A DNA stretch of 64,000 bases from Antitrichia curtipendula. Lineage: Eukaryota > Streptophyta > Bryopsida > Hypnales > Leucodontaceae. Under the pieces are notes generated by a model. That model had not been told where the DNA came from, ran no database searches, and saw only the letters and a list, made by a program, of their open reading frames with translations. The first letter of the stretch is position 1, and the number at the start of each line of letters is the position of its first letter. The position numbers were made by a program, and so were the translations under genes. The DNA lies in assembly GCA_951230915.1 (NCBI GenBank), contig OX579638.1, forward strand, positions 3,738,696 to 3,802,695. Reading direction: 5' to 3'. Shown here piece after piece: positions 1 to 64,000 of the stretch.

Positions 1-3000
1 TAGGGACTAGTCTTTCTATGCTTAATAAAGTACTTTTCAGTTAGTTTGGCAATGGTATCATTTAAAAAATGAGTTCCTCTATCACTAACTAGTTCTTTAG
101 GACATCCAAATCTAGTAATGATGTTTTCATATAAAAACTTAGCCACTGTATTGGCATCATCATTTCGGGTGGCTAAGGCTTCAGCCCATTTGGTTACATA
201 TTCTGTGGCAACCAGAATGTATCGTTTTCTTCCATCTCTACTTGGTGGATTGATTGGACCTACGAAATCAATACCCCATTTTTCAAAAGGAGTTTGTGCT
301 AAAATAGGTATTAAAGGCATAGAACTAGTTGGAGTAGGTTTTCCTATTCTTTGACATGGATCGCATTTCTTTGCAAATGCCGCAGCATCTGCAAACATAG
401 TGGGCCACCAATAACCCGATTGTAAAGCTTTCTGGGCTGTTACCATTCCCGCAAAATGTCCACCACAGACATCGCTATGACATCCTTCTAGGATGTCAGA
501 AACTTCACTAGGATTAACACACCGTCTTAGAATTTCATCTTTACCCTTTTTATAGAGAGTTCCCGCGATTAAGGTATATGGGCTGGTTTTGTATACTAAC
601 ATTTTCTTTTGCTTTTCTGTATATTCTAAAGGAAATTGTCCCGTAGAAAGGTAGTGAATGATGTCAGCATATTCCGTTGGAATAACATCGACTTGGAATA
701 AGTTAGCATCTGGAAAACTATCATCAATTGGTTCTGGACCAACTTCAGGATTAATTCGGGATAAGTGGTCTGCATTTGCATGACTCTTTCCCGGTCTCAC
801 TTGAATTGTGAAATTAAACTCCTGGAGTAATAAAACCCATCTAGCAATTCGGCCACTAAGTTGGGGTTTGTTTATCATGTATTTCAAAGCATCATGATCT
901 ACATGGAAAACAAATTTGTAACCCAATAGATAGTGTCTGAATTTTTGGACTGAAAATATCATTCCTAACGCTTCTCGTTCTGTTACAGTGTAATTCTTTT
1001 CTGCAGCGGCCAACTGACGGCTTGCAAAATAAATAGGTCTATCATGACCTTTTTCATTCTTCTGACTTAATACACTTCCAATTGCAACATTGGAAGCGTC
1101 AACATAGACTTCGAAGTCTTTATTCCAATCCGGTGGAATCAAAACTGGAGCTGTGGTTAATTTATGTTTTAATGTTTCAAAAGCTTTAGTACAAGCTTCT
1201 GTCCACACGTGGGTAGTATCAGTCTTTTTAGTTAACTCAGTTAAAGGTATAGCTATATTAGCATACTTATAAATGTACCGTCTATAATATCCCACATGTC
1301 CTAAAAAGGCCCTAACTACCGTTATGGTGTTAGGTTGTGGAAGTTGTACTATAATTGCAACCTTATCCAGGTCGGTAGCAATACCTTGGTTAGAAACAAT
1401 GTGTCCCACTATTTTGCCATAAGGTACAGCAAATTGGGATTTGGCAGCATTAATTGAAATGCCAAACTTTTCACATTGTTCAAAACACTTTTCTAAACAT
1501 CCCGCATGATTGGCTTTTGTGCTAAATACACAAAAGTCATCTAAAAATATTTCTATGAATTTCCTTAGATACTCTTGAAAGGCTATTGTCATTAACCTTT
1601 GAAAAGTAGCGGGGGCGTTACATAAACCAAAAGGCATTACTGTGTGAGCAAATATTCCCCAATCGGTTGTAAAGGCTGTTAATAATCGATACATTTGGGC
1701 AATTTGGATTTGATTGTACCCAGAGAATCCATCCATAAAGGAATAGCATTCATGTCCCGCAATTCCATCTAAAAGTGTATCGGTAAAAGGTAACGGGAAA
1801 TGGTCTTTCTTTGTGACACTGTTTAACTTACGATAATCTTGACAAATTCTAAGTTTTCCATTCTTTTTAGGCACAATGACAATTGGAGATACCCATTCAC
1901 TATATGGTACTTCAAAGATAAATCCACAAGCCAAAAGCTTGTCAATTTCTTCTTTGACCATTAAGGAATATTTGGGATTCATCCTATACTGCCTTTGTCT
2001 CACGGGTTTGGCATCTGGTTCTAATATAATTTTATGTTCGCAAATTTCCGGGGGAACACCTTTTAAATCTTCATAACTCCAAGCAAATGCGCTTTTATGT
2101 CTTTTGAAAAAGTTAAACCAATATTTAAATTCTACTTTTGTCATTTTATCATGGACTTTGATAATTTGAGGTTTTTCATTAGTTCCTAAGTTCAATTCTT
2201 GTAAAGGAGTTCGTAAAGATGCTGTAAAAAGTTTCTTCCGGAAAAACGTTGGATCACTATAAGCAAGAAGGTCTTCTTTTTCTTGTTTATCAGAGAATGA
2301 TTCAGATTCCGTCTTTGACTGATTATCAACACTTATGTTTAAAACATGAGAATTCTCCCAGGCCAGTATGGCCTCATCAGAGTCGTCATCCTTTGCCCAA
2401 GGAGTAGAATATTCACCTAACCCAATACTTTTGTAAGGTAATTCTTTAGTAATATTTTGGGTTTGTTCGTCTTCACTAGTCTCATTTTCACTTGGATTTT
2501 CGGAAGTGATATTACTATCATATGTTTGGGTTTCACCATGGTAAGATGTAGGATATAAAGGTAAAACAATTTTATTTACACCTTTTCCAATTGTTAGAGT
2601 TCCTTTTCCCCAATCATCCCTAGCTTTTGCTAAATATAACCACGGTCGTCCCAATAAAATGGGGTAAGATGAAATTGATTCTGAAAGTTTAAAAACTATA
2701 TAATCAATTTTGTAATTCATACCACCAATGGTGGTATCTATTTGATTTAATATCCCCAATGGTTTTACTCTACTCTGATCAGCCATTCTAAGGATAATAG
2801 GAGTTGGGGTCATAGTGGTTAATCCCAATTCTTCCATAGTTTCGAAATTCATGAGATTAACACTAGATCCACTATCTACTTGAACGTTTTGTATCAATGA
2901 TCCATCTATCATCACATCTACGGTAGGTGCTCCAGGATCTCTAGAAATTTCATGAATTTCAAAAGTCTTGGGCCTTTTCCGTACCAAGGATGCACTTAAG

Positions 3001-3254
3001 TCACTCCTACACTTAGGCGAAATTGCTAATAATTGTTTCATACTAATTAAAGGTTGGATTCGATCTAAGTTGGCCAAAACATTATAAGGCTCCATTCCTT
3101 CTGCTAATTTCATGGTACGTGGACCACGTCGTTTTGGTGAACCTTGATTATTAGGTCTCAAGTTGAGTCTTTTTGCAGGAATTTGATAAAAACTAGGTAA
3201 AGGTACTGCATTATTTTCTTTTGGCAATTCCGAGGTTAATTTAGGTTGTTTAAT
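1..3254 (-). CDS. pol: Pol polyprotein (protease-RT-RNase H-integrase), partial
   Basis: The frame is the same as gag and stays open from just after the gag TGA to the window edge, so no stop is seen. Aspartic protease is marked by VDSGSSVNLM near 2855-2885. Reverse transcriptase carries the FLDDF active site near 1529-1552. RNase H has YVDASN near 1095-1110 and an NYTVTEREALG motif further on. The integrase HHCC zinc finger is seen as HSDVCGGH and CDPCQ between about 350 and 480. The catalytic core has WGIDFVGP near 256-277 and SDRGTHF near 64-86; the third acidic residue lies beyond the window. No frameshift was noticed. Expression would need readthrough of the TGA at 3255-3257 or internal initiation. 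Confidence 0.92.
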   Translation of the reverse strand, partial: MKQPKLTSELPKENNAVPLPSFYQIPAKRLNLRPNNQGSPKRRGPRTMKLAEGMEPYNVLANLDRIQPLISMKQLLAISPKCRSDLSASLVRKRPKTFEIHEISRDPGAPTVDVMIDGSLIQNVQVDSGSSVNLMNFETMEELGLTTMTPTPIILRMADQSRVKPLGILNQIDTTIGGMNYKIDYIVFKLSESISSYPILLGRPWLYLAKARDDWGKGTLTIGKGVNKIVLPLYPTSYHGETQTYDSNITSENPSENETSEDEQTQNITKELPYKSIGLGEYSTPWAKDDDSDEAILAWENSHVLNISVDNQSKTESESFSDKQEKEDLLAYSDPTFFRKKLFTASLRTPLQELNLGTNEKPQIIKVHDKMTKVEFKYWFNFFKRHKSAFAWSYEDLKGVPPEICEHKIILEPDAKPVRQRQYRMNPKYSLMVKEEIDKLLACGFIFEVPYSEWVSPIVIVPKKNGKLRICQDYRKLNSVTKKDHFPLPFTDTLLDGIAGHECYSFMDGFSGYNQIQIAQMYRLLTAFTTDWGIFAHTVMPFGLCNAPATFQRLMTIAFQEYLRKFIEIFLDDFCVFSTKANHAGCLEKCFEQCEKFGISINAAKSQFAVPYGKIVGHIVSNQGIATDLDKVAIIVQLPQPNTITVVRAFLGHVGYYRRYIYKYANIAIPLTELTKKTDTTHVWTEACTKAFETLKHKLTTAPVLIPPDWNKDFEVYVDASNVAIGSVLSQKNEKGHDRPIYFASRQLAAAEKNYTVTEREALGMIFSVQKFRHYLLGYKFVFHVDHDALKYMINKPQLSGRIARWVLLLQEFNFTIQVRPGKSHANADHLSRINPEVGPEPIDDSFPDANLFQVDVIPTEYADIIHYLSTGQFPLEYTEKQKKMLVYKTSPYTLIAGTLYKKGKDEILRRCVNPSEVSDILEGCHSDVCGGHFAGMVTAQKALQSGYWWPTMFADAAAFAKKCDPCQRIGKPTPTSSMPLIPILAQTPFEKWGIDFVGPINPPSRDGRKRYILVATEYVTKWAEALATRNDDANTVAKFLYENIITRFGCPKELVSDRGTHFLNDTIAKLTEKYFIKHRKTSP

Positions 3255-5654
3255 TCACTTTTCCTGTCTCTCTTTCCAAGTCATTTCTTTATTAGGGTGA
3301 ATTGTATCAGTATTCGATTCTTGTACTGGAGCTTTTTCTTTTTCTATGATTGGTTCTATAGTTTTTAAAGATCCTTCTGTACTTTCACTTTGAGATTGAG
3401 TATTAAATGTTGTCTGTTTAGCCTTTGCTGCCCTTGTGGCAACAAAGACATTTTCTGGACAACCTCGTTCTCTAGTCAAAATATGTGAAATATGGTTAGA
3501 GGGTCTCGAGTTATCCTCTCCCTGGAATTGAACTTGTTTGTTTCGAGGGTAATCCCTTTCAGATGGTGGAAATGTCCTTGGTGGGGCAGTACAGTCTTCT
3601 GGCAAGTGCCCATTTTGACGGCATCTACCACACCAAGGTGTATAACCAACTTCTTTTCTGGGATTAGGACATTCATTAGCATAATGTCCTAATTCCTTAC
3701 ATCGAAAACATGTTAAATCCTTTCTCCTCTCGGATGGATCATATTGACGTGTATTTGAAGGGTAATTATTATAATTATTCCAGCGTGGACGATTATCATT
3801 AAATCTAGAGGGTGGCCCATTATCAGATCTTTGAAATGGTCTTTTATTAACATTTGTTTTATTAACCCATGGTTTATTAGCATCGACTTGCAAGACTTGC
3901 TTTACAGCTCGCATATCTTGTTTAATCGCCGCTAAATTCCAGCATTTGTTGGTGAAATGCTTTCCTCCACAAAATGTGCAACGAGGAATACTATCGTTTT
4001 GAGTTTTATTGGAAACAGAGGTTGGGCATTCACTAGGTAAATGGCCATGTCCTTGGCAATTTGTACACCATACATTAGTTCTAGTATTAGTGGGTTTTGC
4101 TCGTTTAACTGGGGCGTTAGTAATTTGTACTCGCAAGTCAGCCATTTCTTCAACCAGTTTATTTATCAAATCAGTTTTTGAATCTTTCATCTCAGATACA
4201 AGTGGTACTGTTTTTATCTGTAATTGAGAATTGTTTGTAATTGGTGGTTGATAAAGTGATGGTTGACCTGCAGGTTGCGGGTATGTTAAATTCAAAGGAT
4301 AATTGCTAAGATCCACGGTAGTCATTTGATCTTCTCCTATCCTAGCTTCCTCGTATTGTTTGGCATACTGCACTGCTGTGGCGAGATCTCTAGGATTCTT
4401 TTCTTTAATAGAAATCTTAAATTCAGGGGAATATAATCCACCCACAAAAATTCCGGTTAAATAAGCATCAGGAATCCCATGATCTCTCCAACGTTGTAGA
4501 ATGTATTCCATTCTACCGTAATAGCTATTAACACTTTCCCCTATTGCCATTCTAATAGTTCTTAAACGTTCCTGCAAACTTTCTGTGAAGGCTAAGGGTC
4601 TAAACCTTGCTAAAAAGGCGTCCCTTAATGCATCCCATGTAGGGAATGGACCATTAGTTTGGTACCATTCTTGGGCATTGCCTAATAAGGTGGCAGGGAA
4701 AGTTCTAAGAAAACTAGCTTCAGGTATCATATTGGCATTACATACGATATTGAATCGATTTAAATGATGGTCAGGGTCTGAGCCCACTTGACCAAAATAC
4801 TGAGGTAAATCTACCAAATTCCACGGTCTAGGTTGGGCCATGGTGGTTAAAATTGTTTGTTGAATTCCTGAGTTTTGTGAATTCAAAGATTGATCTGGTT
4901 CCAACACGTTGGTTAATATTTCACTAAGGATTTCGTTTTCCAATTTGTTGACAAGTATACTTGTAATACTATCTTGTGTGGTAGTACTATCTAATGAAGT
5001 GTTGGAATCTTCACTTATTCGAGGAGAATTTGAGTTTGTAAGAATTTGAGTATCTACTAGTTGATTAGTAGAATCTATACGATTTGGAGATATGGTATTA
5101 TGTGTTGAATTAGAAGAAGATCCTTCAACACTTTCTCGTATAGTTTGTAAAAATTGTTCTAATCGTTGTCTAACACTTAAGCTTTGTTGATCCCAATTTT
5201 CAATTAGATAATCATCAACTGGTTTTGTAGGAGTAGGTGTTTTGAATTCTAAAATTTTAGGATGGGAATACAGAAATTCCGCTGGACTAGTAGTCACCGG
5301 AGTATGTGTAGATGCTTCACCTTGTTCAAAACATGTGACAGCATCCACATAATTTTGTTCTAATGTTTGTGGTTCGGTTTGAGTTATTCTTCGGTTCGAC
5401 AGAGTTATTATTTCAGATTCTGGTAAACTTGAAATACTGTTTTCTAGGCTTGTGTTTGCAACTAACCTTTGGAATTGTCCCAAAGGAGAATGTATAGTAT
5501 TCTCAGGACTAAGTGGATGTTGTGATAATGGTGAAAATACGGGGTTTACATAAGTTGCTACTATTCTCCTACGTTCTCTACCCTGAGCTCGTTCTTCTCT
5601 TTGGATTCTTTGAAGGGCTCTTTTCAATTCATTATGGTTGATTTGGCCAGACAT
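3255..5654 (-). CDS. gag: Gag protein with four CCHC zinc knuckles
   Basis: A 799-residue protein from the ATG at 5654. A Retrotrans_gag-type core lies at about residues 275-390 (WNLVDLPQYFG near its start and EWYQ/RFRPLAF motifs inside). It is followed by four zinc knuckles at about 526, 555, 647 and 674. Three have the canonical CX2CX4HX4C spacing; the second (CTFCGGKHFTNKC) has a shortened CX3H spacing. Four knuckles is more than the one or two usual in plant gypsy Gag. The first 270 residues are Ser/Thr/Asn/Gln-rich and unrecognised. The ORF ends in TGA, and pol follows in the same frame without a gap. It packages element RNA into particles (family knowledge). Confidence 0.9.
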   Translation of the reverse strand: MSGQINHNELKRALQRIQREERAQGRERRRIVATYVNPVFSPLSQHPLSPENTIHSPLGQFQRLVANTSLENSISSLPESEIITLSNRRITQTEPQTLEQNYVDAVTCFEQGEASTHTPVTTSPAEFLYSHPKILEFKTPTPTKPVDDYLIENWDQQSLSVRQRLEQFLQTIRESVEGSSSNSTHNTISPNRIDSTNQLVDTQILTNSNSPRISEDSNTSLDSTTTQDSITSILVNKLENEILSEILTNVLEPDQSLNSQNSGIQQTILTTMAQPRPWNLVDLPQYFGQVGSDPDHHLNRFNIVCNANMIPEASFLRTFPATLLGNAQEWYQTNGPFPTWDALRDAFLARFRPLAFTESLQERLRTIRMAIGESVNSYYGRMEYILQRWRDHGIPDAYLTGIFVGGLYSPEFKISIKEKNPRDLATAVQYAKQYEEARIGEDQMTTVDLSNYPLNLTYPQPAGQPSLYQPPITNNSQLQIKTVPLVSEMKDSKTDLINKLVEEMADLRVQITNAPVKRAKPTNTRTNVWCTNCQGHGHLPSECPTSVSNKTQNDSIPRCTFCGGKHFTNKCWNLAAIKQDMRAVKQVLQVDANKPWVNKTNVNKRPFQRSDNGPPSRFNDNRPRWNNYNNYPSNTRQYDPSERRKDLTCFRCKELGHYANECPNPRKEVGYTPWCGRCRQNGHLPEDCTAPPRTFPPSERDYPRNKQVQFQGEDNSRPSNHISHILTRERGCPENVFVATRAAKAKQTTFNTQSQSESTEGSLKTIEPIIEKEKAPVQESNTDTIHPNKEMTWKERQEK

Positions 5655-5713
5655 TCAAAGAGTTTTCCATTCCTTTTTGTTTTTGGTCTTTTAAAACTGA
5701 CAATTTGTTTCTT

Positions 5714-6208
5714 TTACGGGCAAATTAAGGAAAAAGAAGGGCTTAATGGGTTTCGTTTCTCAGAACACATAAATTCTGGGATTAAAGGAGTATGTGCTGG
5801 ATTAATTGGACCATAGGTAAATATATAAGTTTTATGTTCAATTTTATATCCTGTCCAACCAGCATATATTCTTGGGACTTTAGGTTTTACTAAATACTTT
5901 AGTTTCCCGTATTGGGCAAATAAGTACTGTAAATAAAAAGGTAAATACAAATTTCCGTTTTTCACTAAAAATCCTTTAAGTGGATTACCGTTATCCCAAA
6001 TTTTGCTAAAAATTATCCTTTTAATATCTAACGGTAATTGGTCAATTAAATTTTTAAATTCTATGTTTATGAGATATTTCTCACTTAACAAAAATCCTTG
6101 TCCAAAGTAGGCGTTTTTATAAAGTCTATATAATGCCATAAATAGGCAAGGTCCAGAAAAATAATCGTCTAGAATTTCTGGAACTTCCCATGGAAACAAA
6201 TATTCCAT
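5714..6208 (-). CDS. Extra ORF between PBS and gag, unknown function (164 aa)
   Basis: A 164-residue ORF starting at a real ATG (6208), 32 bp downstream of ORF-A and 59 bp upstream of gag. It is rich in aromatic and hydrophobic residues (many F, Y, L, I) with no motif I recognise. Its place between the PBS and gag, on the element's coding strand, makes it likely to be part of the retroelement rather than host DNA. Extra ORFs upstream of gag are known in Ogre-type Tat elements; whether this one is related cannot be judged by eye. Confidence 0.6.
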   Translation of the reverse strand: MEYLFPWEVPEILDDYFSGPCLFMALYRLYKNAYFGQGFLLSEKYLINIEFKNLIDQLPLDIKRIIFSKIWDNGNPLKGFLVKNGNLYLPFYLQYLFAQYGKLKYLVKPKVPRIYAGWTGYKIEHKTYIFTYGPINPAHTPLIPEFMCSEKRNPLSPSFSLICP

Positions 6209-6239
6209 TTTGAATCATTTGTATATGTTAATGTTTTAT

Positions 6240-6797
6240 TTAGTATATGTTTGAACTATATTCACGTATATTTTTCTGTGTTGGGTGAAAATAAATTAAG
6301 GTATTGACAATGGTTCGTATTTTGATTAACTCTTCTAAAGTGATTCTAGGATTTCGTAATCGGGTTAATCCCCTAACTGTTTCTAAATATTCTTGGTCAA
6401 AGTATAAAGTGGGTTGAGGGGGAATTATAACTGGCGGTTTTGGAGTTACAAACTTATGTTGTAAACGAATTGCTTCTGTGTTCTTAAAAGCTTGTTTCTT
6501 GAAACAAGTTTTCTTAATATGGCCAATTTCTCCACAGAAATGGCAACGAATTCCTTCTCTATGTCCTTTTATTTTTCCGAAAATATAGGCTCTACTTTCT
6601 TTTGAGTTTAAAGTTCTGGTGTTTGAAATAGGTGATCTGATAAAATTTGGGTGTGGTCTAGGTATTGGTCTTAGTTCTTGTAATTTTGATCGATTATAAC
6701 GGATTATGTCTGGTTTGTCTAAATTTTCTTTTTTAGGAAATATGTCAGCTAATACTTCGTTTATAAGATCTTGGGTTATTTTCTGTCCAAGTCCCAT
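6240..6797 (-). CDS. Extra ORF upstream of gag with one zinc knuckle
   Basis: A 185-residue protein from the first ATG of the frame (6797); the frame is open a little upstream to 6833, but only with a TTG. It has one canonical zinc knuckle, CHFCGEIGHIKKTC (CX2CX4HX4C), near the middle, preceded by a basic stretch and followed by a proline-rich segment (PKPPVIIPPQP). The N-terminus begins MGLGQK, so glycine is the second residue, as in N-myristoylated proteins; myristoylation is speculation. A nucleic-acid-binding role is likely. With ORF-B (164 aa) it forms a two-gene leader before gag. Confidence 0.65.
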   Translation of the reverse strand: MGLGQKITQDLINEVLADIFPKKENLDKPDIIRYNRSKLQELRPIPRPHPNFIRSPISNTRTLNSKESRAYIFGKIKGHREGIRCHFCGEIGHIKKTCFKKQAFKNTEAIRLQHKFVTPKPPVIIPPQPTLYFDQEYLETVRGLTRLRNPRITLEELIKIRTIVNTLIYFHPTQKNIREYSSNIY

Positions 6798-7086
6798 TGT
6801 GTTCCTATCTTTGGCATAGGTAAAATTTTTCAAAAATTTACTTTTAACAATTTCAAGTTCAAAGTTTTAGGAATTTATTAATTTTGGTTAAAGGAATTGG
6901 TCTGTAAGAATGATATTAAGAAAAACACATGTCATTCCTTTTGAATTTGTATTTCACTAGGAAGTTACATTTTCTGTTTTTCTTAAAAATTCTTAAGTTT
7001 TTTTTTTTGTTTTGTTTTTTTTAACCAAAGATAGTATATAATTCCTGTTTCTATTTTACATTTTAGTCACCGATATCCAGGACCTT

Positions 7087-7104
7087 TCCCCGGCAGCGGC
7101 GCCA
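7087..7104 (-). other. Primer binding site (tRNA-Asp-like)
   Basis: Read on the minus strand this is TGGCGCCGCTGCCGGGGA, three bases inside the LTR end. It differs at one base from the sequence I recall for Athila-type plant elements (complementary to the 3' end of tRNA-Asp). It fixes the element's orientation and the inner LTR edge. Confidence 0.85.
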
Positions 7105-7107
7105 AAA

Positions 7108-9919
7108 TGTAAACTAGGTTTTGCCTTTTTGCACAAAACCCAGGAAACAATAGTATAGGGGTTCTAAGTTGGGAAAGGTTTAATCAGTATATCGTTTGTG
7201 TGACTAATGTCACTTTCAAATAGAATTTAGTGTTTAAAAGGTTTGAAATATGATAACACTCTTATTCCCAAAGATCTAAAATTTGGTAGCCAGTCCTTTA
7301 CCAAATGAATGCAGACACAATGGTATGTAGTCCCGGTCCTGCCTAGTGTTCTAAGGGAGGTCAAATCGTCTGGGCAATGGATCAGGTTTGGTCAAATTGA
7401 CTTTGTGCAATGTATGCTCTATAACTTAGTCAAAATGCCAAGGTAATACTTTGAAAATAGTACACATAATTCCTTAATTATATACTTATTTATGTGTGTG
7501 TGTGTCAAATTGGCCAGTCCATCTTCAGCTATTTCGATCAAATGCAAATGCCTAGCGTGTCAGTCCACTACGTCAATTGGTCTCAGTTGGTCAATCCGTC
7601 TCTGTTTGCAAAATCAAATAGTTTTAGAATTTGTCTTACAATGTCAAATGCCGTGTGGTACTGCTTCTAGGTCAATTTGTCCATGCCCACAACGTTAGTA
7701 TCCCTATACATTTACAAATTTATATATGAATGTTTTGACTTTTACAAAGATGATCCTAGATCATAATAAATACTTCTAAAAACACACAACTATATGTATT
7801 GGTTCTAAGAACCGTAGGACTAATTTGATAAATTAAGGCCGAAATACCCTAAGGCCGTCGATTACAGGCCCTACGACCGTGCGCAGGAACCCAAGACCGT
7901 GACGAGAAGCTGATCCCGTGACCGTGCGATCGGGACCTATCCCCATGGGTTGAAATCCCGAATTCAACGAGCAGGCTCCGCAGCGCTGCAACTCACGCCT
8001 GCTCCGTTTTGAGGAATCCGTCCGAGATTCTTCCCCTTTCAAACTCGATTCTCTCGAATTCCAATTCAATCTAAACTCGCAATTAGATGCAGCACCGCGA
8101 TGCAGGTGAGAAAACGTCCTCAATCCCTATGAGCAAAATCAGCGACCAGATTTTCCCACACAAAGGCGTGCTTCCCGAAAATCCTTCTGTATTCAGTGAA
8201 ATTTTCCAAATTTGCTGCAGACTCAGTTGTTTCGACATTCATACGAACGCACTCTTCATCACCACACCCTTTTCTTTGTGAAATTGATTAGGAGAGATGA
8301 GATCATGGAGTTGATACCAAATTAGGGTTGCGCTCCTGGAAATTTTTTTTTTTTTTTATAAAATTGCTCAGTTACAGGAGCTTGAGAGAAAGGGAGTGGT
8401 TTCAATCGGCTTCACAAACAGCGGCGCCTTTGAAATTGATCAGTGGGTCATCAACCTGCTTGAGCCAACATAATCGGTGTTAGCCCCGGCATGACATTCG
8501 GGAGGCATTGCTTGCACAAAATCCAGGAGCAAATCGGCGCTCAATGTCGAACAAAATCTTCAATTCCCTCTCCGCCTGATCACGAATTGTGCTGCTCCCA
8601 ACGCTGCGACACTCCCGATTCAACGTCGCCGCTTCTTCTCATGAAACTCCGAGCCGAAATACCAATCGATGTGAACTTCCCGCATTCATCATCTCTTCCT
8701 TGGGTTGCATTGTAATACCCTGTCTGTCAATTGATCGATCCTCCAGTTCAGATTTGGAAATAAATTTGGGTTTGGAATCTGTCCAATCAAGGATCAACCC
8801 TAATGTTTGAAATTCAGCGCCGAATCCTGCATCTTGCCACTTTGGATCGAAGAGGCTCGATTCTCCAACCAATCAGAAAAGAATCGGTCTTACAGACCAT
8901 GCCGACAATTCTTTAAGCAGGAAATGGTATGGCGTTGACACATCCAAATTCTGATCTCCTTCAATTCCACACATATCCGCCAATCGATCAATTGGCCGAT
9001 CCAAAATTTTTGACTGCTGGGTAATAAAACTCTAATTGTCAAAACGATCAAGTGTTGCAGGGACTGATCAATCGTGCGAAGCGATGCTGGATACAGATAT
9101 CCCCAACTATAAGAATTAATCTTGAAGTTTATTTAAATTCGACTAAGGATTCAATGTATGTCATCCTGGCACTGCTTCTGATCAAGCTCAAACTCCAGCG
9201 CAATCAATCGTAACATACACAACAATGAAACATGCACAATGAATTTTCTTCCAAATTCTTTAGTATGAATCCAAAACAGGAATTAAGCCTCCATAATTTT
9301 TCCCAGCACCCACGGTCCTGTTGAATTCGAATTCGTCCTGGATCTGCTTCTCCTGCGTGTCTTTCACAAGCTGCAGCCTACACCAACAGATCAAAGAATT
9401 GGGTCGTTTTGAAATACGCGGAAATCAATCAACAGCGTCACCGTATTTCCTTCTGCTTGAATACAGTCCATAGTTCCCACAACAATTCCAAAAACTCACA
9501 GATAAAATAATAATGCACAATTCTAATTTACAACAAACACAATCTTTGCTCAAAACATGTATAACAATAATGCACAATATATATATTATAAAAATATTGG
9601 GTCTTACAAATGCCGATTTTTACATTTTTTTTTCACTATTTATACTATTCTTCACACCTCTTGCCAAAAGGTGTGTTCTTTCATTTTTTATTTTTTTATT
9701 TTTTTATTTTTATTTATTTACTATTTACTTTTTTTATTTTATTTACTTTTCTAATTTTACTTCTACCCTAAGGAAATATCCCCCCTTAACCCCTATTTAG
9801 ACTATTTTACAAACTTTTACACTACAAAGCCTCTATTTTATTTTATTTTAATTTTAAATGTTTGTACTTTACACTAAAAGGCTAAAATAAATTTCTAAAG
9901 CTAAATTTTTCTAACTACA
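7108..9919 (-). repeat. 5' LTR of the gypsy element (2812 bp)
   Basis: In element orientation the LTR begins TGTAGTTAG at 9919 and ends CTAGTTTACA at 7108, giving TG...CA ends. The inner edge is set by the PBS. The outer edge is set by comparison with the inverted-repeat arm near 22510, whose sequence is continuous across this point. The LTR has a GC-richer middle (about 7830-8800) and a T-rich, A-rich outer part (about 9500-9800). No convincing gene lies inside; short ORFs here are chance. The matching 3' LTR is outside the window. Confidence 0.75.
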
Positions 9920-10440
9920 GGATTTGACAATGATATAAATGTTTTAGATAGTAGCCTAATCTTTCATGAATATTTAGAAAACCAAGCTTATGATGTGAGC
10001 TTTGAGGTAAATAATAATCATTATATATGATATTATTTATTAACGGATTCAATTTATCCATCATGGAGCAGAAGAGTAGAAGAAAATACATTTTGTAAAA
10101 ATGTAGGAAGGTGCTAGGAAAGACATTGAATGTTGTTTTGGTATTTTGGAAATAAAGTAGGATATTATAGGCAGCTTAGGCACATGCAGTTTGAGTTCAG
10201 TGGCTCTAGCCTTGGTACACTAGTAAAGTAGTCATGAATTCAAACTATGTTGGCAAGGTGCCTACCACCATAAGTCCACCCAAATATGATAAGATGTGTG
10301 CTAAAACTATCTTATTGTTATATAAAGACCTCAAATTTTTTTGAGGGAAATAAACATGTTAGTTCTTTATTATAGGGCGTACTTCTTAATGGAGGCATCA
10401 AAGATGGAATTCACCATCTAAGTCCACGAGGCTTAGATAG

Positions 10441-10752
10441 TTGAGCTATTCCCAAAAGATGTTTCATGCACTCTGGTCTTTCACAATGGAGTTATCCTTC
10501 CTTATTTCTTTTTCTTTTTCTTCTAACAAGCAATGGAAATTGAAAATAATTGAGGGTATAGAGATGGCATACAAAATTTTGCATAATATGATTATCAAAA
10601 TTGAAAGGATTGGTGAACTTCCATTTGTTGATTATGAGAGGAATCATGCATTACTTACAAGACATAGATTGACATCTATCAAGTATTGTAAAGGTTCAAG
10701 ACAAGCAAAGAATGAATCAAGTTTCTTTAATCTTATGAATGACCTTATCTAG
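10441..10752 (+). other. Short open frame in left arm, mirrored in right arm
   Basis: An open frame of 103 codons with no ATG at its start that is functionally supported. Its middle (SFSSNKQWKLKIIEGIEMAYK) is repeated, with substitutions and a frame change, at 21757-21942 on the other strand. It may be a worn fragment of a transposon gene. I do not recognise a domain, and it is probably not expressed. Confidence 0.25.
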
Positions 10753-11348
10753 TATCATTAGACATCAATGGGAAGAATGAAGGACTGGGGTCAAACATGA
10801 GATTTAAATAACAGTATTAATTAACTAATAGCAATCAACTTTGTGCTATTGCCTAAATTTATTTATGGCTAGTATTTTTGTATAAAAAAAAATACATGTA
10901 GGTCAAATATGTCAAATTGTAATTTTATAAATTGATATGTAGATTTTATAATAACAAACCCTATACTACTTATGCAATATTGTAAGAAATGCAATCATTT
11001 TTTGTACGACACTATGACTATGACCATCAAATTTGCATAAATATTTTTTTTATTGAAGAGTTGTTTTGATTCATTAATTAGTCTGTTAAAGAAATACTTA
11101 TGTCATAGTAGTTGTATAAAAAATTTATGATGATAGGTGCATGTGGAAAAAGATTGAATAAGAAAAAGATTGATTATTGAGGGTTTGGCATAAAATAATA
11201 GAGGAATTGTGGAATTTGAAAATTCTACAATCTTTACGTAATAATGGAACACTGCTTTTTTATTTTGAATAATTTCAAATATATTAGTATGTAGTCATAC
11301 AAAATTTTGAAAACCAAATATGGTATAAATTTGCAATACACAAATTAA

Positions 11349-12205
11349 CCCCTAAAGTGCAATTTTTGGAAGCATAGCAATTTTTGGGAGCTCACTACAA
11401 AACGAATTTTTATTCTTTTTCTTTGAAGTTTTAACACAACATTTCCTCAAGGAGTAGCATTAAGGACCAATAATTTTCATAATTTTTTACTATATTGTCA
11501 AAAAGTTATTGAATGATATGTAGTTTTCATTGCTTGGCGGGCAGCTTGGGCAAAAAAAATAACTTCTTTGAAAATCACTTTTAAAAAAAATAAAAATTTT
11601 AAATTATTTTTTTGGATTTCTATATACATGGAACTCTTTGAATCATTTGATTTTGATTAATGAGATGAAAGTTATAAGGAGTTTTAGTTGTGGGTAGTTT
11701 ACAAGTCGTTATGAAATCTCTATTCTAAAATAAACTTTGAAGTTTAACTCAATTTTTTATATTTTGACATGTTTTATATTGTTTATTAGAACATTACAAC
11801 CGTTGGGATTGGCATTATTTAATTCCATAAATAAATGGTTAACAATTTAGTATTTTGAATCATTCTCTAACTCTTTCTACTTACTATTATTTTCATATAT
11901 GTTTTACAACTCCAAGTGATCTAAAACTTTCCAAGCATGTAGCCAACTTGCGTAGAAGAATGAACCCAAAGAATTTCAACCATTTTGGAAGTTTTTTCAT
12001 AAAGATCTGACCTTGTGAAGTGCAATTGCCCGGTTTTTCACAAGGGTAAAAAAAAGGATTTTTGTCACTTCAAACACTAATATCTTCCAATCTACATAGT
12101 GGAATTTCCTGAATTTTTTTCCGCATCTTCTCAAATTAGTGTACTACAGGATCCTACAGTTACATTTTTCCAAAGATTTATTTTTTCTAAAATTTGATAC
12201 TTGAT
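11349..12205 (-). mobile_element. TTAA-family element, copy A (truncated)
   Basis: It begins CCCCTAAAG directly after TTAA (11345-11348) and aligns in reverse to the other ~940 bp copies down to about 12205, where homology stops before the second terminus. Its partner in the opposite arm is copy B (19900-20834), so the element was present before the inverted duplication. It encodes no transposase. Confidence 0.7.
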
Positions 12206-15200
12206 TCAATAATATACAAATTTATGCATATTACATGACATTTAATTTTAATATTGCCCTTGGACTCTCAAATTATATATATACGAATCATTATCAAGAC
12301 ACAATAATAAATTTATAAAAAAAAATAGGTATTATCATAGATAGCCTGTCCAATCAACTACAATTTCAAGAATGAAAATATTCTCATAGTCCCTTGCATT
12401 TCTTTGGCCATTGCACTTCTATAGTCAACTACTATAATAATTATTGTTTTTGGCATAGAACAATGAGAATATATTCAAGCCTATTGGTAATGATGATGGT
12501 AATTTCACTAGTGATATTTTCAAGCCAACTAGTAACAATGGTGGTATTTATATTGGTAATATGTTCAACTTATTAAGCAACACTAGTAGGGAAGAGCATT
12601 CCTTGTCTCCATACCTATTTTTCCTTCATCTAAATGGGAATGGGGATAGGGACAAGGAAGAATTGGTGAGGATGCTCTAAAATCCCATTGTCTTTATATT
12701 CCATTGGGATATCCTATTAGAAGGATTCTTTTTTGTACTAAAATCCCATTGTTTTTCAAATCCCATTTGAAGTTTTATCTACATAGAAATTGGAAAGTTG
12801 TAATTCATTCCATTTAAACTAGTAATGTGAAAAAATTCCCTAAGATTATGTATGCTTGTTAGAACAATCTCACTATTGGGTTAATGTATTATAATTTTGT
12901 CTTAGAGCTATTAATAATTTAATTTTTCTTTGCATCTCATACAAACTTCTAATTAATAATTTTTTAAGAATAAAAATCAAGTATATCACAGAAAAAATTC
13001 CTAGACCTTCAACTCAAGTCATTAACATATAAGATATTAAAAACAAAATGTTTAGTGCAAAAATTTTAAGTTAAGAAGATTTAGAGTCAAATAACCTAAA
13101 CAAATAATGTAGTTAACAACCTTCTTTACTTTAACTTTGTTTTAACCCTCTAAGTCCCATTGTCCTCTCGAGGGACAAAATCACAAAATGGATTTTGGAC
13201 AACACCCTATAGTCTCAAAATTTGTCGTGATTTTCTAAAACTTTTTGTAGACATAGAAAAGCACATTAGATTTTTGGGAATAATTTTTATTTTGCTCAAT
13301 GTCCAAGAGCAAAAAATATAGCATTATTAGTCCAAATTTTAGTTTGGCAGGTACAAAAAAGTTTCTACAAAAATTTTAAACTAAAAATATTTGGTTCTTA
13401 GAGATTGTGTTTTTATCTACATAGGAAGCATTTATTATTCCAATTGAATTTGTTATGTAAAATTTATGGACAATCTTGTTTTTTGGGCAATTAGAGCCTC
13501 TTCTCAAAAAAATAACTTATAGGATTCATTTTTGAGCTCAATTTTCACAATTTTTCAGAACAAAAGGTTCACAAGGTAAAGATCTTCTACTAGAACAATC
13601 TCATTGTTGAGATTAGTGTGTTTCAGTTTCATCTTAGAGCTATTAATGGTTTAGTTATCCTTTCTATCTTGAACCTATTTCTATTTATTAATTTTTTAAT
13701 GAATAAAAATTAAGTGTATTTTATAAAAAATAAAATTTTAGGCTTTCAAGTCAATTCTTCAACATAAAAAATTAGAAATTCAAAATTTGTAGTGCAAAAT
13801 TTTTAAGTTAAAAAGATTCAAATTCAAAAAATCTAATCAAGCAAGGTGCAAAAAAAACTTGTTTTCATCACTTCAAATGCAAATATCTTACAATCTACGT
13901 GGCCAAGGTTTCTAAAGTTTCTTCCACATAGTCTTACAATAATCTAGTGCAAGATTCTACAGTTGAATATGCAAAAAAATAGTTTCAAATTTTTTGCTCT
14001 TTGCAATAGAAATGACAATTTTCAACAACTTTTGATGGATAAAAGACCTCGAGACTATAGCCTGGGTTAAATCCAAATATCTTGCACTCTGTAGGGTGAA
14101 AGTTTCCAAAAATTTCTTCCCCACATTATTATACTAGTAACTAGTCTAGCATTCTAGTGCAAGATCTTACAAGTAGGTATGCAATGAAATGTACTTAGTA
14201 AAAATTTTTGCTCTTTGCAAATTGCAATACAAACGGGAGTTTCAAGTGTTTTGTAATGAAATAGGGCTTAGGGACTTTAACCCTTAAAGGACGAGTTGGT
14301 CACTTTGAAAATCATTTGTTTTGGAACCGTGTCGCCGTGTGAATTGTTGGCTTAAATAAAATGCAAAACCACTCCGATTGGAAGGTAAAATTGTTGTAAA
14401 AGACCTTTCCTTTTCACACAAAATTTGGAGGATGAAAAGTTGCATTTTTGTTTTGCATGGAGAGATTCTTTGTCATTCATCTGTCCAAAAACATCCTCAA
14501 TATTGTTTATGGATTAAGGATTAACCGAATGGGTCAATCTTCCAACTAGGTCAAGATTGAATGGCAATCACCATGCAGAGATGTACTGTTTCCATGAACG
14601 TCCCTCAATTGCAACCAAGCTGCTTTACTCATCGCCTAAAACGTCATCAAGCACACGCATATGTGCAATTACCGGCCGCCACTCTTGTCGATTCAACTCA
14701 ACCGTCGAACCCGAAGCTCATCCCAAGTCTAAGGTTCCGTTCCCACAATGCAGCAATTGAGAAACTCACTACTCAATTGGTGATAAAAAAACAAACTCTC
14801 TTCTGTCACTTTGTGTATAAAAAAACACTAAAACTTAAAATACTCTCTTCTCTCAAAATTCCCTCTCGGCTCACGCGTCACACGGCAGCACATACCACTC
14901 TTCAGGTCCCCACCACTACTGCAGTTCCACGGCTACCTCCACGCGTGCTAACGAATCTTTTAATAAACTTTTGTGAATAATATCCAAAGTCACCTGGTGT
15001 AAACCCTTTCAACGCTATTCCAGCAAAAAATTCACTTCCGTGGAGGTGAAGGCGTTGAAATGACCAACTAGGCCGAAAATTTCACACTGCAGAGAAAATT
15101 GGAAGTGAATCGACAGTGGAGATCAACTGGTGCTACTGGATGAAACTTGCCGACTGGGTCGTGTAGATTTGGTTCAAGACAAATTAATCGGATGTGAAAA

Positions 15201-15334
15201 ATCGTCGTCGCCTCCGGAATGGAAGATCAAGGAGACTATAGTCGAAACTTTCTCACCCGGAGAGCCTGGTGACTTCGGTGTACGTGTGGAAAAAGTTGGA
15301 CTGATCGACTGTGGGCGGGACGGAGCCATGCAAG

Positions 15335-15340
15335 TATAAA
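15335..15340 (+). promoter_or_regulatory. Candidate TATA box of peroxidase copy 1
   Basis: TATAAA lies about 210 bp upstream of the ATG. The same hexamer is found at the matching place upstream of copy 2 (31061-31066, minus strand), which supports a shared core promoter. A second TATATATA-like run sits near 15476 in copy 1 only. Confidence 0.5.
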
Positions 15341-15550
15341 TCCCTGCTGGATGCTTCGGCTAACTCATCAATCAATCCCTCAGTCCCTCAACAGCTCCAA
15401 GCTTTCAGGTTTTCAGCTCAGGGTACGTCGGATTAATTGCAGGGCTTCCAGAATTCGATTTAGAGAGACCTGTCCTATATATAGCACCGCGCGCTTTTAG
15501 GTCTTTCAAATTTGGTGTAGTCACCAACTTGGGCACCATCAGTTGGAACG

Positions 15551-16540
15551 ATGGCTGTTTCGAGGTCTGCAATCGCGGCCTGGGTGGCCATGTTCGCCAT
15601 TCTGAGCTTCGTGAGCGCACCCGTGTCGGCTAGTCGAAGCCTCTCCAGCTCCAGCGATGGCGGGTGCAAAGTAGACTTCTACCAGCACTCGTGCCCCAAC
15701 GTGGAAACCATCATCTACGAGTCCATGCTCAAGTCGTTCCAGAACGACCACACTGTCGCTCCCGGCGTCCTCCGACTCGCCTACCACGATTGCTTCGTCC
15801 GCGGCTGCGACGCGTCCTTGCTCCTCGACGGATCCAGCTCCGAGAAAACCAACCTCATCAATGCCGGCCTCCACGGCTTCGACGCCATCGACGCCGCCAA
15901 GGCCGCCGTGGAGAAGGCTTGCCCGGGGACCGTGTCCTGCTCCGACGTGCTGCAGTTCGCCGTGCGCGACACCGTGAAGCTGACGGGAGGACAAGGCTGG
16001 ACCGTTCCCGCTGGGCGTCGCGACGGCACCGTTTCCAGGTCTTCCGAGGTGGCGGCCAATCTCATGACTCCCAACAACACGGTTCCCGTGCTGCTGAAGG
16101 CTTTCCAGAAGAAGGGTCTGAACGCCGCGCAAATGGTGGCTCTGGCTGGTGCACACACCATCGGCGTCGCGCCTTGCTTGAGGTTCGACGACCGCCTCCA
16201 CGGGGAGAAAGTCGATCCCACACTCCCCTCCTCTTTCTCGAAATCTTTGTTGAAGAAGTGCCCTGTGGCTGGTATCACCAACGTGGCCGTGAACCTGGAC
16301 TTGGTTTCTCCCAAGAAGTTCGACACGCAGTACTTCAAGAACATCGTGAACAAACTCGGCTTGCTGACTTCCGATCAGAGCATGTGGGCGGACTCTCGCA
16401 CCAAAGGATCCGTGAGTGCCAACACGGACAGGGCCACGTTCAACTCCAACTTCGCGAAGGCCATGGTGGCGATGAGCAAGATCGACGTGCTGACGGGCAG
16501 CTCCGGCGAGATCCGTCGAGTGTGCACTTCCGTGAACTAA
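15551..16540 (+). CDS. Secreted class III peroxidase, copy 1
   Basis: A 329-residue haem peroxidase of the plant secretory class (uses H2O2 to oxidise phenolics in the cell wall or apoplast). Residues 1 to about 27 form a signal peptide (hydrophobic core, SAPVSA before the likely cut). The distal haem site RLAYHDCF contains Arg75 and His79; the proximal site LAGAHTIG carries His202. Cysteines typical of the four conserved disulfides are present (C39, C48, C81, C86, C124, C130, C209 and later ones). The gene is intronless, whereas many plant class III genes have introns, and it is much more GC-rich than its surroundings. It lies between the two arms of the large inverted repeat. The start is the only ATG that gives a signal peptide. 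Confidence 0.95.
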   Translation: MAVSRSAIAAWVAMFAILSFVSAPVSASRSLSSSSDGGCKVDFYQHSCPNVETIIYESMLKSFQNDHTVAPGVLRLAYHDCFVRGCDASLLLDGSSSEKTNLINAGLHGFDAIDAAKAAVEKACPGTVSCSDVLQFAVRDTVKLTGGQGWTVPAGRRDGTVSRSSEVAANLMTPNNTVPVLLKAFQKKGLNAAQMVALAGAHTIGVAPCLRFDDRLHGEKVDPTLPSSFSKSLLKKCPVAGITNVAVNLDLVSPKKFDTQYFKNIVNKLGLLTSDQSMWADSRTKGSVSANTDRATFNSNFAKAMVAMSKIDVLTGSSGEIRRVCTSVN

Positions 16541-17037
16541 GTTAGCCCTGAGGCCATTTTTTGAATTGGTTCCCAGGTACATGGCGGGCATCACCAGTAC
16601 AGTATTCATTCTTTTTAGACCATCATTTAGGAATTAGAAACCATTCAATCGACGTCATGATTGGTTGGAGACCCGACGATTTCAGAAGGTCGTTTTCCAC
16701 TCGGTGCCTTGATTCGTCTTTTGATAGTTTGCTTCATTCCCCCTCTTCAATTGAGGGGTGACGAGAGAGATTCATGAATTTTATTTTGAAGCTGGAGTCA
16801 CAGCTCGGAGTGGAGTCATGAATTAGCCTCACTACAAAGGACACTAAATAGTGAAATTAGGTTGCCTTTACAATTAGGTTGCCTTAGTGTCTTACCTCAA
16901 TAAAGTTACTGTACAAGCCAGAGAAGTCAACAATTACTTCTACACATATATCCATTTGCACACATGGAGGTTCAATAATATCTAATTCAAAAGTTGTGCT
17001 TCCTTGTACAACAACAACAATAAATATTTATATAGAT

Positions 17038-17355
17038 GGGCAATTTCGTTAAAATGGCAGTATTCCATGTGCCATTTTCAGAGTGCCCACTCTAAACCAT
17101 AGAAGCGACATCTAGGACAAAGATAGATTTCAAAGATTTAGGACTGTTGTAGATTTCAGAAGTCTATGAATGTTATAGATTTTAGACTGAAAATTTTGAA
17201 AAATCTAGGACTTTTATAGATTTTCAGATATCTAGGAATGATATAGATGTCAGAAATCTAAAATAGATGTAGATTTCAGACCATTTCAGAGTGCACGGTC
17301 TGAACAATTAAAAGTGCCAAACTAACGGAATACCGCCATTTTAACGAAATTGCCC
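17038..17355. mobile_element. Small inverted-repeat element (MITE) inserted beside peroxidase copy 1
   Basis: It starts GGGCAATTTCGTTAAAATGG and ends with the near reverse complement CCATTTTAACGAAATTGCCC, 318 bp overall. The interior has degenerate repeats of TAGATTTCAGA/ATCTAGGA. The matching site near peroxidase copy 2 (about 29600) reads straight through TTATATAGTG, so this is a clean insertion. Flanks ATATAGAT/ATATAGTG suggest an imperfect target duplication of about 8 bp. A relative sits at 28935-29076. Confidence 0.75.
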
Positions 17356-19419
17356 ATATAGTGTCAAATGTCAAGATATTAGTGTGGGGCAAGTCACACG
17401 GTGACATGATTAAAAAACAAATGATTTTCAAAGTGATCAACTCGTCCTTTAAGGGTTAAAGTCCCTAAGCCCTATTTCATTACAAAACACTCAAAACTCC
17501 CATTTGTATTGCGAAGAGCAAAAAAATTTACTAAGTACATTTCATTGCATACCTACTTGTAAGATCTTGCACTAGAATGCTAGACCAGTTACTAGTATAA
17601 TAATGTGGGGAAGAAATTTTGGAAACTTTCACCCTATAGATTGTAAGATATTTGCATTTAACCCCTATAGTCTCGAGGTCTTTTTTCCATCAAAAGTTGT
17701 TGAAAATTTTCGTTTCTATTGCAAATAGCAAAAAACTTTGAAACTATTTTTTTGCATATTCAACTGTAGAATCTTGCACTAGATTATTGTAAGACTATGT
17801 GGAAGAAACTTTAGAAACCTTGGCCTCGGAGATTGTAAGATATTTGCATTTGAAGTGATGAAAACAAGGTTTTTTTGCACCTTGCTTGATTAGATCTTTT
17901 GAATTTGAATCTTCTTAACTTAAAATTTTGCACTACAAATTTTGAATTTCTAATTTTTTTAAGTTAAAAAATTGAGTTGAAAGCCTAAAATTTTATTTTT
18001 TACAAAATACACTTAATTTTCATTCATTAAAAAATTAATAAATAGAAATAGGTTCAAGATAGAAGGGATAACTAAACCATTAATAGCTCTTAGATGAAAT
18101 TGAAACACACTAATCTCAACAATGAGATTATTCTTGCAAAACATCTTCACCTTGTGAACCTTTTGTTTTGAAAAATTGTGAAAATTGAGCTCAAAAATGA
18201 TTGCTATAAATTATTTTTTCAAGAAGATGCTATGATTGCCAAAAAAACAAGATTGTCCATAGCTTTCACATAACAAAGTCAATTGGAATGTATAAATGCT
18301 TTCTATGTAGATAAAAAACACAATCTATAAGAAACAAGTTTCTTAAATTTAAGCTTTTTGTAGGAACTTTTTTGTGCCTGCCAAACTACAATTTGAACTT
18401 ATAGTGCTATAATTATTTTCATGGACATTGAACAAAATAAAAATTATATTCCCAAAAATCTAATGTGCTTTTTTATGTCCACAAAAAGTTTTAGAAAATC
18501 ACGACGAATTTTGAGACTGTAGGATCTTGCCCAAAATCCATCTTGTGATTTTATCCCTCGAGAGGACAATGGGACTTAGAGGGTTTAAACAAAGTTAAAG
18601 TAAAGAAGGTTGTTAATTACATTATATTTTTAGGTTATTTGACTCTAACTCTTCTTAACTTAAATTTTTTGCACTAAACATTTTGTTTTTAATATCTTAT
18701 ATGTTAATGATTTGAGTTGAAGGTCCAAGAATTTTTTTTGTAATATACTTGATTTTCATTCTTAAGAAATTGTTAATTAGAAGTTTGTATAGGATTCAAA
18801 GAAAAATTAAATCATTAATAGCTCTAAGACAAAATTATAATATATTAACCCAACTGTGAGATTGTTCTAACAAGCATACATAATCTTAGGGAAATTTTTT
18901 CACATTACTAGTTTAAATGGAATGAATTACAACTTTCTAATTTCTGTGTAGATAAAACTTCAAATAGGATTTGAAAGACAATGGAATTTTAGAGCAAAAA
19001 AGAATCCTTCTAATAGGATATCCCAATGGAATATAAAGACAATGGGATTTTAGAGCATCCTCACCAATTCTTCACCTGTCTCTATCTCCATCCCCATCTA
19101 GATGAAGGAAAAATAGGTATGGGGACAAGGAATGCTCTTCCCCACTACTGTTGCTTAATAAGTTGAACATATTACCAATATAAACACCACCATTGTTACT
19201 AGTTGGCTTGAACACATCACTAGTGAAATTACCATCATCATTACCAATAGGCTTGAATATATTCTCATTGTTCTATGCCAAAAACAATAATTATTATAGT
19301 AGTTGACTATAGAAGTGCAATGGCCAAAGAAATGCAAGGAACTATGAGAATATTTTCATTCTTGAAAGCCATAGTTGATTGGACAAGCTATCTATGATAG
19401 TACCTATTTTTTTATAAAT

Positions 19420-19421
<2 letters not shown>

Positions 19422-19494
<73 letters not shown>
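19422..19494. repeat. (TA)n microsatellite
   Basis: About 36 uninterrupted TA units, fully self-complementary. The matching place in the left arm (about 12275) has only a short TATATATA run, so the tract expanded after the arms formed. Confidence 0.95.
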
Positions 19495-19495
<1 letters not shown>

Positions 19496-19899
19496 CTTGA
19501 GAGTCCAAGGGCAATATTAAAATTAAATGTGATGTAACATGTAATTTGCATAAATTTACCAAAGATCAACTACAAACATAATTTCATACTTCATATGTTG
19601 TAATTATTCAAAAATTTCACCATTTATGTATTTGATAAGTTTAGGAGGTGTAAGTGTGCAACCTTTATATTTAATCCCTAAGCATCCTACTAAAGTATTT
19701 TTAGATTTAGAAACATCATTACTTTTGAAGTGTTAGAAGTCTAAATATTAGTGAGGTACAAAAATTTCAAGCAAACAATCTTGTAGTATATGTGTTATAA
19801 ATGATGTGAATCACTTGTAGAATCATTGGTCCATAATCCTATATAGATTGCAAGATCTAAATGTGTTAATTTTGGCACTTTATCACACTTGGGGGTTAA

Positions 19900-20834
19900 T
19901 CCCTAACGGTTTTTGACTATGTTTTCACCAAAAACGCTCCAAAATTGCCATTTCTAATACAAGTACCAAATTTTAGAAAGAAAAACATTTTTGGACAAAT
20001 GTAACCATAAGATCCTGTAGTACTTTAATTTGAGAAGATGTGAAAAAAAATTCAGAAAATTCCACTGTGTAGATTGGAAGATATTAGTGTTTGAAGTGAC
20101 AAAAATCCTTTTTTTACCCTTGCAAAAAACTGGGCAGCTGCACTTCACAAGGTCAGATCTTTATGAAAATACTTCCAAAATGGTTGTCACTCTTTGGATT
20201 CATTCTTCTATGCAAGTTGGCTACATGCTTGAAATTTTTTAGATCATTTGGAGTTGTAAAACATATATGAAAATAATAGTAAGTAGAAAGAGGTAGAGAA
20301 TGATTCAAAGTACTAAATTGTTAACCATTTATTTATGGAATTGAAAAATGCCAATCCCAACAGTTGTAATGTTGTAATAAAAAATATAAAACATGTCAAA
20401 ATATAAAAATTAAGTAAAATAAAGGACTTCAAAATAAATTTCAGAATAGTGATTTCATAACCACTTGTAAACTACCCACAACTAAAACTCCTTATAACTT
20501 TTATCTCATTATTTAATCAAAATGGAATGATTTGAAGTTTTCAATGTACATAGAAATCCAAAAAACAAATTTAAAACTTTTATTTTTCAAAAAAGTGATT
20601 TTCAAAGAAGGTTTTTTTCCTGCCCGGGCAATGAAAACCGAGCAATGAAAACTACATATCATTCAATAGATTTTTGACAATACAGTCAAAAGTTATGAAA
20701 ATTATTGGTCTTGAATGCTACTTCTCGAGGAAATATTGTGTCAAAATTTCAAAGAAAAAGAATAAAAATTCCATTTATAGTGAGCTCCCCCAAATTGCTA
20801 TGCTGCCCCAAAATACACTTTGGTCCTTTAGGGG
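19900..20834 (+). mobile_element. TTAA-family element, copy B
   Basis: Flanked by TTAA (19896-19899) and TTGA (20835-20838). The 5' end has drifted (TCCCTAACGG), while the 3' end CCTTTAGGGG is intact. Length 935 bp. Partner of truncated copy A in the other arm. Confidence 0.75.
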
Positions 20835-22656
20835 TTGATTTGTATACTGGAAATTTATACCATATTTGGTTTTCAAAATTTTGTATGACTACATGCAAAT
20901 ACATTTGAAATTATTAAAAATGAAAAGTAGTGTTCCATTATTATATAAAGATTGTAGAATTTTCAAATTCCACAATTTTATTATTTTATGCCAAACCTTC
21001 AATGATCAATTTTTTTTTTACTCAATATTTTTTCACATGCACCTATCGTCATAAATTTTTTATACAACTAATATGACATGAATATTTCTTTAACAGACTA
21101 ATTAATGAATCAAAATAACTCTTCAATAAGAAAAACATTTATGCAAATTTGATGGTCATAGTCATAGTGTCATACAAAAAATGATTGCATTTTTTACAAT
21201 ATTGCATAAGTAGTATAGGGTTTGTTATTATAAAATCTATGTATCAATTTATAAAATTACAATTTGACATATTTGACGTACATGTATCTTTTTTCATACA
21301 AAAATACTAGCCATAAATAAATTTAGGCAATAGCACAAAGTTGATTGCTACTAGTTAATTAATACTATGATTTAAATCTCAAGTTTGACCTCACTCCTTC
21401 ATTCTTCCATCTTTGCCCAATGATACTAGGTAAGGTCATTTTAAAGATAAAACAAACTTTTCTTATCTTGAACCTTTAAGGTCATATTTGTTATATTGAG
21501 ACTTTTTGCAGTCTCATTTTTATCCTCGACTTGAGGATAAACTGCTTTATCTCTTTACTAGTATTTTTTTATAAATAGGTAACAGTCAATATCAACTTTT
21601 AGAATTTCATTATAGAATCATTATTTTAGCATTATTTATTTTTGGTTTGATTACTATTTTTTTAAATGAATTTTCTGATAACCAGCATTCTGTCCCAAAA
21701 TCTGCAAAAAGTCCCAATATAACAAATATTGCCTGCTTTACAATATTTAACAGATGTCAAACTATGTCTTGTAAGTAATACATGACTTCTCTCATAATCA
21801 ACAAATGGAAGTTCACCAAGTGAACCCTTTCATTTTTTATATTATGCAAACTTTTGTATGCCATCTCTATACCCTCAATCATTTTCAATTTCCATTGTTT
21901 GTTAGAAGAAAAAGAAAAAGAAAGAAGGAAGGATAACTCCATTATGAAAGACTAGAGTGCATGAAGCATCTTTTGGGAATAGCTCAACTATCTAAGCCTC
22001 ATGGACTTAGAAGGTGAATTCCATCCTTGATGGCTCTATTAAGAAGTACGCCCTCCAATAAAAAAACTAACATGTTTCTTTCCCTCAAAAAAATTTGAGG
22101 TCTCCATATAACAATAAGATAGTTTTAGCACACATCTTATCATATTTGCGTGGACTTATGGTGGTAGGCACCTTGCCAACATAGTTTGAATTCATGACTA
22201 CTTTACTAGTGTGCCAAGGCAAGAGCCACGGAACTAAAGCTGCATGTGCCTAAGTTGCCTATAATACCCTACTTTATTTCCAAAATACAAAAATAACATT
22301 CAATGTCTTTCCTGGCACCTTCCTATATTTTTACAAAATGTATTTTCTTCTACTCTTCTATTCCATGATGGATAAATTTAATCTAGTAGTAAATAATATC
22401 ATATATAATGATTATTGTTTACCTCAAAGCTCACATCATAAGCTTGATTTTATAAATATTTATGCAAGCTTAGGCTGCTAACTAAAACATTTATATCATG
22501 ATTGTCAAATCCAAATATACCAAAAAAAAGCATACCAAAAAAAAGCATACCAAACTCACAATGATTGATCACATGTAGCTTCTAGAATGATTGGATAATT
22601 GCCATCTTTATCAATGAATTGACCATGCCATGCCATAGGCCAACTCTTCCATTTAA

Positions 22657-23591
22657 CCCCTAAAGGTTTTTGACTATGTTTTCACCAAAACCACTCCAAA
22701 ACTGCCATTTCTAATACTACTGCCAAGTTTTAGAAAAAAAACATTTTTGGACACTTGTAACCGTAGGATCTTGTAGTAAACTTGTTTAAGAAGATGTGGA
22801 AAAAATTTCAGAATTTTCCACATAGTGGATTGCAAGATAATAGCGTTTGAATTGACAAAAATCCTTTTTTTGTCCCTGCAAAAAAACGGGCGGCTGCCCT
22901 TCACAAGGTTACATTTGTATGAAAAAATGTCCAAAATGATGGTTACTCTTTGGATTTATTCTTCAAAGCAAGTTGGCTACATGCTTGAAAAATTTCAGAT
23001 CATTTGAAATTGTACAACATATAGGAAACAAATAGTAAGTAGGAAGAGGTAGAGAATGATTCAAAACACTAAATTGTCAAGAATTTATTTATGAAATTGA
23101 AAAATGCCAATCCCAACGATTGTAATGGTGTAATAAACAATCTACACCCAATGTTTTTATTTTTTTTCAAAAATATTGAAAATCGAGTTAAATAAAGCAC
23201 TTCAAAGTTTATTTTAGAGTAGAGATTCCATAACTACCCTCAAACTAAGAATCCTCATAACTTTTGACTCATTGATCGGAATGGAATGATTCAAAGCCTC
23301 CCACGTACATATAAATCTAAAGAACCAATTTTAAATTTTAGTTCTTTTTAAAAGTGATTTGTAAAGAAGTTTTTTTTGTTGCCCCGGCTGCCCGCCGAAC
23401 AATTAAAATGACATATCATGCAATAACTTTTTAACCATGTATTCAAAAGTTACAAAAATTGTTGGACCTTAAAGCTACTCCTTGGGCACATCTTATGTGA
23501 AAATTTCAAAGAAAAAAAAAAAAAATTCCAATCATAGTGAGCTGCCCCAAATCGCTATGTTGTCAAAAAACGGTGTTTGGTCCTTTAGGGG
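22657..23591 (+). mobile_element. TTAA-family element, copy C
   Basis: A complete 935 bp copy with ends CCCCTAAAGG and CCTTTAGGGG and TTAA on both sides (22653-22656, 23592-23595). It is AT-rich with no credible gene. A minus-strand frame of about 86 codons recurs in copies F and G, but only because the DNA is similar. Confidence 0.85.
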
Positions 23592-23654
23592 TTAAGATGC
23601 ATGCAAACCTAGAAATTTTAGAAGGGGACTCAGGGTTGGAAGTCTAAAGTTTAA

Positions 23655-24601
23655 CCCCTAAAGGTTATTGACTATGTTTTTTTATCAAAAACGCTCCAAA
23701 ATTGCCATTTCTAATACAAGTACCAAATTTTAGAAAAAAAAACGCATTTTTGGACAAACATAACCGTAGGATCCTATAGTAAGCTGGTTTGAGAAGATGT
23801 GGAAAAAATTTCAGAAAATTCCACCGTGTAGATTGCAAGATATTAGCGTTTGAAGTGACAAAACTCCTTTTTTGCCCCTGCAAAAAACCGGGCAGCTGCA
23901 CTTCACAAGGTCAGATCTTTATGAAAATACTTCTAAAATGGTTGTAACTCTTTGGATTCATTCTTCTACACAAGTTGGCTACATTCTTGATAAATTTTAG
24001 ATCATTTGGAATTGTACAGCATATATGAAAAAAATTGTAAGTAGAAAGAAGTAGAGAATGTTTCAAAATACTAAATTGTTAATCATTTATTTATGGAATT
24101 AAAAAATGTCAACCCAATGGTTGTAATGTTGTAATAAACAATGTAAACCTTATATTTTTATATTTTTTCAAAAATACAAAAAATTGAGTAAAATAAAGGA
24201 CTTCAAAGTTTATTTTAGAATAGTGATTTCATAACCACTTGTAAACTACCCACAACTCAAACTCCTTATAACTTTCATCTCATTAATAAAAAGGAATGAT
24301 TCAAAGTTTTCTATATATATAGAAATCCAAAAGGCCAATTTAAAACTTTTATTTTTCCAAAAAGTGATTTTTAAAGAAGTTTTTTTTCCTACCCAAGTTG
24401 CCCACCAAGCAATGAAAACTACATATCATTCAATAACTTTTTGACCATGTAGTCAAAAGTTATGAAAATTGTTGGGCCTTAATGCTACTTCTTGAGGAAA
24501 TATTGTGTTAAAATTTCAAAGAAAAAGAATAAAAATTCCATTCATAATGAACTACCTAAAATTGCTATGTTGCCAAAAAAAACACTTTGGTCCTTTAGGG
24601 G
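23655..24601 (+). mobile_element. TTAA-family element, copy D
   Basis: A complete copy 60 bp after copy C and in the same orientation, with the same ends and TTAA on both sides (23651-23654, 24602-24605). Two neighbouring insertions suggest a local preference for TTAA-rich DNA. Confidence 0.85.
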
Positions 24602-24605
24602 TTAA

Positions 24606-27454
24606 TGCTGTGAAATGATGACATATATTTTCCAATCATTTCAATCATTAGACAATTTTTGGGCAAAATATATTCATTAAGATTAACTATAATTTTTTTT
24701 CTTGTAATAATTAATATTGAGAATACTTTTATTTATCTCTTTATATGTCGTCAATATTCTTTGCAAAAAAAGGCCACATTTATTAGAATTTGGTCACATT
24801 AGTTTAATTTTTACATACTATAAACAGGTTAAATTAAATTAAATTTCTTGTTACAACCAATATAGAACCATAATAATCAATAAGTGAAGAAAAGCAATAT
24901 TGCAATGACCATGGACAATTTTTAGTAAATGAGCACAAATAGTAACTAATTACAAGAAATAAATAAATACCATTGTTAGTCCCTAAAGGACCAACTAGGA
25001 TTTTTTTGCATCACAATGTTTTTGGTTATCCATCTACAAACATAATTTTTATATTGTATTCTTAAAAAAATTCACACAAAATGTAGGTGACAAGTAGCTT
25101 TAAAGTGCAACAATTTTCATAACTTTTGACTACATGGTTTAAAAGTTATTGAATGATAAATGGTTCATTTTAGACTTGGAAGGTGCAATTAGTAGTACTA
25201 GAAGTAAAAATATAGGTGCAAACAAATATAAGGTGCCAAAAACATATTGAGGCAAAAAATCATAAATTGATTGATTATACTATAGTGTATATTCAATATC
25301 ATTAGATGTCTTCTAAATATTATACGGTGTAGAATAGTGGGTTTCATTAGGAAAAAAAAAAGACTTAAGATACTCCCGTTAATATTCATTTTGTGTGATA
25401 GAAGTCTTAAGTAGGATTGCCTTGTGAGTTGGCCTATTTGTCAAATTGATAAATTTTGGAACATTGGAGATGATGTTTGAATATGGATGTCATTGGTTGT
25501 CAGATGGATTCTTAACCACGTCAAATAACATCGGTGGTCTAGGGCTATCACTAGGATTTTATCTTGTTGTGTTTATTGACCTAGGATTTTTTGCTCAATG
25601 TTCTTCATCACATTGTTGATTTGTTGAGGGCTTGCATTAGGTTGAGTTGTTGGTTTGTAGGGTCTGTTTTGGACTTTAAGCTGTGGTTCTAGCATGCAAG
25701 ATGACTTTGACGTTAATTGAGTCTAACTCAAAGAACTTGGCAATGTAGGTTCTAAGCAAAACTTCTCCTATGTAACTCAATGCAACGCAAGGGTTGTGGA
25801 ATTCAAAACTGCAAACCCTACAATAATGGTGAATTTTTTCTCAAGATTGAATGATATCACAAATCGGTATGTTTTGAAGTTTGTTTTGTTCAATAGACAT
25901 GTACAATTGATGAAGTTATAGAATATGGACATTATAGTTACAGAGAGATGACCGATTACCAATATAACTTTAGGATTTTAGTATACAATCTCAATTTGAT
26001 TATTTTCTCACAAAAATATAGAAATTGCCTATTGAGGATCTACGCTTGATTCAACCCAAATAACCTTTGACAACTCTTGGAGTTTCATAGAATTTGTATT
26101 TTGTTGTAAATGCACGTGGATGTTGTTGGATACTCAAAGCTCAGTGTTTTAATTGTGGATGCTGCTAAATTATGTAGCTTCTAGAGTTTGTATTATAGGA
26201 TTTAGAGTGGTTGGATGTTGTGGATGCTAGAGTTAGTGTTTTAAGGTCATAAACCATTGAATTCTTCCGATGCTAGAGTTTGTGTTTTTATCATCGCTTC
26301 CTCTAGGATGTTGCAAATGCACAAGGTTCTATATTTTAGGTGATGCTATTGAAATTTTTAACCTTGATTTAGAGACTAGTATTTTGAAGCATGTTTTGGG
26401 GCTCTAACATGAAAGAACTTTAGGGATTAATAAGTAAGTGCAAACAATAGCGAGACAAAAAAATATGTAGGACATTAAAGGCGTCTCACAAAGTTTACCT
26501 TGTGGGTGAATTGATCCCCTCATTCCCCTAGTCAAGGATAAATGTAAATAAATTCCTCCTATGATTAATTTTGTATTTCTTCACCTCTCTAAGCTAATTT
26601 GGGGCCTTTGATTCCAAATACGAATTTTTAACATGATTTGCAAGTTTAAAAAATATATTAATGTTTTTAGAGATAAAATGCAGGACATACTTCATTATTA
26701 AATAACGGGATCAATTCACTTGCATCGCATATTTTGTAAGATGCCATTAAGTCATTAACATCTTGCAAAAAATGGAATGACCACGTGGATAACTAGAGGT
26801 AATCTTGTGAGTAAAAACAAGTGAGTATACATAAAGCTAATTTCAAGTTATGTATCCCCCTCCCCTATATTGAATTGGGCCTTGCCTCTTCTCTATCTAA
26901 ATGAAATACATCCAGATAGAGATAGAAAGCTCTCTTGGTGGAGATGCTCTTAGGGATTAAATTGGCAGAATCCCAATATTATTTATTACATTCCAAGATG
27001 TGCTACATAAAACATAAATTCATCCTTGTTGTATATATAATTTGGGGCCCTGAATTAGATCTATGTGAAGCTACATATTACAATTTTTGCCATCATAATT
27101 AAGCCATTTTAACAAAAGAATATTGTTTGGAGTACTAATCACCATCCAAGCTAATGCAATTTGAACACCCCTTAAGTAGTAACAACACTACCACACACTA
27201 ATTTGGAAATTATGCAAATTTGTGAGGTGTACTAAGGAAGTTCATCACAATAATAATACTCTTAGTAAATTAATTATGTATATGTGGTCTACACTATTTT
27301 CATACTATCTAAAATAGTAAGTGTGATTATCATGCAATTGTCATCTTATTTTCATTTCCAATCATCACACTAATCACGGGTCTAATGAGACCACGTTCAT
27401 CCTACATTCATCCAAAATTTTGTAGTAGCACGAGATTCCGGGTTGTCATTCTAC
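24606..27454. other. AT-rich stretch without a supported gene
   Basis: I see no gene here. About 24975-25200 starts TTAGTCCCTAAAGGACCAAC and then resembles the TTAA family before fading, so it is probably a truncated relative. About 26100-26400 has loose repetitions of TGCTAGAGTTTGTGTTTT-like text. The rest is unremarkable AT-rich DNA. Confidence 0.5.
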
Positions 27455-27650
27455 AGCGGATCAGGAAGACTGAAAAGCGACTGATCGAGTGTGCTGCTGA
27501 ATGGACAGTCTTGCTGTGACGCCAAGCTGCCGCAGACTCTAACAAAGAGCTTGATGAGATCGAGTGAGGACGCGTTTGCTTGAATATTCAAACAACGTTG
27601 ACGTACCGACTGCTTACTGTCGGACAGCTCTAGTAATTTCACAAGTTTTC
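27455..27650 (+). repeat. Direct repeat flanking peroxidase copy 2, left
   Basis: Shares CTTGCTGTGACGC, CTGCAGACTCTAA/CCGCAGACTCTAA, AGAGCTTGA, GATGAGAT and TACCGACTG in the same order with 31780-31945. Both copies read the same way and sit either side of the peroxidase unit. GC content is above that of the neighbours. I do not recognise what it derives from. Confidence 0.6.
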
Positions 27651-27763
27651 ATTTTGTATTTAAGGAGACTAGTTAGTTTGGCGGAATTCCACAAACAATT
27701 TTTTCGAACTTCGTTTCGTCAGGTTGGGAATTGGAAACAGCTATTCATATTTTGGCTCATTAA

Positions 27764-28708
27764 CCCCTAAAGGACCAAGGGGGGTTTCCAGCGAGACATT
27801 CCAAAAACTGTGACTTTTTGGTATGTTAATTCAAAAAAGAAAATCAAAACTTTTTTTTGGAATTTCAACCGTACAATACTAAAGTAAATTATTTTACCAA
27901 AGTGTAGAAAAAATTTCAGCCCTTTTCACCGCGCAGATTAAAAGATTATAGCATTTGAAGTGAGAAAAAAAACTTTTTTCCAATCCTGCAAAACAGGGTC
28001 AGCAGACTTGGGCCTCATTTGGAGTAAAAATTTTGTTCTACACAAACATGAGATTTTTGACCATTTATAAGTATATGATATTAGGTTCACTCACAAAAAA
28101 ATTTAGAAAAAAATATAGAGTCTAGCTTTTTCTAAATCACCCTGCAATGCAAGGAGGTTTAATGAATTGGCAATACACTAGTTATTTTTTTGTGCAATGA
28201 GGAAATATTTTATTTGAAATCCAAACGGTGAAAAATTAGAGACTAACATTTGGAATATTTGGCAAAAATTTAAAGAATTTTGACTTCACTAATTGCAAGA
28301 TAATAGGGTTTGAAGTTAGAAGAAAATATTTTTTCTTGAAACTACCCCAACATAGCTAACAAAGTTTGATTGCTCGTAGAATGTGATTGGACAACTAAAA
28401 TTTATATTTTTTTAAATAATTGTATGCCATACTTTATTAGTTACATACATGCCAAATTTCAAAACTTTATGATATTTTTTGCAAAAGATTCTCCAAAGAT
28501 TCCCAAATTGCCCAAGCTGCCCGAAAAGTTCAAGGCAACATAACTTTGGATCCGGGCACCCGATCGGAAAAAAAATTAGTTTTTCAAGAAGGAGGTACAT
28601 AATTCCACATTGTGTCCAAATTTCATGAACATCCAACCGAAAATGACTTTGTAGGAACCTACCCGAGATTTCTTGCGTACGCTGAACGGACACTTGGTCC
28701 TTTAGGGG
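27764..28708 (-). mobile_element. TTAA-family element, diverged copy H
   Basis: 945 bp with symmetric ends CCCCTAAAGGACCAAG and CTTGGTCCTTTAGGGG and TTAA on both sides (27760-27763, 28709-28712). The interior is only distantly similar to copies C-G, although the length is the same, so it is a separate subfamily. No ORF is supported. Confidence 0.75.
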
Positions 28709-28934
28709 TTAATTAGGGTGTAAGTCACGGCTACCAAGTATTTGACGTCGCTCCCAAATAGGGGTGAGACTGAAGCGTACGGACGCCAGATTCTCACATG
28801 ATATTCGTTGAAGTGGCAAGAATTTGAAGAAGAAATTAAAAAATTAAGAAGACAAGTACAAAGTGCTCCAGCTGGGGTTCTTCAGCATTACCGTTACATG
28901 TGAAACAACGGCAGTCCAAGTGTCCAACTACCAG

Positions 28935-29076
28935 GAACGTCAATTTCGTTAAATTGGCGATATTCCATCACTTTGCAGCGGTTTAGGGTATGCGACATCT
29001 GTTACTGCCCTAGATTAATTTGTGAACTGAAATTAGTCTTTCGTGGAATATCGCCCAATTAACGAAATTGACGTTC
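28935..29076. mobile_element. Short MITE related to 17038-17355
   Basis: A 142 bp near-perfect inverted repeat: the first 33 bases from 28935 are matched in reverse by those ending at 29076. The ends share CAATTTCGTTAAA(A/T)TGGC with the MITE at 17038. It could form a long hairpin. Confidence 0.7.
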
Positions 29077-29412
29077 ACGAAACAAGTCTCAAAAGCGCCT
29101 CCTACTCGGCAGAAATTAATAGGATAAGTTGCATGTGCTGTTTCCTACGATGGTGACGAGCCGACCGCATACGACAGTTTTTGACCCGGCGTCATATCAC
29201 TCAACTTTGTGCAGCGAACTGCTGTCGACTGCTGAGAGGAAAGGATATTTAGTAAATCAACGAACAATCAAAGTAATTTTAAACCAGATTCATGATTCGG
29301 TTGGTACTTCGTACTGAGGCTAATTCATGACTTCACTCCGTGCTGTAACTCCAGCTTCAAACGCATTAATTCAGTGAAGCTCACCTGTGACAGTTTATCA
29401 GGGTAACCTTTT

Positions 29413-29605
29413 CACTAAATAGTGAAATTAGGTTGCCTTACTTCAAGAAAATTAGTTTACAAGTCACGAAAGTCAACAAATATTTCAAAAGATATTTCTG
29501 TTTGGACACATGGACACATGGACACCTCCATGAGTCCCAATTACAACTATACTTAATTCAAAAGTAGTAAGTTTTTGTAAGGAAAAGGTAAATATTTATA
29601 TAGTG
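29413..29605 (+). repeat. Segment shared by both peroxidase 3' flanks but in opposite orientation to the gene
   Basis: The text CACTAAATAGTGAAATTAGG and following sequence occurs here and at about 16842-17035 in the same chromosomal orientation, although the peroxidase genes themselves are inverted. Relative to the gene it has therefore flipped and changed places with the neighbouring block containing GAAGCTGGAGT(C/T)ACAGC. Confidence 0.55.
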
Positions 29606-29858
29606 CAGAAACGTCGAGAAATTAGTGTGGGGAAAAAAATAATGAAATTCGTGAATCTATATCGTGATCATTCCCTCAATTGAAGAGGGGGCATGAAGCA
29701 AACTAACTACCGACGAATCAAGGCACCGAGTGGAAAACGACCTCCTGAAATCGTCGGGTACGTCTCCAACCAATCCTGACGTCGAATGAATGGTTTCTAA
29801 TTCCTAACTGACGTAATTCCTAACTGACGGTCTAAAAAGAATGAACGGCCTGGCTACC

Positions 29859-30848
29859 TTAGTTCACGGAAGTGCACACTCGCCGAATCTCGCCGGAGCT
29901 GCCTGTCAGCACGTCGATCTTGCTCATCACCACCATGGCCTTCGCGAAGTTGGAGTTGAACGTGGCCCTGTCCGTGTTGGCACGCACGGATCCTTTGGTG
30001 CGAGAGTCCGCCCACATGCTCTGATCGGAAGTCAGCAAGCCGAGTTTGTTCACGATGTTCTTGAAGTACTGCGTGTCGAACTTCTTGGGAGAAACCAAGT
30101 CCAGGTTCACGGCCACGTTGGTGATACCAGCCACAGGGCACTTCTTCAACAAAGATTTCGAGAAAGAGGAGGGGAGTGTGGGATCGACTTTCTCCCCATG
30201 GAGGCGGTCGTCGAACCTCAAGCAAGGCGCGACGCCGATGGTGTGCGCACCAGCCAGAGCCACCATCTGCGCGGCGTTCAGACCCTTCTTCTGGAAAGCC
30301 TTCAGCAGCACGGGAACCGTGTTGTTGGGAGTCATGAGATTGGCCGCCACCTCGGAAGACCTGGAAACGGTGCCGTCGCGACGCCCAGCGGGAACGGTCC
30401 AGCCTTGTCCTCCCGTCAGCTTCACGGTGTCGCGCACGGCGAACTGCAGCACGTCGGAGCAGGACACGGTCCCCGGGCAAGCCTTCTCTACGGCGGCCTT
30501 GGCGGCGTCGATGGCGTCGAAGCCGTGGAGGCCGGCATTGATGGGGTTGTTTTTTTCGGAGCTGGATCCGTCGAGGAGCAAGGACGCGTCGCAGCCGCGG
30601 ACGAAGCAATCGTGGTAGGCGAGTCGGAGGACGCCGGGAGCGACAGTGTGGTCGTTCTGGAACGACTTGAGCATGGACTCGTAGATGATGGTTTCCACGT
30701 TGGGGCACGAGTGCTGGTAGAAGTCTACTTTGCACCCGCCATCGCTGGAGCTGGAGAGGCTTCGACTAGCAGACACGGGTGCGCTCATCAAGCTCAGAAT
30801 GGCGAACATGGCCACCCAGGCCGCGATTGCAGACCTCGAAACAGCCAT
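29859..30848 (-). CDS. Secreted class III peroxidase, copy 2
   Basis: A 329-residue protein differing from copy 1 at six positions only (F20L, V21M, T100N, L102P, S289R, A307V). The signal peptide, Arg75/His79, His202 and the cysteines are all kept, so it should be active. It is intronless and GC-rich like copy 1, on the opposite strand about 13 kb away. The promoter-proximal flank differs clearly from copy 1 although the candidate TATA is conserved. The frame is complete with no damage. A long antisense frame (29841-30908) is a by-product of GC-rich codons. Confidence 0.95.
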   Translation of the reverse strand: MAVSRSAIAAWVAMFAILSLMSAPVSASRSLSSSSDGGCKVDFYQHSCPNVETIIYESMLKSFQNDHTVAPGVLRLAYHDCFVRGCDASLLLDGSSSEKNNPINAGLHGFDAIDAAKAAVEKACPGTVSCSDVLQFAVRDTVKLTGGQGWTVPAGRRDGTVSRSSEVAANLMTPNNTVPVLLKAFQKKGLNAAQMVALAGAHTIGVAPCLRFDDRLHGEKVDPTLPSSFSKSLLKKCPVAGITNVAVNLDLVSPKKFDTQYFKNIVNKLGLLTSDQSMWADSRTKGSVRANTDRATFNSNFAKAMVVMSKIDVLTGSSGEIRRVCTSVN

Positions 30849-31060
30849 CGTTCCAACCGACGATGCCGAAGACCGAAGTTGGAGAAGGCACTAATAGTAA
30901 TGCACTAAGAACGGTGCTATAGATGTCAGAGTTTTCTCTTAGTCGAATTCTGGAAGCCCTGCAATTAATCTGACGTACCCTGAGCTGAAAACCTGAAAGC
31001 TTGGAACTGCTGTGAGACTGAGGGATTGATTGATGAGTAAGCCGGAGCAGCCAGCAGGGA

Positions 31061-31066
31061 TTTATA
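31061..31066 (-). promoter_or_regulatory. Candidate TATA box of peroxidase copy 2
   Basis: TATAAA on the minus strand about 215 bp upstream of the ATG, in the same local sequence as in copy 1 (followed by TCCCTGCTGG). Confidence 0.5.
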
Positions 31067-31779
31067 CTTGCATGGCTCCGTCCCGCCCACAGTCAATCAG
31101 TCCTACTCTTTCCACACGTAATATTCACCAAAGTCACCAGGCTCTCCGAGTCCTTGACGCAGCGTAAGGAGCTTTCTCGCTATTTTATCCTTGATCTACC
31201 ATTCCAGAGGTGACGACAATTATTCCCATTAATTTATCTAGAGTCAAATCTCCACGACCCACTTGGCAAGTTTCATCCGGTTGCACCAGTCGACTTCCAC
31301 TTTCAATCCGCTCCCAATTTTGTCTGTAGTGCGGCGCAGTTGTCCATTTCAACTCTGGCCCTTCAGTTCCACGGAATTGAATTTCTTTCTGGAAATCCGG
31401 TCATTCCGGTGACTAGCGTTGAAAGGTTTTGCCCAAGCTGGTTTTCGATTCCCTTTCATGAGTGTGACCAATCCTTGGATATTATTTATAAAAGTTTATG
31501 AACGTTTCGTAGGTACGCGTGGAGATTCGATAGTGTGAAAGCAGCGGTGGGGGCCTGAAGAGGAGCTTGTGTTGGGACGCGAGAGGGGCGTTTCAGAGGT
31601 GAGTGTTTTTTTTAAAGTTTATATTTTAGTTTAGTTTTGACAGGAATTGAGAGAAGGGGGTTTCTTAATTGCTGCGTGATGGGAAGGGTTTGAATTGGGA
31701 TGAGCGTGGGGTTAGACGGTTGAATTGAATTGAGAAAGTAACGGCCGGTAATTGCGCATATGCAGCAAGAGGACCAGAA

Positions 31780-31945
31780 AAAAGCCCAGTGTGCTGTTGC
31801 ATGAATGGCTAGTCTTGCTGTGACGCAATGCTGCTGCAGACTCTAAGAAGAGCTTGACTGATGAGATTGACTGTAAGTTTGCCTGAATGATCAATTCAAG
31901 CAACGTTTGCTTACCGACTGATTAGTGCTCTGTCGGCTTTTAATT
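31780..31945 (+). repeat. Direct repeat flanking peroxidase copy 2, right
   Basis: Partner of 27455-27650. It begins just upstream of the peroxidase duplication unit. Similarity is clear but imperfect. Confidence 0.6.
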
Positions 31946-32236
31946 AGGCAACTAAGTAGTATAAAACTCATGGAAGGAGGGCATTAGAGCAACCTCAATT
32001 GGACCATTACACTCCATGTATGATACTAATCTGTCAATGTTGCACTATTTTGAATTAATCCAAGTGGGAATATTATTATGTTACACGGAGTATCAATTAA
32101 TTCAAAAATATAAATTTGAAGTTAGTAACACTAATTTTCTAGGTGAAGCTAATTTCCCCTCTCACTAATCAGTATAGTTAGTGTAAGGGTGAAACTCATT
32201 TTTTGAATTGTAGATGGACCTCAATGCAAACATTAA

Positions 32237-33052
32237 CCCCTAAAGTTCCATGACTATGTTTTCACCAAAAATGCTCAAGAACTGTCATTTTCAGTACAAG
32301 TACCAAATTTTTGAAAAATAAATTCTTGACACATATAACCGTAAGATTTTGTAGTATGCTGACTTGAGAACATATGTAAAATTTTCAGAAATTTCCACCG
32401 CGTGGATTGTAAGATATAAGTCTTAAAATTCATTAAAATATTTATTTTGGCCTTGCAAACTGAAAACTCGGAGTTGCACTTCACAAGCTCACTTTTCTAT
32501 GATAAAATGTCCTAAATGGAGGTGCTTCTTTGGATTCATTTTCCTAGAGAAGTTGTCTACATGCTTGAAAATTTTCACATCATTTGGAATTGTACAACAT
32601 ATAGGAAAAAATAGTAAGTAGAAAGAAGTAGAGAATGATTCAAAATAAAAAATTATTTAGAATTTGGTTATAAATTGAAAAATTCCTATCCCAGTGGTTG
32701 TAATAAACACTCTACACCCTATGATTTTATTTTTTTCAAAAAATATTGAAAATTGAGTAAGATAAAGGACTTCAAATTTATTTTAGAATAGAGAATCCAT
32801 AACTACCCGCAAACTAAAATTCTTCATAACTTTTGACTCATTGGTCAAAATGGGATTATTCAAAGCTTTCCACATACATATATATAACTTTAAAAAAACA
32901 ATTTCAATTTTTTGTTTTTGAAAAAAATGATTTTTTTTTATCTTCCCGGACTACCTTGCCAGGAAAAAAAATAACATATTAGGCCATAATTTTGGACTTG
33001 TATTTTCAAATGTCATAAAATTTAGTGCATATGAAAGATATTCCTTGTGTAC
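32237..33052 (+). mobile_element. TTAA-family element E, left part (split by the 29 kb element)
   Basis: It starts CCCCTAAAG after TTAA (32233-32236) and follows the family to 33052, where the giant hAT-type element begins. The missing 3' part is found at 62167-62272. Together the parts give 922 bp, close to the normal 935-945 bp. Confidence 0.85.
33045..33052 (+). other. Target-site duplication, left (outer giant element)
   Basis: TTGTGTAC, repeated exactly at 62159-62166. Eight bases is the hAT-superfamily length. Confidence 0.88.
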
Positions 33053-33265
33053 CAGGGTTGTCCCCGTCACGTCCTGTCCGTCTGTCAGGATTCAACCCCG
33101 GCGTCCGTCAGGATGAAATCTGGACAAGAACCGTTGACAAAGGATGAAAACTATGGAAATGGATGGAAGTTCATCTTGGACGGCCGAGCTGGACGGCCGA
33201 CCTTCCGTCGAAGGGCCCCGCTGGACGGCCGAGCTAGACGGGCGATGGACGGGCGACCTTTAAAA
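33053..33265. repeat. Left terminal GC-rich block of the outer element
   Basis: About 210 bp rich in GGACGG/CCGTC and GACGGCCGA motifs in otherwise AT-rich DNA. It starts with the CAGGGTTGTC end. Motif-rich subterminal regions are where hAT transposases bind (family knowledge); binding here is inferred. Confidence 0.7.
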
Positions 33266-33269
33266 TTAA

Positions 33270-34213
33270 CCCCTAAAGGTTTTTGACTATGTTTTCACAA
33301 AAAACGCTCCCAAACTGCCATTTCTAATACAAGTACCAAATTTTGGAAAAAAAAATTTTGGACACATGTAACCATAGGATTCTTGTAGTAAACTAGTTTG
33401 AGAAGATGTGGAAAAAGTTTCAGAAATTTCCACCGTGTAGATTGCAAGATATTAGCATTTGAAGTGACAAAAATCCTTTTTTTGTCCCTGCGAAAAAACA
33501 GGCAGCTGCACTTCACATGGTCACATTTGTATGAAAAAATGTCCAAAATGGTGGTAACTCTTTGGATTCATTCTTCAAAGCAAGTTAGCTACATGCTTGA
33601 AAATTTTCAGATCATTTGGAATTGTACAACATATAGGAAAAAAATAGTAAGTAGAAAGAAGTAGAAAATGATTCAAAACACTAAATTGTTAAGGATTTAA
33701 TGATGGAATTGAAAAATGCCAATCCAAACGATTGTAATGTTGTAATAAAAAATCTACACCTTGTGTTCATATTTTTTTCCAAAAATATTGAAAATTGAGT
33801 TAAATAAAGGACTTCAAAGTTTATTTTAGAGTAGAGATTCTATAACTACCCGCAGACTACCCACAACTAAAATTCCTCATAACTTTCATCTCATAAATCA
33901 AAGTGGAATGATTTAAAGATTTCCTTGTGCACATAAATCTAGAGAACCAATTTCAAATTTTTATTTCTCTAAAAAATGATTTTTAAAGAAGTTTTTTTTG
34001 CTGCCCGGGCTGCCTGCCGAAAAATGAAAACTACATATCATACCATAACTTTTTAACCATGTGGTCAAAAGTTATGAAAATTATTGGGCCCTAAAGCTAC
34101 TCCTCGGGCACATCTTGTGTGAAAAGTTCAAAGAAAAAAAATAAAAATTCCATTCGTGGTGAGCTGCCCAAAAACGCTATGTTGTCAAAACACGATGTTT
34201 GGTCCTTTAGGGG
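33270..34213 (+). mobile_element. TTAA-family element, copy F
   Basis: A complete 944 bp copy with TTAA on both sides (33266-33269, 34214-34217), immediately inside the left terminal block of the outer element. It therefore landed after that element formed, or was carried along with it. Confidence 0.85.
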
Positions 34214-34217
34214 TTAA

Positions 34218-36081
34218 ATAAAATTAAAAAATATATATATAGTATATTTTGAAAAGCCATAAATTGATTGGGGTTATATATGTTAGGCAATTTAAACTCA
34301 TATTTTTTGGGTCAAAAACTTTTTAAATTTGACTTGTGAAAACTGAAAAGAGGATTGGAAGACTTCACATCATTTTTGTAGTTTTAACACCCTCATGTTC
34401 AAACATTATTATCTTTTACTGTATAAGTGATATTTTTGTGTTTTAGCAACCTATAAGATTTGTAACATGTCTTGTTTGAATTTATACGGTTACAATTTTT
34501 TTTTAATTGATACACTTAGTCACCTAATCAAAATGTTGACATTTTGTTCAATTTAGAGCAAATTCGTAGGAGCTCAAAACATGACTTGGGCATCTAGGAT
34601 TCTAGGGATTAAAGTTCGTTATTGGATTTCTAATTAGAGAAGTTGCTAAATTGATTTTACATTGACTATATGGCAAGAAATTCAAAAATATTAATCCATG
34701 TAGGCCCTATGCTAATTATTGCCAAAAAAAACTCCAAGTTGTCATTTCACCATGTTCATCTTGAAATGAAATGAAAAGAAAAAATTAGAATCTATTCAAT
34801 TTAAGACTTTCAAGTCAAGGATCGCCATTCATAAAGTCATCTATTTCAATTGATTTTCAAATAAATTTCATGTAGCGTGACCTTATCAAGTTAGCAATTG
34901 CAAGATATTAGACTTTGATCATTTGATTTCTATAATGCCATTTGAGAAAAAATGGAAAATGTTCAATACTTTAATTTGTAAACTTTGGATTTAAAAATAA
35001 ACATGAGGGAGTAGTCAATCAATAGTCCAACTAAAAAAAGATTAAAACTAATAGAACAAAAGTTACAAAACGTGAATTATTTTTTGGTTTAATTCTAAAG
35101 ACTTAAAGGAGATTTCATCAAATATGAAGCAATAAAATAATTTGTTACTTATTTTTTGCTTTGGTAAACAATTTCCATTGTTTTTATTTCTTAGCCCCTA
35201 AAGTAACATACTCTCATTGTTCTTGCTGCAAGGGACAAAATGGATTTTCGATAGGCTTCCATAATCTCATTTTTTACTGAAACTTTTGAAAACTTTTTTA
35301 TAAGAATGATAATATAGAATGATAGATAAACTTATGAGTTTATTCATAATACAATTTCTATTCCAATCGGTGCCTAAGAGCAAAGGGTATGCCACAATAA
35401 CCTCAAACAGAGGAGATCGGGACACCGGGCAGTCCAAGACTCCGGGTAGACAAAAAAATCCCCCCAAAAATGAAATACAAATTTGTATATTTTTGGCCAG
35501 TTGGATTATATTTTCTTTTAAATGGGAGGCTTTCATTCATCCCATTTGGATTAGGAATGGAAAAGTTATAGGTTTTTTGTGGAGCGGGCAATCCTAGCAA
35601 CTTCTTAAAATAAATTTGCTTCTTTCACTTCGAATGCTAATAACTTTCAATCCATACAGTCAAACATCACAAATTTTTTATCACGTCATCTAAGACAAGT
35701 GTAGAACAAGATCCTTTGGTTTGATTCAAAAAAAAATGGAAAATTTAATTCATAGGTGAACATAGCAAAAGTGTTGGTTTAGGGTGTTTTGGGCCAAAAA
35801 ATGGACTTTAGGGCTTCACCAAAAATAAAATAGAACACTCTTTTACCTACCATCTAAGCATACAAGCTTCTTCTATACTATTACAAAAAGGTCCAATAGA
35901 TTACAAAAATAGACAAAGGCGAAGCAACAATACACGAGGTGGAAAGAAAACGATAAATGTACATATTTTATAAATCCGTTGAAGTACATGGTAAACTAAT
36001 AAAGGCTTTACATAATTACATACGTTCACTTTGTACAACTTCCGGTATTTAATTCTATACATCTATCTAGTTATACACAAT
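34218..36081. other. AT-rich stretch without a supported gene
   Basis: No gene is seen. About 35193-35830 starts TTAGCCCCTAAAGTAACA and ends near GGACTTTAGGG, resembling another worn repeat of the TAACCCCTAAAG-ended kind. It shares ACTTTCAATC(C/T)AT(A/T)C-like text with 58070-58250. The last 100 bp before the RING gene stop is probably its 3' untranslated region. Confidence 0.45.
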
Positions 36082-38376
36082 CTAGTCTACATCTTCGATT
36101 ACAACGCCGCGTGCTATGCTATTTCTCAAAAATTGTTGCAGTTCTTGTTGCGATTCCAAAGTCTTCAGAAGCTGAAGTGCTTCTATATCGTATCTATTAT
36201 GTAAGTGGGAAAAAATGTCATTCACAAGGGCTGGCTCATGGAAGGTATTGTTTGCAATGTACGCCATTTCTTCCTCATAGCCCAATTCCCCCTCAAATCC
36301 GACTGGCTGGCCTTGAGAGTTAAACATGATGCGTTGTGGATGTGGTGCACGCACAAAAATTAAGCGGTCTGGGTCCCAATGTCCACCGGCAATCTGACCA
36401 AAATATAGTCGACGCCCTAGATCATTGTCTCCAAACACCCTCATGATCACCCCTGTCACTTGGGCGTCACTCGTCCATGGTATGTCAGCCACCGTTCCTG
36501 CCGGGAGGTGTCGGTTGTCGTGGCCCCACTTCCAAAGCCATGTCATGTCGGACCCCCAATGTACTCTATTACCGATGCCCGGTAAATTTTCTTCATTGTG
36601 CTCGTAATGTTCAAGCATGTGGTCTTGAAGGCCAAACGTTTTGTACAGTCGTGCATGAAATGGAGCCCTGCATTGCGCACATCTCTTTCTGGTGACCATG
36701 TGTGGAATGAGACACACGGGATGGTATAGATGGCCACATATACCAAGAATCCATCCACCTTCGGGGCCAAACGGTTCTTGGCACATTATACATGTTGTTC
36801 CATCTTGTACAAAATCTGGAACGGAAGGCCACACTAGTGGCGTAATGCCATCGTGGTTGGGTGGCCCGTACCGCTGGCGATCGATATTATATTGGAATTC
36901 CAAGTCTGGACGGGCATTCCAATCGATGCTTGAATTCTCCTTAAACACTGGCAAATCATCGGTGAACATTTCTGCCACCCAAGGCCACGAGGTCAAGCCA
37001 AAATAACGTTGACCGCCATCATTGAATTCTGCAGCCACTCTCCTCACTTCACGTTGCATTTGCTCAGCCTCGTTTAGCGCTAAGCTGCATGTCAACTTCA
37101 TGTTGCACATTTGAAGCAGCCTTTGCTCCTTCTGAGGATTTTGGACCAACCGCATATTTTGAGCACTCATTGCGGTCATGGTATGCTCCAAGGCTATTCG
37201 AGCTGTAGTCAGCACCGCCACCTCTGCCTCAGCGTTGTTGGCACGAAGTTCCAAAGCACGCATGGCGTTTGTTAATTCTTCCATGTTTGTGCGAGTACTT
37301 CCAAGCTCTGCTTCAACTCGCTCAGCACGTGCACGCATAATATCCAATGTGGCACTTTCTGCACTTGAAAAAGTGGATCGTGATCGCAGCACAAACTCAG
37401 ATGTATTGCTCGGGCCTGGTGTGTCTTCATCTGCACCGTATGTAGCACGTTCCACTACAAGATCGAGTGGTGGAACTGAGTCTGTGCTGACCCGCCTTTC
37501 ACGCTCTACGAGCTCGGCTTCACGTGCGATGAGGCGCACATTTTCATCTATAACGGCCCGCATCCTTGCACGGTGAACTTCCAACACTGCAACATGTTGT
37601 CGTTGTGTTTCTTTTTTTTCTGCTTGCAGTGTTTGTACTAATTGGCGCAAGCGAATTACTTCTTCACCGTCAGCTTGCACTCCACCAATCACATCTTGTT
37701 GGTTGACATTTGGACCGCTGCCCTGACCAACTTCTACCTCCATCAACTCCGTCCCTAGACGCTCCACCAGTGGAACCACATTCATTTGCACATTTTGGAC
37801 ATCAATCAATGGCACGGCAGGATTTGGTACATTGTCCAATGGCACAGCAGGATTTTGTGCAATGTGGCGAGTTCGATTTGGAAACGCATTATTCCGCGCT
37901 CTGCCCAAAAAGCTGCTCCAGTCCACATCCTTGCCAAGAAAAACCTCCGCATATGCCATTTGGCACAATGAAAGTGTCTCGTCTTTCTTGGATCTTGCCC
38001 CCCAAAGTGCCAATGACACTTCAATCATCCTCTTCTTGAAGTGCGGATGTTGGCACTGGTCAATATTTACCACGCCAGATTTCACATGCACCTCGTACCG
38101 GTCGTATGGCCAATGGCGGTTGATGTGGGCCCAATCTATATATTGCCAACATGTCACTCTTGTCCATGGGCCATCTGCCTCCACCCATCCAGACTTTGCC
38201 ATAATCGCTTCGGCATTAAGTGTGCCCCAATCCAAGGTTGCTCTGTTTCCTCTCTTCCTTCTATCTGGGGGGTCACCTGTAGGTATCAAACCTCCTGGGG
38301 GGCCACCTTCAGGTCCCAAACCTCCTGGGGGGTCACCTCCAGGTCCCAAACCTCCTGCTACATCCTCTGCGTCCAT
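36082..38376 (-). CDS. Coiled-coil/RING protein of the outer element (764 aa)
   Basis: A single open frame from the ATG at 38376; the frame is open slightly further only from a GTG. Residues 1-40 are a Gly/Pro-rich repeat (GGLGPxGGPPGGL). Residues about 60-150 hold a module shared with two inner-element genes, with a C-x2-YI/V-...-H-...-W pattern, then HF, ending GKDVDW. A long helical, Ala/Glu/Arg-rich segment follows (about 220-440, likely coiled coil). A RING-H2 finger lies at about 529-569: CIMC, then C-G-H-LYH-PVC, then CAQC. RING fingers often act as ubiquitin E3 ligases; the target is unknown. This is the only cargo gene of the outer element with no internal stop. Its promoter is the GC-rich block at 38583-39345. 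Confidence 0.8.
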   Translation of the reverse strand: MDAEDVAGGLGPGGDPPGGLGPEGGPPGGLIPTGDPPDRRKRGNRATLDWGTLNAEAIMAKSGWVEADGPWTRVTCWQYIDWAHINRHWPYDRYEVHVKSGVVNIDQCQHPHFKKRMIEVSLALWGARSKKDETLSLCQMAYAEVFLGKDVDWSSFLGRARNNAFPNRTRHIAQNPAVPLDNVPNPAVPLIDVQNVQMNVVPLVERLGTELMEVEVGQGSGPNVNQQDVIGGVQADGEEVIRLRQLVQTLQAEKKETQRQHVAVLEVHRARMRAVIDENVRLIAREAELVERERRVSTDSVPPLDLVVERATYGADEDTPGPSNTSEFVLRSRSTFSSAESATLDIMRARAERVEAELGSTRTNMEELTNAMRALELRANNAEAEVAVLTTARIALEHTMTAMSAQNMRLVQNPQKEQRLLQMCNMKLTCSLALNEAEQMQREVRRVAAEFNDGGQRYFGLTSWPWVAEMFTDDLPVFKENSSIDWNARPDLEFQYNIDRQRYGPPNHDGITPLVWPSVPDFVQDGTTCIMCQEPFGPEGGWILGICGHLYHPVCLIPHMVTRKRCAQCRAPFHARLYKTFGLQDHMLEHYEHNEENLPGIGNRVHWGSDMTWLWKWGHDNRHLPAGTVADIPWTSDAQVTGVIMRVFGDNDLGRRLYFGQIAGGHWDPDRLIFVRAPHPQRIMFNSQGQPVGFEGELGYEEEMAYIANNTFHEPALVNDIFSHLHNRYDIEALQLLKTLESQQELQQFLRNSIARGVVIEDVD
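38268..38356 (-). repeat. 30-bp coding minisatellite in the RING gene
   Basis: Three imperfect 30-bp units of the type CCTCCTGGGGGGTCACCTCC encode the repeated GGLGPxGxPP segment at the protein's N-terminus. Confidence 0.7.
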
Positions 38377-38582
38377 TCTTGATACCTGGAAAATGACACA
38401 CACGATACTGTATGCGAATACAATGACAATTTGCTTTGCCTTCTATTGCGTGAAGGCAACTGAAATGTGGCAAAACAATGTCAAATGTATAACACTTCCC
38501 CTCAAATTGCAGTGCGAAGCTTTCTCAAGCTCGGACAGTGCAACTCAAAAGAGGAAGCAGGTGAACTATCAAAAAAAGTTCA

Positions 38583-39345
38583 CTTATACCCCCCAATTAC
38601 CGACCCGATTAGGCAGGGTAATTAACATAGCATCAGCCCGTCCCCCCCCGAATCCAGACCGTCCAAGGCGAGGGACGGCCCTGGAATAGACGGCCGATAC
38701 GTCCACAGAGGTCCGACACAAGGTTGGAACGCCGTCAACGGATTCGGAGCGCCGTCGACAGGTTCGGGAAATAATTACACCACCGCCCGAGACTTGGACG
38801 GACGAATTTTCCATCCTCTCGACGGTCTGCCCGTACTCTCGACGGAATACCCGTTCCTTCCACAGAATACCCGTCTCCTGGACGGCCTTTCCGTCTCTTC
38901 GACGGGTATACCCGTCCCCTAGACGGCCTACCCGTCGAAGAGACGGAAAGGCTGTCCAAAAGGACGGGGTGCCTGTCTCTTCGACGGCCTGTCCCTGGTT
39001 GGGAACGGTCCACTCATCCTCTCGACGGCCAGGGCGAACTGACCACTCTATTGCCCCGTTTTACCCCTGGGGAAAACACTGTGGGATTTTTTTATTTGCA
39101 ATCAGATGATAAAATTTGTAAATTCTGAATTCAGATTTGGAATCAGCGGCTCCAAATTAGCTAGGGGAGGTGTAGAAATACAAAAAATCATGGCAAAAAA
39201 TAGGGGGCTTTTTTTCTACAATTACCCCTGGCCGGGGCAATAGAGTGGTCAGTTCGCCCTGGCCCCTCTCGACGGCTTGTTCGTGGTCTGGGACGGCCTG
39301 CCCGTCCTCTCGACGGCCTGCTGAACGTCCTGGACGGCCCTTTAA
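38583..39345 (-). promoter_or_regulatory. GC-rich CCGTC/GACGG block, promoter of the outer RING gene
   Basis: A dense array of CTCGACGG, CCCGTC and GACGGCC motifs (about 38640-39026 and 39265-39345). A TATAAG box (38583-38589, minus strand) stands at its gene-proximal end, about 210 bp before the ATG. The block is interrupted by a small MITE (39027-39264). Confidence 0.65.
39027..39264. mobile_element. MITE inserted in the GC-rich block
   Basis: Terminal inverted repeats of about 31 bp: GGCCAGGGCGAACTGACCAC... at 39027 and its reverse complement ending at 39264. 238 bp. CTCTCGACGG occurs on both sides, so it sits inside the repeat array. It is related to the element at 42331-42522. Confidence 0.8.
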
Positions 39346-39441
39346 AAATTTTATTTTTATTTTTTTGAAAATTGATTTTTCTTCGAAGTTTCGACAAAAT
39401 CACATCAAATAAAAATTTCATTTTCAAATTTTCACTATGTG

Positions 39442-39993
39442 TATAAGGTAAACCTGCCTATGACAGGCAAACCACCCATGACAGGCACCTACTGACCCCT
39501 CCCATTACAGTCTTTTATCAATCTATAAGAAACTTTTTCTTAAAAATGGGATGAAGACTGCATAAGGTTGATTTGTAGTTGGTATCAAAGCCTTGGGATA
39601 TGGTTATGAAGTTATTAGTAACTGTTATGAATACTTACACCAATCTAGTCTAAAATTGGTAGTAAAAAGTAGTTTTTTTATTTCTTCATGTCATGTCCAT
39701 GTTAGAAAGTCTTGTAGCCATCTTAGAAAATGTTATGACTGTTTTAGGTGGGAAGATGACCATCATGGAAACAATTTTCTGCTGATTTGGGGTAGTCTAC
39801 AGACTCTTTTGGGCTTACTGGACAGTACACTTCAAAAATTCACAAAAAATTCATATTTAATCCAAAAAATAAAATTCCAGTTGCATTCTTCATTTCTCAC
39901 ATGTGTCTTTGTATGGAAAAAATTTGATTATTTTTGCTAATGGCAATACAACAAATCAGTCATTCTGCTTGTCATAGGCAGGTTTACCTTATA
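39442..39993. mobile_element. MITE with TATAAGGTAAACCTG ends
   Basis: Starts TATAAGGTAAACCTGCCTAT and ends with its reverse complement ATAGGCAGGTTTACCTTATA, 552 bp in all. The ends begin with TA, so a TA target as in mariner-like MITEs is possible. A second CATGACAGGC copy lies just inside the left end. No coding capacity. Confidence 0.8.
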
Positions 39994-42114
39994 TCACAAG
40001 GATAATGACATTAGAATCCATCATAGCGTAAACTTAATTTCCATTTCATGATTTATTTAGAATGTACTGAATGTAGTAGACATTAAAAACACATTCGAAG
40101 TGCAAATCGCAATAATGAAATTTCAATTTAGGTTCGTGTTGGGGGATTTTACATAAAATAGGAACTAGAGAAAATGAACTTTTGTTTGATAGTTAGACTC
40201 AAACTCAGAAAATATCAATTTGGGGGAGAAATTTCAGATTTAGAGTAAGGAGCAACAACTTCCCAAAATACACTAAAGTAGCATTTTTTTTCCCCCTAAA
40301 CTCTTAGTTACGTGGAGGCAAATATCGGAAAGACTACAAAATCATTTAGATACACTTTGTAACTCAACATGGAAGGTCCCCAAAAATAAAAAATGAACGC
40401 TTCCACAATCTTTCCATCTCATTGAAGTGATTGAATTGCCATCAAATTGGCACTAAATGATGCCGTTGGGCGTTCAGAGATAGAAGTTTATTGTAAATAT
40501 CTTGCAATCTACAATTCTACATAGGCAAAGTTTGTGAAATTTCTTCCGGTCAATTGAACACTAGTCTAGTACTCTAGTATGAGATTTTACATACTACAAG
40601 TAGATGTGCACCTTAAAGGCCTAAAGTCCTAACCACATTCATTTTTTTTTTTACATTCTTTGCTATAGAAATGGCAATTTATTTCAGATTTAGGATGGAA
40701 AAGAGGCCTTGGGACTTTAGTCAGTTTAGTGGTTAACATACGGTACTACATAAGCAATTAATAAACAATCCATATGAAAAACTATAATAATTCATCGCTA
40801 GTTGCTGTATAATTTAGAAGCCATAAAAAAAATATAGAGACCACAAAAATGTGAAGTTCATGTACTCAATGTTGCATTTCAATTTTATTACACCAATCCA
40901 CTCTTATTTGCTATAGTTACATAAACTTGAACATCAAATACTCTTAAAATTGCAACAGTGAAGAGGATTTAGGGTTTAGGGTTTGGGATTTAGGGTATTG
41001 GCCTATAGGGTTTATTTCAAAACCTAGCATAGACCGGAAACTACGAAAAATGTCCTTCCTTTTTTTAGTTGGCATTACAAGTGCAAAACTTGATTGAGAT
41101 GTAGTCTTTGAAGTTTGAATTGGAAAAAAATAGATTAATGATTTAAAATCAAAGTTTTATAAAACATATTGAAGACACCAAAAAACGGCATAACAATATC
41201 TTTAAAAGGTAAAACATTCTTAAGTTTAGATGTATAGGGTTACATTCTTTTTCTGTAATGTATGAATGGAAAGCCGAAACAATGTTTTACATGAATCAAT
41301 GATATGCATATGACATATGTTGTTTAGGAGGTCTTTCACTTATTTCATAATTAACCATTTCAGAGTTTTAATCTTACTACCTTTAACTGGAGCATTTAGA
41401 GGGTGGTTTTTGTCTTGGTCTTTGTATACTTGATCCGGGCTTAGTAAGTTATTGAATGTTTGTACGTTTGAGACTTTGAGTTGAGTATAATAGTGTAGGC
41501 AGGGTTTAAAATTCAACAAAATACTAAATTGTCAGGTGCACTTACATGCAGGGAAGGATGGAATCAAAATACAATAATCCCAAAGGTAAAATTGTTCTAC
41601 ATATAATTGATAAAATTCATTTGAATTCAAATTTGAGCCCTACAGAATATAAATTATTTTAAGGGATTGCGAGATTCTGGGATTTTTGTAATAAAAACAT
41701 TGCCCAATGCCAACGACTTTCGTGAAAATGGGTGCAATTAGAATGAATCAAATGTTAACATGAACATCCAAATAGAACATTCTAGGACCGATATTAAGAA
41801 GTTTTCAATTTGACCTTTTATGGTTTTTTCTATGTTTCTTCCATTATTTATGTGCAACAAAATAGAATTCCATTCTAAATGAGCAATAAACCTTGTTTTT
41901 TGAGCATTTGAATGTCATCCCTGGTATTTATTTGTCCTCTAATTGAAACAAATGTGAACATTAAGTTAGCACTCTTAAACTACCCGCCACCGTAGACTAA
42001 TGCCCGATTGAGAGGGAGGACACCTGTCCTGACAAGTCCGAGAGTGCTAAACCACATAAATGAAAAATTCTTCGAACAAGGATTAGAAATGAATTACACT
42101 CGGCCAGCACTGTT
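39994..42114. other. AT-rich stretch without a supported gene
   Basis: No gene is seen. A short telomere-like run TTTAGGGTTTAGGGTTTGGG lies at 40968-40996. The remainder looks like worn AT-rich repeat DNA. Confidence 0.45.
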
Positions 42115-42547
42115 TTGAATGGCCCACTCGACGACCTTCTCGCCCTCTCAACGGCCTTCCCATCTCTCGAAAGTCACCCCGTCCTCTCGACGGCCAGTCC
42201 GCAGGCTGGACGGCTTGGCCCCTGGACGGCTTGTCACCCTGGACGGCCTTCCCGTCCTCTGGACGCCCTAGACGACCCTAGACGCTCTGTCCGTCCTCTC
42301 GACGGCCTGTCCGTCGATGTGAAAGATTAAGGTGGATTGACCCCCTCGCTCGGCCTTACCAAGGGTGCATGTAAAAAAAAGCCCTCTATTTTCGGCCGAT
42401 CCAGGGTTATTATTGATGTCATTGAACTAATTAGGGGTCTATATGAATTCATAATTTGCAAAAAAAGAATGGTGCGGAAAACAAGGTCGGCCCGGAGGGC
42501 CGAGCGAGGGGGTCAGTTCACCCCGGCCACGTGAAATGGGTATATAA
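42115..42547 (+). promoter_or_regulatory. GC-rich CCGTC/GACGG block and TATA box of kinase-like gene 1
   Basis: CTCGACGGCC and CCGTCCTC motifs recur from about 42115 to 42325. A MITE follows (42331-42522), then TATATAA at 42541-42547. The gene's ATG is about 200 bp downstream. The motif type is the same as in the outer element's ends and in its other two promoters. Confidence 0.65.
42331..42522. mobile_element. MITE inserted in the kinase-1 promoter block
   Basis: Inverted ends GGTGGATTGACCCCCTCGCT and the near reverse complement AGCGAGGGGGTCAGTTCACC; 192 bp. The ends share the GG(C/T)GAACTGACC(A/C)C type with the MITE at 39027-39264. Confidence 0.75.
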
Positions 42548-42748
42548 GATTGTTTTTAGGGTACTTTCGCCACAGTCTCTCCTGCTCTGACGGTGCTCTC
42601 TTGTCTTGGATTGGTTGCAGTCCTTGCTTGCGAGTGCGGGTGCTGGGTAGAGGCTGTTTTGAGGAATAAGGGGGGCAGTTTTTCACTTTGTGGAAGCCGA
42701 ATTCCTAATTCCTTTCATTTTGATTATTTGTTACTTGTTACTGTCACG

Positions 42749-44104
42749 ATGGCACGTCGCGATTTCTCGTAGAGAAAGGTTGATGATTGGTGGACAGGTG
42801 TTGGAGATGCACCGATTATGGACCCGGATGCGGAATCACCAGAGCCCGTTTCAGAGGCCGTAGCTGCAGAAGGGTCCGTAGCTGCTGTGGGAGGCGGAGA
42901 GTCTTCGAAGGGGAAAAAAAAACGAAGGAGGCACAAGGCTACAAATCCAGAGAAGTGGCCAAGTAAGGGTGCAACGCAAAAATTGCATGAAGTGGCGTTG
43001 GATTTTTTTGATCAGTATTCGATTTTGCAGTTGAACACAACATATGTCTCACGCGGATTATAGGGAGTGGATGTCATTAAACAAAAGTTCCACCACATGT
43101 TCTGGACAACAGTGAGTGCGGATGAGTGGCATGAAGACCGCACGAAAGAATGCTTCGATCATTGGTTGGAGTCACAAGTGCAAACGTGTATCTTCAACCT
43201 TGCCCAAGTTGCGGAAAAAATAAAAGGCTTTGAGAAGAGTGTAGTGCCCAGACAACAAGCATTGAATTTGTTGCACAAGAAGGTGTATTGGTGGCATGAA
43301 GCAGTGCGTGGATTGTCTTCAAACAACATCCGTTCCGCTCCGTGGTTTCAACGAAGTCAGAACTTGGCCTTTGGTCAACAAGCTACAGGAGGAGTGGTTT
43401 TCCTTGAAAGAGGAGTGGTGGTGGTTCCTTTGTCTAGCCATAGCAAACAAGGGGGGCATGGGAGGGTGCGCAAAGTATGTCTTCAAAATTCAAAACATAT
43501 TCCCAAGAATATGGAATTAGCTGGGAAGTCAGCCTTGCGCGTGGATGAATTGAAGAAGTCAAGGGAGAAGTTGTCCATCAAGGCATTGGTATGTCCATGC
43601 GAGCATCTAGGGGTCATCAAATTCTTTGCTATAAATGACATGACCATGGAGTGTTATTCGCAATGGTGGAATGGCGGTACTCTCGGCGCCATGTTTACCC
43701 TTGATGAGAAGAACCGAGATCCAGATGAAATTGGGGAATTGGCTTACGATGCAACTCCCCAAACAATGCAAGAAGCCAAACGACTCATGACATATAGACG
43801 CAAGCGCACTGAACTTGCGTGGGCGTTGATTTGCATTGTGGATGCAGTGCAACAGTGCTCTGTATTGCACAACGACATCACACCGGAGAACATTATGCTT
43901 CATTTTCCGAATGATGATGGAAGAACCGTGTGGATTGGTCTATGTGATTGGGGAATGGATAGCCGCATCAACGAAGAAACCCCTTCTCTTTACCAATTCA
44001 ATTGTCCAAGGAAGTTTCAGGCAACCCGAGCGCAACGTTGGTGGGTGGCTCCTGAGTTCATGTACTTGACTGGAGAGACAAGAACTTCATCATCTCCTAC
44101 TTGC
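42749..44104 (+). pseudogene. Protein-kinase-like gene 1, 5' part (outer element)
   Basis: One frame from the ATG at 42749, broken by TAG at 42770 and 43061 but with no frameshift. The N-terminus has a basic run (KGKKKRRRHK). A helical region of about 150 residues follows, then a divergent kinase domain: a glycine-rich loop GGHGRVRKV, an ELAGK segment that may hold the ATP-binding lysine, WWNGGTL near the hinge, a catalytic loop HNDITPEN (residue about 374, replacing HRD) and DWG (about 400, replacing DFG). RWWVAPEF corresponds to the activation-segment end. The gene is cut at 44104 by the inner hAT-type element; the rest is at 56754-57056, in frame once the insertion is discounted. Confidence 0.8.
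44097..44104 (+). other. Target-site duplication, left (inner element)
   Basis: CTACTTGC, matched by CTACTCGC at 56746-56753 (seven of eight bases). Confidence 0.8.
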
Positions 44105-44640
44105 CAGGGTTGATGAATTGGAACGTCCAGGGGCAAATCACGTCCAAAAACCGGACATCCGGACGTCCGGACGCAGCGTCCGCGGACGTTGTTGCGGACA
44201 CAGCGGACGTAGTGGCCACCGTCCAACGGACGCAGACCACCGGACGGGCGGACAGGAGGACGGCCGACGGACGGTTCGACTCGGATGATCCGACCGTCCG
44301 ATCAAGTGGACGGTCAGATCGTCCGATTGATCAGACGATCCGGCCACCCGATCAAGCGGGCGGTCAGACCGTCCGTTCGATTGGACGGTCCGCCCGCCTG
44401 ATCCAGCGGACAGTCCGTCCGTCCGCTCGATCGGACGGTCAGACCGTCCGTTCAAACCAGCGGATTGTCCGGCCGCTTGATCCAGCGGACGGTCAGACCG
44501 TCCGATCGAGCGGACAGTACGTTCGTCCGATCAATCGGACGACTGAGTCCGCTTCGGGAGGTTTGGGAGGGCGTCCGCCGCCGGACCTACTTTAGGGTTG
44601 GTGGCGGACGGGTATAAAGGCGGACGGCCCTTCCATTCTT
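44105..44640 (+). promoter_or_regulatory. Left terminal GTCCG/CGGAC block of the inner element and promoter of its RING gene
   Basis: From the CAGGGTTGA end, about 500 bp of CGGACG, GTCCGATC and CGGACGGTCAGACCGTCCG palindromes. It ends in TATAAA (44613-44618), 153 bp before the RING-gene ATG. The transposon terminus and gene promoter are thus the same sequence. Confidence 0.7.
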
Positions 44641-44770
44641 CCTCACTTCTTTTCTCCATTTAGAGGTGGAATCCGTGTCGGACGTTACATCCGTTGCTTC
44701 ATTGTGCTGGTTGCTCCTATACGGGTGGAGAGTGAGGTCAATTATTTTTTGATATCACTTGTCGTCAGCC

Positions 44771-47700
44771 ATGACAACGGAAGGTACAAGCAAGGGTACT
44801 GTAGCAATGACTTCAATAGGTGGCAAGAGTGGGAAGACAAAATCAAAGGGGACTGCCCACGAGCTTCACTGAGACATTTTAGATGATCCAAATATCAAAG
44901 CGGAGAGCGAATGGGAGAAGGAGGAAGAAACTTATTGGACCTCCAAAATCTGCAAAAGATATGTGAAAATGTATCACATCGACAAGTTGTGGCCTCGTGA
45001 GTTCCACATTATTCACACACGAGGGTTCTGTTGCAGACCATCGAATTGCAAGGATGGACATTTTGTCCATCAATCACTTGAGGTTTGGCGGGCCCTCTTC
45101 GGGGACAAATCAATGAGTAAGGGTCTCATAAACTACAGCGTGGCCTCTATGGTGTATGTTGAGCTCATATTGGCTCGGAAGGTGGACTGGAGCACATATC
45201 CAACAACAACTACGGCTCCGCTTTTGCTTAGAGTAGGACAAAAAGATATTCCGGATTTGTATGATCCAAAGGCAAGTCCAAGTGAGGCACCAAAATCACA
45301 GAAGCGACAAAAACATGCTTTAATGCAGGTTGAAAAAGAGATCATGGAGGGGGGAAATATTGGAGTACATTTGGATTCTACGAAGATTCCAACTACAATG
45401 TCAAATGCCACGGTGGAAGGTATTGACGGAGAGGTGTTTTCAACTCCTCGGGCGGATTGGATATGCACACGCAATTTTACATCCGTGGGTGAACAAAGTG
45501 GTGCTTCAAGCATGCGACCCGTGAAGGAGGAACCGGTGACCCCGTCTGCACCACAAAAACGTCGGGAAGAGGTTCGTCCCAAACAAATGACAAGGGCCAT
45601 TGCATCAATTGATAATATCATAGCGAGCGATGCTACGAATTTTATGACACAAGTACCTTGCAATCAAGACTTGCCAACTACACCGAGCCCCGTATTGAGT
45701 CCCGTATTGGGTCCCGTATCGAGCCCCGTACTGGGCACCCTATTGGGCCCCGTATCGAGCCCCGTATTGGGCCCCGTATCGAGCCCCGTGTTGGGCCCCG
45801 TATCAAGCCCTATGTTGGGCCCCGTATCGAGCCCAAGAGTTGAATGGCAGATGTTGCCAAAAAATGGAAAGCAACTCGATGGCATGGCGCAAAATGTGTC
45901 CATTGATGACAACCCATTGGATAAGAGCTATCCGCATTTGTCAACTCAAAATACGGCACAATTGGAGGATCTTTGTCATTTGCCAATGGTGAGTGAATTG
46001 GAAAGCTTGTTGGAAGCTTCTTATTTGTTTAGAGCACATCAACAAGACATCTCTCTTCAACCAAAGCAAGTAATCGAGACAAATGAGGCCGGTCCTAGTA
46101 ACCCCGCAAACAAGGCGGGCTTGACTGAAACCGCAAACGAGGCCGGACCGAGTAATCCCTTCGCCAAATATAGTGATGAATGGCCCAATTTTGTGATCAC
46201 CTCAAAAAGATTGTCGATTACAGCTAATTTTGTAGCTAGCATTGCCCCCAAACTTATGGAAGTTGCTCAGATATTCACCAAATCCGGGCCCGAGTTGGTG
46301 GAAGGTGCCTTGTCGTTTTGGGATTTCGTCACGTCTATGAAACCATTATTGGAGGAGCGGGTCAAAAATAATCGCAAGCTGCTCATTTTCGCTCAAGAGA
46401 ATGAGAAATACAAGGCCTTGAAGATAGAGCACGAGAAATTGAAAGAAAACCACAAGCAATTGAAGGATGCATTCAAAGGAGTGTGCGCTAATTATGAAAG
46501 ATTTGCGAACGCACAGGATTGCCGATATGACACTCTAATTTCTCAAAGGGAATTTATCGAGAAATTGGAGTACGAAATTGTAGCGCTCAAGCAAAAGAAT
46601 TTGAAAGACAGGGGATATATTCTTCCAAAGACCGGCGGAGCCGTGCATATAGAAGCGGTTGAGGAAAACAACCAAAAGGAGGTAATATCCGAAACCGCCA
46701 TGGATAATCCTCCTCCCACATTCCAAGACGCGTCCATGCAAACGGAAGACCACGAGTTTGAAGAGGTGAAGCATGAACTAGAATTGGTAACTCAACAAAA
46801 CGTTTATTTGGATGCACAATATCAGAAAATGATGCAAGTAGTGGAGCTAGATAAATGCTTGTCAAAGAGCAGTTCCAACACTCATTGGTTGACGTGGGTT
46901 CAAAAACTACAAGACAAACCGTCTGTAGTAACCCGAGCAATGAAGGGGCTTCTCAAATTAGCCATGAAGTCGAAGGAGCAATGCGATGCCATTTCCTCTG
47001 ACCTCCTATCTATTAGAAGGATGTTTGAGGTACATCATTGGGGTTCAATTAACGTCACATATTGGGGGGACATGTCGGCAATGTTTGAGCGATTGAATGA
47101 CGCGCAGAAAATTGCGTCAAAGTCCATAAATTGGACCTTCGAAGTAGAAGAAGGTTGGGCCCCTTACAACACGCATTCAGCGCACATTAAAGAGGCAGAC
47201 AAGATAGTAGTGCATGGTGAAAGTTCAAATACGGAACTATTGGAGGGTAAATGCAGCCTTTGTCTAAATCATTTTGGTCCCGAGGGCGCCTTAATCATGG
47301 GCCAATGTCGTCACACTTACCATATCACGTGCATGGTGAAATCATCTCTTGTTCGTTCGGTTTGTCCCGAGTGTCGGTCTCCTTTGAGCCCTAGGTTTTA
47401 CGAAATGGTTGGGCACGAGGAGAGCATGCCCCCTAGCCACGAACACAATCGATGGACCCTTCCACTTGACCAAAAGCCATTTCTATTCCAAAATTACATT
47501 CATTGGGGGCGACCTCTAATTTGGAATGCACAAAAACTCATGCATGATGTTTGTGAGAACTACAATGACGAATTGGATGACTTTGACTGGATGACGCGCA
47601 ATAGAGAGGTGGAGTTGCGGGCCAGGGGTATTGAAGACTTGGAAGCTCGAGAATTGTTTTGTCGTAGCATGGGGGGACACTGGAGCATCTCACATCAAAA

Positions 47701-48307
47701 GTTCTTCCGATTTCTTGAAAAAGAAGTGCGGAAAGGAGAAGATGGCGTCTGGATAGAAGTGCAACCATTCCAAGAGTTCAATGAGCAGTACGGAGCATAC
47801 AATCACAGCTTAATAGGGAGGGCCCTCTTCTTATTAAAATTGAAAGAAGCTGCGCAAGTTCGTGCCGTTTTTAATGTAGATGGGCTATCAAGCACAGAAC
47901 ATGCTCTTGTGGAGGTGGCAAGTGCATTTGATAAGAGGATCACTGACATTATAACGACGTGGAGGACTTTTCTACATGGCACAGGGCAAGTGATCTCGTT
48001 GACCCCTCGAGATGATGACAAAGCAGTAAATGCTATGATAGAAAAGATTTATTCGGCTTTGAGAGCGTTAAAGGCACAGGAAGTAGATTTGTCTCCCACA
48101 AGGAAAAATAAACGGAAGATGGAAGACGAAGATGACTACTCTCCAGAAACCAAACGACAATTCATCGCCGTGGACATGGAAGTCCGATCAGGAGGGGGCA
48201 CAGCCTCCGGGTCGGGTGGTCCTCAAACTCGTAGAGCAAGTAAAAGACTTAAGGAACAAGAGGGTGCCTCTCATATTTCCGCAAACGATAGCGATGATGC
48301 AAAATAG
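44771..48307 (+). CDS. Coiled-coil/RING protein of the inner element, in-frame TGA at codon 34
   Basis: The ATG at 44771 opens the frame, TGA stops it at 44870-44872, and the same frame then stays open for more than 1,100 codons. The KDVDW-type module straddles the region after the stop (about residues 54-145; KICKRYVKM, GHFVH, ARKVDW). A repeat of SPVLGPVS follows (about 305-355), then coiled coil (about 527-620) and a RING-H2 finger at about 828-868 (CSLC, CRHTYHITC, CPEC) with the same spacing and FGPEG motif as the outer gene. The C-terminus has basic, NLS-like runs (RKNKRKMEDE, RRASKRLKEQ). The product may start at a later ATG, or the gene may be newly dead. Confidence 0.75.
45684..45836 (+). 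repeat. 24-bp coding minisatellite in the inner RING gene
   Basis: Repeated units of the type GGGCCCCGTATCGAGCCCCG encode GPVSSPVL octapeptides. The copies are nearly identical, so copy number probably changes readily. Confidence 0.85.
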
Positions 48308-48649
48308 TGTTTGTATTAGGGGATTAACCAATGAAATTTGTTTTGTACTTATTTGAATCTCATGAGGATTCAATATTAGTAATGCACAACACTCATGGTA
48401 TGTCATGAGTTGCTTTTAATTAATGTATAAATATTTATGCAATACAAATATGTTTGGATTTGTTTTTTCATAATGGTAAATTTTGCCTTCTTTATTTGTC
48501 AAATATGTTTCTTTTGCGTACCTATTGCAGAAGATCATACCTATTGTACATTTGTACAAAATCATTTCAAGTTATTGTTATGTTATCTTCTATAACCCCA
48601 TGCCTACAAATCACCCATTTTCATTTGCACATACATTTCTATTCGCGTA

Positions 48650-48953
48650 ATCCACTTGTCCGCCTGTCTGCACACTTCAAACATCTTACCGAAATTGTAA
48701 GAATCGCCTGTCCGCCCGACAGATTTTAGGTCGGCCCGTCCGCGGTCTGCCGTCCGCCGTCCGCCCGTTCGCTGAATCGACGGTCCAGATTCCCGTCCGC
48801 CGACCGCCCATCTGCTCATCCGATGGCCCAGATTTTTGTCCGCCCGTCCGCTGATCCGACGACTTCCGTCCGCCGTCCGCTGTCTGCCCGTCCGATGTTC
48901 ATACGGACCAGATTCCCATCCGCTGTCCGCCCGTCCGCTGTTCGGATGGACCA
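48650..48953. repeat. GTCCGCC-rich tandem block next to the assembly gap
   Basis: GTCCGCCCGTCCGC units interspersed with CCAGATTCCC. It is the same motif class as the inner element's other blocks, but no gene is visible beside it. It runs into the N gap, so its length and any gene or element end beyond it are hidden. Confidence 0.65.
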
Positions 48954-49153
48954 NNNNNNNNNNNNNNNNNNNNNNNNNNNNNNNNNNNNNNNNNNNNNNN
49001 NNNNNNNNNNNNNNNNNNNNNNNNNNNNNNNNNNNNNNNNNNNNNNNNNNNNNNNNNNNNNNNNNNNNNNNNNNNNNNNNNNNNNNNNNNNNNNNNNNNN
49101 NNNNNNNNNNNNNNNNNNNNNNNNNNNNNNNNNNNNNNNNNNNNNNNNNNNNN
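48954..49153. other. Assembly gap (200 N)
   Basis: Exactly 200 N, the size often used for gaps of unknown length. It lies at the edge of a GC-rich tandem repeat, which probably caused the break. Confidence 0.97.
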
Positions 49154-51349
49154 TTTTTTTCTCATTTAGTGCAGCATAGGATTCCTGAAATGGCCAGGTC
49201 ATCTCCAAAGAGTGTGCCTTCATGACAACAAGCATCCAATGTGAATACTTCAAAGACATTGAACTCCTCATGGCACCGACATCAAACTTCATTCTTCAAT
49301 GTGCACATCATATTTTTAGGTGCAATCTTGAAATTAAACATCTCAAGGATATTTTGAAATGACCATCTTAAAAGATCAAAATGAAATGCTACCTATAGTT
49401 CTAAATTTTTTTTTCTAAATTTTTGATGATAGATCGTAGATTTAATTATATTAAAAAATTTATTTGAATTTTAATCAGATATTACTATATATTGTAAGAC
49501 ATCTCAATTTTAAAATAATTGTTTTTATGAAGAAATTTGTCGAAGTAAACCAAATCCGACTTAATGTCATGAAACTAAAAACAATTGCTATGTACTTATA
49601 TAATACTATTGCATCAAAGTCACGATCTTCTAAGATATTTGTATGCAAAGTTCTAATATAGGATTTAGAATTTAGGATTTAGGGTTCATGTCATTCATAT
49701 AAATGTTGTCCAAATTAGAAGTGTATTTTGAAAATGGATGTGTTATAATATTTTGATGTAATATTAAAAAATCATTTTGGTCATGATAGTATAGATTGAT
49801 ACCTAATTAGTAATTACCTACTTATAAGAAATTGCCCCATTCAATGTCAAATAATGTTGTCAAAAATCATTTGGAGTTATATAACTTATATATTGCGGAC
49901 TTGCGGTCTTGCGGAGTGCGGATCATGAAGTTAGAAAAAGCATATAGAGTTGTCTTATGTCTCTAGAATTCAAAGTTCGTTATTCAAAATTGATATCAAA
50001 GAATATTAATTGTCTATTAGAATATTTTTTTCATTGGGATTAAGAATTCTTCAATTCTTCCAAAAGTTATTAGCGTATTATTTTTCATTTAATAGTGCAT
50101 CAATTTCTACTTCACAAATTTTAAAAAATGAATGTATAGTTCTTTTGAGTTTAACCTCTAATTCTCTAAAGTCCCATTGTCCCATCGGGGGACAAAATGG
50201 ATGTAAGATTTTTAGGCAGGCTCCTATGGCCTCAATATTTTTTGTAAATTTCTGAGTTTTTTTGGTATCTTTTAGAATAAATAACTTGAAGTATTCATTT
50301 TTGAATTGAATTCTAAGAGTTAAAATCAAAAAAAAAAATTCATGAGGTCTACATTCCTTGCTAGAATAATCTCAGAGTGGAAATTAGTATATTTCAATTC
50401 TATCTTACTATCTTAGAGCTATTAATGATTTAATTTTTCCTTTGATCTTGAATCTACTTCTACCTAACAATTTTTTAATGAGTGAAAACTAAGTGTTTCT
50501 TTTTTAAAATCTTTTTTTTAGATTCTCAACTCAATTGTTTATCATGTAAAATTAGACATTCACCATCACTAGAGTAGCCTTTTTTAGTTAAAAAGGTTCA
50601 TCGCAAAAAAATGTAGTTTTGCAAGGTGCCAAGGTGCCTAAAAAGTAGGGGTTAAACATTTCACATTTAATCATTTATTCATAACTCAATTGCCTAAATT
50701 TTGGCTAAAATGCACAAGGTGAAAGACGTACGTGAATATTCCTCAAAGGGTTGAATGACCAAACATCCCAATTTAGAAAAGCTAGAGAAGTAAACATTTA
50801 ATTTTTAAATTCCATGCACAATTGCACATTGGTGAATTCTTTGAGGTATAAATTCATTCAACTAATGTGGGACAATGGTGTTGATAAAGTTACATAAAAA
50901 GTCTATTGTTGAATTTGTTTAACAAAATATATTCACATAAGAAATTAAAAAATTGACTTCAAAGCTTTATTTGCGAACTTGTGCGTGCTATGAATTCAAG
51001 AAACACCTAAACCCAATCAAGAATCCTCAAGTTAAGTTCTTAATTGAAGATGGTCCATATATTTCTTGAGGAGCTTAATTTGCATTTGTTTTCATATTTT
51101 TAATTAGTTATGATTTCTTACATTTGTAACTTTAGAGTATAATTTAGGATTTAGGTTTTAGGGTATAGGGTTTAGGGTATAGGGTTTAGGATGTAGGACT
51201 TAGTGTATAAAATTGAAGATCATTGCATTAAAAAAACGCTGGAGTTCTATTTAATGATTCAAGTTCTTTAAGTAAGAAAGTGAATGTCGATGAGATTTTT
51301 GTCTTTCCCATCCTTGTCATTATTTGCTGGTCGAGGTCGTTTTAGGAGT
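49154..51349. other. AT-rich stretch without a supported gene
   Basis: No gene is supported. About 50150 has CTCTAAAGTCCCATTGTCCC, matching the repeat starts at about 13150 and 18560, so a relative of that repeat probably runs to about 50660. A telomere-like run (TTTAGGGTATAGGGTTTAGG type) lies at 51143-51195. Confidence 0.45.
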
Positions 51350-51790
51350 CAGATGATGCAGCCGTCCGCCTGGTCGGACGACCTCGAAAAATCTCTCAAT
51401 TTGATCTCCACTTGAGAGGGGCTGTCCGATCAGGCAGATTGCCCAGGTCGGACAGCCCTGGGCGGACGGCAGCCGTCCGATACATTAGGGCCGTCCGATG
51501 AGTCGGACGGGCTGCGTCCGCCTGATCGGACGGTCCTTACAATGCGGACGACTGTTCGTCCGTGTCGTCTCGTCCGCCCGATCAGGCGGACGGGCGAGGC
51601 GTCCGCCTTCGATTTTAGGGTCGGACGGCCCAGAGCAGACGGCGGCCGTCCGATGTGTTGGACGGGTGGCGTCCGCCTGATCGGACGGTCTTGACGAGGC
51701 GGACGATGATCTGTCCGCCACCTCGGGTCCATCCGATCAGGCGGACGGTCGAGGCGTCCGCCTTGCATAAAAGAGTTGGACGGCCCATCC
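51350..51790 (+). promoter_or_regulatory. GTCCG/CGGAC block and TATA-like box of kinase-like gene 2
   Basis: GTCCGCCTGATCGGACGG units repeat from about 51360 to 51760, followed by GCATAAAAG (51765-51773). The gene's ATG is about 240 bp further on. Confidence 0.65.
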
Positions 51791-52011
51791 GCTCCTCACT
51801 TTTATTTTCCCCCTTGTGTCATGTAAGAGAGAGCGGAGAGCTTGGTGGTTTATCCTCCATCGGCTCCTTTCTAAGGGAAGATAAGAGTGTGATTTCTAGG
51901 GGATACTTGTTGCTTTTTTTTTCTACATTTTGTGTATGATCATTTGGCAAATCGTATATTGCCTTGTGGATTACAAATTGCAAGTGCACTTCTAAACGTG
52001 ATTTTATCACG

Positions 52012-53496
52012 ATGCCGAGATCAAAGAAGGCTGCGAAGGACAAACGAGTGAAGCCGGACAGTGAGGCGAGGATGGACGCTCCTTCTCTCGCTTGCAAAGC
52101 ATTTCTCATTGAGTGCATTGTCAATTTTTATGAGTCGGAAACCACTGCGTCGTTGTATACCAAATATGCGAGGTATGAAGACGAGTGCCCAGCTAAATTC
52201 AAGGGAGATATGGCACAAAAGTTCACGGATGCTTTAAACGTACCCTATTGGATTCATGAAATGGAGAGTAAGGGCTTTCAACAATTTTTGAAGAACAAGG
52301 TCCATGATGCATTGTGGAATGCAAAGGTGATCTTAGAGAAGTACGGGAAGCAACACCGCGTAGGTGATGGCGCTTTTGAACAGGTCATTTTGAGGGCAGA
52401 CTTGTTTGTTCGCCAGTGCGCCCCTTTTGCAAAGAATCGAAATAGGCGAGGTTCAATGGGTTGGTGGAATAGTGATGAGGGAGTTGTGGAGTTGCAACGT
52501 GGGTGACGACATCTCTTAGCGCTTCCGAAAACAGCAAGGGTGATTCCACAAGATGATCAAATCCTGAGGGGTGGATACGCAACAATTCGGAGGGTCCGAA
52601 TTGAAGGATGTCGTGAGATACCCACATTTTGGGAGTTTGCAGCGAAGGTATCTCATCAACAACGCATACGACCTCCGCTCGCAAGGTTGGAACACCAAAA
52701 CGAGTCAATGGCAGTGAGAATTCCACATGATGGAGTTATCCGGTTTTCTGCTGTTCATGCAACGCAAAACGAAGGGTACTCGTATTGGTGGAATGGCGGA
52801 ACATTGAAGCAAATGTTAAAATTGGATAAGGAATATCCCGATAACATTGGCATTCGGTTGGCTTATTCTCAACCGACCCCGGAAGAGGTGACCAAAGCTT
52901 TTTTTCTTGGTCGTTGGAGGAAGAAGTGCACAGAGCTTGCATGGGCATTGGTGCACCTCATGAATGCAGTGCACAGCGCTGGACATTTGCACAATGATCT
53001 TTCACTAGACAACATTATGTTTCACTTTCCCAATGATGAGTCACGTGTTTACATTGGAGTTTGCGATTGGGGCATGACTACCTTACGTAATGAACCAATG
53101 AAGTCCTTGTACACGTTCACCTCTCAGAGTGAGCGGACTGAGACCTTGAAAAAGAGGTGGTGGGTGGACCCTTCTATTGTATACTTGCATAGAAGAGATG
53201 CGGATGTGTCAATGATACCGGATTTATCACGTAAATCAGAGGAATATGCGGTTGGTCGAATAGCTCAAGCCATCAACAATGGTTGCATGTCGGCGGACTA
53301 TGTGAGCTTACATCGGGAAAATGAAGGACATACAAGATTTAGCCATGAGGATTTGGCAAAGATTTTTCACCTTTACTTGGAGCGCCTTTGTGATTTGGTG
53401 ATTGATTCTCGCGGTAGCTTGTCCGAAATCATCCATCGATTTACCAATAATTACAACTGGCCTATTCCAGATGAACACTTCCGCCACTCATATTAG
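52012..53496 (+). pseudogene. Protein-kinase-like gene 2 (inner element), one in-frame TGA
   Basis: A single frame from the ATG at 52012 (MPRSKKAAKDKR, basic) to 53496, interrupted only by TGA at 52504-52506 (codon 165). The N-terminal 160 residues align with the helical part of gene 1. The kinase-like domain follows: GGYATIRRV as glycine loop, FAAKV with the likely ATP-binding Lys (about 212), WWNGGTL, HNDLSLDN (about 327), DWG (about 352), RWWVDPS, and a full C-lobe to NWPIPDEHF. Lys, the catalytic Asp and Asn, and the Asp of DWG are all present, so catalysis is not excluded. No intron signal explains the TGA: homology with gene 1 runs across it. Confidence 0.75.
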
Positions 53497-53843
53497 TGTC
53501 TATGGTGTTAGTGAACGACATAGAAGTGATAGAACTATAGAAGTATTAGGTAAATGTAGAGGCGAGTACATAAATTTGCATGATTGTTTGCAAACTATCT
53601 AGTATATATATGCACCATCAATGTATCCCAATATATGTGCACCCTTATAATTCATATAAAATTTTGAAATGTTTGTGTGTTTTGAAACTTCCAATGTCCA
53701 ATGTCTACCATCTATTTATGCATTCATCATATGTTTTGCTTGAAATCCTTGGATGAGAAGTGCAATGCAACAATTATTGTTGATGGATGTTAGCTTGGTA
53801 TGGTTGGGTTCAAAATTGTATAATCAATGTTGAACACATATAA

Positions 53844-54785
53844 CCCCTAAAAGACCAAAGTGATTTTTTTGGCAACATAGCGATTTTGGGCAACTCACTA
53901 CAAATGGAATTTATATTTTTTTTCTTTGAAATTTCCATACAACACGTGCCCGAGGAGTAGCTTTAAAGCCCAACAATTTTCATACATTTAGACTACATGA
54001 TTAAAAAGTTATTGCATGATATGTCATTTTCAGTCCTTGGCGGGCAGCACGGGCAGCGAAAAAAACTTCTTCCTAAATCACTTTTTAAGAAAATAAAAAT
54101 TTGAAATTGGTTCTTTAGATTTATATGTACATGGGAAGCTTTGAATCATTCCATTTAGATCTATGAGTCAAAAGTTATGAGGATTCTTAGTGTAAGGGTA
54201 GTTATGGAATTTCAACTCTAAAATAAACTTTGAAGACTTGAAGTCTTTTATTTAACTCAATTTTCAATATTTTTGAAAAAAAATAAAAACATTGGGTGTA
54301 GATTGTTTATTACAACATTACAACCGTTGGATTGGCATTTTTCAATTCCATAAATTAATTCTTCACAATTTAGTGTTTTGAATCATTCTCTACCTCTTCC
54401 TACTTACTATTTTTTTCCTATATGTTCTACAATTCCAAATGATCTGAAAATTTTCAAGCATGTAGCCAACTTGCCTTCAAGAATAAATCCAAAGAGTAAC
54501 CACCATTTTGGACATTTTTTTATACAAATGTGACCTTGTGAAGGGCAGCTGCCCGTTTTTTTGCAGGGACAAAAAAAGGATTTTTGTCAATTCAAACACT
54601 ATTATCTTGCAATCCACATGGTGGAAAATTCTGAAATTTTTTCCACATCTTCTTAAACAAGTTTACTACAAGATCCTATGGTTACAAGTGTCCAAAAATG
54701 TTTTATTTCTAAAATTTGACACTAGTATTAGAAATGGCAGTTTTGGAGCGTTTTTGGTGAAAACATAGTCAAAAACATTTAGGGG
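53844..54785 (-). mobile_element. TTAA-family element, copy G
   Basis: A complete 942 bp copy in reverse orientation inside the inner element. The flanks are ATAA on both sides (53840-53843, 54786-54789) rather than TTAA, which shows that a 4-bp direct duplication is real and that the target need not be strictly TTAA. Confidence 0.8.
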
Positions 54786-55059
54786 ATAATGATAATAGAA
54801 TTTCATCGTACGCAGATATTTTTTATATTGAAAAGCAATACAGTTGATACTTGAACGATACCGCTATGATGATACCAAGTACTAACGTCCAAATACATTT
54901 TAATACAATATATTTACATCAAAGTAATTTAGTACGTAAATGCTATTCGCCGAGATGCCGATATTTTTGTACTATGATTGCCACACTCCATAATCAAATG
55001 GCAAAAGATTCCAAGGCCCACTCAATTGTGAGACAACGACTAAAATAGCTCTACCTACT

Positions 55060-56156
55060 TTACTCGGAATCTGAATGGATGTCATCTCTACGTTTCGGTG
55101 GTGTGGAACCGGATCCATAAGTGCCAAGATATGGTCCTCCGCCCCAAGTGCATCCATAGTCACTTGGCGTAGCTCCTTGATTGGGATTTCCATAGTAAAG
55201 ACCTCCAAAAGTTGGAGGAGGAACTACATCACGGTGCTGAGACCTTCCTTGCCTTGGTTCGACATGACAAGAGCCTGTGTGACGCTCATATGAACCACCC
55301 GTAGTAGATCCGGACAAGTATTGGGAGCCTCCTTGGCTAGATCCAAAATCATGTGTGGTTCCATGGCTTCTTTCTGGGTTGTAATAAGTACCTCGGGGGT
55401 CGTTAGCGTAGTGTAAGACCCTTTGACCATCTTGTGAACCAGATGCAGTACGATCATGTTGGTAGGACCTGTCATGCCCATGTTGTTGACCCCGATCCTC
55501 CATGCTTCTACGCATAGCTTCTTGCATTTGTTGATTGAATTCGATGTCTTCCCGAGCTTCTTGACGCTCATGTCCCACTGTAAATGTTACGGGTGCTGGA
55601 TTGTCTTCTACATCATCGTCGTCCGACCATTCATCCTCAGCATCCGGCAATACAACCGGCGGAAATCCAAACTGCCCTTGATTGGACCACATTCGCATAC
55701 AATCGCTCGGTTGAGTCCAACTCGTATAAATAACAGCGTCAGTGCGCTTCATATTGTCAACATTTTTCCCGTAAATTGTGCGCCAGTCTACATCTTTGTG
55801 GAGTACAATCTTTGCCCAAACCATGACCATGTTGGAATAATTCATAACATTTGGTTTGGATCAGGCAGCTCAGCGCACCGCGTTACTTCCTCGTATCGGT
55901 GCACAAAGTGTTGACTCTCGCACGTGAAAATTTGTCCTTCCCAGCGTCGAACTTGTTTGTCTGCTCTTTCTTGTGACCACATTTTGGAGAGGTGCGTCAT
56001 TTTGACGTACTTTTTGCACATTGTGCAGTCCCAAACCTTCTTGGGCTCTTCTTCCCATCCAAGTTCAGCTACACACATTGGATTTGCCCAATCTCCCCAG
56101 TTCATGTCCTGGGATTTGCCTTTGTTACTGGACCTTGAACTACTATTGCGAGGCAT
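55060..56156 (-). pseudogene. Third KDVDW-module gene (inner element), with frame change
   Basis: Starts at the ATG at 56156 (MPRNSSSRSSNKGK). A KDVDW-type module follows: CTMCKKYVKMTHL, then SQHFVHRYEEV. The frame ends in TGA at 55842, overlapping by ATGA the start of a second frame that continues the same module (NYSNMVMVW, then HKDVDW). Spacing against the inner RING gene shows a one-base shift inside the module rather than an intron. The remainder (to 55060) is acidic, then Ser/Gly/Tyr/Gln-rich (GGLYYGNPNQG, YLGTYGSGS) with no RING finger. It is either a frameshifted pseudogene or translated by coupled or shifted reading. Confidence 0.65.
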
Positions 56157-56419
56157 GATAACCTTGATTAAAATGAAATGATTTGATGACAAAGTTCACA
56201 TGAATTTTTAGGAGAACTGAACAAAATGTTTGACACTTGCCAATGAAACGAGGTGAAGTTGTTAACAAGGCCTTCAAAACCAAGTAATCACCAAAATAAT
56301 TTGGTGCAATTTAGTATCCGAGCACAATCGTTCACGCACCAAAACGAAAGGGGCGCGCAGAGCCACTGAGAGGCACTGGATCACCCACTCCGCAAGGGAA
56401 ACGATTGTAAGGAATGAGC

Positions 56420-56745
56420 CATCCGCCGCGTTATTTATGGCGTTCGAAGGCGGACCAGGCAATGCGGACGCCTACGTGCGAATCGGACGGGCACATCGTG
56501 CGGACGGGATCGCACGGACGTCCCGTCCGCACGTGCCCGTCCGCAAGATCCGACCGCGCGATCTCGTCCGCGAGCCCGACGCCTTGTCCGCCTGAGGGCC
56601 CGTCCGCGAGATCCCATCCGCGGGACTGTCCGCGAGCCTCCCGACCGCACGGACGGCCCGTCCAGGGATGTCAAAAGACGTCCGGGGGTCAGCGTCCACG
56701 TCTGCCGAACGTGGACGCGGACGTCCGGACGTCCTGTCAACCCTG
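56420..56745 (-). promoter_or_regulatory. Right terminal GTCCG block of the inner element and promoter of its third gene
   Basis: GTCCGCA, CGTGCGGACGG and CCCGTCCGC motifs fill the block. The gene-proximal end has ATAAATAA (56431-56438, minus strand) and the outer end is the CAGGGTTGA terminus. This mirrors the element's left end. Confidence 0.65.
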
Positions 56746-56753
56746 CTACTCGC
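56746..56753 (+). other. Target-site duplication, right (inner element)
   Basis: CTACTCGC; see 44097-44104. Confidence 0.8.
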
Positions 56754-57056
56754 AGGGTTAAGCCACCATGTGTTAGTATACACACGAACGGATACTCCAT
56801 AGGGAAATTGGCTATGAAGGTATGGAAAAAAGATCGCGGAAATGTAGAGATGATTCCAGACCATACGGCATTTGGTACGTTTCAAACCATGTTGGGAGAA
56901 TTGTGCAAGGTGGAGCCACTACAACGACGCTCGGTGATATATGCTGTTGAACATCTAAGTGGTGCTCCAACGTTTTGGACACCACCCGCGGATTGCTACC
57001 GCGAGGCCCGCAAAGAACAAGACCTTCAAGAAGAGCAGGCACGCAATGAAGATTAG
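56754..57056 (+). pseudogene. Protein-kinase-like gene 1, 3' part
   Basis: In frame with 42749-44104 once the inner element and one target copy are discounted. It supplies the missing C-lobe: GYSIGKLAMKV aligns with EYAVGRIAQAI of gene 2, and ELCKVEPLQRRSVIYAVEHL with ERLCDLVIDSRGSLSEIIHR. It ends at TAG (57054-57056) after a Gln/Glu-rich tail. On its own it has no promoter and would look like an orphan ORF. Confidence 0.75.
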
Positions 57057-58384
57057 ATAATAGTGTATTACCATGTAATTGCAAAATTAGTGTTTACTTA
57101 GCACATGCGGTTATTATAGTATGGGCTTGAGGACATCCATAGCAATGTAGCACACTTTGTGGCTTCAATGCATTTTGTACTCATTTTGGTTTATATAAAG
57201 TTATAAGCATATTTTACCTAAATATTGAGTTGTAAAAAACTTCTTGTCTTCCCTGACTTTATCATTTAAATTGAGTTTAAACAAAAATCTTATATCTTTA
57301 GTACTAAAAACTTTGAATTGTACATCACTACAAGAAATTTCAATTATGTTTGTGGAAAATTGTAATTGTCAACATTTTTGTTGCACTTCATGCCATAAAT
57401 AAGTAAAAATAGAGAAACAATTCAAGAGATTCTAAATTTTTAATTTTTTACAAGAGGTACAAATATCAATAGAGATTTCTAGTCAGAAAATTTTTCAATT
57501 GGTTATTTTATTTTTCATGCCCAAAACTAGTAAACAACCACAAAGAAAAGCCTGAAGTCAAATTTGACTATCAAACCAAATTTATATTTTTATTGAAAAT
57601 CAACATAATATTTTAATATTTTTCAACATATGTAAGAATTCATTTTCTATTTATGCTTTTTTTTGTTCAGAAAATTCAATGGAAAATTGATTTTATTGTG
57701 ATTTTATAAAGCTAAATGTGGAAATCAAATTTTATCAATTATAATATGTATTAGAATAATCTGAAACTCTTACCATAAATGAATGAATGAACACAAATTA
57801 TAGTTTTATAATTTTAATTTTAATGAAATTTGAAAAAAAGAAGACATACATGAAAAAAACACCAGACTGTGTTATTTGGATTGCAAACATAGTTTCCAAT
57901 TGCAATAATTCTTTCAAATTTTGACCTCGATTCTTGAATATTCAAAAAAAATAATTCAAAAACAATAGTGCCCCAAAGGCCCAATTTTCCAAAAATCACA
58001 CTCAGTGAAAGTTAATCTGAAATTGCAAAGCTAGCATTCAGAAAACTAGTTTTTCCAAATTTGAATGCTAATATTTTTCAATCTATTCGGTCAAACTTCA
58101 TGAAATTTTTACCACGTGATAAAAAACATGTGAAGTATAAGATCTTACGGTTAGATATTGTAAAAAACATTTTTTCCGTATGTTGAGGCAAATGCAAGAG
58201 AAAAGACAGTTTTGCGTTTTTTTTTGTGTAATGACTTTGGGACTTTAGGGGTAAACAGTTCCATGAGAATGAAAGGAACAAAAGTCATATTTCATATTAA
58301 TGCTGATTTCAATATGCAAAGTATTGAGCCTCTAAAACCATTGCATTTGAAAACATGAAGACCCTATTGTCTTTTCAAAAACAT
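57057..58384. other. AT-rich stretch without a gene; contains a CACTA-type end
   Basis: CACTACAAGAAATTTCAATT at 57326 is a canonical CACTA (En/Spm) 5' terminus reading rightwards; I could not find its matching end. About 57950-58255 ends in GGGACTTTAGGGG and resembles the repeat at 35193-35830. No gene is seen. Confidence 0.5.
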
Positions 58385-61300
58385 TCAACGTCTTCCATGC
58401 CTAAGAATGCGCACAGAAGTATTTGCATTTGCTTCTTGTACTATTGGTTCATTACCACCAATTTCTTCGAGTAGACCTTGTCGAGGCACCGGCCCCCTGT
58501 AATCACTATCTCCTGGAACCTCACCATCTTCACCTATAGTACCACCGATGGATTCACCATCATCATTGGATGGTGCACTATCACTTTCGCTGGAGGCCTC
58601 AGAATTGCGGTTTCGTTGTGGTCGAGCTATAGAAGACAACGTCCGAAGAGGTCGTTGGCCCATTGCGTCCATAATGCCATCTGTATTGGGTCCTCCTGTT
58701 TGAACTTCTCTTAAAAATGGTTGGGAATCTGCTTCTTCCTTCCTCAGCCTTCTACGCGTTCTATTACTCACACGTTCACTAGTAGTACCTTGTGGTCATG
58801 GACGCTTCCCTCGATTATTGGCATGTATAGGTGGCCGCAATGAAGTCGTATTTCTAGTCGCACGCTGTGACACCATACCAGCCAATCGTGTACCTATCGA
58901 CAAAGTTGGTTCGTGTGAACGAACTTCGGAACTAGATGGCCTTGATGAACTTTGGATTTGTAGATTTTCCAATATTGGCATTTGCCGTTGTGCAACTGAG
59001 ACTCGATTTGGAGGGGGCATATCTAATTCTCCACTATGAGGGGACCCTTCTCTATGGGTGGTCCTCATGGGCAATGACAGTGGTACTACTACGTCTTCTT
59101 CACGTCCTCTTTGAATGTCAACCCCATCTTTTTCTATTGTGGCATCAACTTGTACATCCATAGGGTCTGAACTTAGTGGTCTCGGTGCCACAACGTCCTT
59201 ATTTGTATTGCCCCGACTTGGCCCAGCATTCCACGTTTGTGGCATTCGTGGTGGACTTCCTTGATGTCCCTCGTAGTCACTGTCGTTACTATCCCCCTCT
59301 TCAAAGTCAAATACGGATGCATCAATTAGAGGACGCACTCCTCCCGCCCCACGGAATCTATCAAACGGTGGCTCATCGTCGTCATTGGAACTATCATCTG
59401 AATCGTCATCATTGGGATCAGAGAAAACCGAACCACGGTCTAGACCATCAGAGTCCTCTGTCGTGGAATCCTCTGACATCATGTTTTCAGTATACCACCT
59501 TGTCGGATTTGCTGCAGCCCTTTCTCTAAAAGTCTTGGAATTGGTATAAATGTAAACCAATTCCTCAGCACGCTCTGATGTCAATCTATTGCATGATTTG
59601 TTGTGGACAAACGAATACATGCTCCAATTGCGTTTACAGGACGATGCAGAACACACTTGCACAAGGATCTTTCTGGCAATCGGTGCAAGTGTACGAGCAC
59701 CGGCTCCAAGAAGGTCCCACCATTCGTGAGGCTGCAAATTCAAGGTGTTTACATCAGGAAGTCCACCGAAAATGCCTCGCCGATCTCTAAATGATTGGTA
59801 CTCAGACAAAGCTGAAGCAAATGCTTGATCTCCAACAGTTAATTTGCGCAAAACTCTCAATATGGCTTCTCTTGCCTCATCATCATCCATTAGCAAGACT
59901 TCGTCAAGTAAAAAGGGATTCAATAGAGCCCCAGCGTAATGCAAATCTGTCCTGAGCATGTCCCAGCGCTTGTAGAAATCATCGGTGGCGGAAATTGCAT
60001 ATCTCCGCTCTAATGAAAATGGTGGATCCTCCAAAGATAAAACATGCTTTTCCACCTTTTTCATTACAAGCCATGCCTTGTCTAAGCACGGGTGCTTGCC
60101 ATCAAACTCTCGAAGAGCAATCAACACGGGCTTCACTATGTGCACAAAGTTCAAACATTTCCTCCAAAATTCATCCGTTCGCACATATCGTCGCACATCG
60201 TTAGCTTTTCATTGCTTTTGATTGGATGCCAACTTCCGCGTGTACTTATTCCACTGCGGATCGTGGACTGTCGATTCTACTGCTTCCCTCACCTCCACCA
60301 AACGTTCGATCATGAGGAACATGGTTGCAAAGCGTGTTTGAACGGGATTTTTCAAAACGTGATTAGGAGAATGTCGTCGAAAGATTGCAAGTGGCATGTG
60401 ATGCGTTCGAATGTATTTCACAATTGACTTGGCTTTCTTGACCATACTTGTAATCCAATCTTATTTTTCCCAATCTTCAAGTAGAAGGTCAAGTGCATGT
60501 GCTGAACACCCTTGAAAATATATGTATGGAAATCTACGAAGTAACAGAGCGCCAGCGGCCAACATGTTTGCTGCATTGTCTGTACAAACTTGTACCACGT
60601 TCTGTGTCCCTACCTCGTCAATGTAATCACCCATGCAATTAGCCACGTAAGTAGCATCTTTGCATTTGCATGTTGTGTCTATCGATCGAAGAAATACCTC
60701 TCCACTTGTACATGCCAACATGACATTCATCAATGGTCGATGTGTAACGTTGTCCCATCCATCAGAGCATATTGTAACGCCATACTTGTGGATTGGTGCC
60801 CTCGTCTTCTCTACTACAATTGCTACCACTTCGTCTTTTGTAGATTTTATGAGCTTTGTACGAAGTGCATGGTACGCTGGAGGTTTGTAGCCAACTCTCG
60901 ATTTCGATGTTGATTTCACTGCATCCAGAAAAGCAGGATGCCTCACTACATTGAATGGTATATTGGCTTCGTAGAAAAACTTAGCCCACTTCTTGTCTAG
61001 TACTTGCTTGTTTGATGCGTTCATTCTTTCTTGTACAGACAGTTGCCTCATCGATCGATTGTGGGTCAAACTAGGGTTGGGCGCCTCCGATGATCGTACT
61101 TGAGAGCTTTGCCCCCCAGTGTTTTCTCCTCCATCGTTTGCCGAGATTGAAGCATCAGGTTGTTGCTCACCACGTACTACACTTGGTAGTATCGTTGATG
61201 GTGATGTCACTTCCACGTCGCGTCCAGTTCCATGCGAAGTGTCCGTAGGTATATGTCCTCCACAATTAAAAAACATTACCTTCACGGCTGCATTGACTTT

Positions 61301-61465
61301 AGTGCACGCTCTTACTCCAAGGAGGGTGTCATTTCATCTGTATCCCAAATGGAAAAGCAACCGATCCTTTCGATAGCTTAGCAAAGCTTCGCAAAACTTG
61401 CAAACAACTTTTCCATCTGGCCGTAGTGTGTACCAAGGTTCCCATTGTGATCTTCTTCTACCCAT
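58385..61465 (-). pseudogene. hAT transposase of the outer element, four in-frame stops
   Basis: A single minus-strand frame of about 1,027 codons from the ATG at 61465 (MGRRRSQW). A BED zinc finger has CKFC at 22-25 and FH at about 39. A DUF659-type domain follows (SDGWDNVTHRPLMNVM; TDNAANM; CSAHALDLLLED). The hAT dimerisation region has EWWDLLG, LAPIARKIL and CSASSCKRNWS. The tail is long, acidic and Ser-rich. Stops interrupt the frame at 61334 (TGA), 60461 (TAA), 60209 (TGA) and 58796 (TGA) with no frameshift; homology to hAT proteins crosses at least the first three. The last could be the original stop, but similar acidic sequence continues. It would be inactive unless the stops are bypassed. 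Confidence 0.85.
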
Positions 61466-61494
61466 TTCTCTTATCTGTCCTCCTCTACCTGCCC

Positions 61495-61517
61495 CTGCAC
61501 CAAAAAAAAGATTAGTA
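61495..61517 (-). promoter_or_regulatory. Probable 3' splice site of a 5'UTR intron in the hAT gene
   Basis: On the minus strand: TACTAAT branch-like heptamer (61517-61511), a T-run, then GGTGCAG ending at 61495, 30 bp before the ATG at 61465. The 5' splice site was not located. Confidence 0.4.
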
Positions 61518-61682
61518 TTATGTTTGAAATGTGATGTGGAAACAACACTTGTTGCTCTCACAACAAGTGCCACCACAACACACTCTTCTTGGACTTCGCT
61601 CTACCGCAATGGTTGTACTCCAACCAAGTCAGGAAAGATAAAATTAGCAAGGGAAAGTAATTTTGAATAGGCAGAAGTCCTT

Positions 61683-61688
61683 AATATA
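61683..61688 (-). promoter_or_regulatory. TATA-like box of the hAT gene
   Basis: GTGTATATTAAG on the minus strand, between a telomere-like run (61704-61728) and the ATG. Same layout as in the other element promoters. Confidence 0.45.
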
Positions 61689-61703
61689 CACCTTGAAGCC
61701 CTC

Positions 61704-61728
61704 CCTAAAACCCTAAACCCTAAACCCA
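61704..61728 (-). repeat. Telomere-type motif (telo-box) in the hAT promoter
   Basis: CCCTAAAACCCTAAACCCTA on the plus strand. Short AAACCCTAA boxes are known plant promoter motifs; here it stands directly upstream of the TATA-like box. Confidence 0.6.
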
Positions 61729-61734
61729 GCTAGA

Positions 61735-62158
61735 CGGAGTGACGGCTGATGGGGTGGACCCTAAACCCGCAGCCTCGCCAACGAAACCGTCCAAGTGGCG
61801 ACTGTCCCGTCCTGCGATATTCCGGTCCAGGGGACGGGACGGTTTCCCGTCCAGAGGACGGAGAGGCCGTCCAAGGGACGCCCTGGAGACAAGAATTATG
61901 TCCAGAGACGGGCTCTCCGTCCAGGGGACGGCTTACCGTCCAACGGACGGCCTCTTCGTCCACAGACGGGCTCTCCGTCTAAGAGACAGATGTCCATTTG
62001 GCGACGGATTGACTGTCTAGGAGATGGCCCGACGCTATCGCAGAATGGACAGACTTCATCTGCGCTCCGGATGGTCCCGTCAGTATCGGCGACGGGCTGT
62101 GACCCGTCATGACATCCGGACGTGAAAAGCCCATGTCACGTCCGGATAGACAACCCTG
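61735..62158 (-). promoter_or_regulatory. Right terminal CCGTC/GACGG block of the outer element and promoter of the hAT gene
   Basis: CCGTCCAGGGGACGG, CCGTCCAAGGGACG and similar inverted pairs fill the block, which ends with the terminus (minus strand CAGGGTTGTC). CACGTCCGGAT is repeated near the very end (62106-62150). Confidence 0.7.
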
Positions 62159-62166
62159 TTGTGTAC
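62159..62166 (+). other. Target-site duplication, right (outer giant element)
   Basis: TTGTGTAC, identical to 33045-33052. Confidence 0.88.
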
Positions 62167-62272
62167 AACTTCTATTAAAATTTTAGACAAAAATATGAAA
62201 ATCTCCAATTATAGGTACCTGCCAAAAATTTCTATATTGCCGAAAAACGCATGATTGTTGGTCCTTTAGGGA
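62167..62272 (+). mobile_element. TTAA-family element E, right part
   Basis: Continues copy E beyond the giant insertion: AACTTCTATTAAAATTTTAG aligns with the AAGTTCAAAG-type sequence of copy F after CTTGTGTG. It ends CCTTTAGGGA before TTAA (62273-62276). Confidence 0.8.
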
Positions 62273-62781
62273 TTAATAGCCCCAACAAATTAAGACTCAT
62301 TAACTTTGTTTGTCTAGTGTCCTTCAATTGGACAAAGTGTAGCAAGGTTGCCAAAACTCTCAATAAAGCAAGATTGTTTCATCATGCCATTCAAGTATCC
62401 ACTTTCGTTTCTTTCTACATTTCCCCCTCAATAAAACTTTTCAGTCCATGAAGAGTTTGGCATTTTGAAATCACATTGATAGCAATGAGGATAAAAGTCC
62501 AAAACATAATTATTTCCAGTTTCTTTTGGTTGTAAAGCTTTGGATTGTAGGGAGAATTAACATGACTACAATATTAATTGGTTCTGATGAAGCCCACAGA
62601 GATATCTTATTGTGTCGTGTCTCTCCATCCTTATGGTGGTTGCAATAAAAATACCTTAGTTGACACAACAGTCGACTTAATTGATGTAAAGTAATTAAAT
62701 GCTTCTAAAATCATCAAATCATATTTTTTATTTTTAAATAGTCTAATGGTAGCTTGTTGGAAGTTGAAAGAAGCTTCCACT

Positions 62782-64000
62782 CACTACAACAAAACCTGCA
62801 TTTTATGACTGCAAAAATATGACTAGGGATGACTGGCGACTGCTCGCAGTCATATTTTGGGAGGCCAACATTTTGGAAAAAAATATGACTGCAAATATGA
62901 CTGCCAGTCATATTTTGGCCTTGTATTTCATGGGCGTATAGTATACGTCCATTGGGAACAACTAAGTACTTTATAGGGAACAATAGGGAACATATTCAGG
63001 GAACGTCTAGTCATATTATGTAGTCATATTTTTGTATCAATCATATTTTATAGTCATATATTTTTGGTGGTGACATTTTTTTGTTTTTGGTAGCCCAAGG
63101 AAAATTTGGGCGGGGAACATGTTTGAAGAGCACCTAGTTATATTTTTGCTTGAGTCATATTTTATAGTTATATTTTTTGAGGAGTCATATTTTGTAGTCA
63201 CATTTTTTTTCATAGTCATTTTTTTTTCTTTTTGAGCAAGGAACATGTTTGAAGAGCAATCAATCATATTTTTGCTTGAGTTATATTTTGTAGTCATATT
63301 TTGGGGGGAGTCATATTTTGCAGTCACATTTTTTTAATAGTCATTTTATCTCCTTTTGGGGCAACTGATGGAAAATTTGGATAGGAAATATATTTGGATT
63401 TTGGAGAGCACCTAGTCATATTTGTGCTTTAGTCATATTTGAGGGGGGAGTCATTTTTTTTACTTTTTGGATAGTCCAAGGAAAAGGGGGTCAATCTAAG
63501 ATGACCTTCTAGTATTTGGGTTGTAGATCTCATTCCTTAGGGTGTAGGCATAACTTTATTTCATGCCTATTAAAAATTTGTTGTTGTTGTATGTTGTGCC
63601 TATTATAGAATTTGTGTTCAAATATTTGGAGTGGCATATGTTTACATTTTAATTAATAAATTTAAATTTCTCATAGGGGTTACAAAGGAAGTAGAGAAAA
63701 GTGAAACAATTAACAACATGAGACAATAGATGGATTCATTCCTAGCCCATTTTGTTGGAAAGCATAGGAAAAGGATCTCAAAATGCATATTAAATATGTT
63801 TTGGTTTTTTATGGCAAATTTTCTTCAAGTTGAAATATATATTTGGTGACAAAGATAATCCTATAAAATATTGGTTCAAATATAGAGATTGTTGATTTCT
63901 TTAATGAGAGAGAAGGAATATTGTTTAACAAATAATTTAAGCCATGAGGACATGAATCCACATCTAGTTTGTACACTAACAAATTGGTTGCACTAGCAGA
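62782..64000 (+). mobile_element. Probable CACTA-type element, left end (continues right)
   Basis: Begins CACTACAACAAAACCTGC, one base off the usual CACTACAAGAAA terminus. It is followed by many AGTCATATTTT repeats in both orientations, as is usual for CACTA subterminal regions. No ORF of a TNP2-type transposase is seen up to the window end. Confidence 0.6.
62985..63480 (+). repeat. Degenerate tandem repeat, units of about 125-145 bp
   Basis: The text GGAACATGTTTGAAGAGCAC or close variants recurs near 62985, 63113, 63237 and 63386, each followed by CTAGTCATATTTTTGCTTGAG-like sequence and T-rich spacers. It lies in the subterminal zone of the CACTA-like element. Confidence 0.7.

What the first reader, a model, noticed from the sequence alone, without database searches (positions are those of the whole stretch)
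33053..62158. A 29 kb hAT-type element carrying its own transposase plus kinase-like and RING cargo genes
Three independent signs agree: matching termini CAGGGTTGTC on opposite strands, a perfect 8-bp duplication TTGTGTAC, and an interrupted target (a 922 bp TTAA-family copy) whose halves lie at 32237-33052 and 62167-62272. Typical hAT elements are a few kb with one gene. This one holds a hAT gene, a coiled-coil/RING gene and a kinase-like gene, all with the same promoter type. I know of no named plant element with this gene set.
Basis: partly seen in the sequence, partly recalled or inferred. Interest (0 to 1): 0.95.

Follow-up and report, generated by a model that had tools for sequence, protein, structure and literature searches.

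The report
Giant multi-gene hAT transposons, one nested
In a plant genome (probably a moss) a very large jumping gene carries, besides the enzyme that moves it, a protein-kinase gene and a ubiquitin-ligase-like gene, and a second, related giant element with the same kinds of genes has jumped into it; because the genes recur together at many places in the genome, they look like working parts of these elements and not chance passengers.

Summary
The termini, the perfect 8-bp duplication and the interrupted repeat are real: joined flanks restore a full-length ~940-bp repeat. But 29 kb is not one element. Three other copies show a 16.1-16.4 kb unit (window 33053-44104 plus 56754-62158) with RING/coiled-coil, kinase and hAT transposase genes. 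Inside its kinase gene sits a second hAT-type element (44105-56745; 7 of 8 bp duplicated) with its own RING and kinase genes; a sister copy of that inner family spans the window's 200-N gap and has a hAT gene there. So two hAT families carry the same three gene types in different order, and a third kinase group lies (one locus read) between genes with the same N-terminal domain. Kinase motifs are kept down to 26% identity, RING ligands to about 50%. Named relatives: the moss Ceratodon purpureus and a lichen-fungus MAG. Against: 3 of 7 left-right pairs lack a duplication, and the RING gene shows little constraint among copies (dN/dS 0.81; kinase 0.43, hAT exon 0.44). Best reading: giant multi-gene hAT elements whose kinase and RING proteins are element genes, perhaps helpers against host silencing; that function is inferred. 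New variant of a known kind.

The parts
33053..62158 (.). Outer hAT-type element as it stands in the window (29,106 bp, of which 12,641 bp are a nested element)
   Evidence: Ends and duplication, empty site, three other copies
33045..33052 (+). Left target-site duplication TTGTGTAC
62159..62166 (+). Right target-site duplication TTGTGTAC
33053..33062 (+). Left terminal inverted repeat CAGGGTTGTC
   Evidence: boundary in the genome
62149..62158 (-). Right terminal inverted repeat (GACAACCCTG on +)
   Evidence: boundary in the genome
36082..38442 (-). Outer RING-H2/coiled-coil gene, open frame of 786 codons read stop to stop
43064..44104 (+). Outer kinase gene, 5' part, cut by the inner element
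56754..57056 (+). Outer kinase gene, 3' part
60461..61333 (-). Outer hAT transposase, part with DUF659
   Evidence: PF04937 1.4e-35
58796..60208 (-). Outer hAT transposase, part with the dimerisation region; ends in a stop where copies C and D stay open
   Evidence: PF05699 4e-06
58385..58795 (-). Tail of the outer transposase frame
44105..56745 (.). Inner hAT-type element of a second family, 12,641 bp as assembled, ends CAGGGTTGAT / GTCAACCCTG
   Evidence: left boundary
44097..44104 (+). Left duplication of the inner element, CTACTTGC
56746..56753 (+). Right duplication of the inner element, CTACTCGC (7 of 8)
44873..48307 (+). Inner RING gene, open frame of 1144 codons read stop to stop
48954..49153 (.). 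200-N assembly gap; in sister copy L078 this place holds a hAT transposase gene
51940..53496 (+). Inner kinase gene, interrupted by one stop at 52504-52506
55060..56195 (-). Inner fourth gene in two frames (55842-56195 and 55060-55860), with the N-terminal domain shared with the RING proteins
32233..33052 (.). Left part of the interrupted ~940-bp TTAA-ended repeat
62167..62276 (.). Right part of the interrupted repeat
33266..34217 (+). Copy of the same repeat inside the outer element, also present at that place in copies A and C
53841..54790 (-). Copy of the same repeat inside the inner element

Best explanation
A giant multi-gene hAT transposon of about 16.3 kb (transposase, RING-H2/coiled-coil gene, kinase gene) inserted into a ~940-bp repeat and later received a second giant hAT element of a related family inside its kinase gene. 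The transposase is taken to act on the ends and the CGTCC/GGACG-rich blocks and to move the element by cut-and-paste with 8-bp duplications (inferred from the hAT superfamily). The RING and kinase genes are constitutive parts of this hAT lineage. Most likely they are helpers: the kinase phosphorylates, and the RING protein ubiquitinates, a host or element protein in a way that favours expression or transposition, for example by weakening silencing. Shown: anatomy, nesting, copy families, gene linkage, conserved catalytic motifs. Inferred: transposition mechanism and helper function. The stated confidence is for the anatomy and for element-gene status; for the helper function alone I put about 0.4.
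For: Ends, duplication and empty site. Three further copies of 16.1-16.4 kb, main blocks 92-95% identical, short GC-rich repeat blocks 77-91%. Duplications match at 7 or 8 of 8 bases in 4 of 7 outer left-right pairs checked (chance of 7 or more 4e-4 per pair). Inner family: 27 of 40 RING loci have the inner kinase downstream on the same strand, other side or strand 5 of 40; a hAT gene lies between the two in L078 (DUF659 2e-23, hAT dimerisation 2.4e-10), 36-45% identical to the outer one. Third kinase group in the same genome, 84 candidates scored of 1422, flanked in the one locus read (L086) by two genes with the shared N-terminal domain. Kinase: G235, K260, H374, N375, N381, D400, G402, P435 invariant in 18 sequences, E278 and D376 nearly so. 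RING: C551, C554, C569, H571, H574, C577, C588, C591 invariant in 4 sequences. The 50 listed Foldseek matches of the P0004 model are kinase entries.
Against: 3 of 7 outer pairs lack matching duplications (C, D, C8:10.25; 1-2 of 8 bases); the last pair is 34 kb apart and may not be one element. Linkage is incomplete in the capped lists: 18 of 40 left ends have the hAT exon, 6 of 40 a right end, 27 of 116 kinase hits have both RING before and hAT after; of 220 clusters 109 show one feature only. Mean dN/dS among 10 RING copies is 0.81 (N-terminal domain 0.43, RING region 0.56, coil 0.90, C-terminal part 0.81), kinase 0.43 (9 copies), hAT DUF659 exon 0.44 (23), hAT C-terminal part 0.81 (4); shared and singleton changes do not differ. 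RING and kinase Pfam scores lie under the curated cut-offs (23.2 against 27.3; 30.6 against 31.7). The kinase model superposes on solved kinases with large rmsd, 6.9-13.7. The window's outer kinase, outer transposase and inner kinase are broken. No transposase was seen in the 8.5 kb read of the third family. No expression, biochemical or population data.
Confidence: 0.85

Rival explanations
1. One 29-kb element carries all genes, two RING and two kinase genes included.
For: Perfect outer ends and duplication around 29,106 bp.
Against: 3 of 3 other complete copies lack 44105-56745; that stretch has its own hAT ends and 7-of-8 duplication; the inner genes form families of their own, only 11 of 122 inner kinase hits being within 40 kb of an outer kinase hit; 40 of 40 inner left-end hits start at base 1 or 2.
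Confidence: 0.02
2. The RING and kinase genes are passengers: host genes captured long ago, copied with the element but of no use to it.
For: RING dN/dS 0.81 among copies, no difference between shared and singleton changes; stops in many copies; known capture by plant transposons (PMC13317346, passage seen).
Against: Two families with different gene order keep the same gene types and a third kinase group lies beside the same N-terminal domain; kinase catalytic residues are kept at 26-35% identity; kinase dN/dS 0.43 is like that of the hAT exon, 0.44; many frames remain open.
Confidence: 0.25
3. The kinase and RING proteins are element genes but act on the element's own transposase (switching it on, off or degrading it), not on host silencing.
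For: Same elements, similar upstream repeat blocks for all genes; no host target is known from these data.
Against: Nothing here separates it from a host target.
Confidence: 0.25
4. Assembly error joined unrelated pieces.
For: An N gap in the inner element and another in a sister copy.
Against: Outer and inner junctions fall exactly on element ends and duplications; other copies confirm the outer unit and a second inner copy confirms the inner right part at 95-96%.
Confidence: 0.03

Closest known systems
hAT superfamily (Ac, Tam3, hobo)
   Same: Short TIR beginning CAGGG, 8-bp duplications, transposase with DUF659 and hAT dimerisation region.
   Different: Plant hAT elements are typically under 5 kb (PMC10741241, passages) and, as I recall, have one gene; these are about 16 kb with three or four genes. 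A 2018 survey reported no hAT sequence found in Physcomitrella (PMC6027215, passages).
Kaonashi (KIU) genes in non-TIR MULEs
   Same: A DNA transposon group with a conserved non-transposase gene of a ubiquitin-like pathway, one of three coding genes (PMC13317346, one passage).
   Different: Different superfamily; Ulp1 domain instead of RING plus kinase.
ToxhAT / ToxTA of fungal wheat pathogens
   Same: A 14-kb gene-carrying class II element once called hAT (PMC12506042, passages).
   Different: Single copy, TA duplication, renamed ToxTA as Tc1/mariner-like; the present elements have hAT transposase genes and 8-bp duplications.
Starship giant transposons of fungi
   Same: Large, gene-rich elements (PMC11623301 listing; PMC12506042 passages).
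   Different: Moved by a tyrosine recombinase with DUF3435; no such domain in the 10 window ORFs scanned.
VANDAL and MuDR multi-gene MULEs (recalled)
   Same: A further gene beside the transposase that helps the element, including anti-silencing VANC.
   Different: Other superfamily, other proteins. Recalled, no paper read.

Membership tests
hAT superfamily | Short terminal inverted repeats (5-27 bp) | tested here: met
   10 bp outer; 9 of 10 bp inner
hAT superfamily | 8-bp target-site duplication | tested here: met
   8 of 8 in the window and copy A, 7 of 8 in two outer copies and in the inner element; 3 of 7 outer pairs without a match
hAT superfamily | Transposase with hAT C-terminal dimerisation region | tested here: met
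   PF05699 4e-06 outer, 2.4e-10 inner family in L078
hAT superfamily | Catalytic acidic residues of the RNase H-like fold | not tested
   Not mapped; only DUF659 and dimerisation matches
hAT superfamily | Cut-and-paste transposition | not testable with these tools
   Only an empty site rebuilt from a repeat
Protein kinase | G loop, catalytic Lys, HxD, DxG and APE-like motifs | tested here: met
   Invariant or nearly so in 18 sequences, with HND for HRD and mostly DWG for DFG
Protein kinase | Score above the Pfam cut-off | tested here: inconclusive
   30.6 against 31.7, E 2.9e-07
RING-H2 ubiquitin ligase | C3H2C3 zinc ligands | tested here: met
   All eight invariant in 4 sequences
RING-H2 ubiquitin ligase | Score above the Pfam cut-off | tested here: inconclusive
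   23.2 against 27.3 in the window protein; P0003 27.3
RING-H2 ubiquitin ligase | Ubiquitin-ligase activity | not testable with these tools
   Needs an assay
Starship | Tyrosine recombinase with DUF3435 | tested here: not met
   No such match among the 10 ORFs scanned
Kaonashi MULE | Ulp1 domain and MULE transposase | tested here: not met
   No such match among the 10 ORFs scanned

The most novel reading that the evidence does not exclude
Mosses harbour an undescribed lineage of giant hAT transposons in which a kinase plus RING ubiquitin-ligase pair (the RING proteins bearing a shared, undescribed N-terminal domain) is a core, co-inherited module that modifies host proteins to defeat silencing, and that has diversified into at least three families and hundreds of loci in one genome.
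Probability: 0.35. Interest if true: 0.9.

Novelty: new variant of a known kind. Interest (0 to 1): 0.7.

Why it matters
hAT elements are textbook small transposons. A hAT lineage of about 16-kb units with a recurring kinase and RING gene would widen what a cut-and-paste element can be, and would give a natural system to ask whether plant DNA transposons encode signalling enzymes that act on their host. It also matters for annotation: such proteins can be listed as host genes (the Ceratodon purpureus relative P0058 is a 'hypothetical protein'; whether it lies in an element was not tested).

Tried and rejected
A single 29-kb element: rejected. Inner element as non-autonomous without a transposase: first suspected, since no hAT ORF was noticed in 44105-56745; dropped for the family when L078 showed a hAT gene at the place of the N gap; whether the window copy holds it is unknown. 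Inner copy on C7 (L076/L077): matches the window from 49154 on, with its own N gap near that point, so uninformative for the left part. Structure of the outer RING protein: mean pLDDT 39.9, no fold conclusion. Kinase relatives in viral contigs: 48 pattern matches, none confirmed. PDB by sequence: weak kinase hits only, best E 0.021. Selection on the master lineage by shared against singleton changes: no difference; the 11 RING and kinase stretches had been chosen for open frames, which biases against stops. Literature: 10 searches listed no paper on giant multi-gene hAT elements in plants or mosses; the library lacks most subscription journals, and several searches were narrow. The right-end search of the inner family did not complete, so a duplication around a second inner copy was not tested. 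No scan of genome contigs was made.
Full report
What was checked. The termini, the 8-bp duplication and the interrupted repeat are as described. The two flanks, joined with one duplication copy, align over nearly their whole length with five other copies of a ~940-bp repeat in the window, at 70.7-75.8% identity. This is a clean rebuilt empty site.

The family. The left end has 40 scored hits in the 400-Mb genome (483 first-look candidates) and the right end 40 (572 candidates), the window included; 37 of 39 other left hits begin within two bases of the element start and 39 of 39 other right hits stop within four bases of its end. I fetched three further copies: A on C1 (16,408 bp by its ends), C on C5 (16,099 bp) and D on C8 (16,280 bp), measured by hand. 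They are colinear with the window, main blocks 92-95%, short GC-rich blocks 77-91%, but jump from the equivalent of window 44101-44111 to 56743.

The nested element. At that place the window reads CTACTTGC | CAGGGTTGATGA ... CTGTCAACCCTG | CTACTCGC: a second hAT-type element of 12,641 bp as assembled, with a duplication that agrees at 7 of 8 bases. Its left end is a true boundary: of 40 scored hits (window included), 39 start at base 1 and one at base 2. A second copy ends at the same right boundary. Its RING gene (40 candidates scored of 2563) and its kinase gene (122 of 1280) form a family of their own: the kinase lies downstream of the RING gene in 27 of 40 cases, and 11 of 122 inner kinase hits lie within 40 kb of an outer kinase hit. 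Without the insert and one duplication copy the window element is 16,457 bp.

The gap. The inner element has a 200-N gap (48954-49153). In 24 of the 27 linked sister pairs the RING-kinase distance is 6.7-13.6 kb, against 7.6 kb in the window. L078, 4.9 kb from one sister locus, matches the window on both sides of the gap (88.7% and 98.7%) and contains a hAT transposase gene between, 36-45% identical in its parts to the outer transposase. So the inner family also has RING, hAT and kinase genes, in the order RING(+), hAT(+), kinase(+), plus a fourth gene(-); the outer order is RING(-), kinase(+), hAT(-).

Linkage. With capped hit lists (57 RING, 116 kinase, 135 hAT, 40 left, 40 right), 42 of 57 RING hits have the kinase and 36 of 57 the hAT exon in element orientation within 40 kb; 78 of 116 kinase hits have the hAT exon, median 4,714 bp, interquartile range 4,581-4,750; the wrong orientation gave 5, 0 and 8. 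Less complete: 18 of 40 left ends have the hAT exon, 6 of 40 have a right end, and 27 of 116 kinase hits have both RING and hAT. The hits group into 220 clusters, of which 109 show one feature only (42 hAT, 29 left, 23 kinase, 9 RING, 6 right). Missing parts may come from the capped lists or from real loss; I cannot tell which.

A third group. A kinase of unnamed origin (P0017) finds a third kinase group in this genome, 84 candidates scored of 1422, at 51-70% identity. In the one locus read (L086, 8.5 kb) the kinase lies between two genes with the N-terminal domain that the outer RING, the inner RING and the inner fourth gene share. No transposase or hAT end was seen in that stretch, so that it is a hAT element is inference.

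The proteins. Kinase: Pkinase 2.9e-07, just under the cut-off; catalytic motifs kept in 18 sequences with HND and mostly DWG variants; a model of P0004 (mean pLDDT 70.6) gives kinase entries in the 50 listed PDB matches, TM-score by target 0.45-0.64 except two long targets at 0.17-0.21, rmsd 6.9-13.7. RING: eight zinc ligands invariant among 4 sequences. Relatives: 3 proteins for RING, 39 for the kinase and 56 with a profile, mostly from short contigs without an organism name. Two carry one: P0058 from the moss Ceratodon purpureus (26% to P0004), near the inner kinase in a tree printed without support values, and P0040 from a MAG of the lichen fungus Gyalolechia (30%), which may be a contaminant or may mean a wider range. 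The host is a plant by two peroxidase genes in the flank (PF00141; class III by my own reading of the sequence). That it is a moss is inference.

Selection. Among copies of the outer family mean dN/dS (Nei-Gojobori) is 0.81 for RING (10 copies), 0.43 for the kinase (9), 0.44 for the hAT DUF659 exon (23) and 0.81 for the hAT C-terminal part (4); within RING 0.43 for the N-terminal domain, 0.56 for the RING region, 0.90 for the coil and 0.81 for the C-terminal part. Shared and singleton changes do not differ. This neither shows nor excludes that the RING gene is needed. The stronger arguments for function are recurrence across families and kept catalytic residues.

Mechanism. I take it that the transposase acts on the ends and on the CGTCC/GGACG blocks. 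Such blocks lie at the ends and upstream of genes, so they could also bind a regulator, such as the N-domain proteins. The kinase and RING proteins would act together on a host silencing factor or on the transposase. None of this is shown.

State of this copy. The outer kinase gene is cut by the inner element, the outer transposase has a stop in its tail where copies C and D are open, and the inner kinase has a stop. The outer RING frame is open. This copy is probably not autonomous; loci with open frames exist elsewhere.

Duplications. Of seven outer left-right pairs, four match at 7 or 8 bases (window, A, C3:46.77, C5:23.8) and three do not (C, D, C8:10.25). Pairs without a match may be recombinants, old copies or wrong pairings.

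Literature. Plant hAT elements are described as typically under 5 kb with 5-27 bp TIRs and 8-bp duplications (PMC10741241, passages). A survey found no hAT sequence in Physcomitrella (PMC6027215, passages). A 2026 review of gene capture in plants names the Kaonashi genes in MULEs; a term search found no 'hAT' or 'kinase' in its main text (PMC13317346). The 14-kb ToxhAT was reclassified because of a TA duplication (PMC12506042, passages). My ten searches listed no giant multi-gene hAT in plants; that is not proof of absence.

Noticed in passing
window 9920-24606 and 29641-31763: Large inverted duplications around two peroxidase genes (15521-16540 + and 29859-30890 -): 14657-16785 against 31763-29641 at 83%, and 12218-14346 against 19557-17390 at 90% DNA identity.
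   Followed up: partly
window 3255-6866 (-): Retrotransposon gag protein with a zinc knuckle (PF03732 2.7e-12, PF00098 9.2e-06) and two neighbouring frames; retroelement-like, only observed.
   Followed up: partly
window 19896, 22653, 23651, 33266, 53841 and the split copy 32233/62276: A ~940-bp repeat with TTAA ends and no obvious gene, at least six copies in 64 kb; likely a non-autonomous element, and the target of the outer hAT.
   Followed up: partly
window 36082-38442 (-), 44873 (+), 55842-56195 (-); L086: A shared N-terminal domain of about 110 residues (conserved W, C, H, C, EV and VDW) without a Pfam match above cut-off; weak resemblance to zf-C3HC in the fourth inner gene (0.0027; alignment). 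Possibly a new zinc-binding domain.
   Followed up: partly
window 48954-49153 and L076 (C7:24453500-24463499): Two loci of the inner family both carry a 200-N gap beside GGACGG-rich repeats, so the assembly may break there repeatedly.
   Followed up: no
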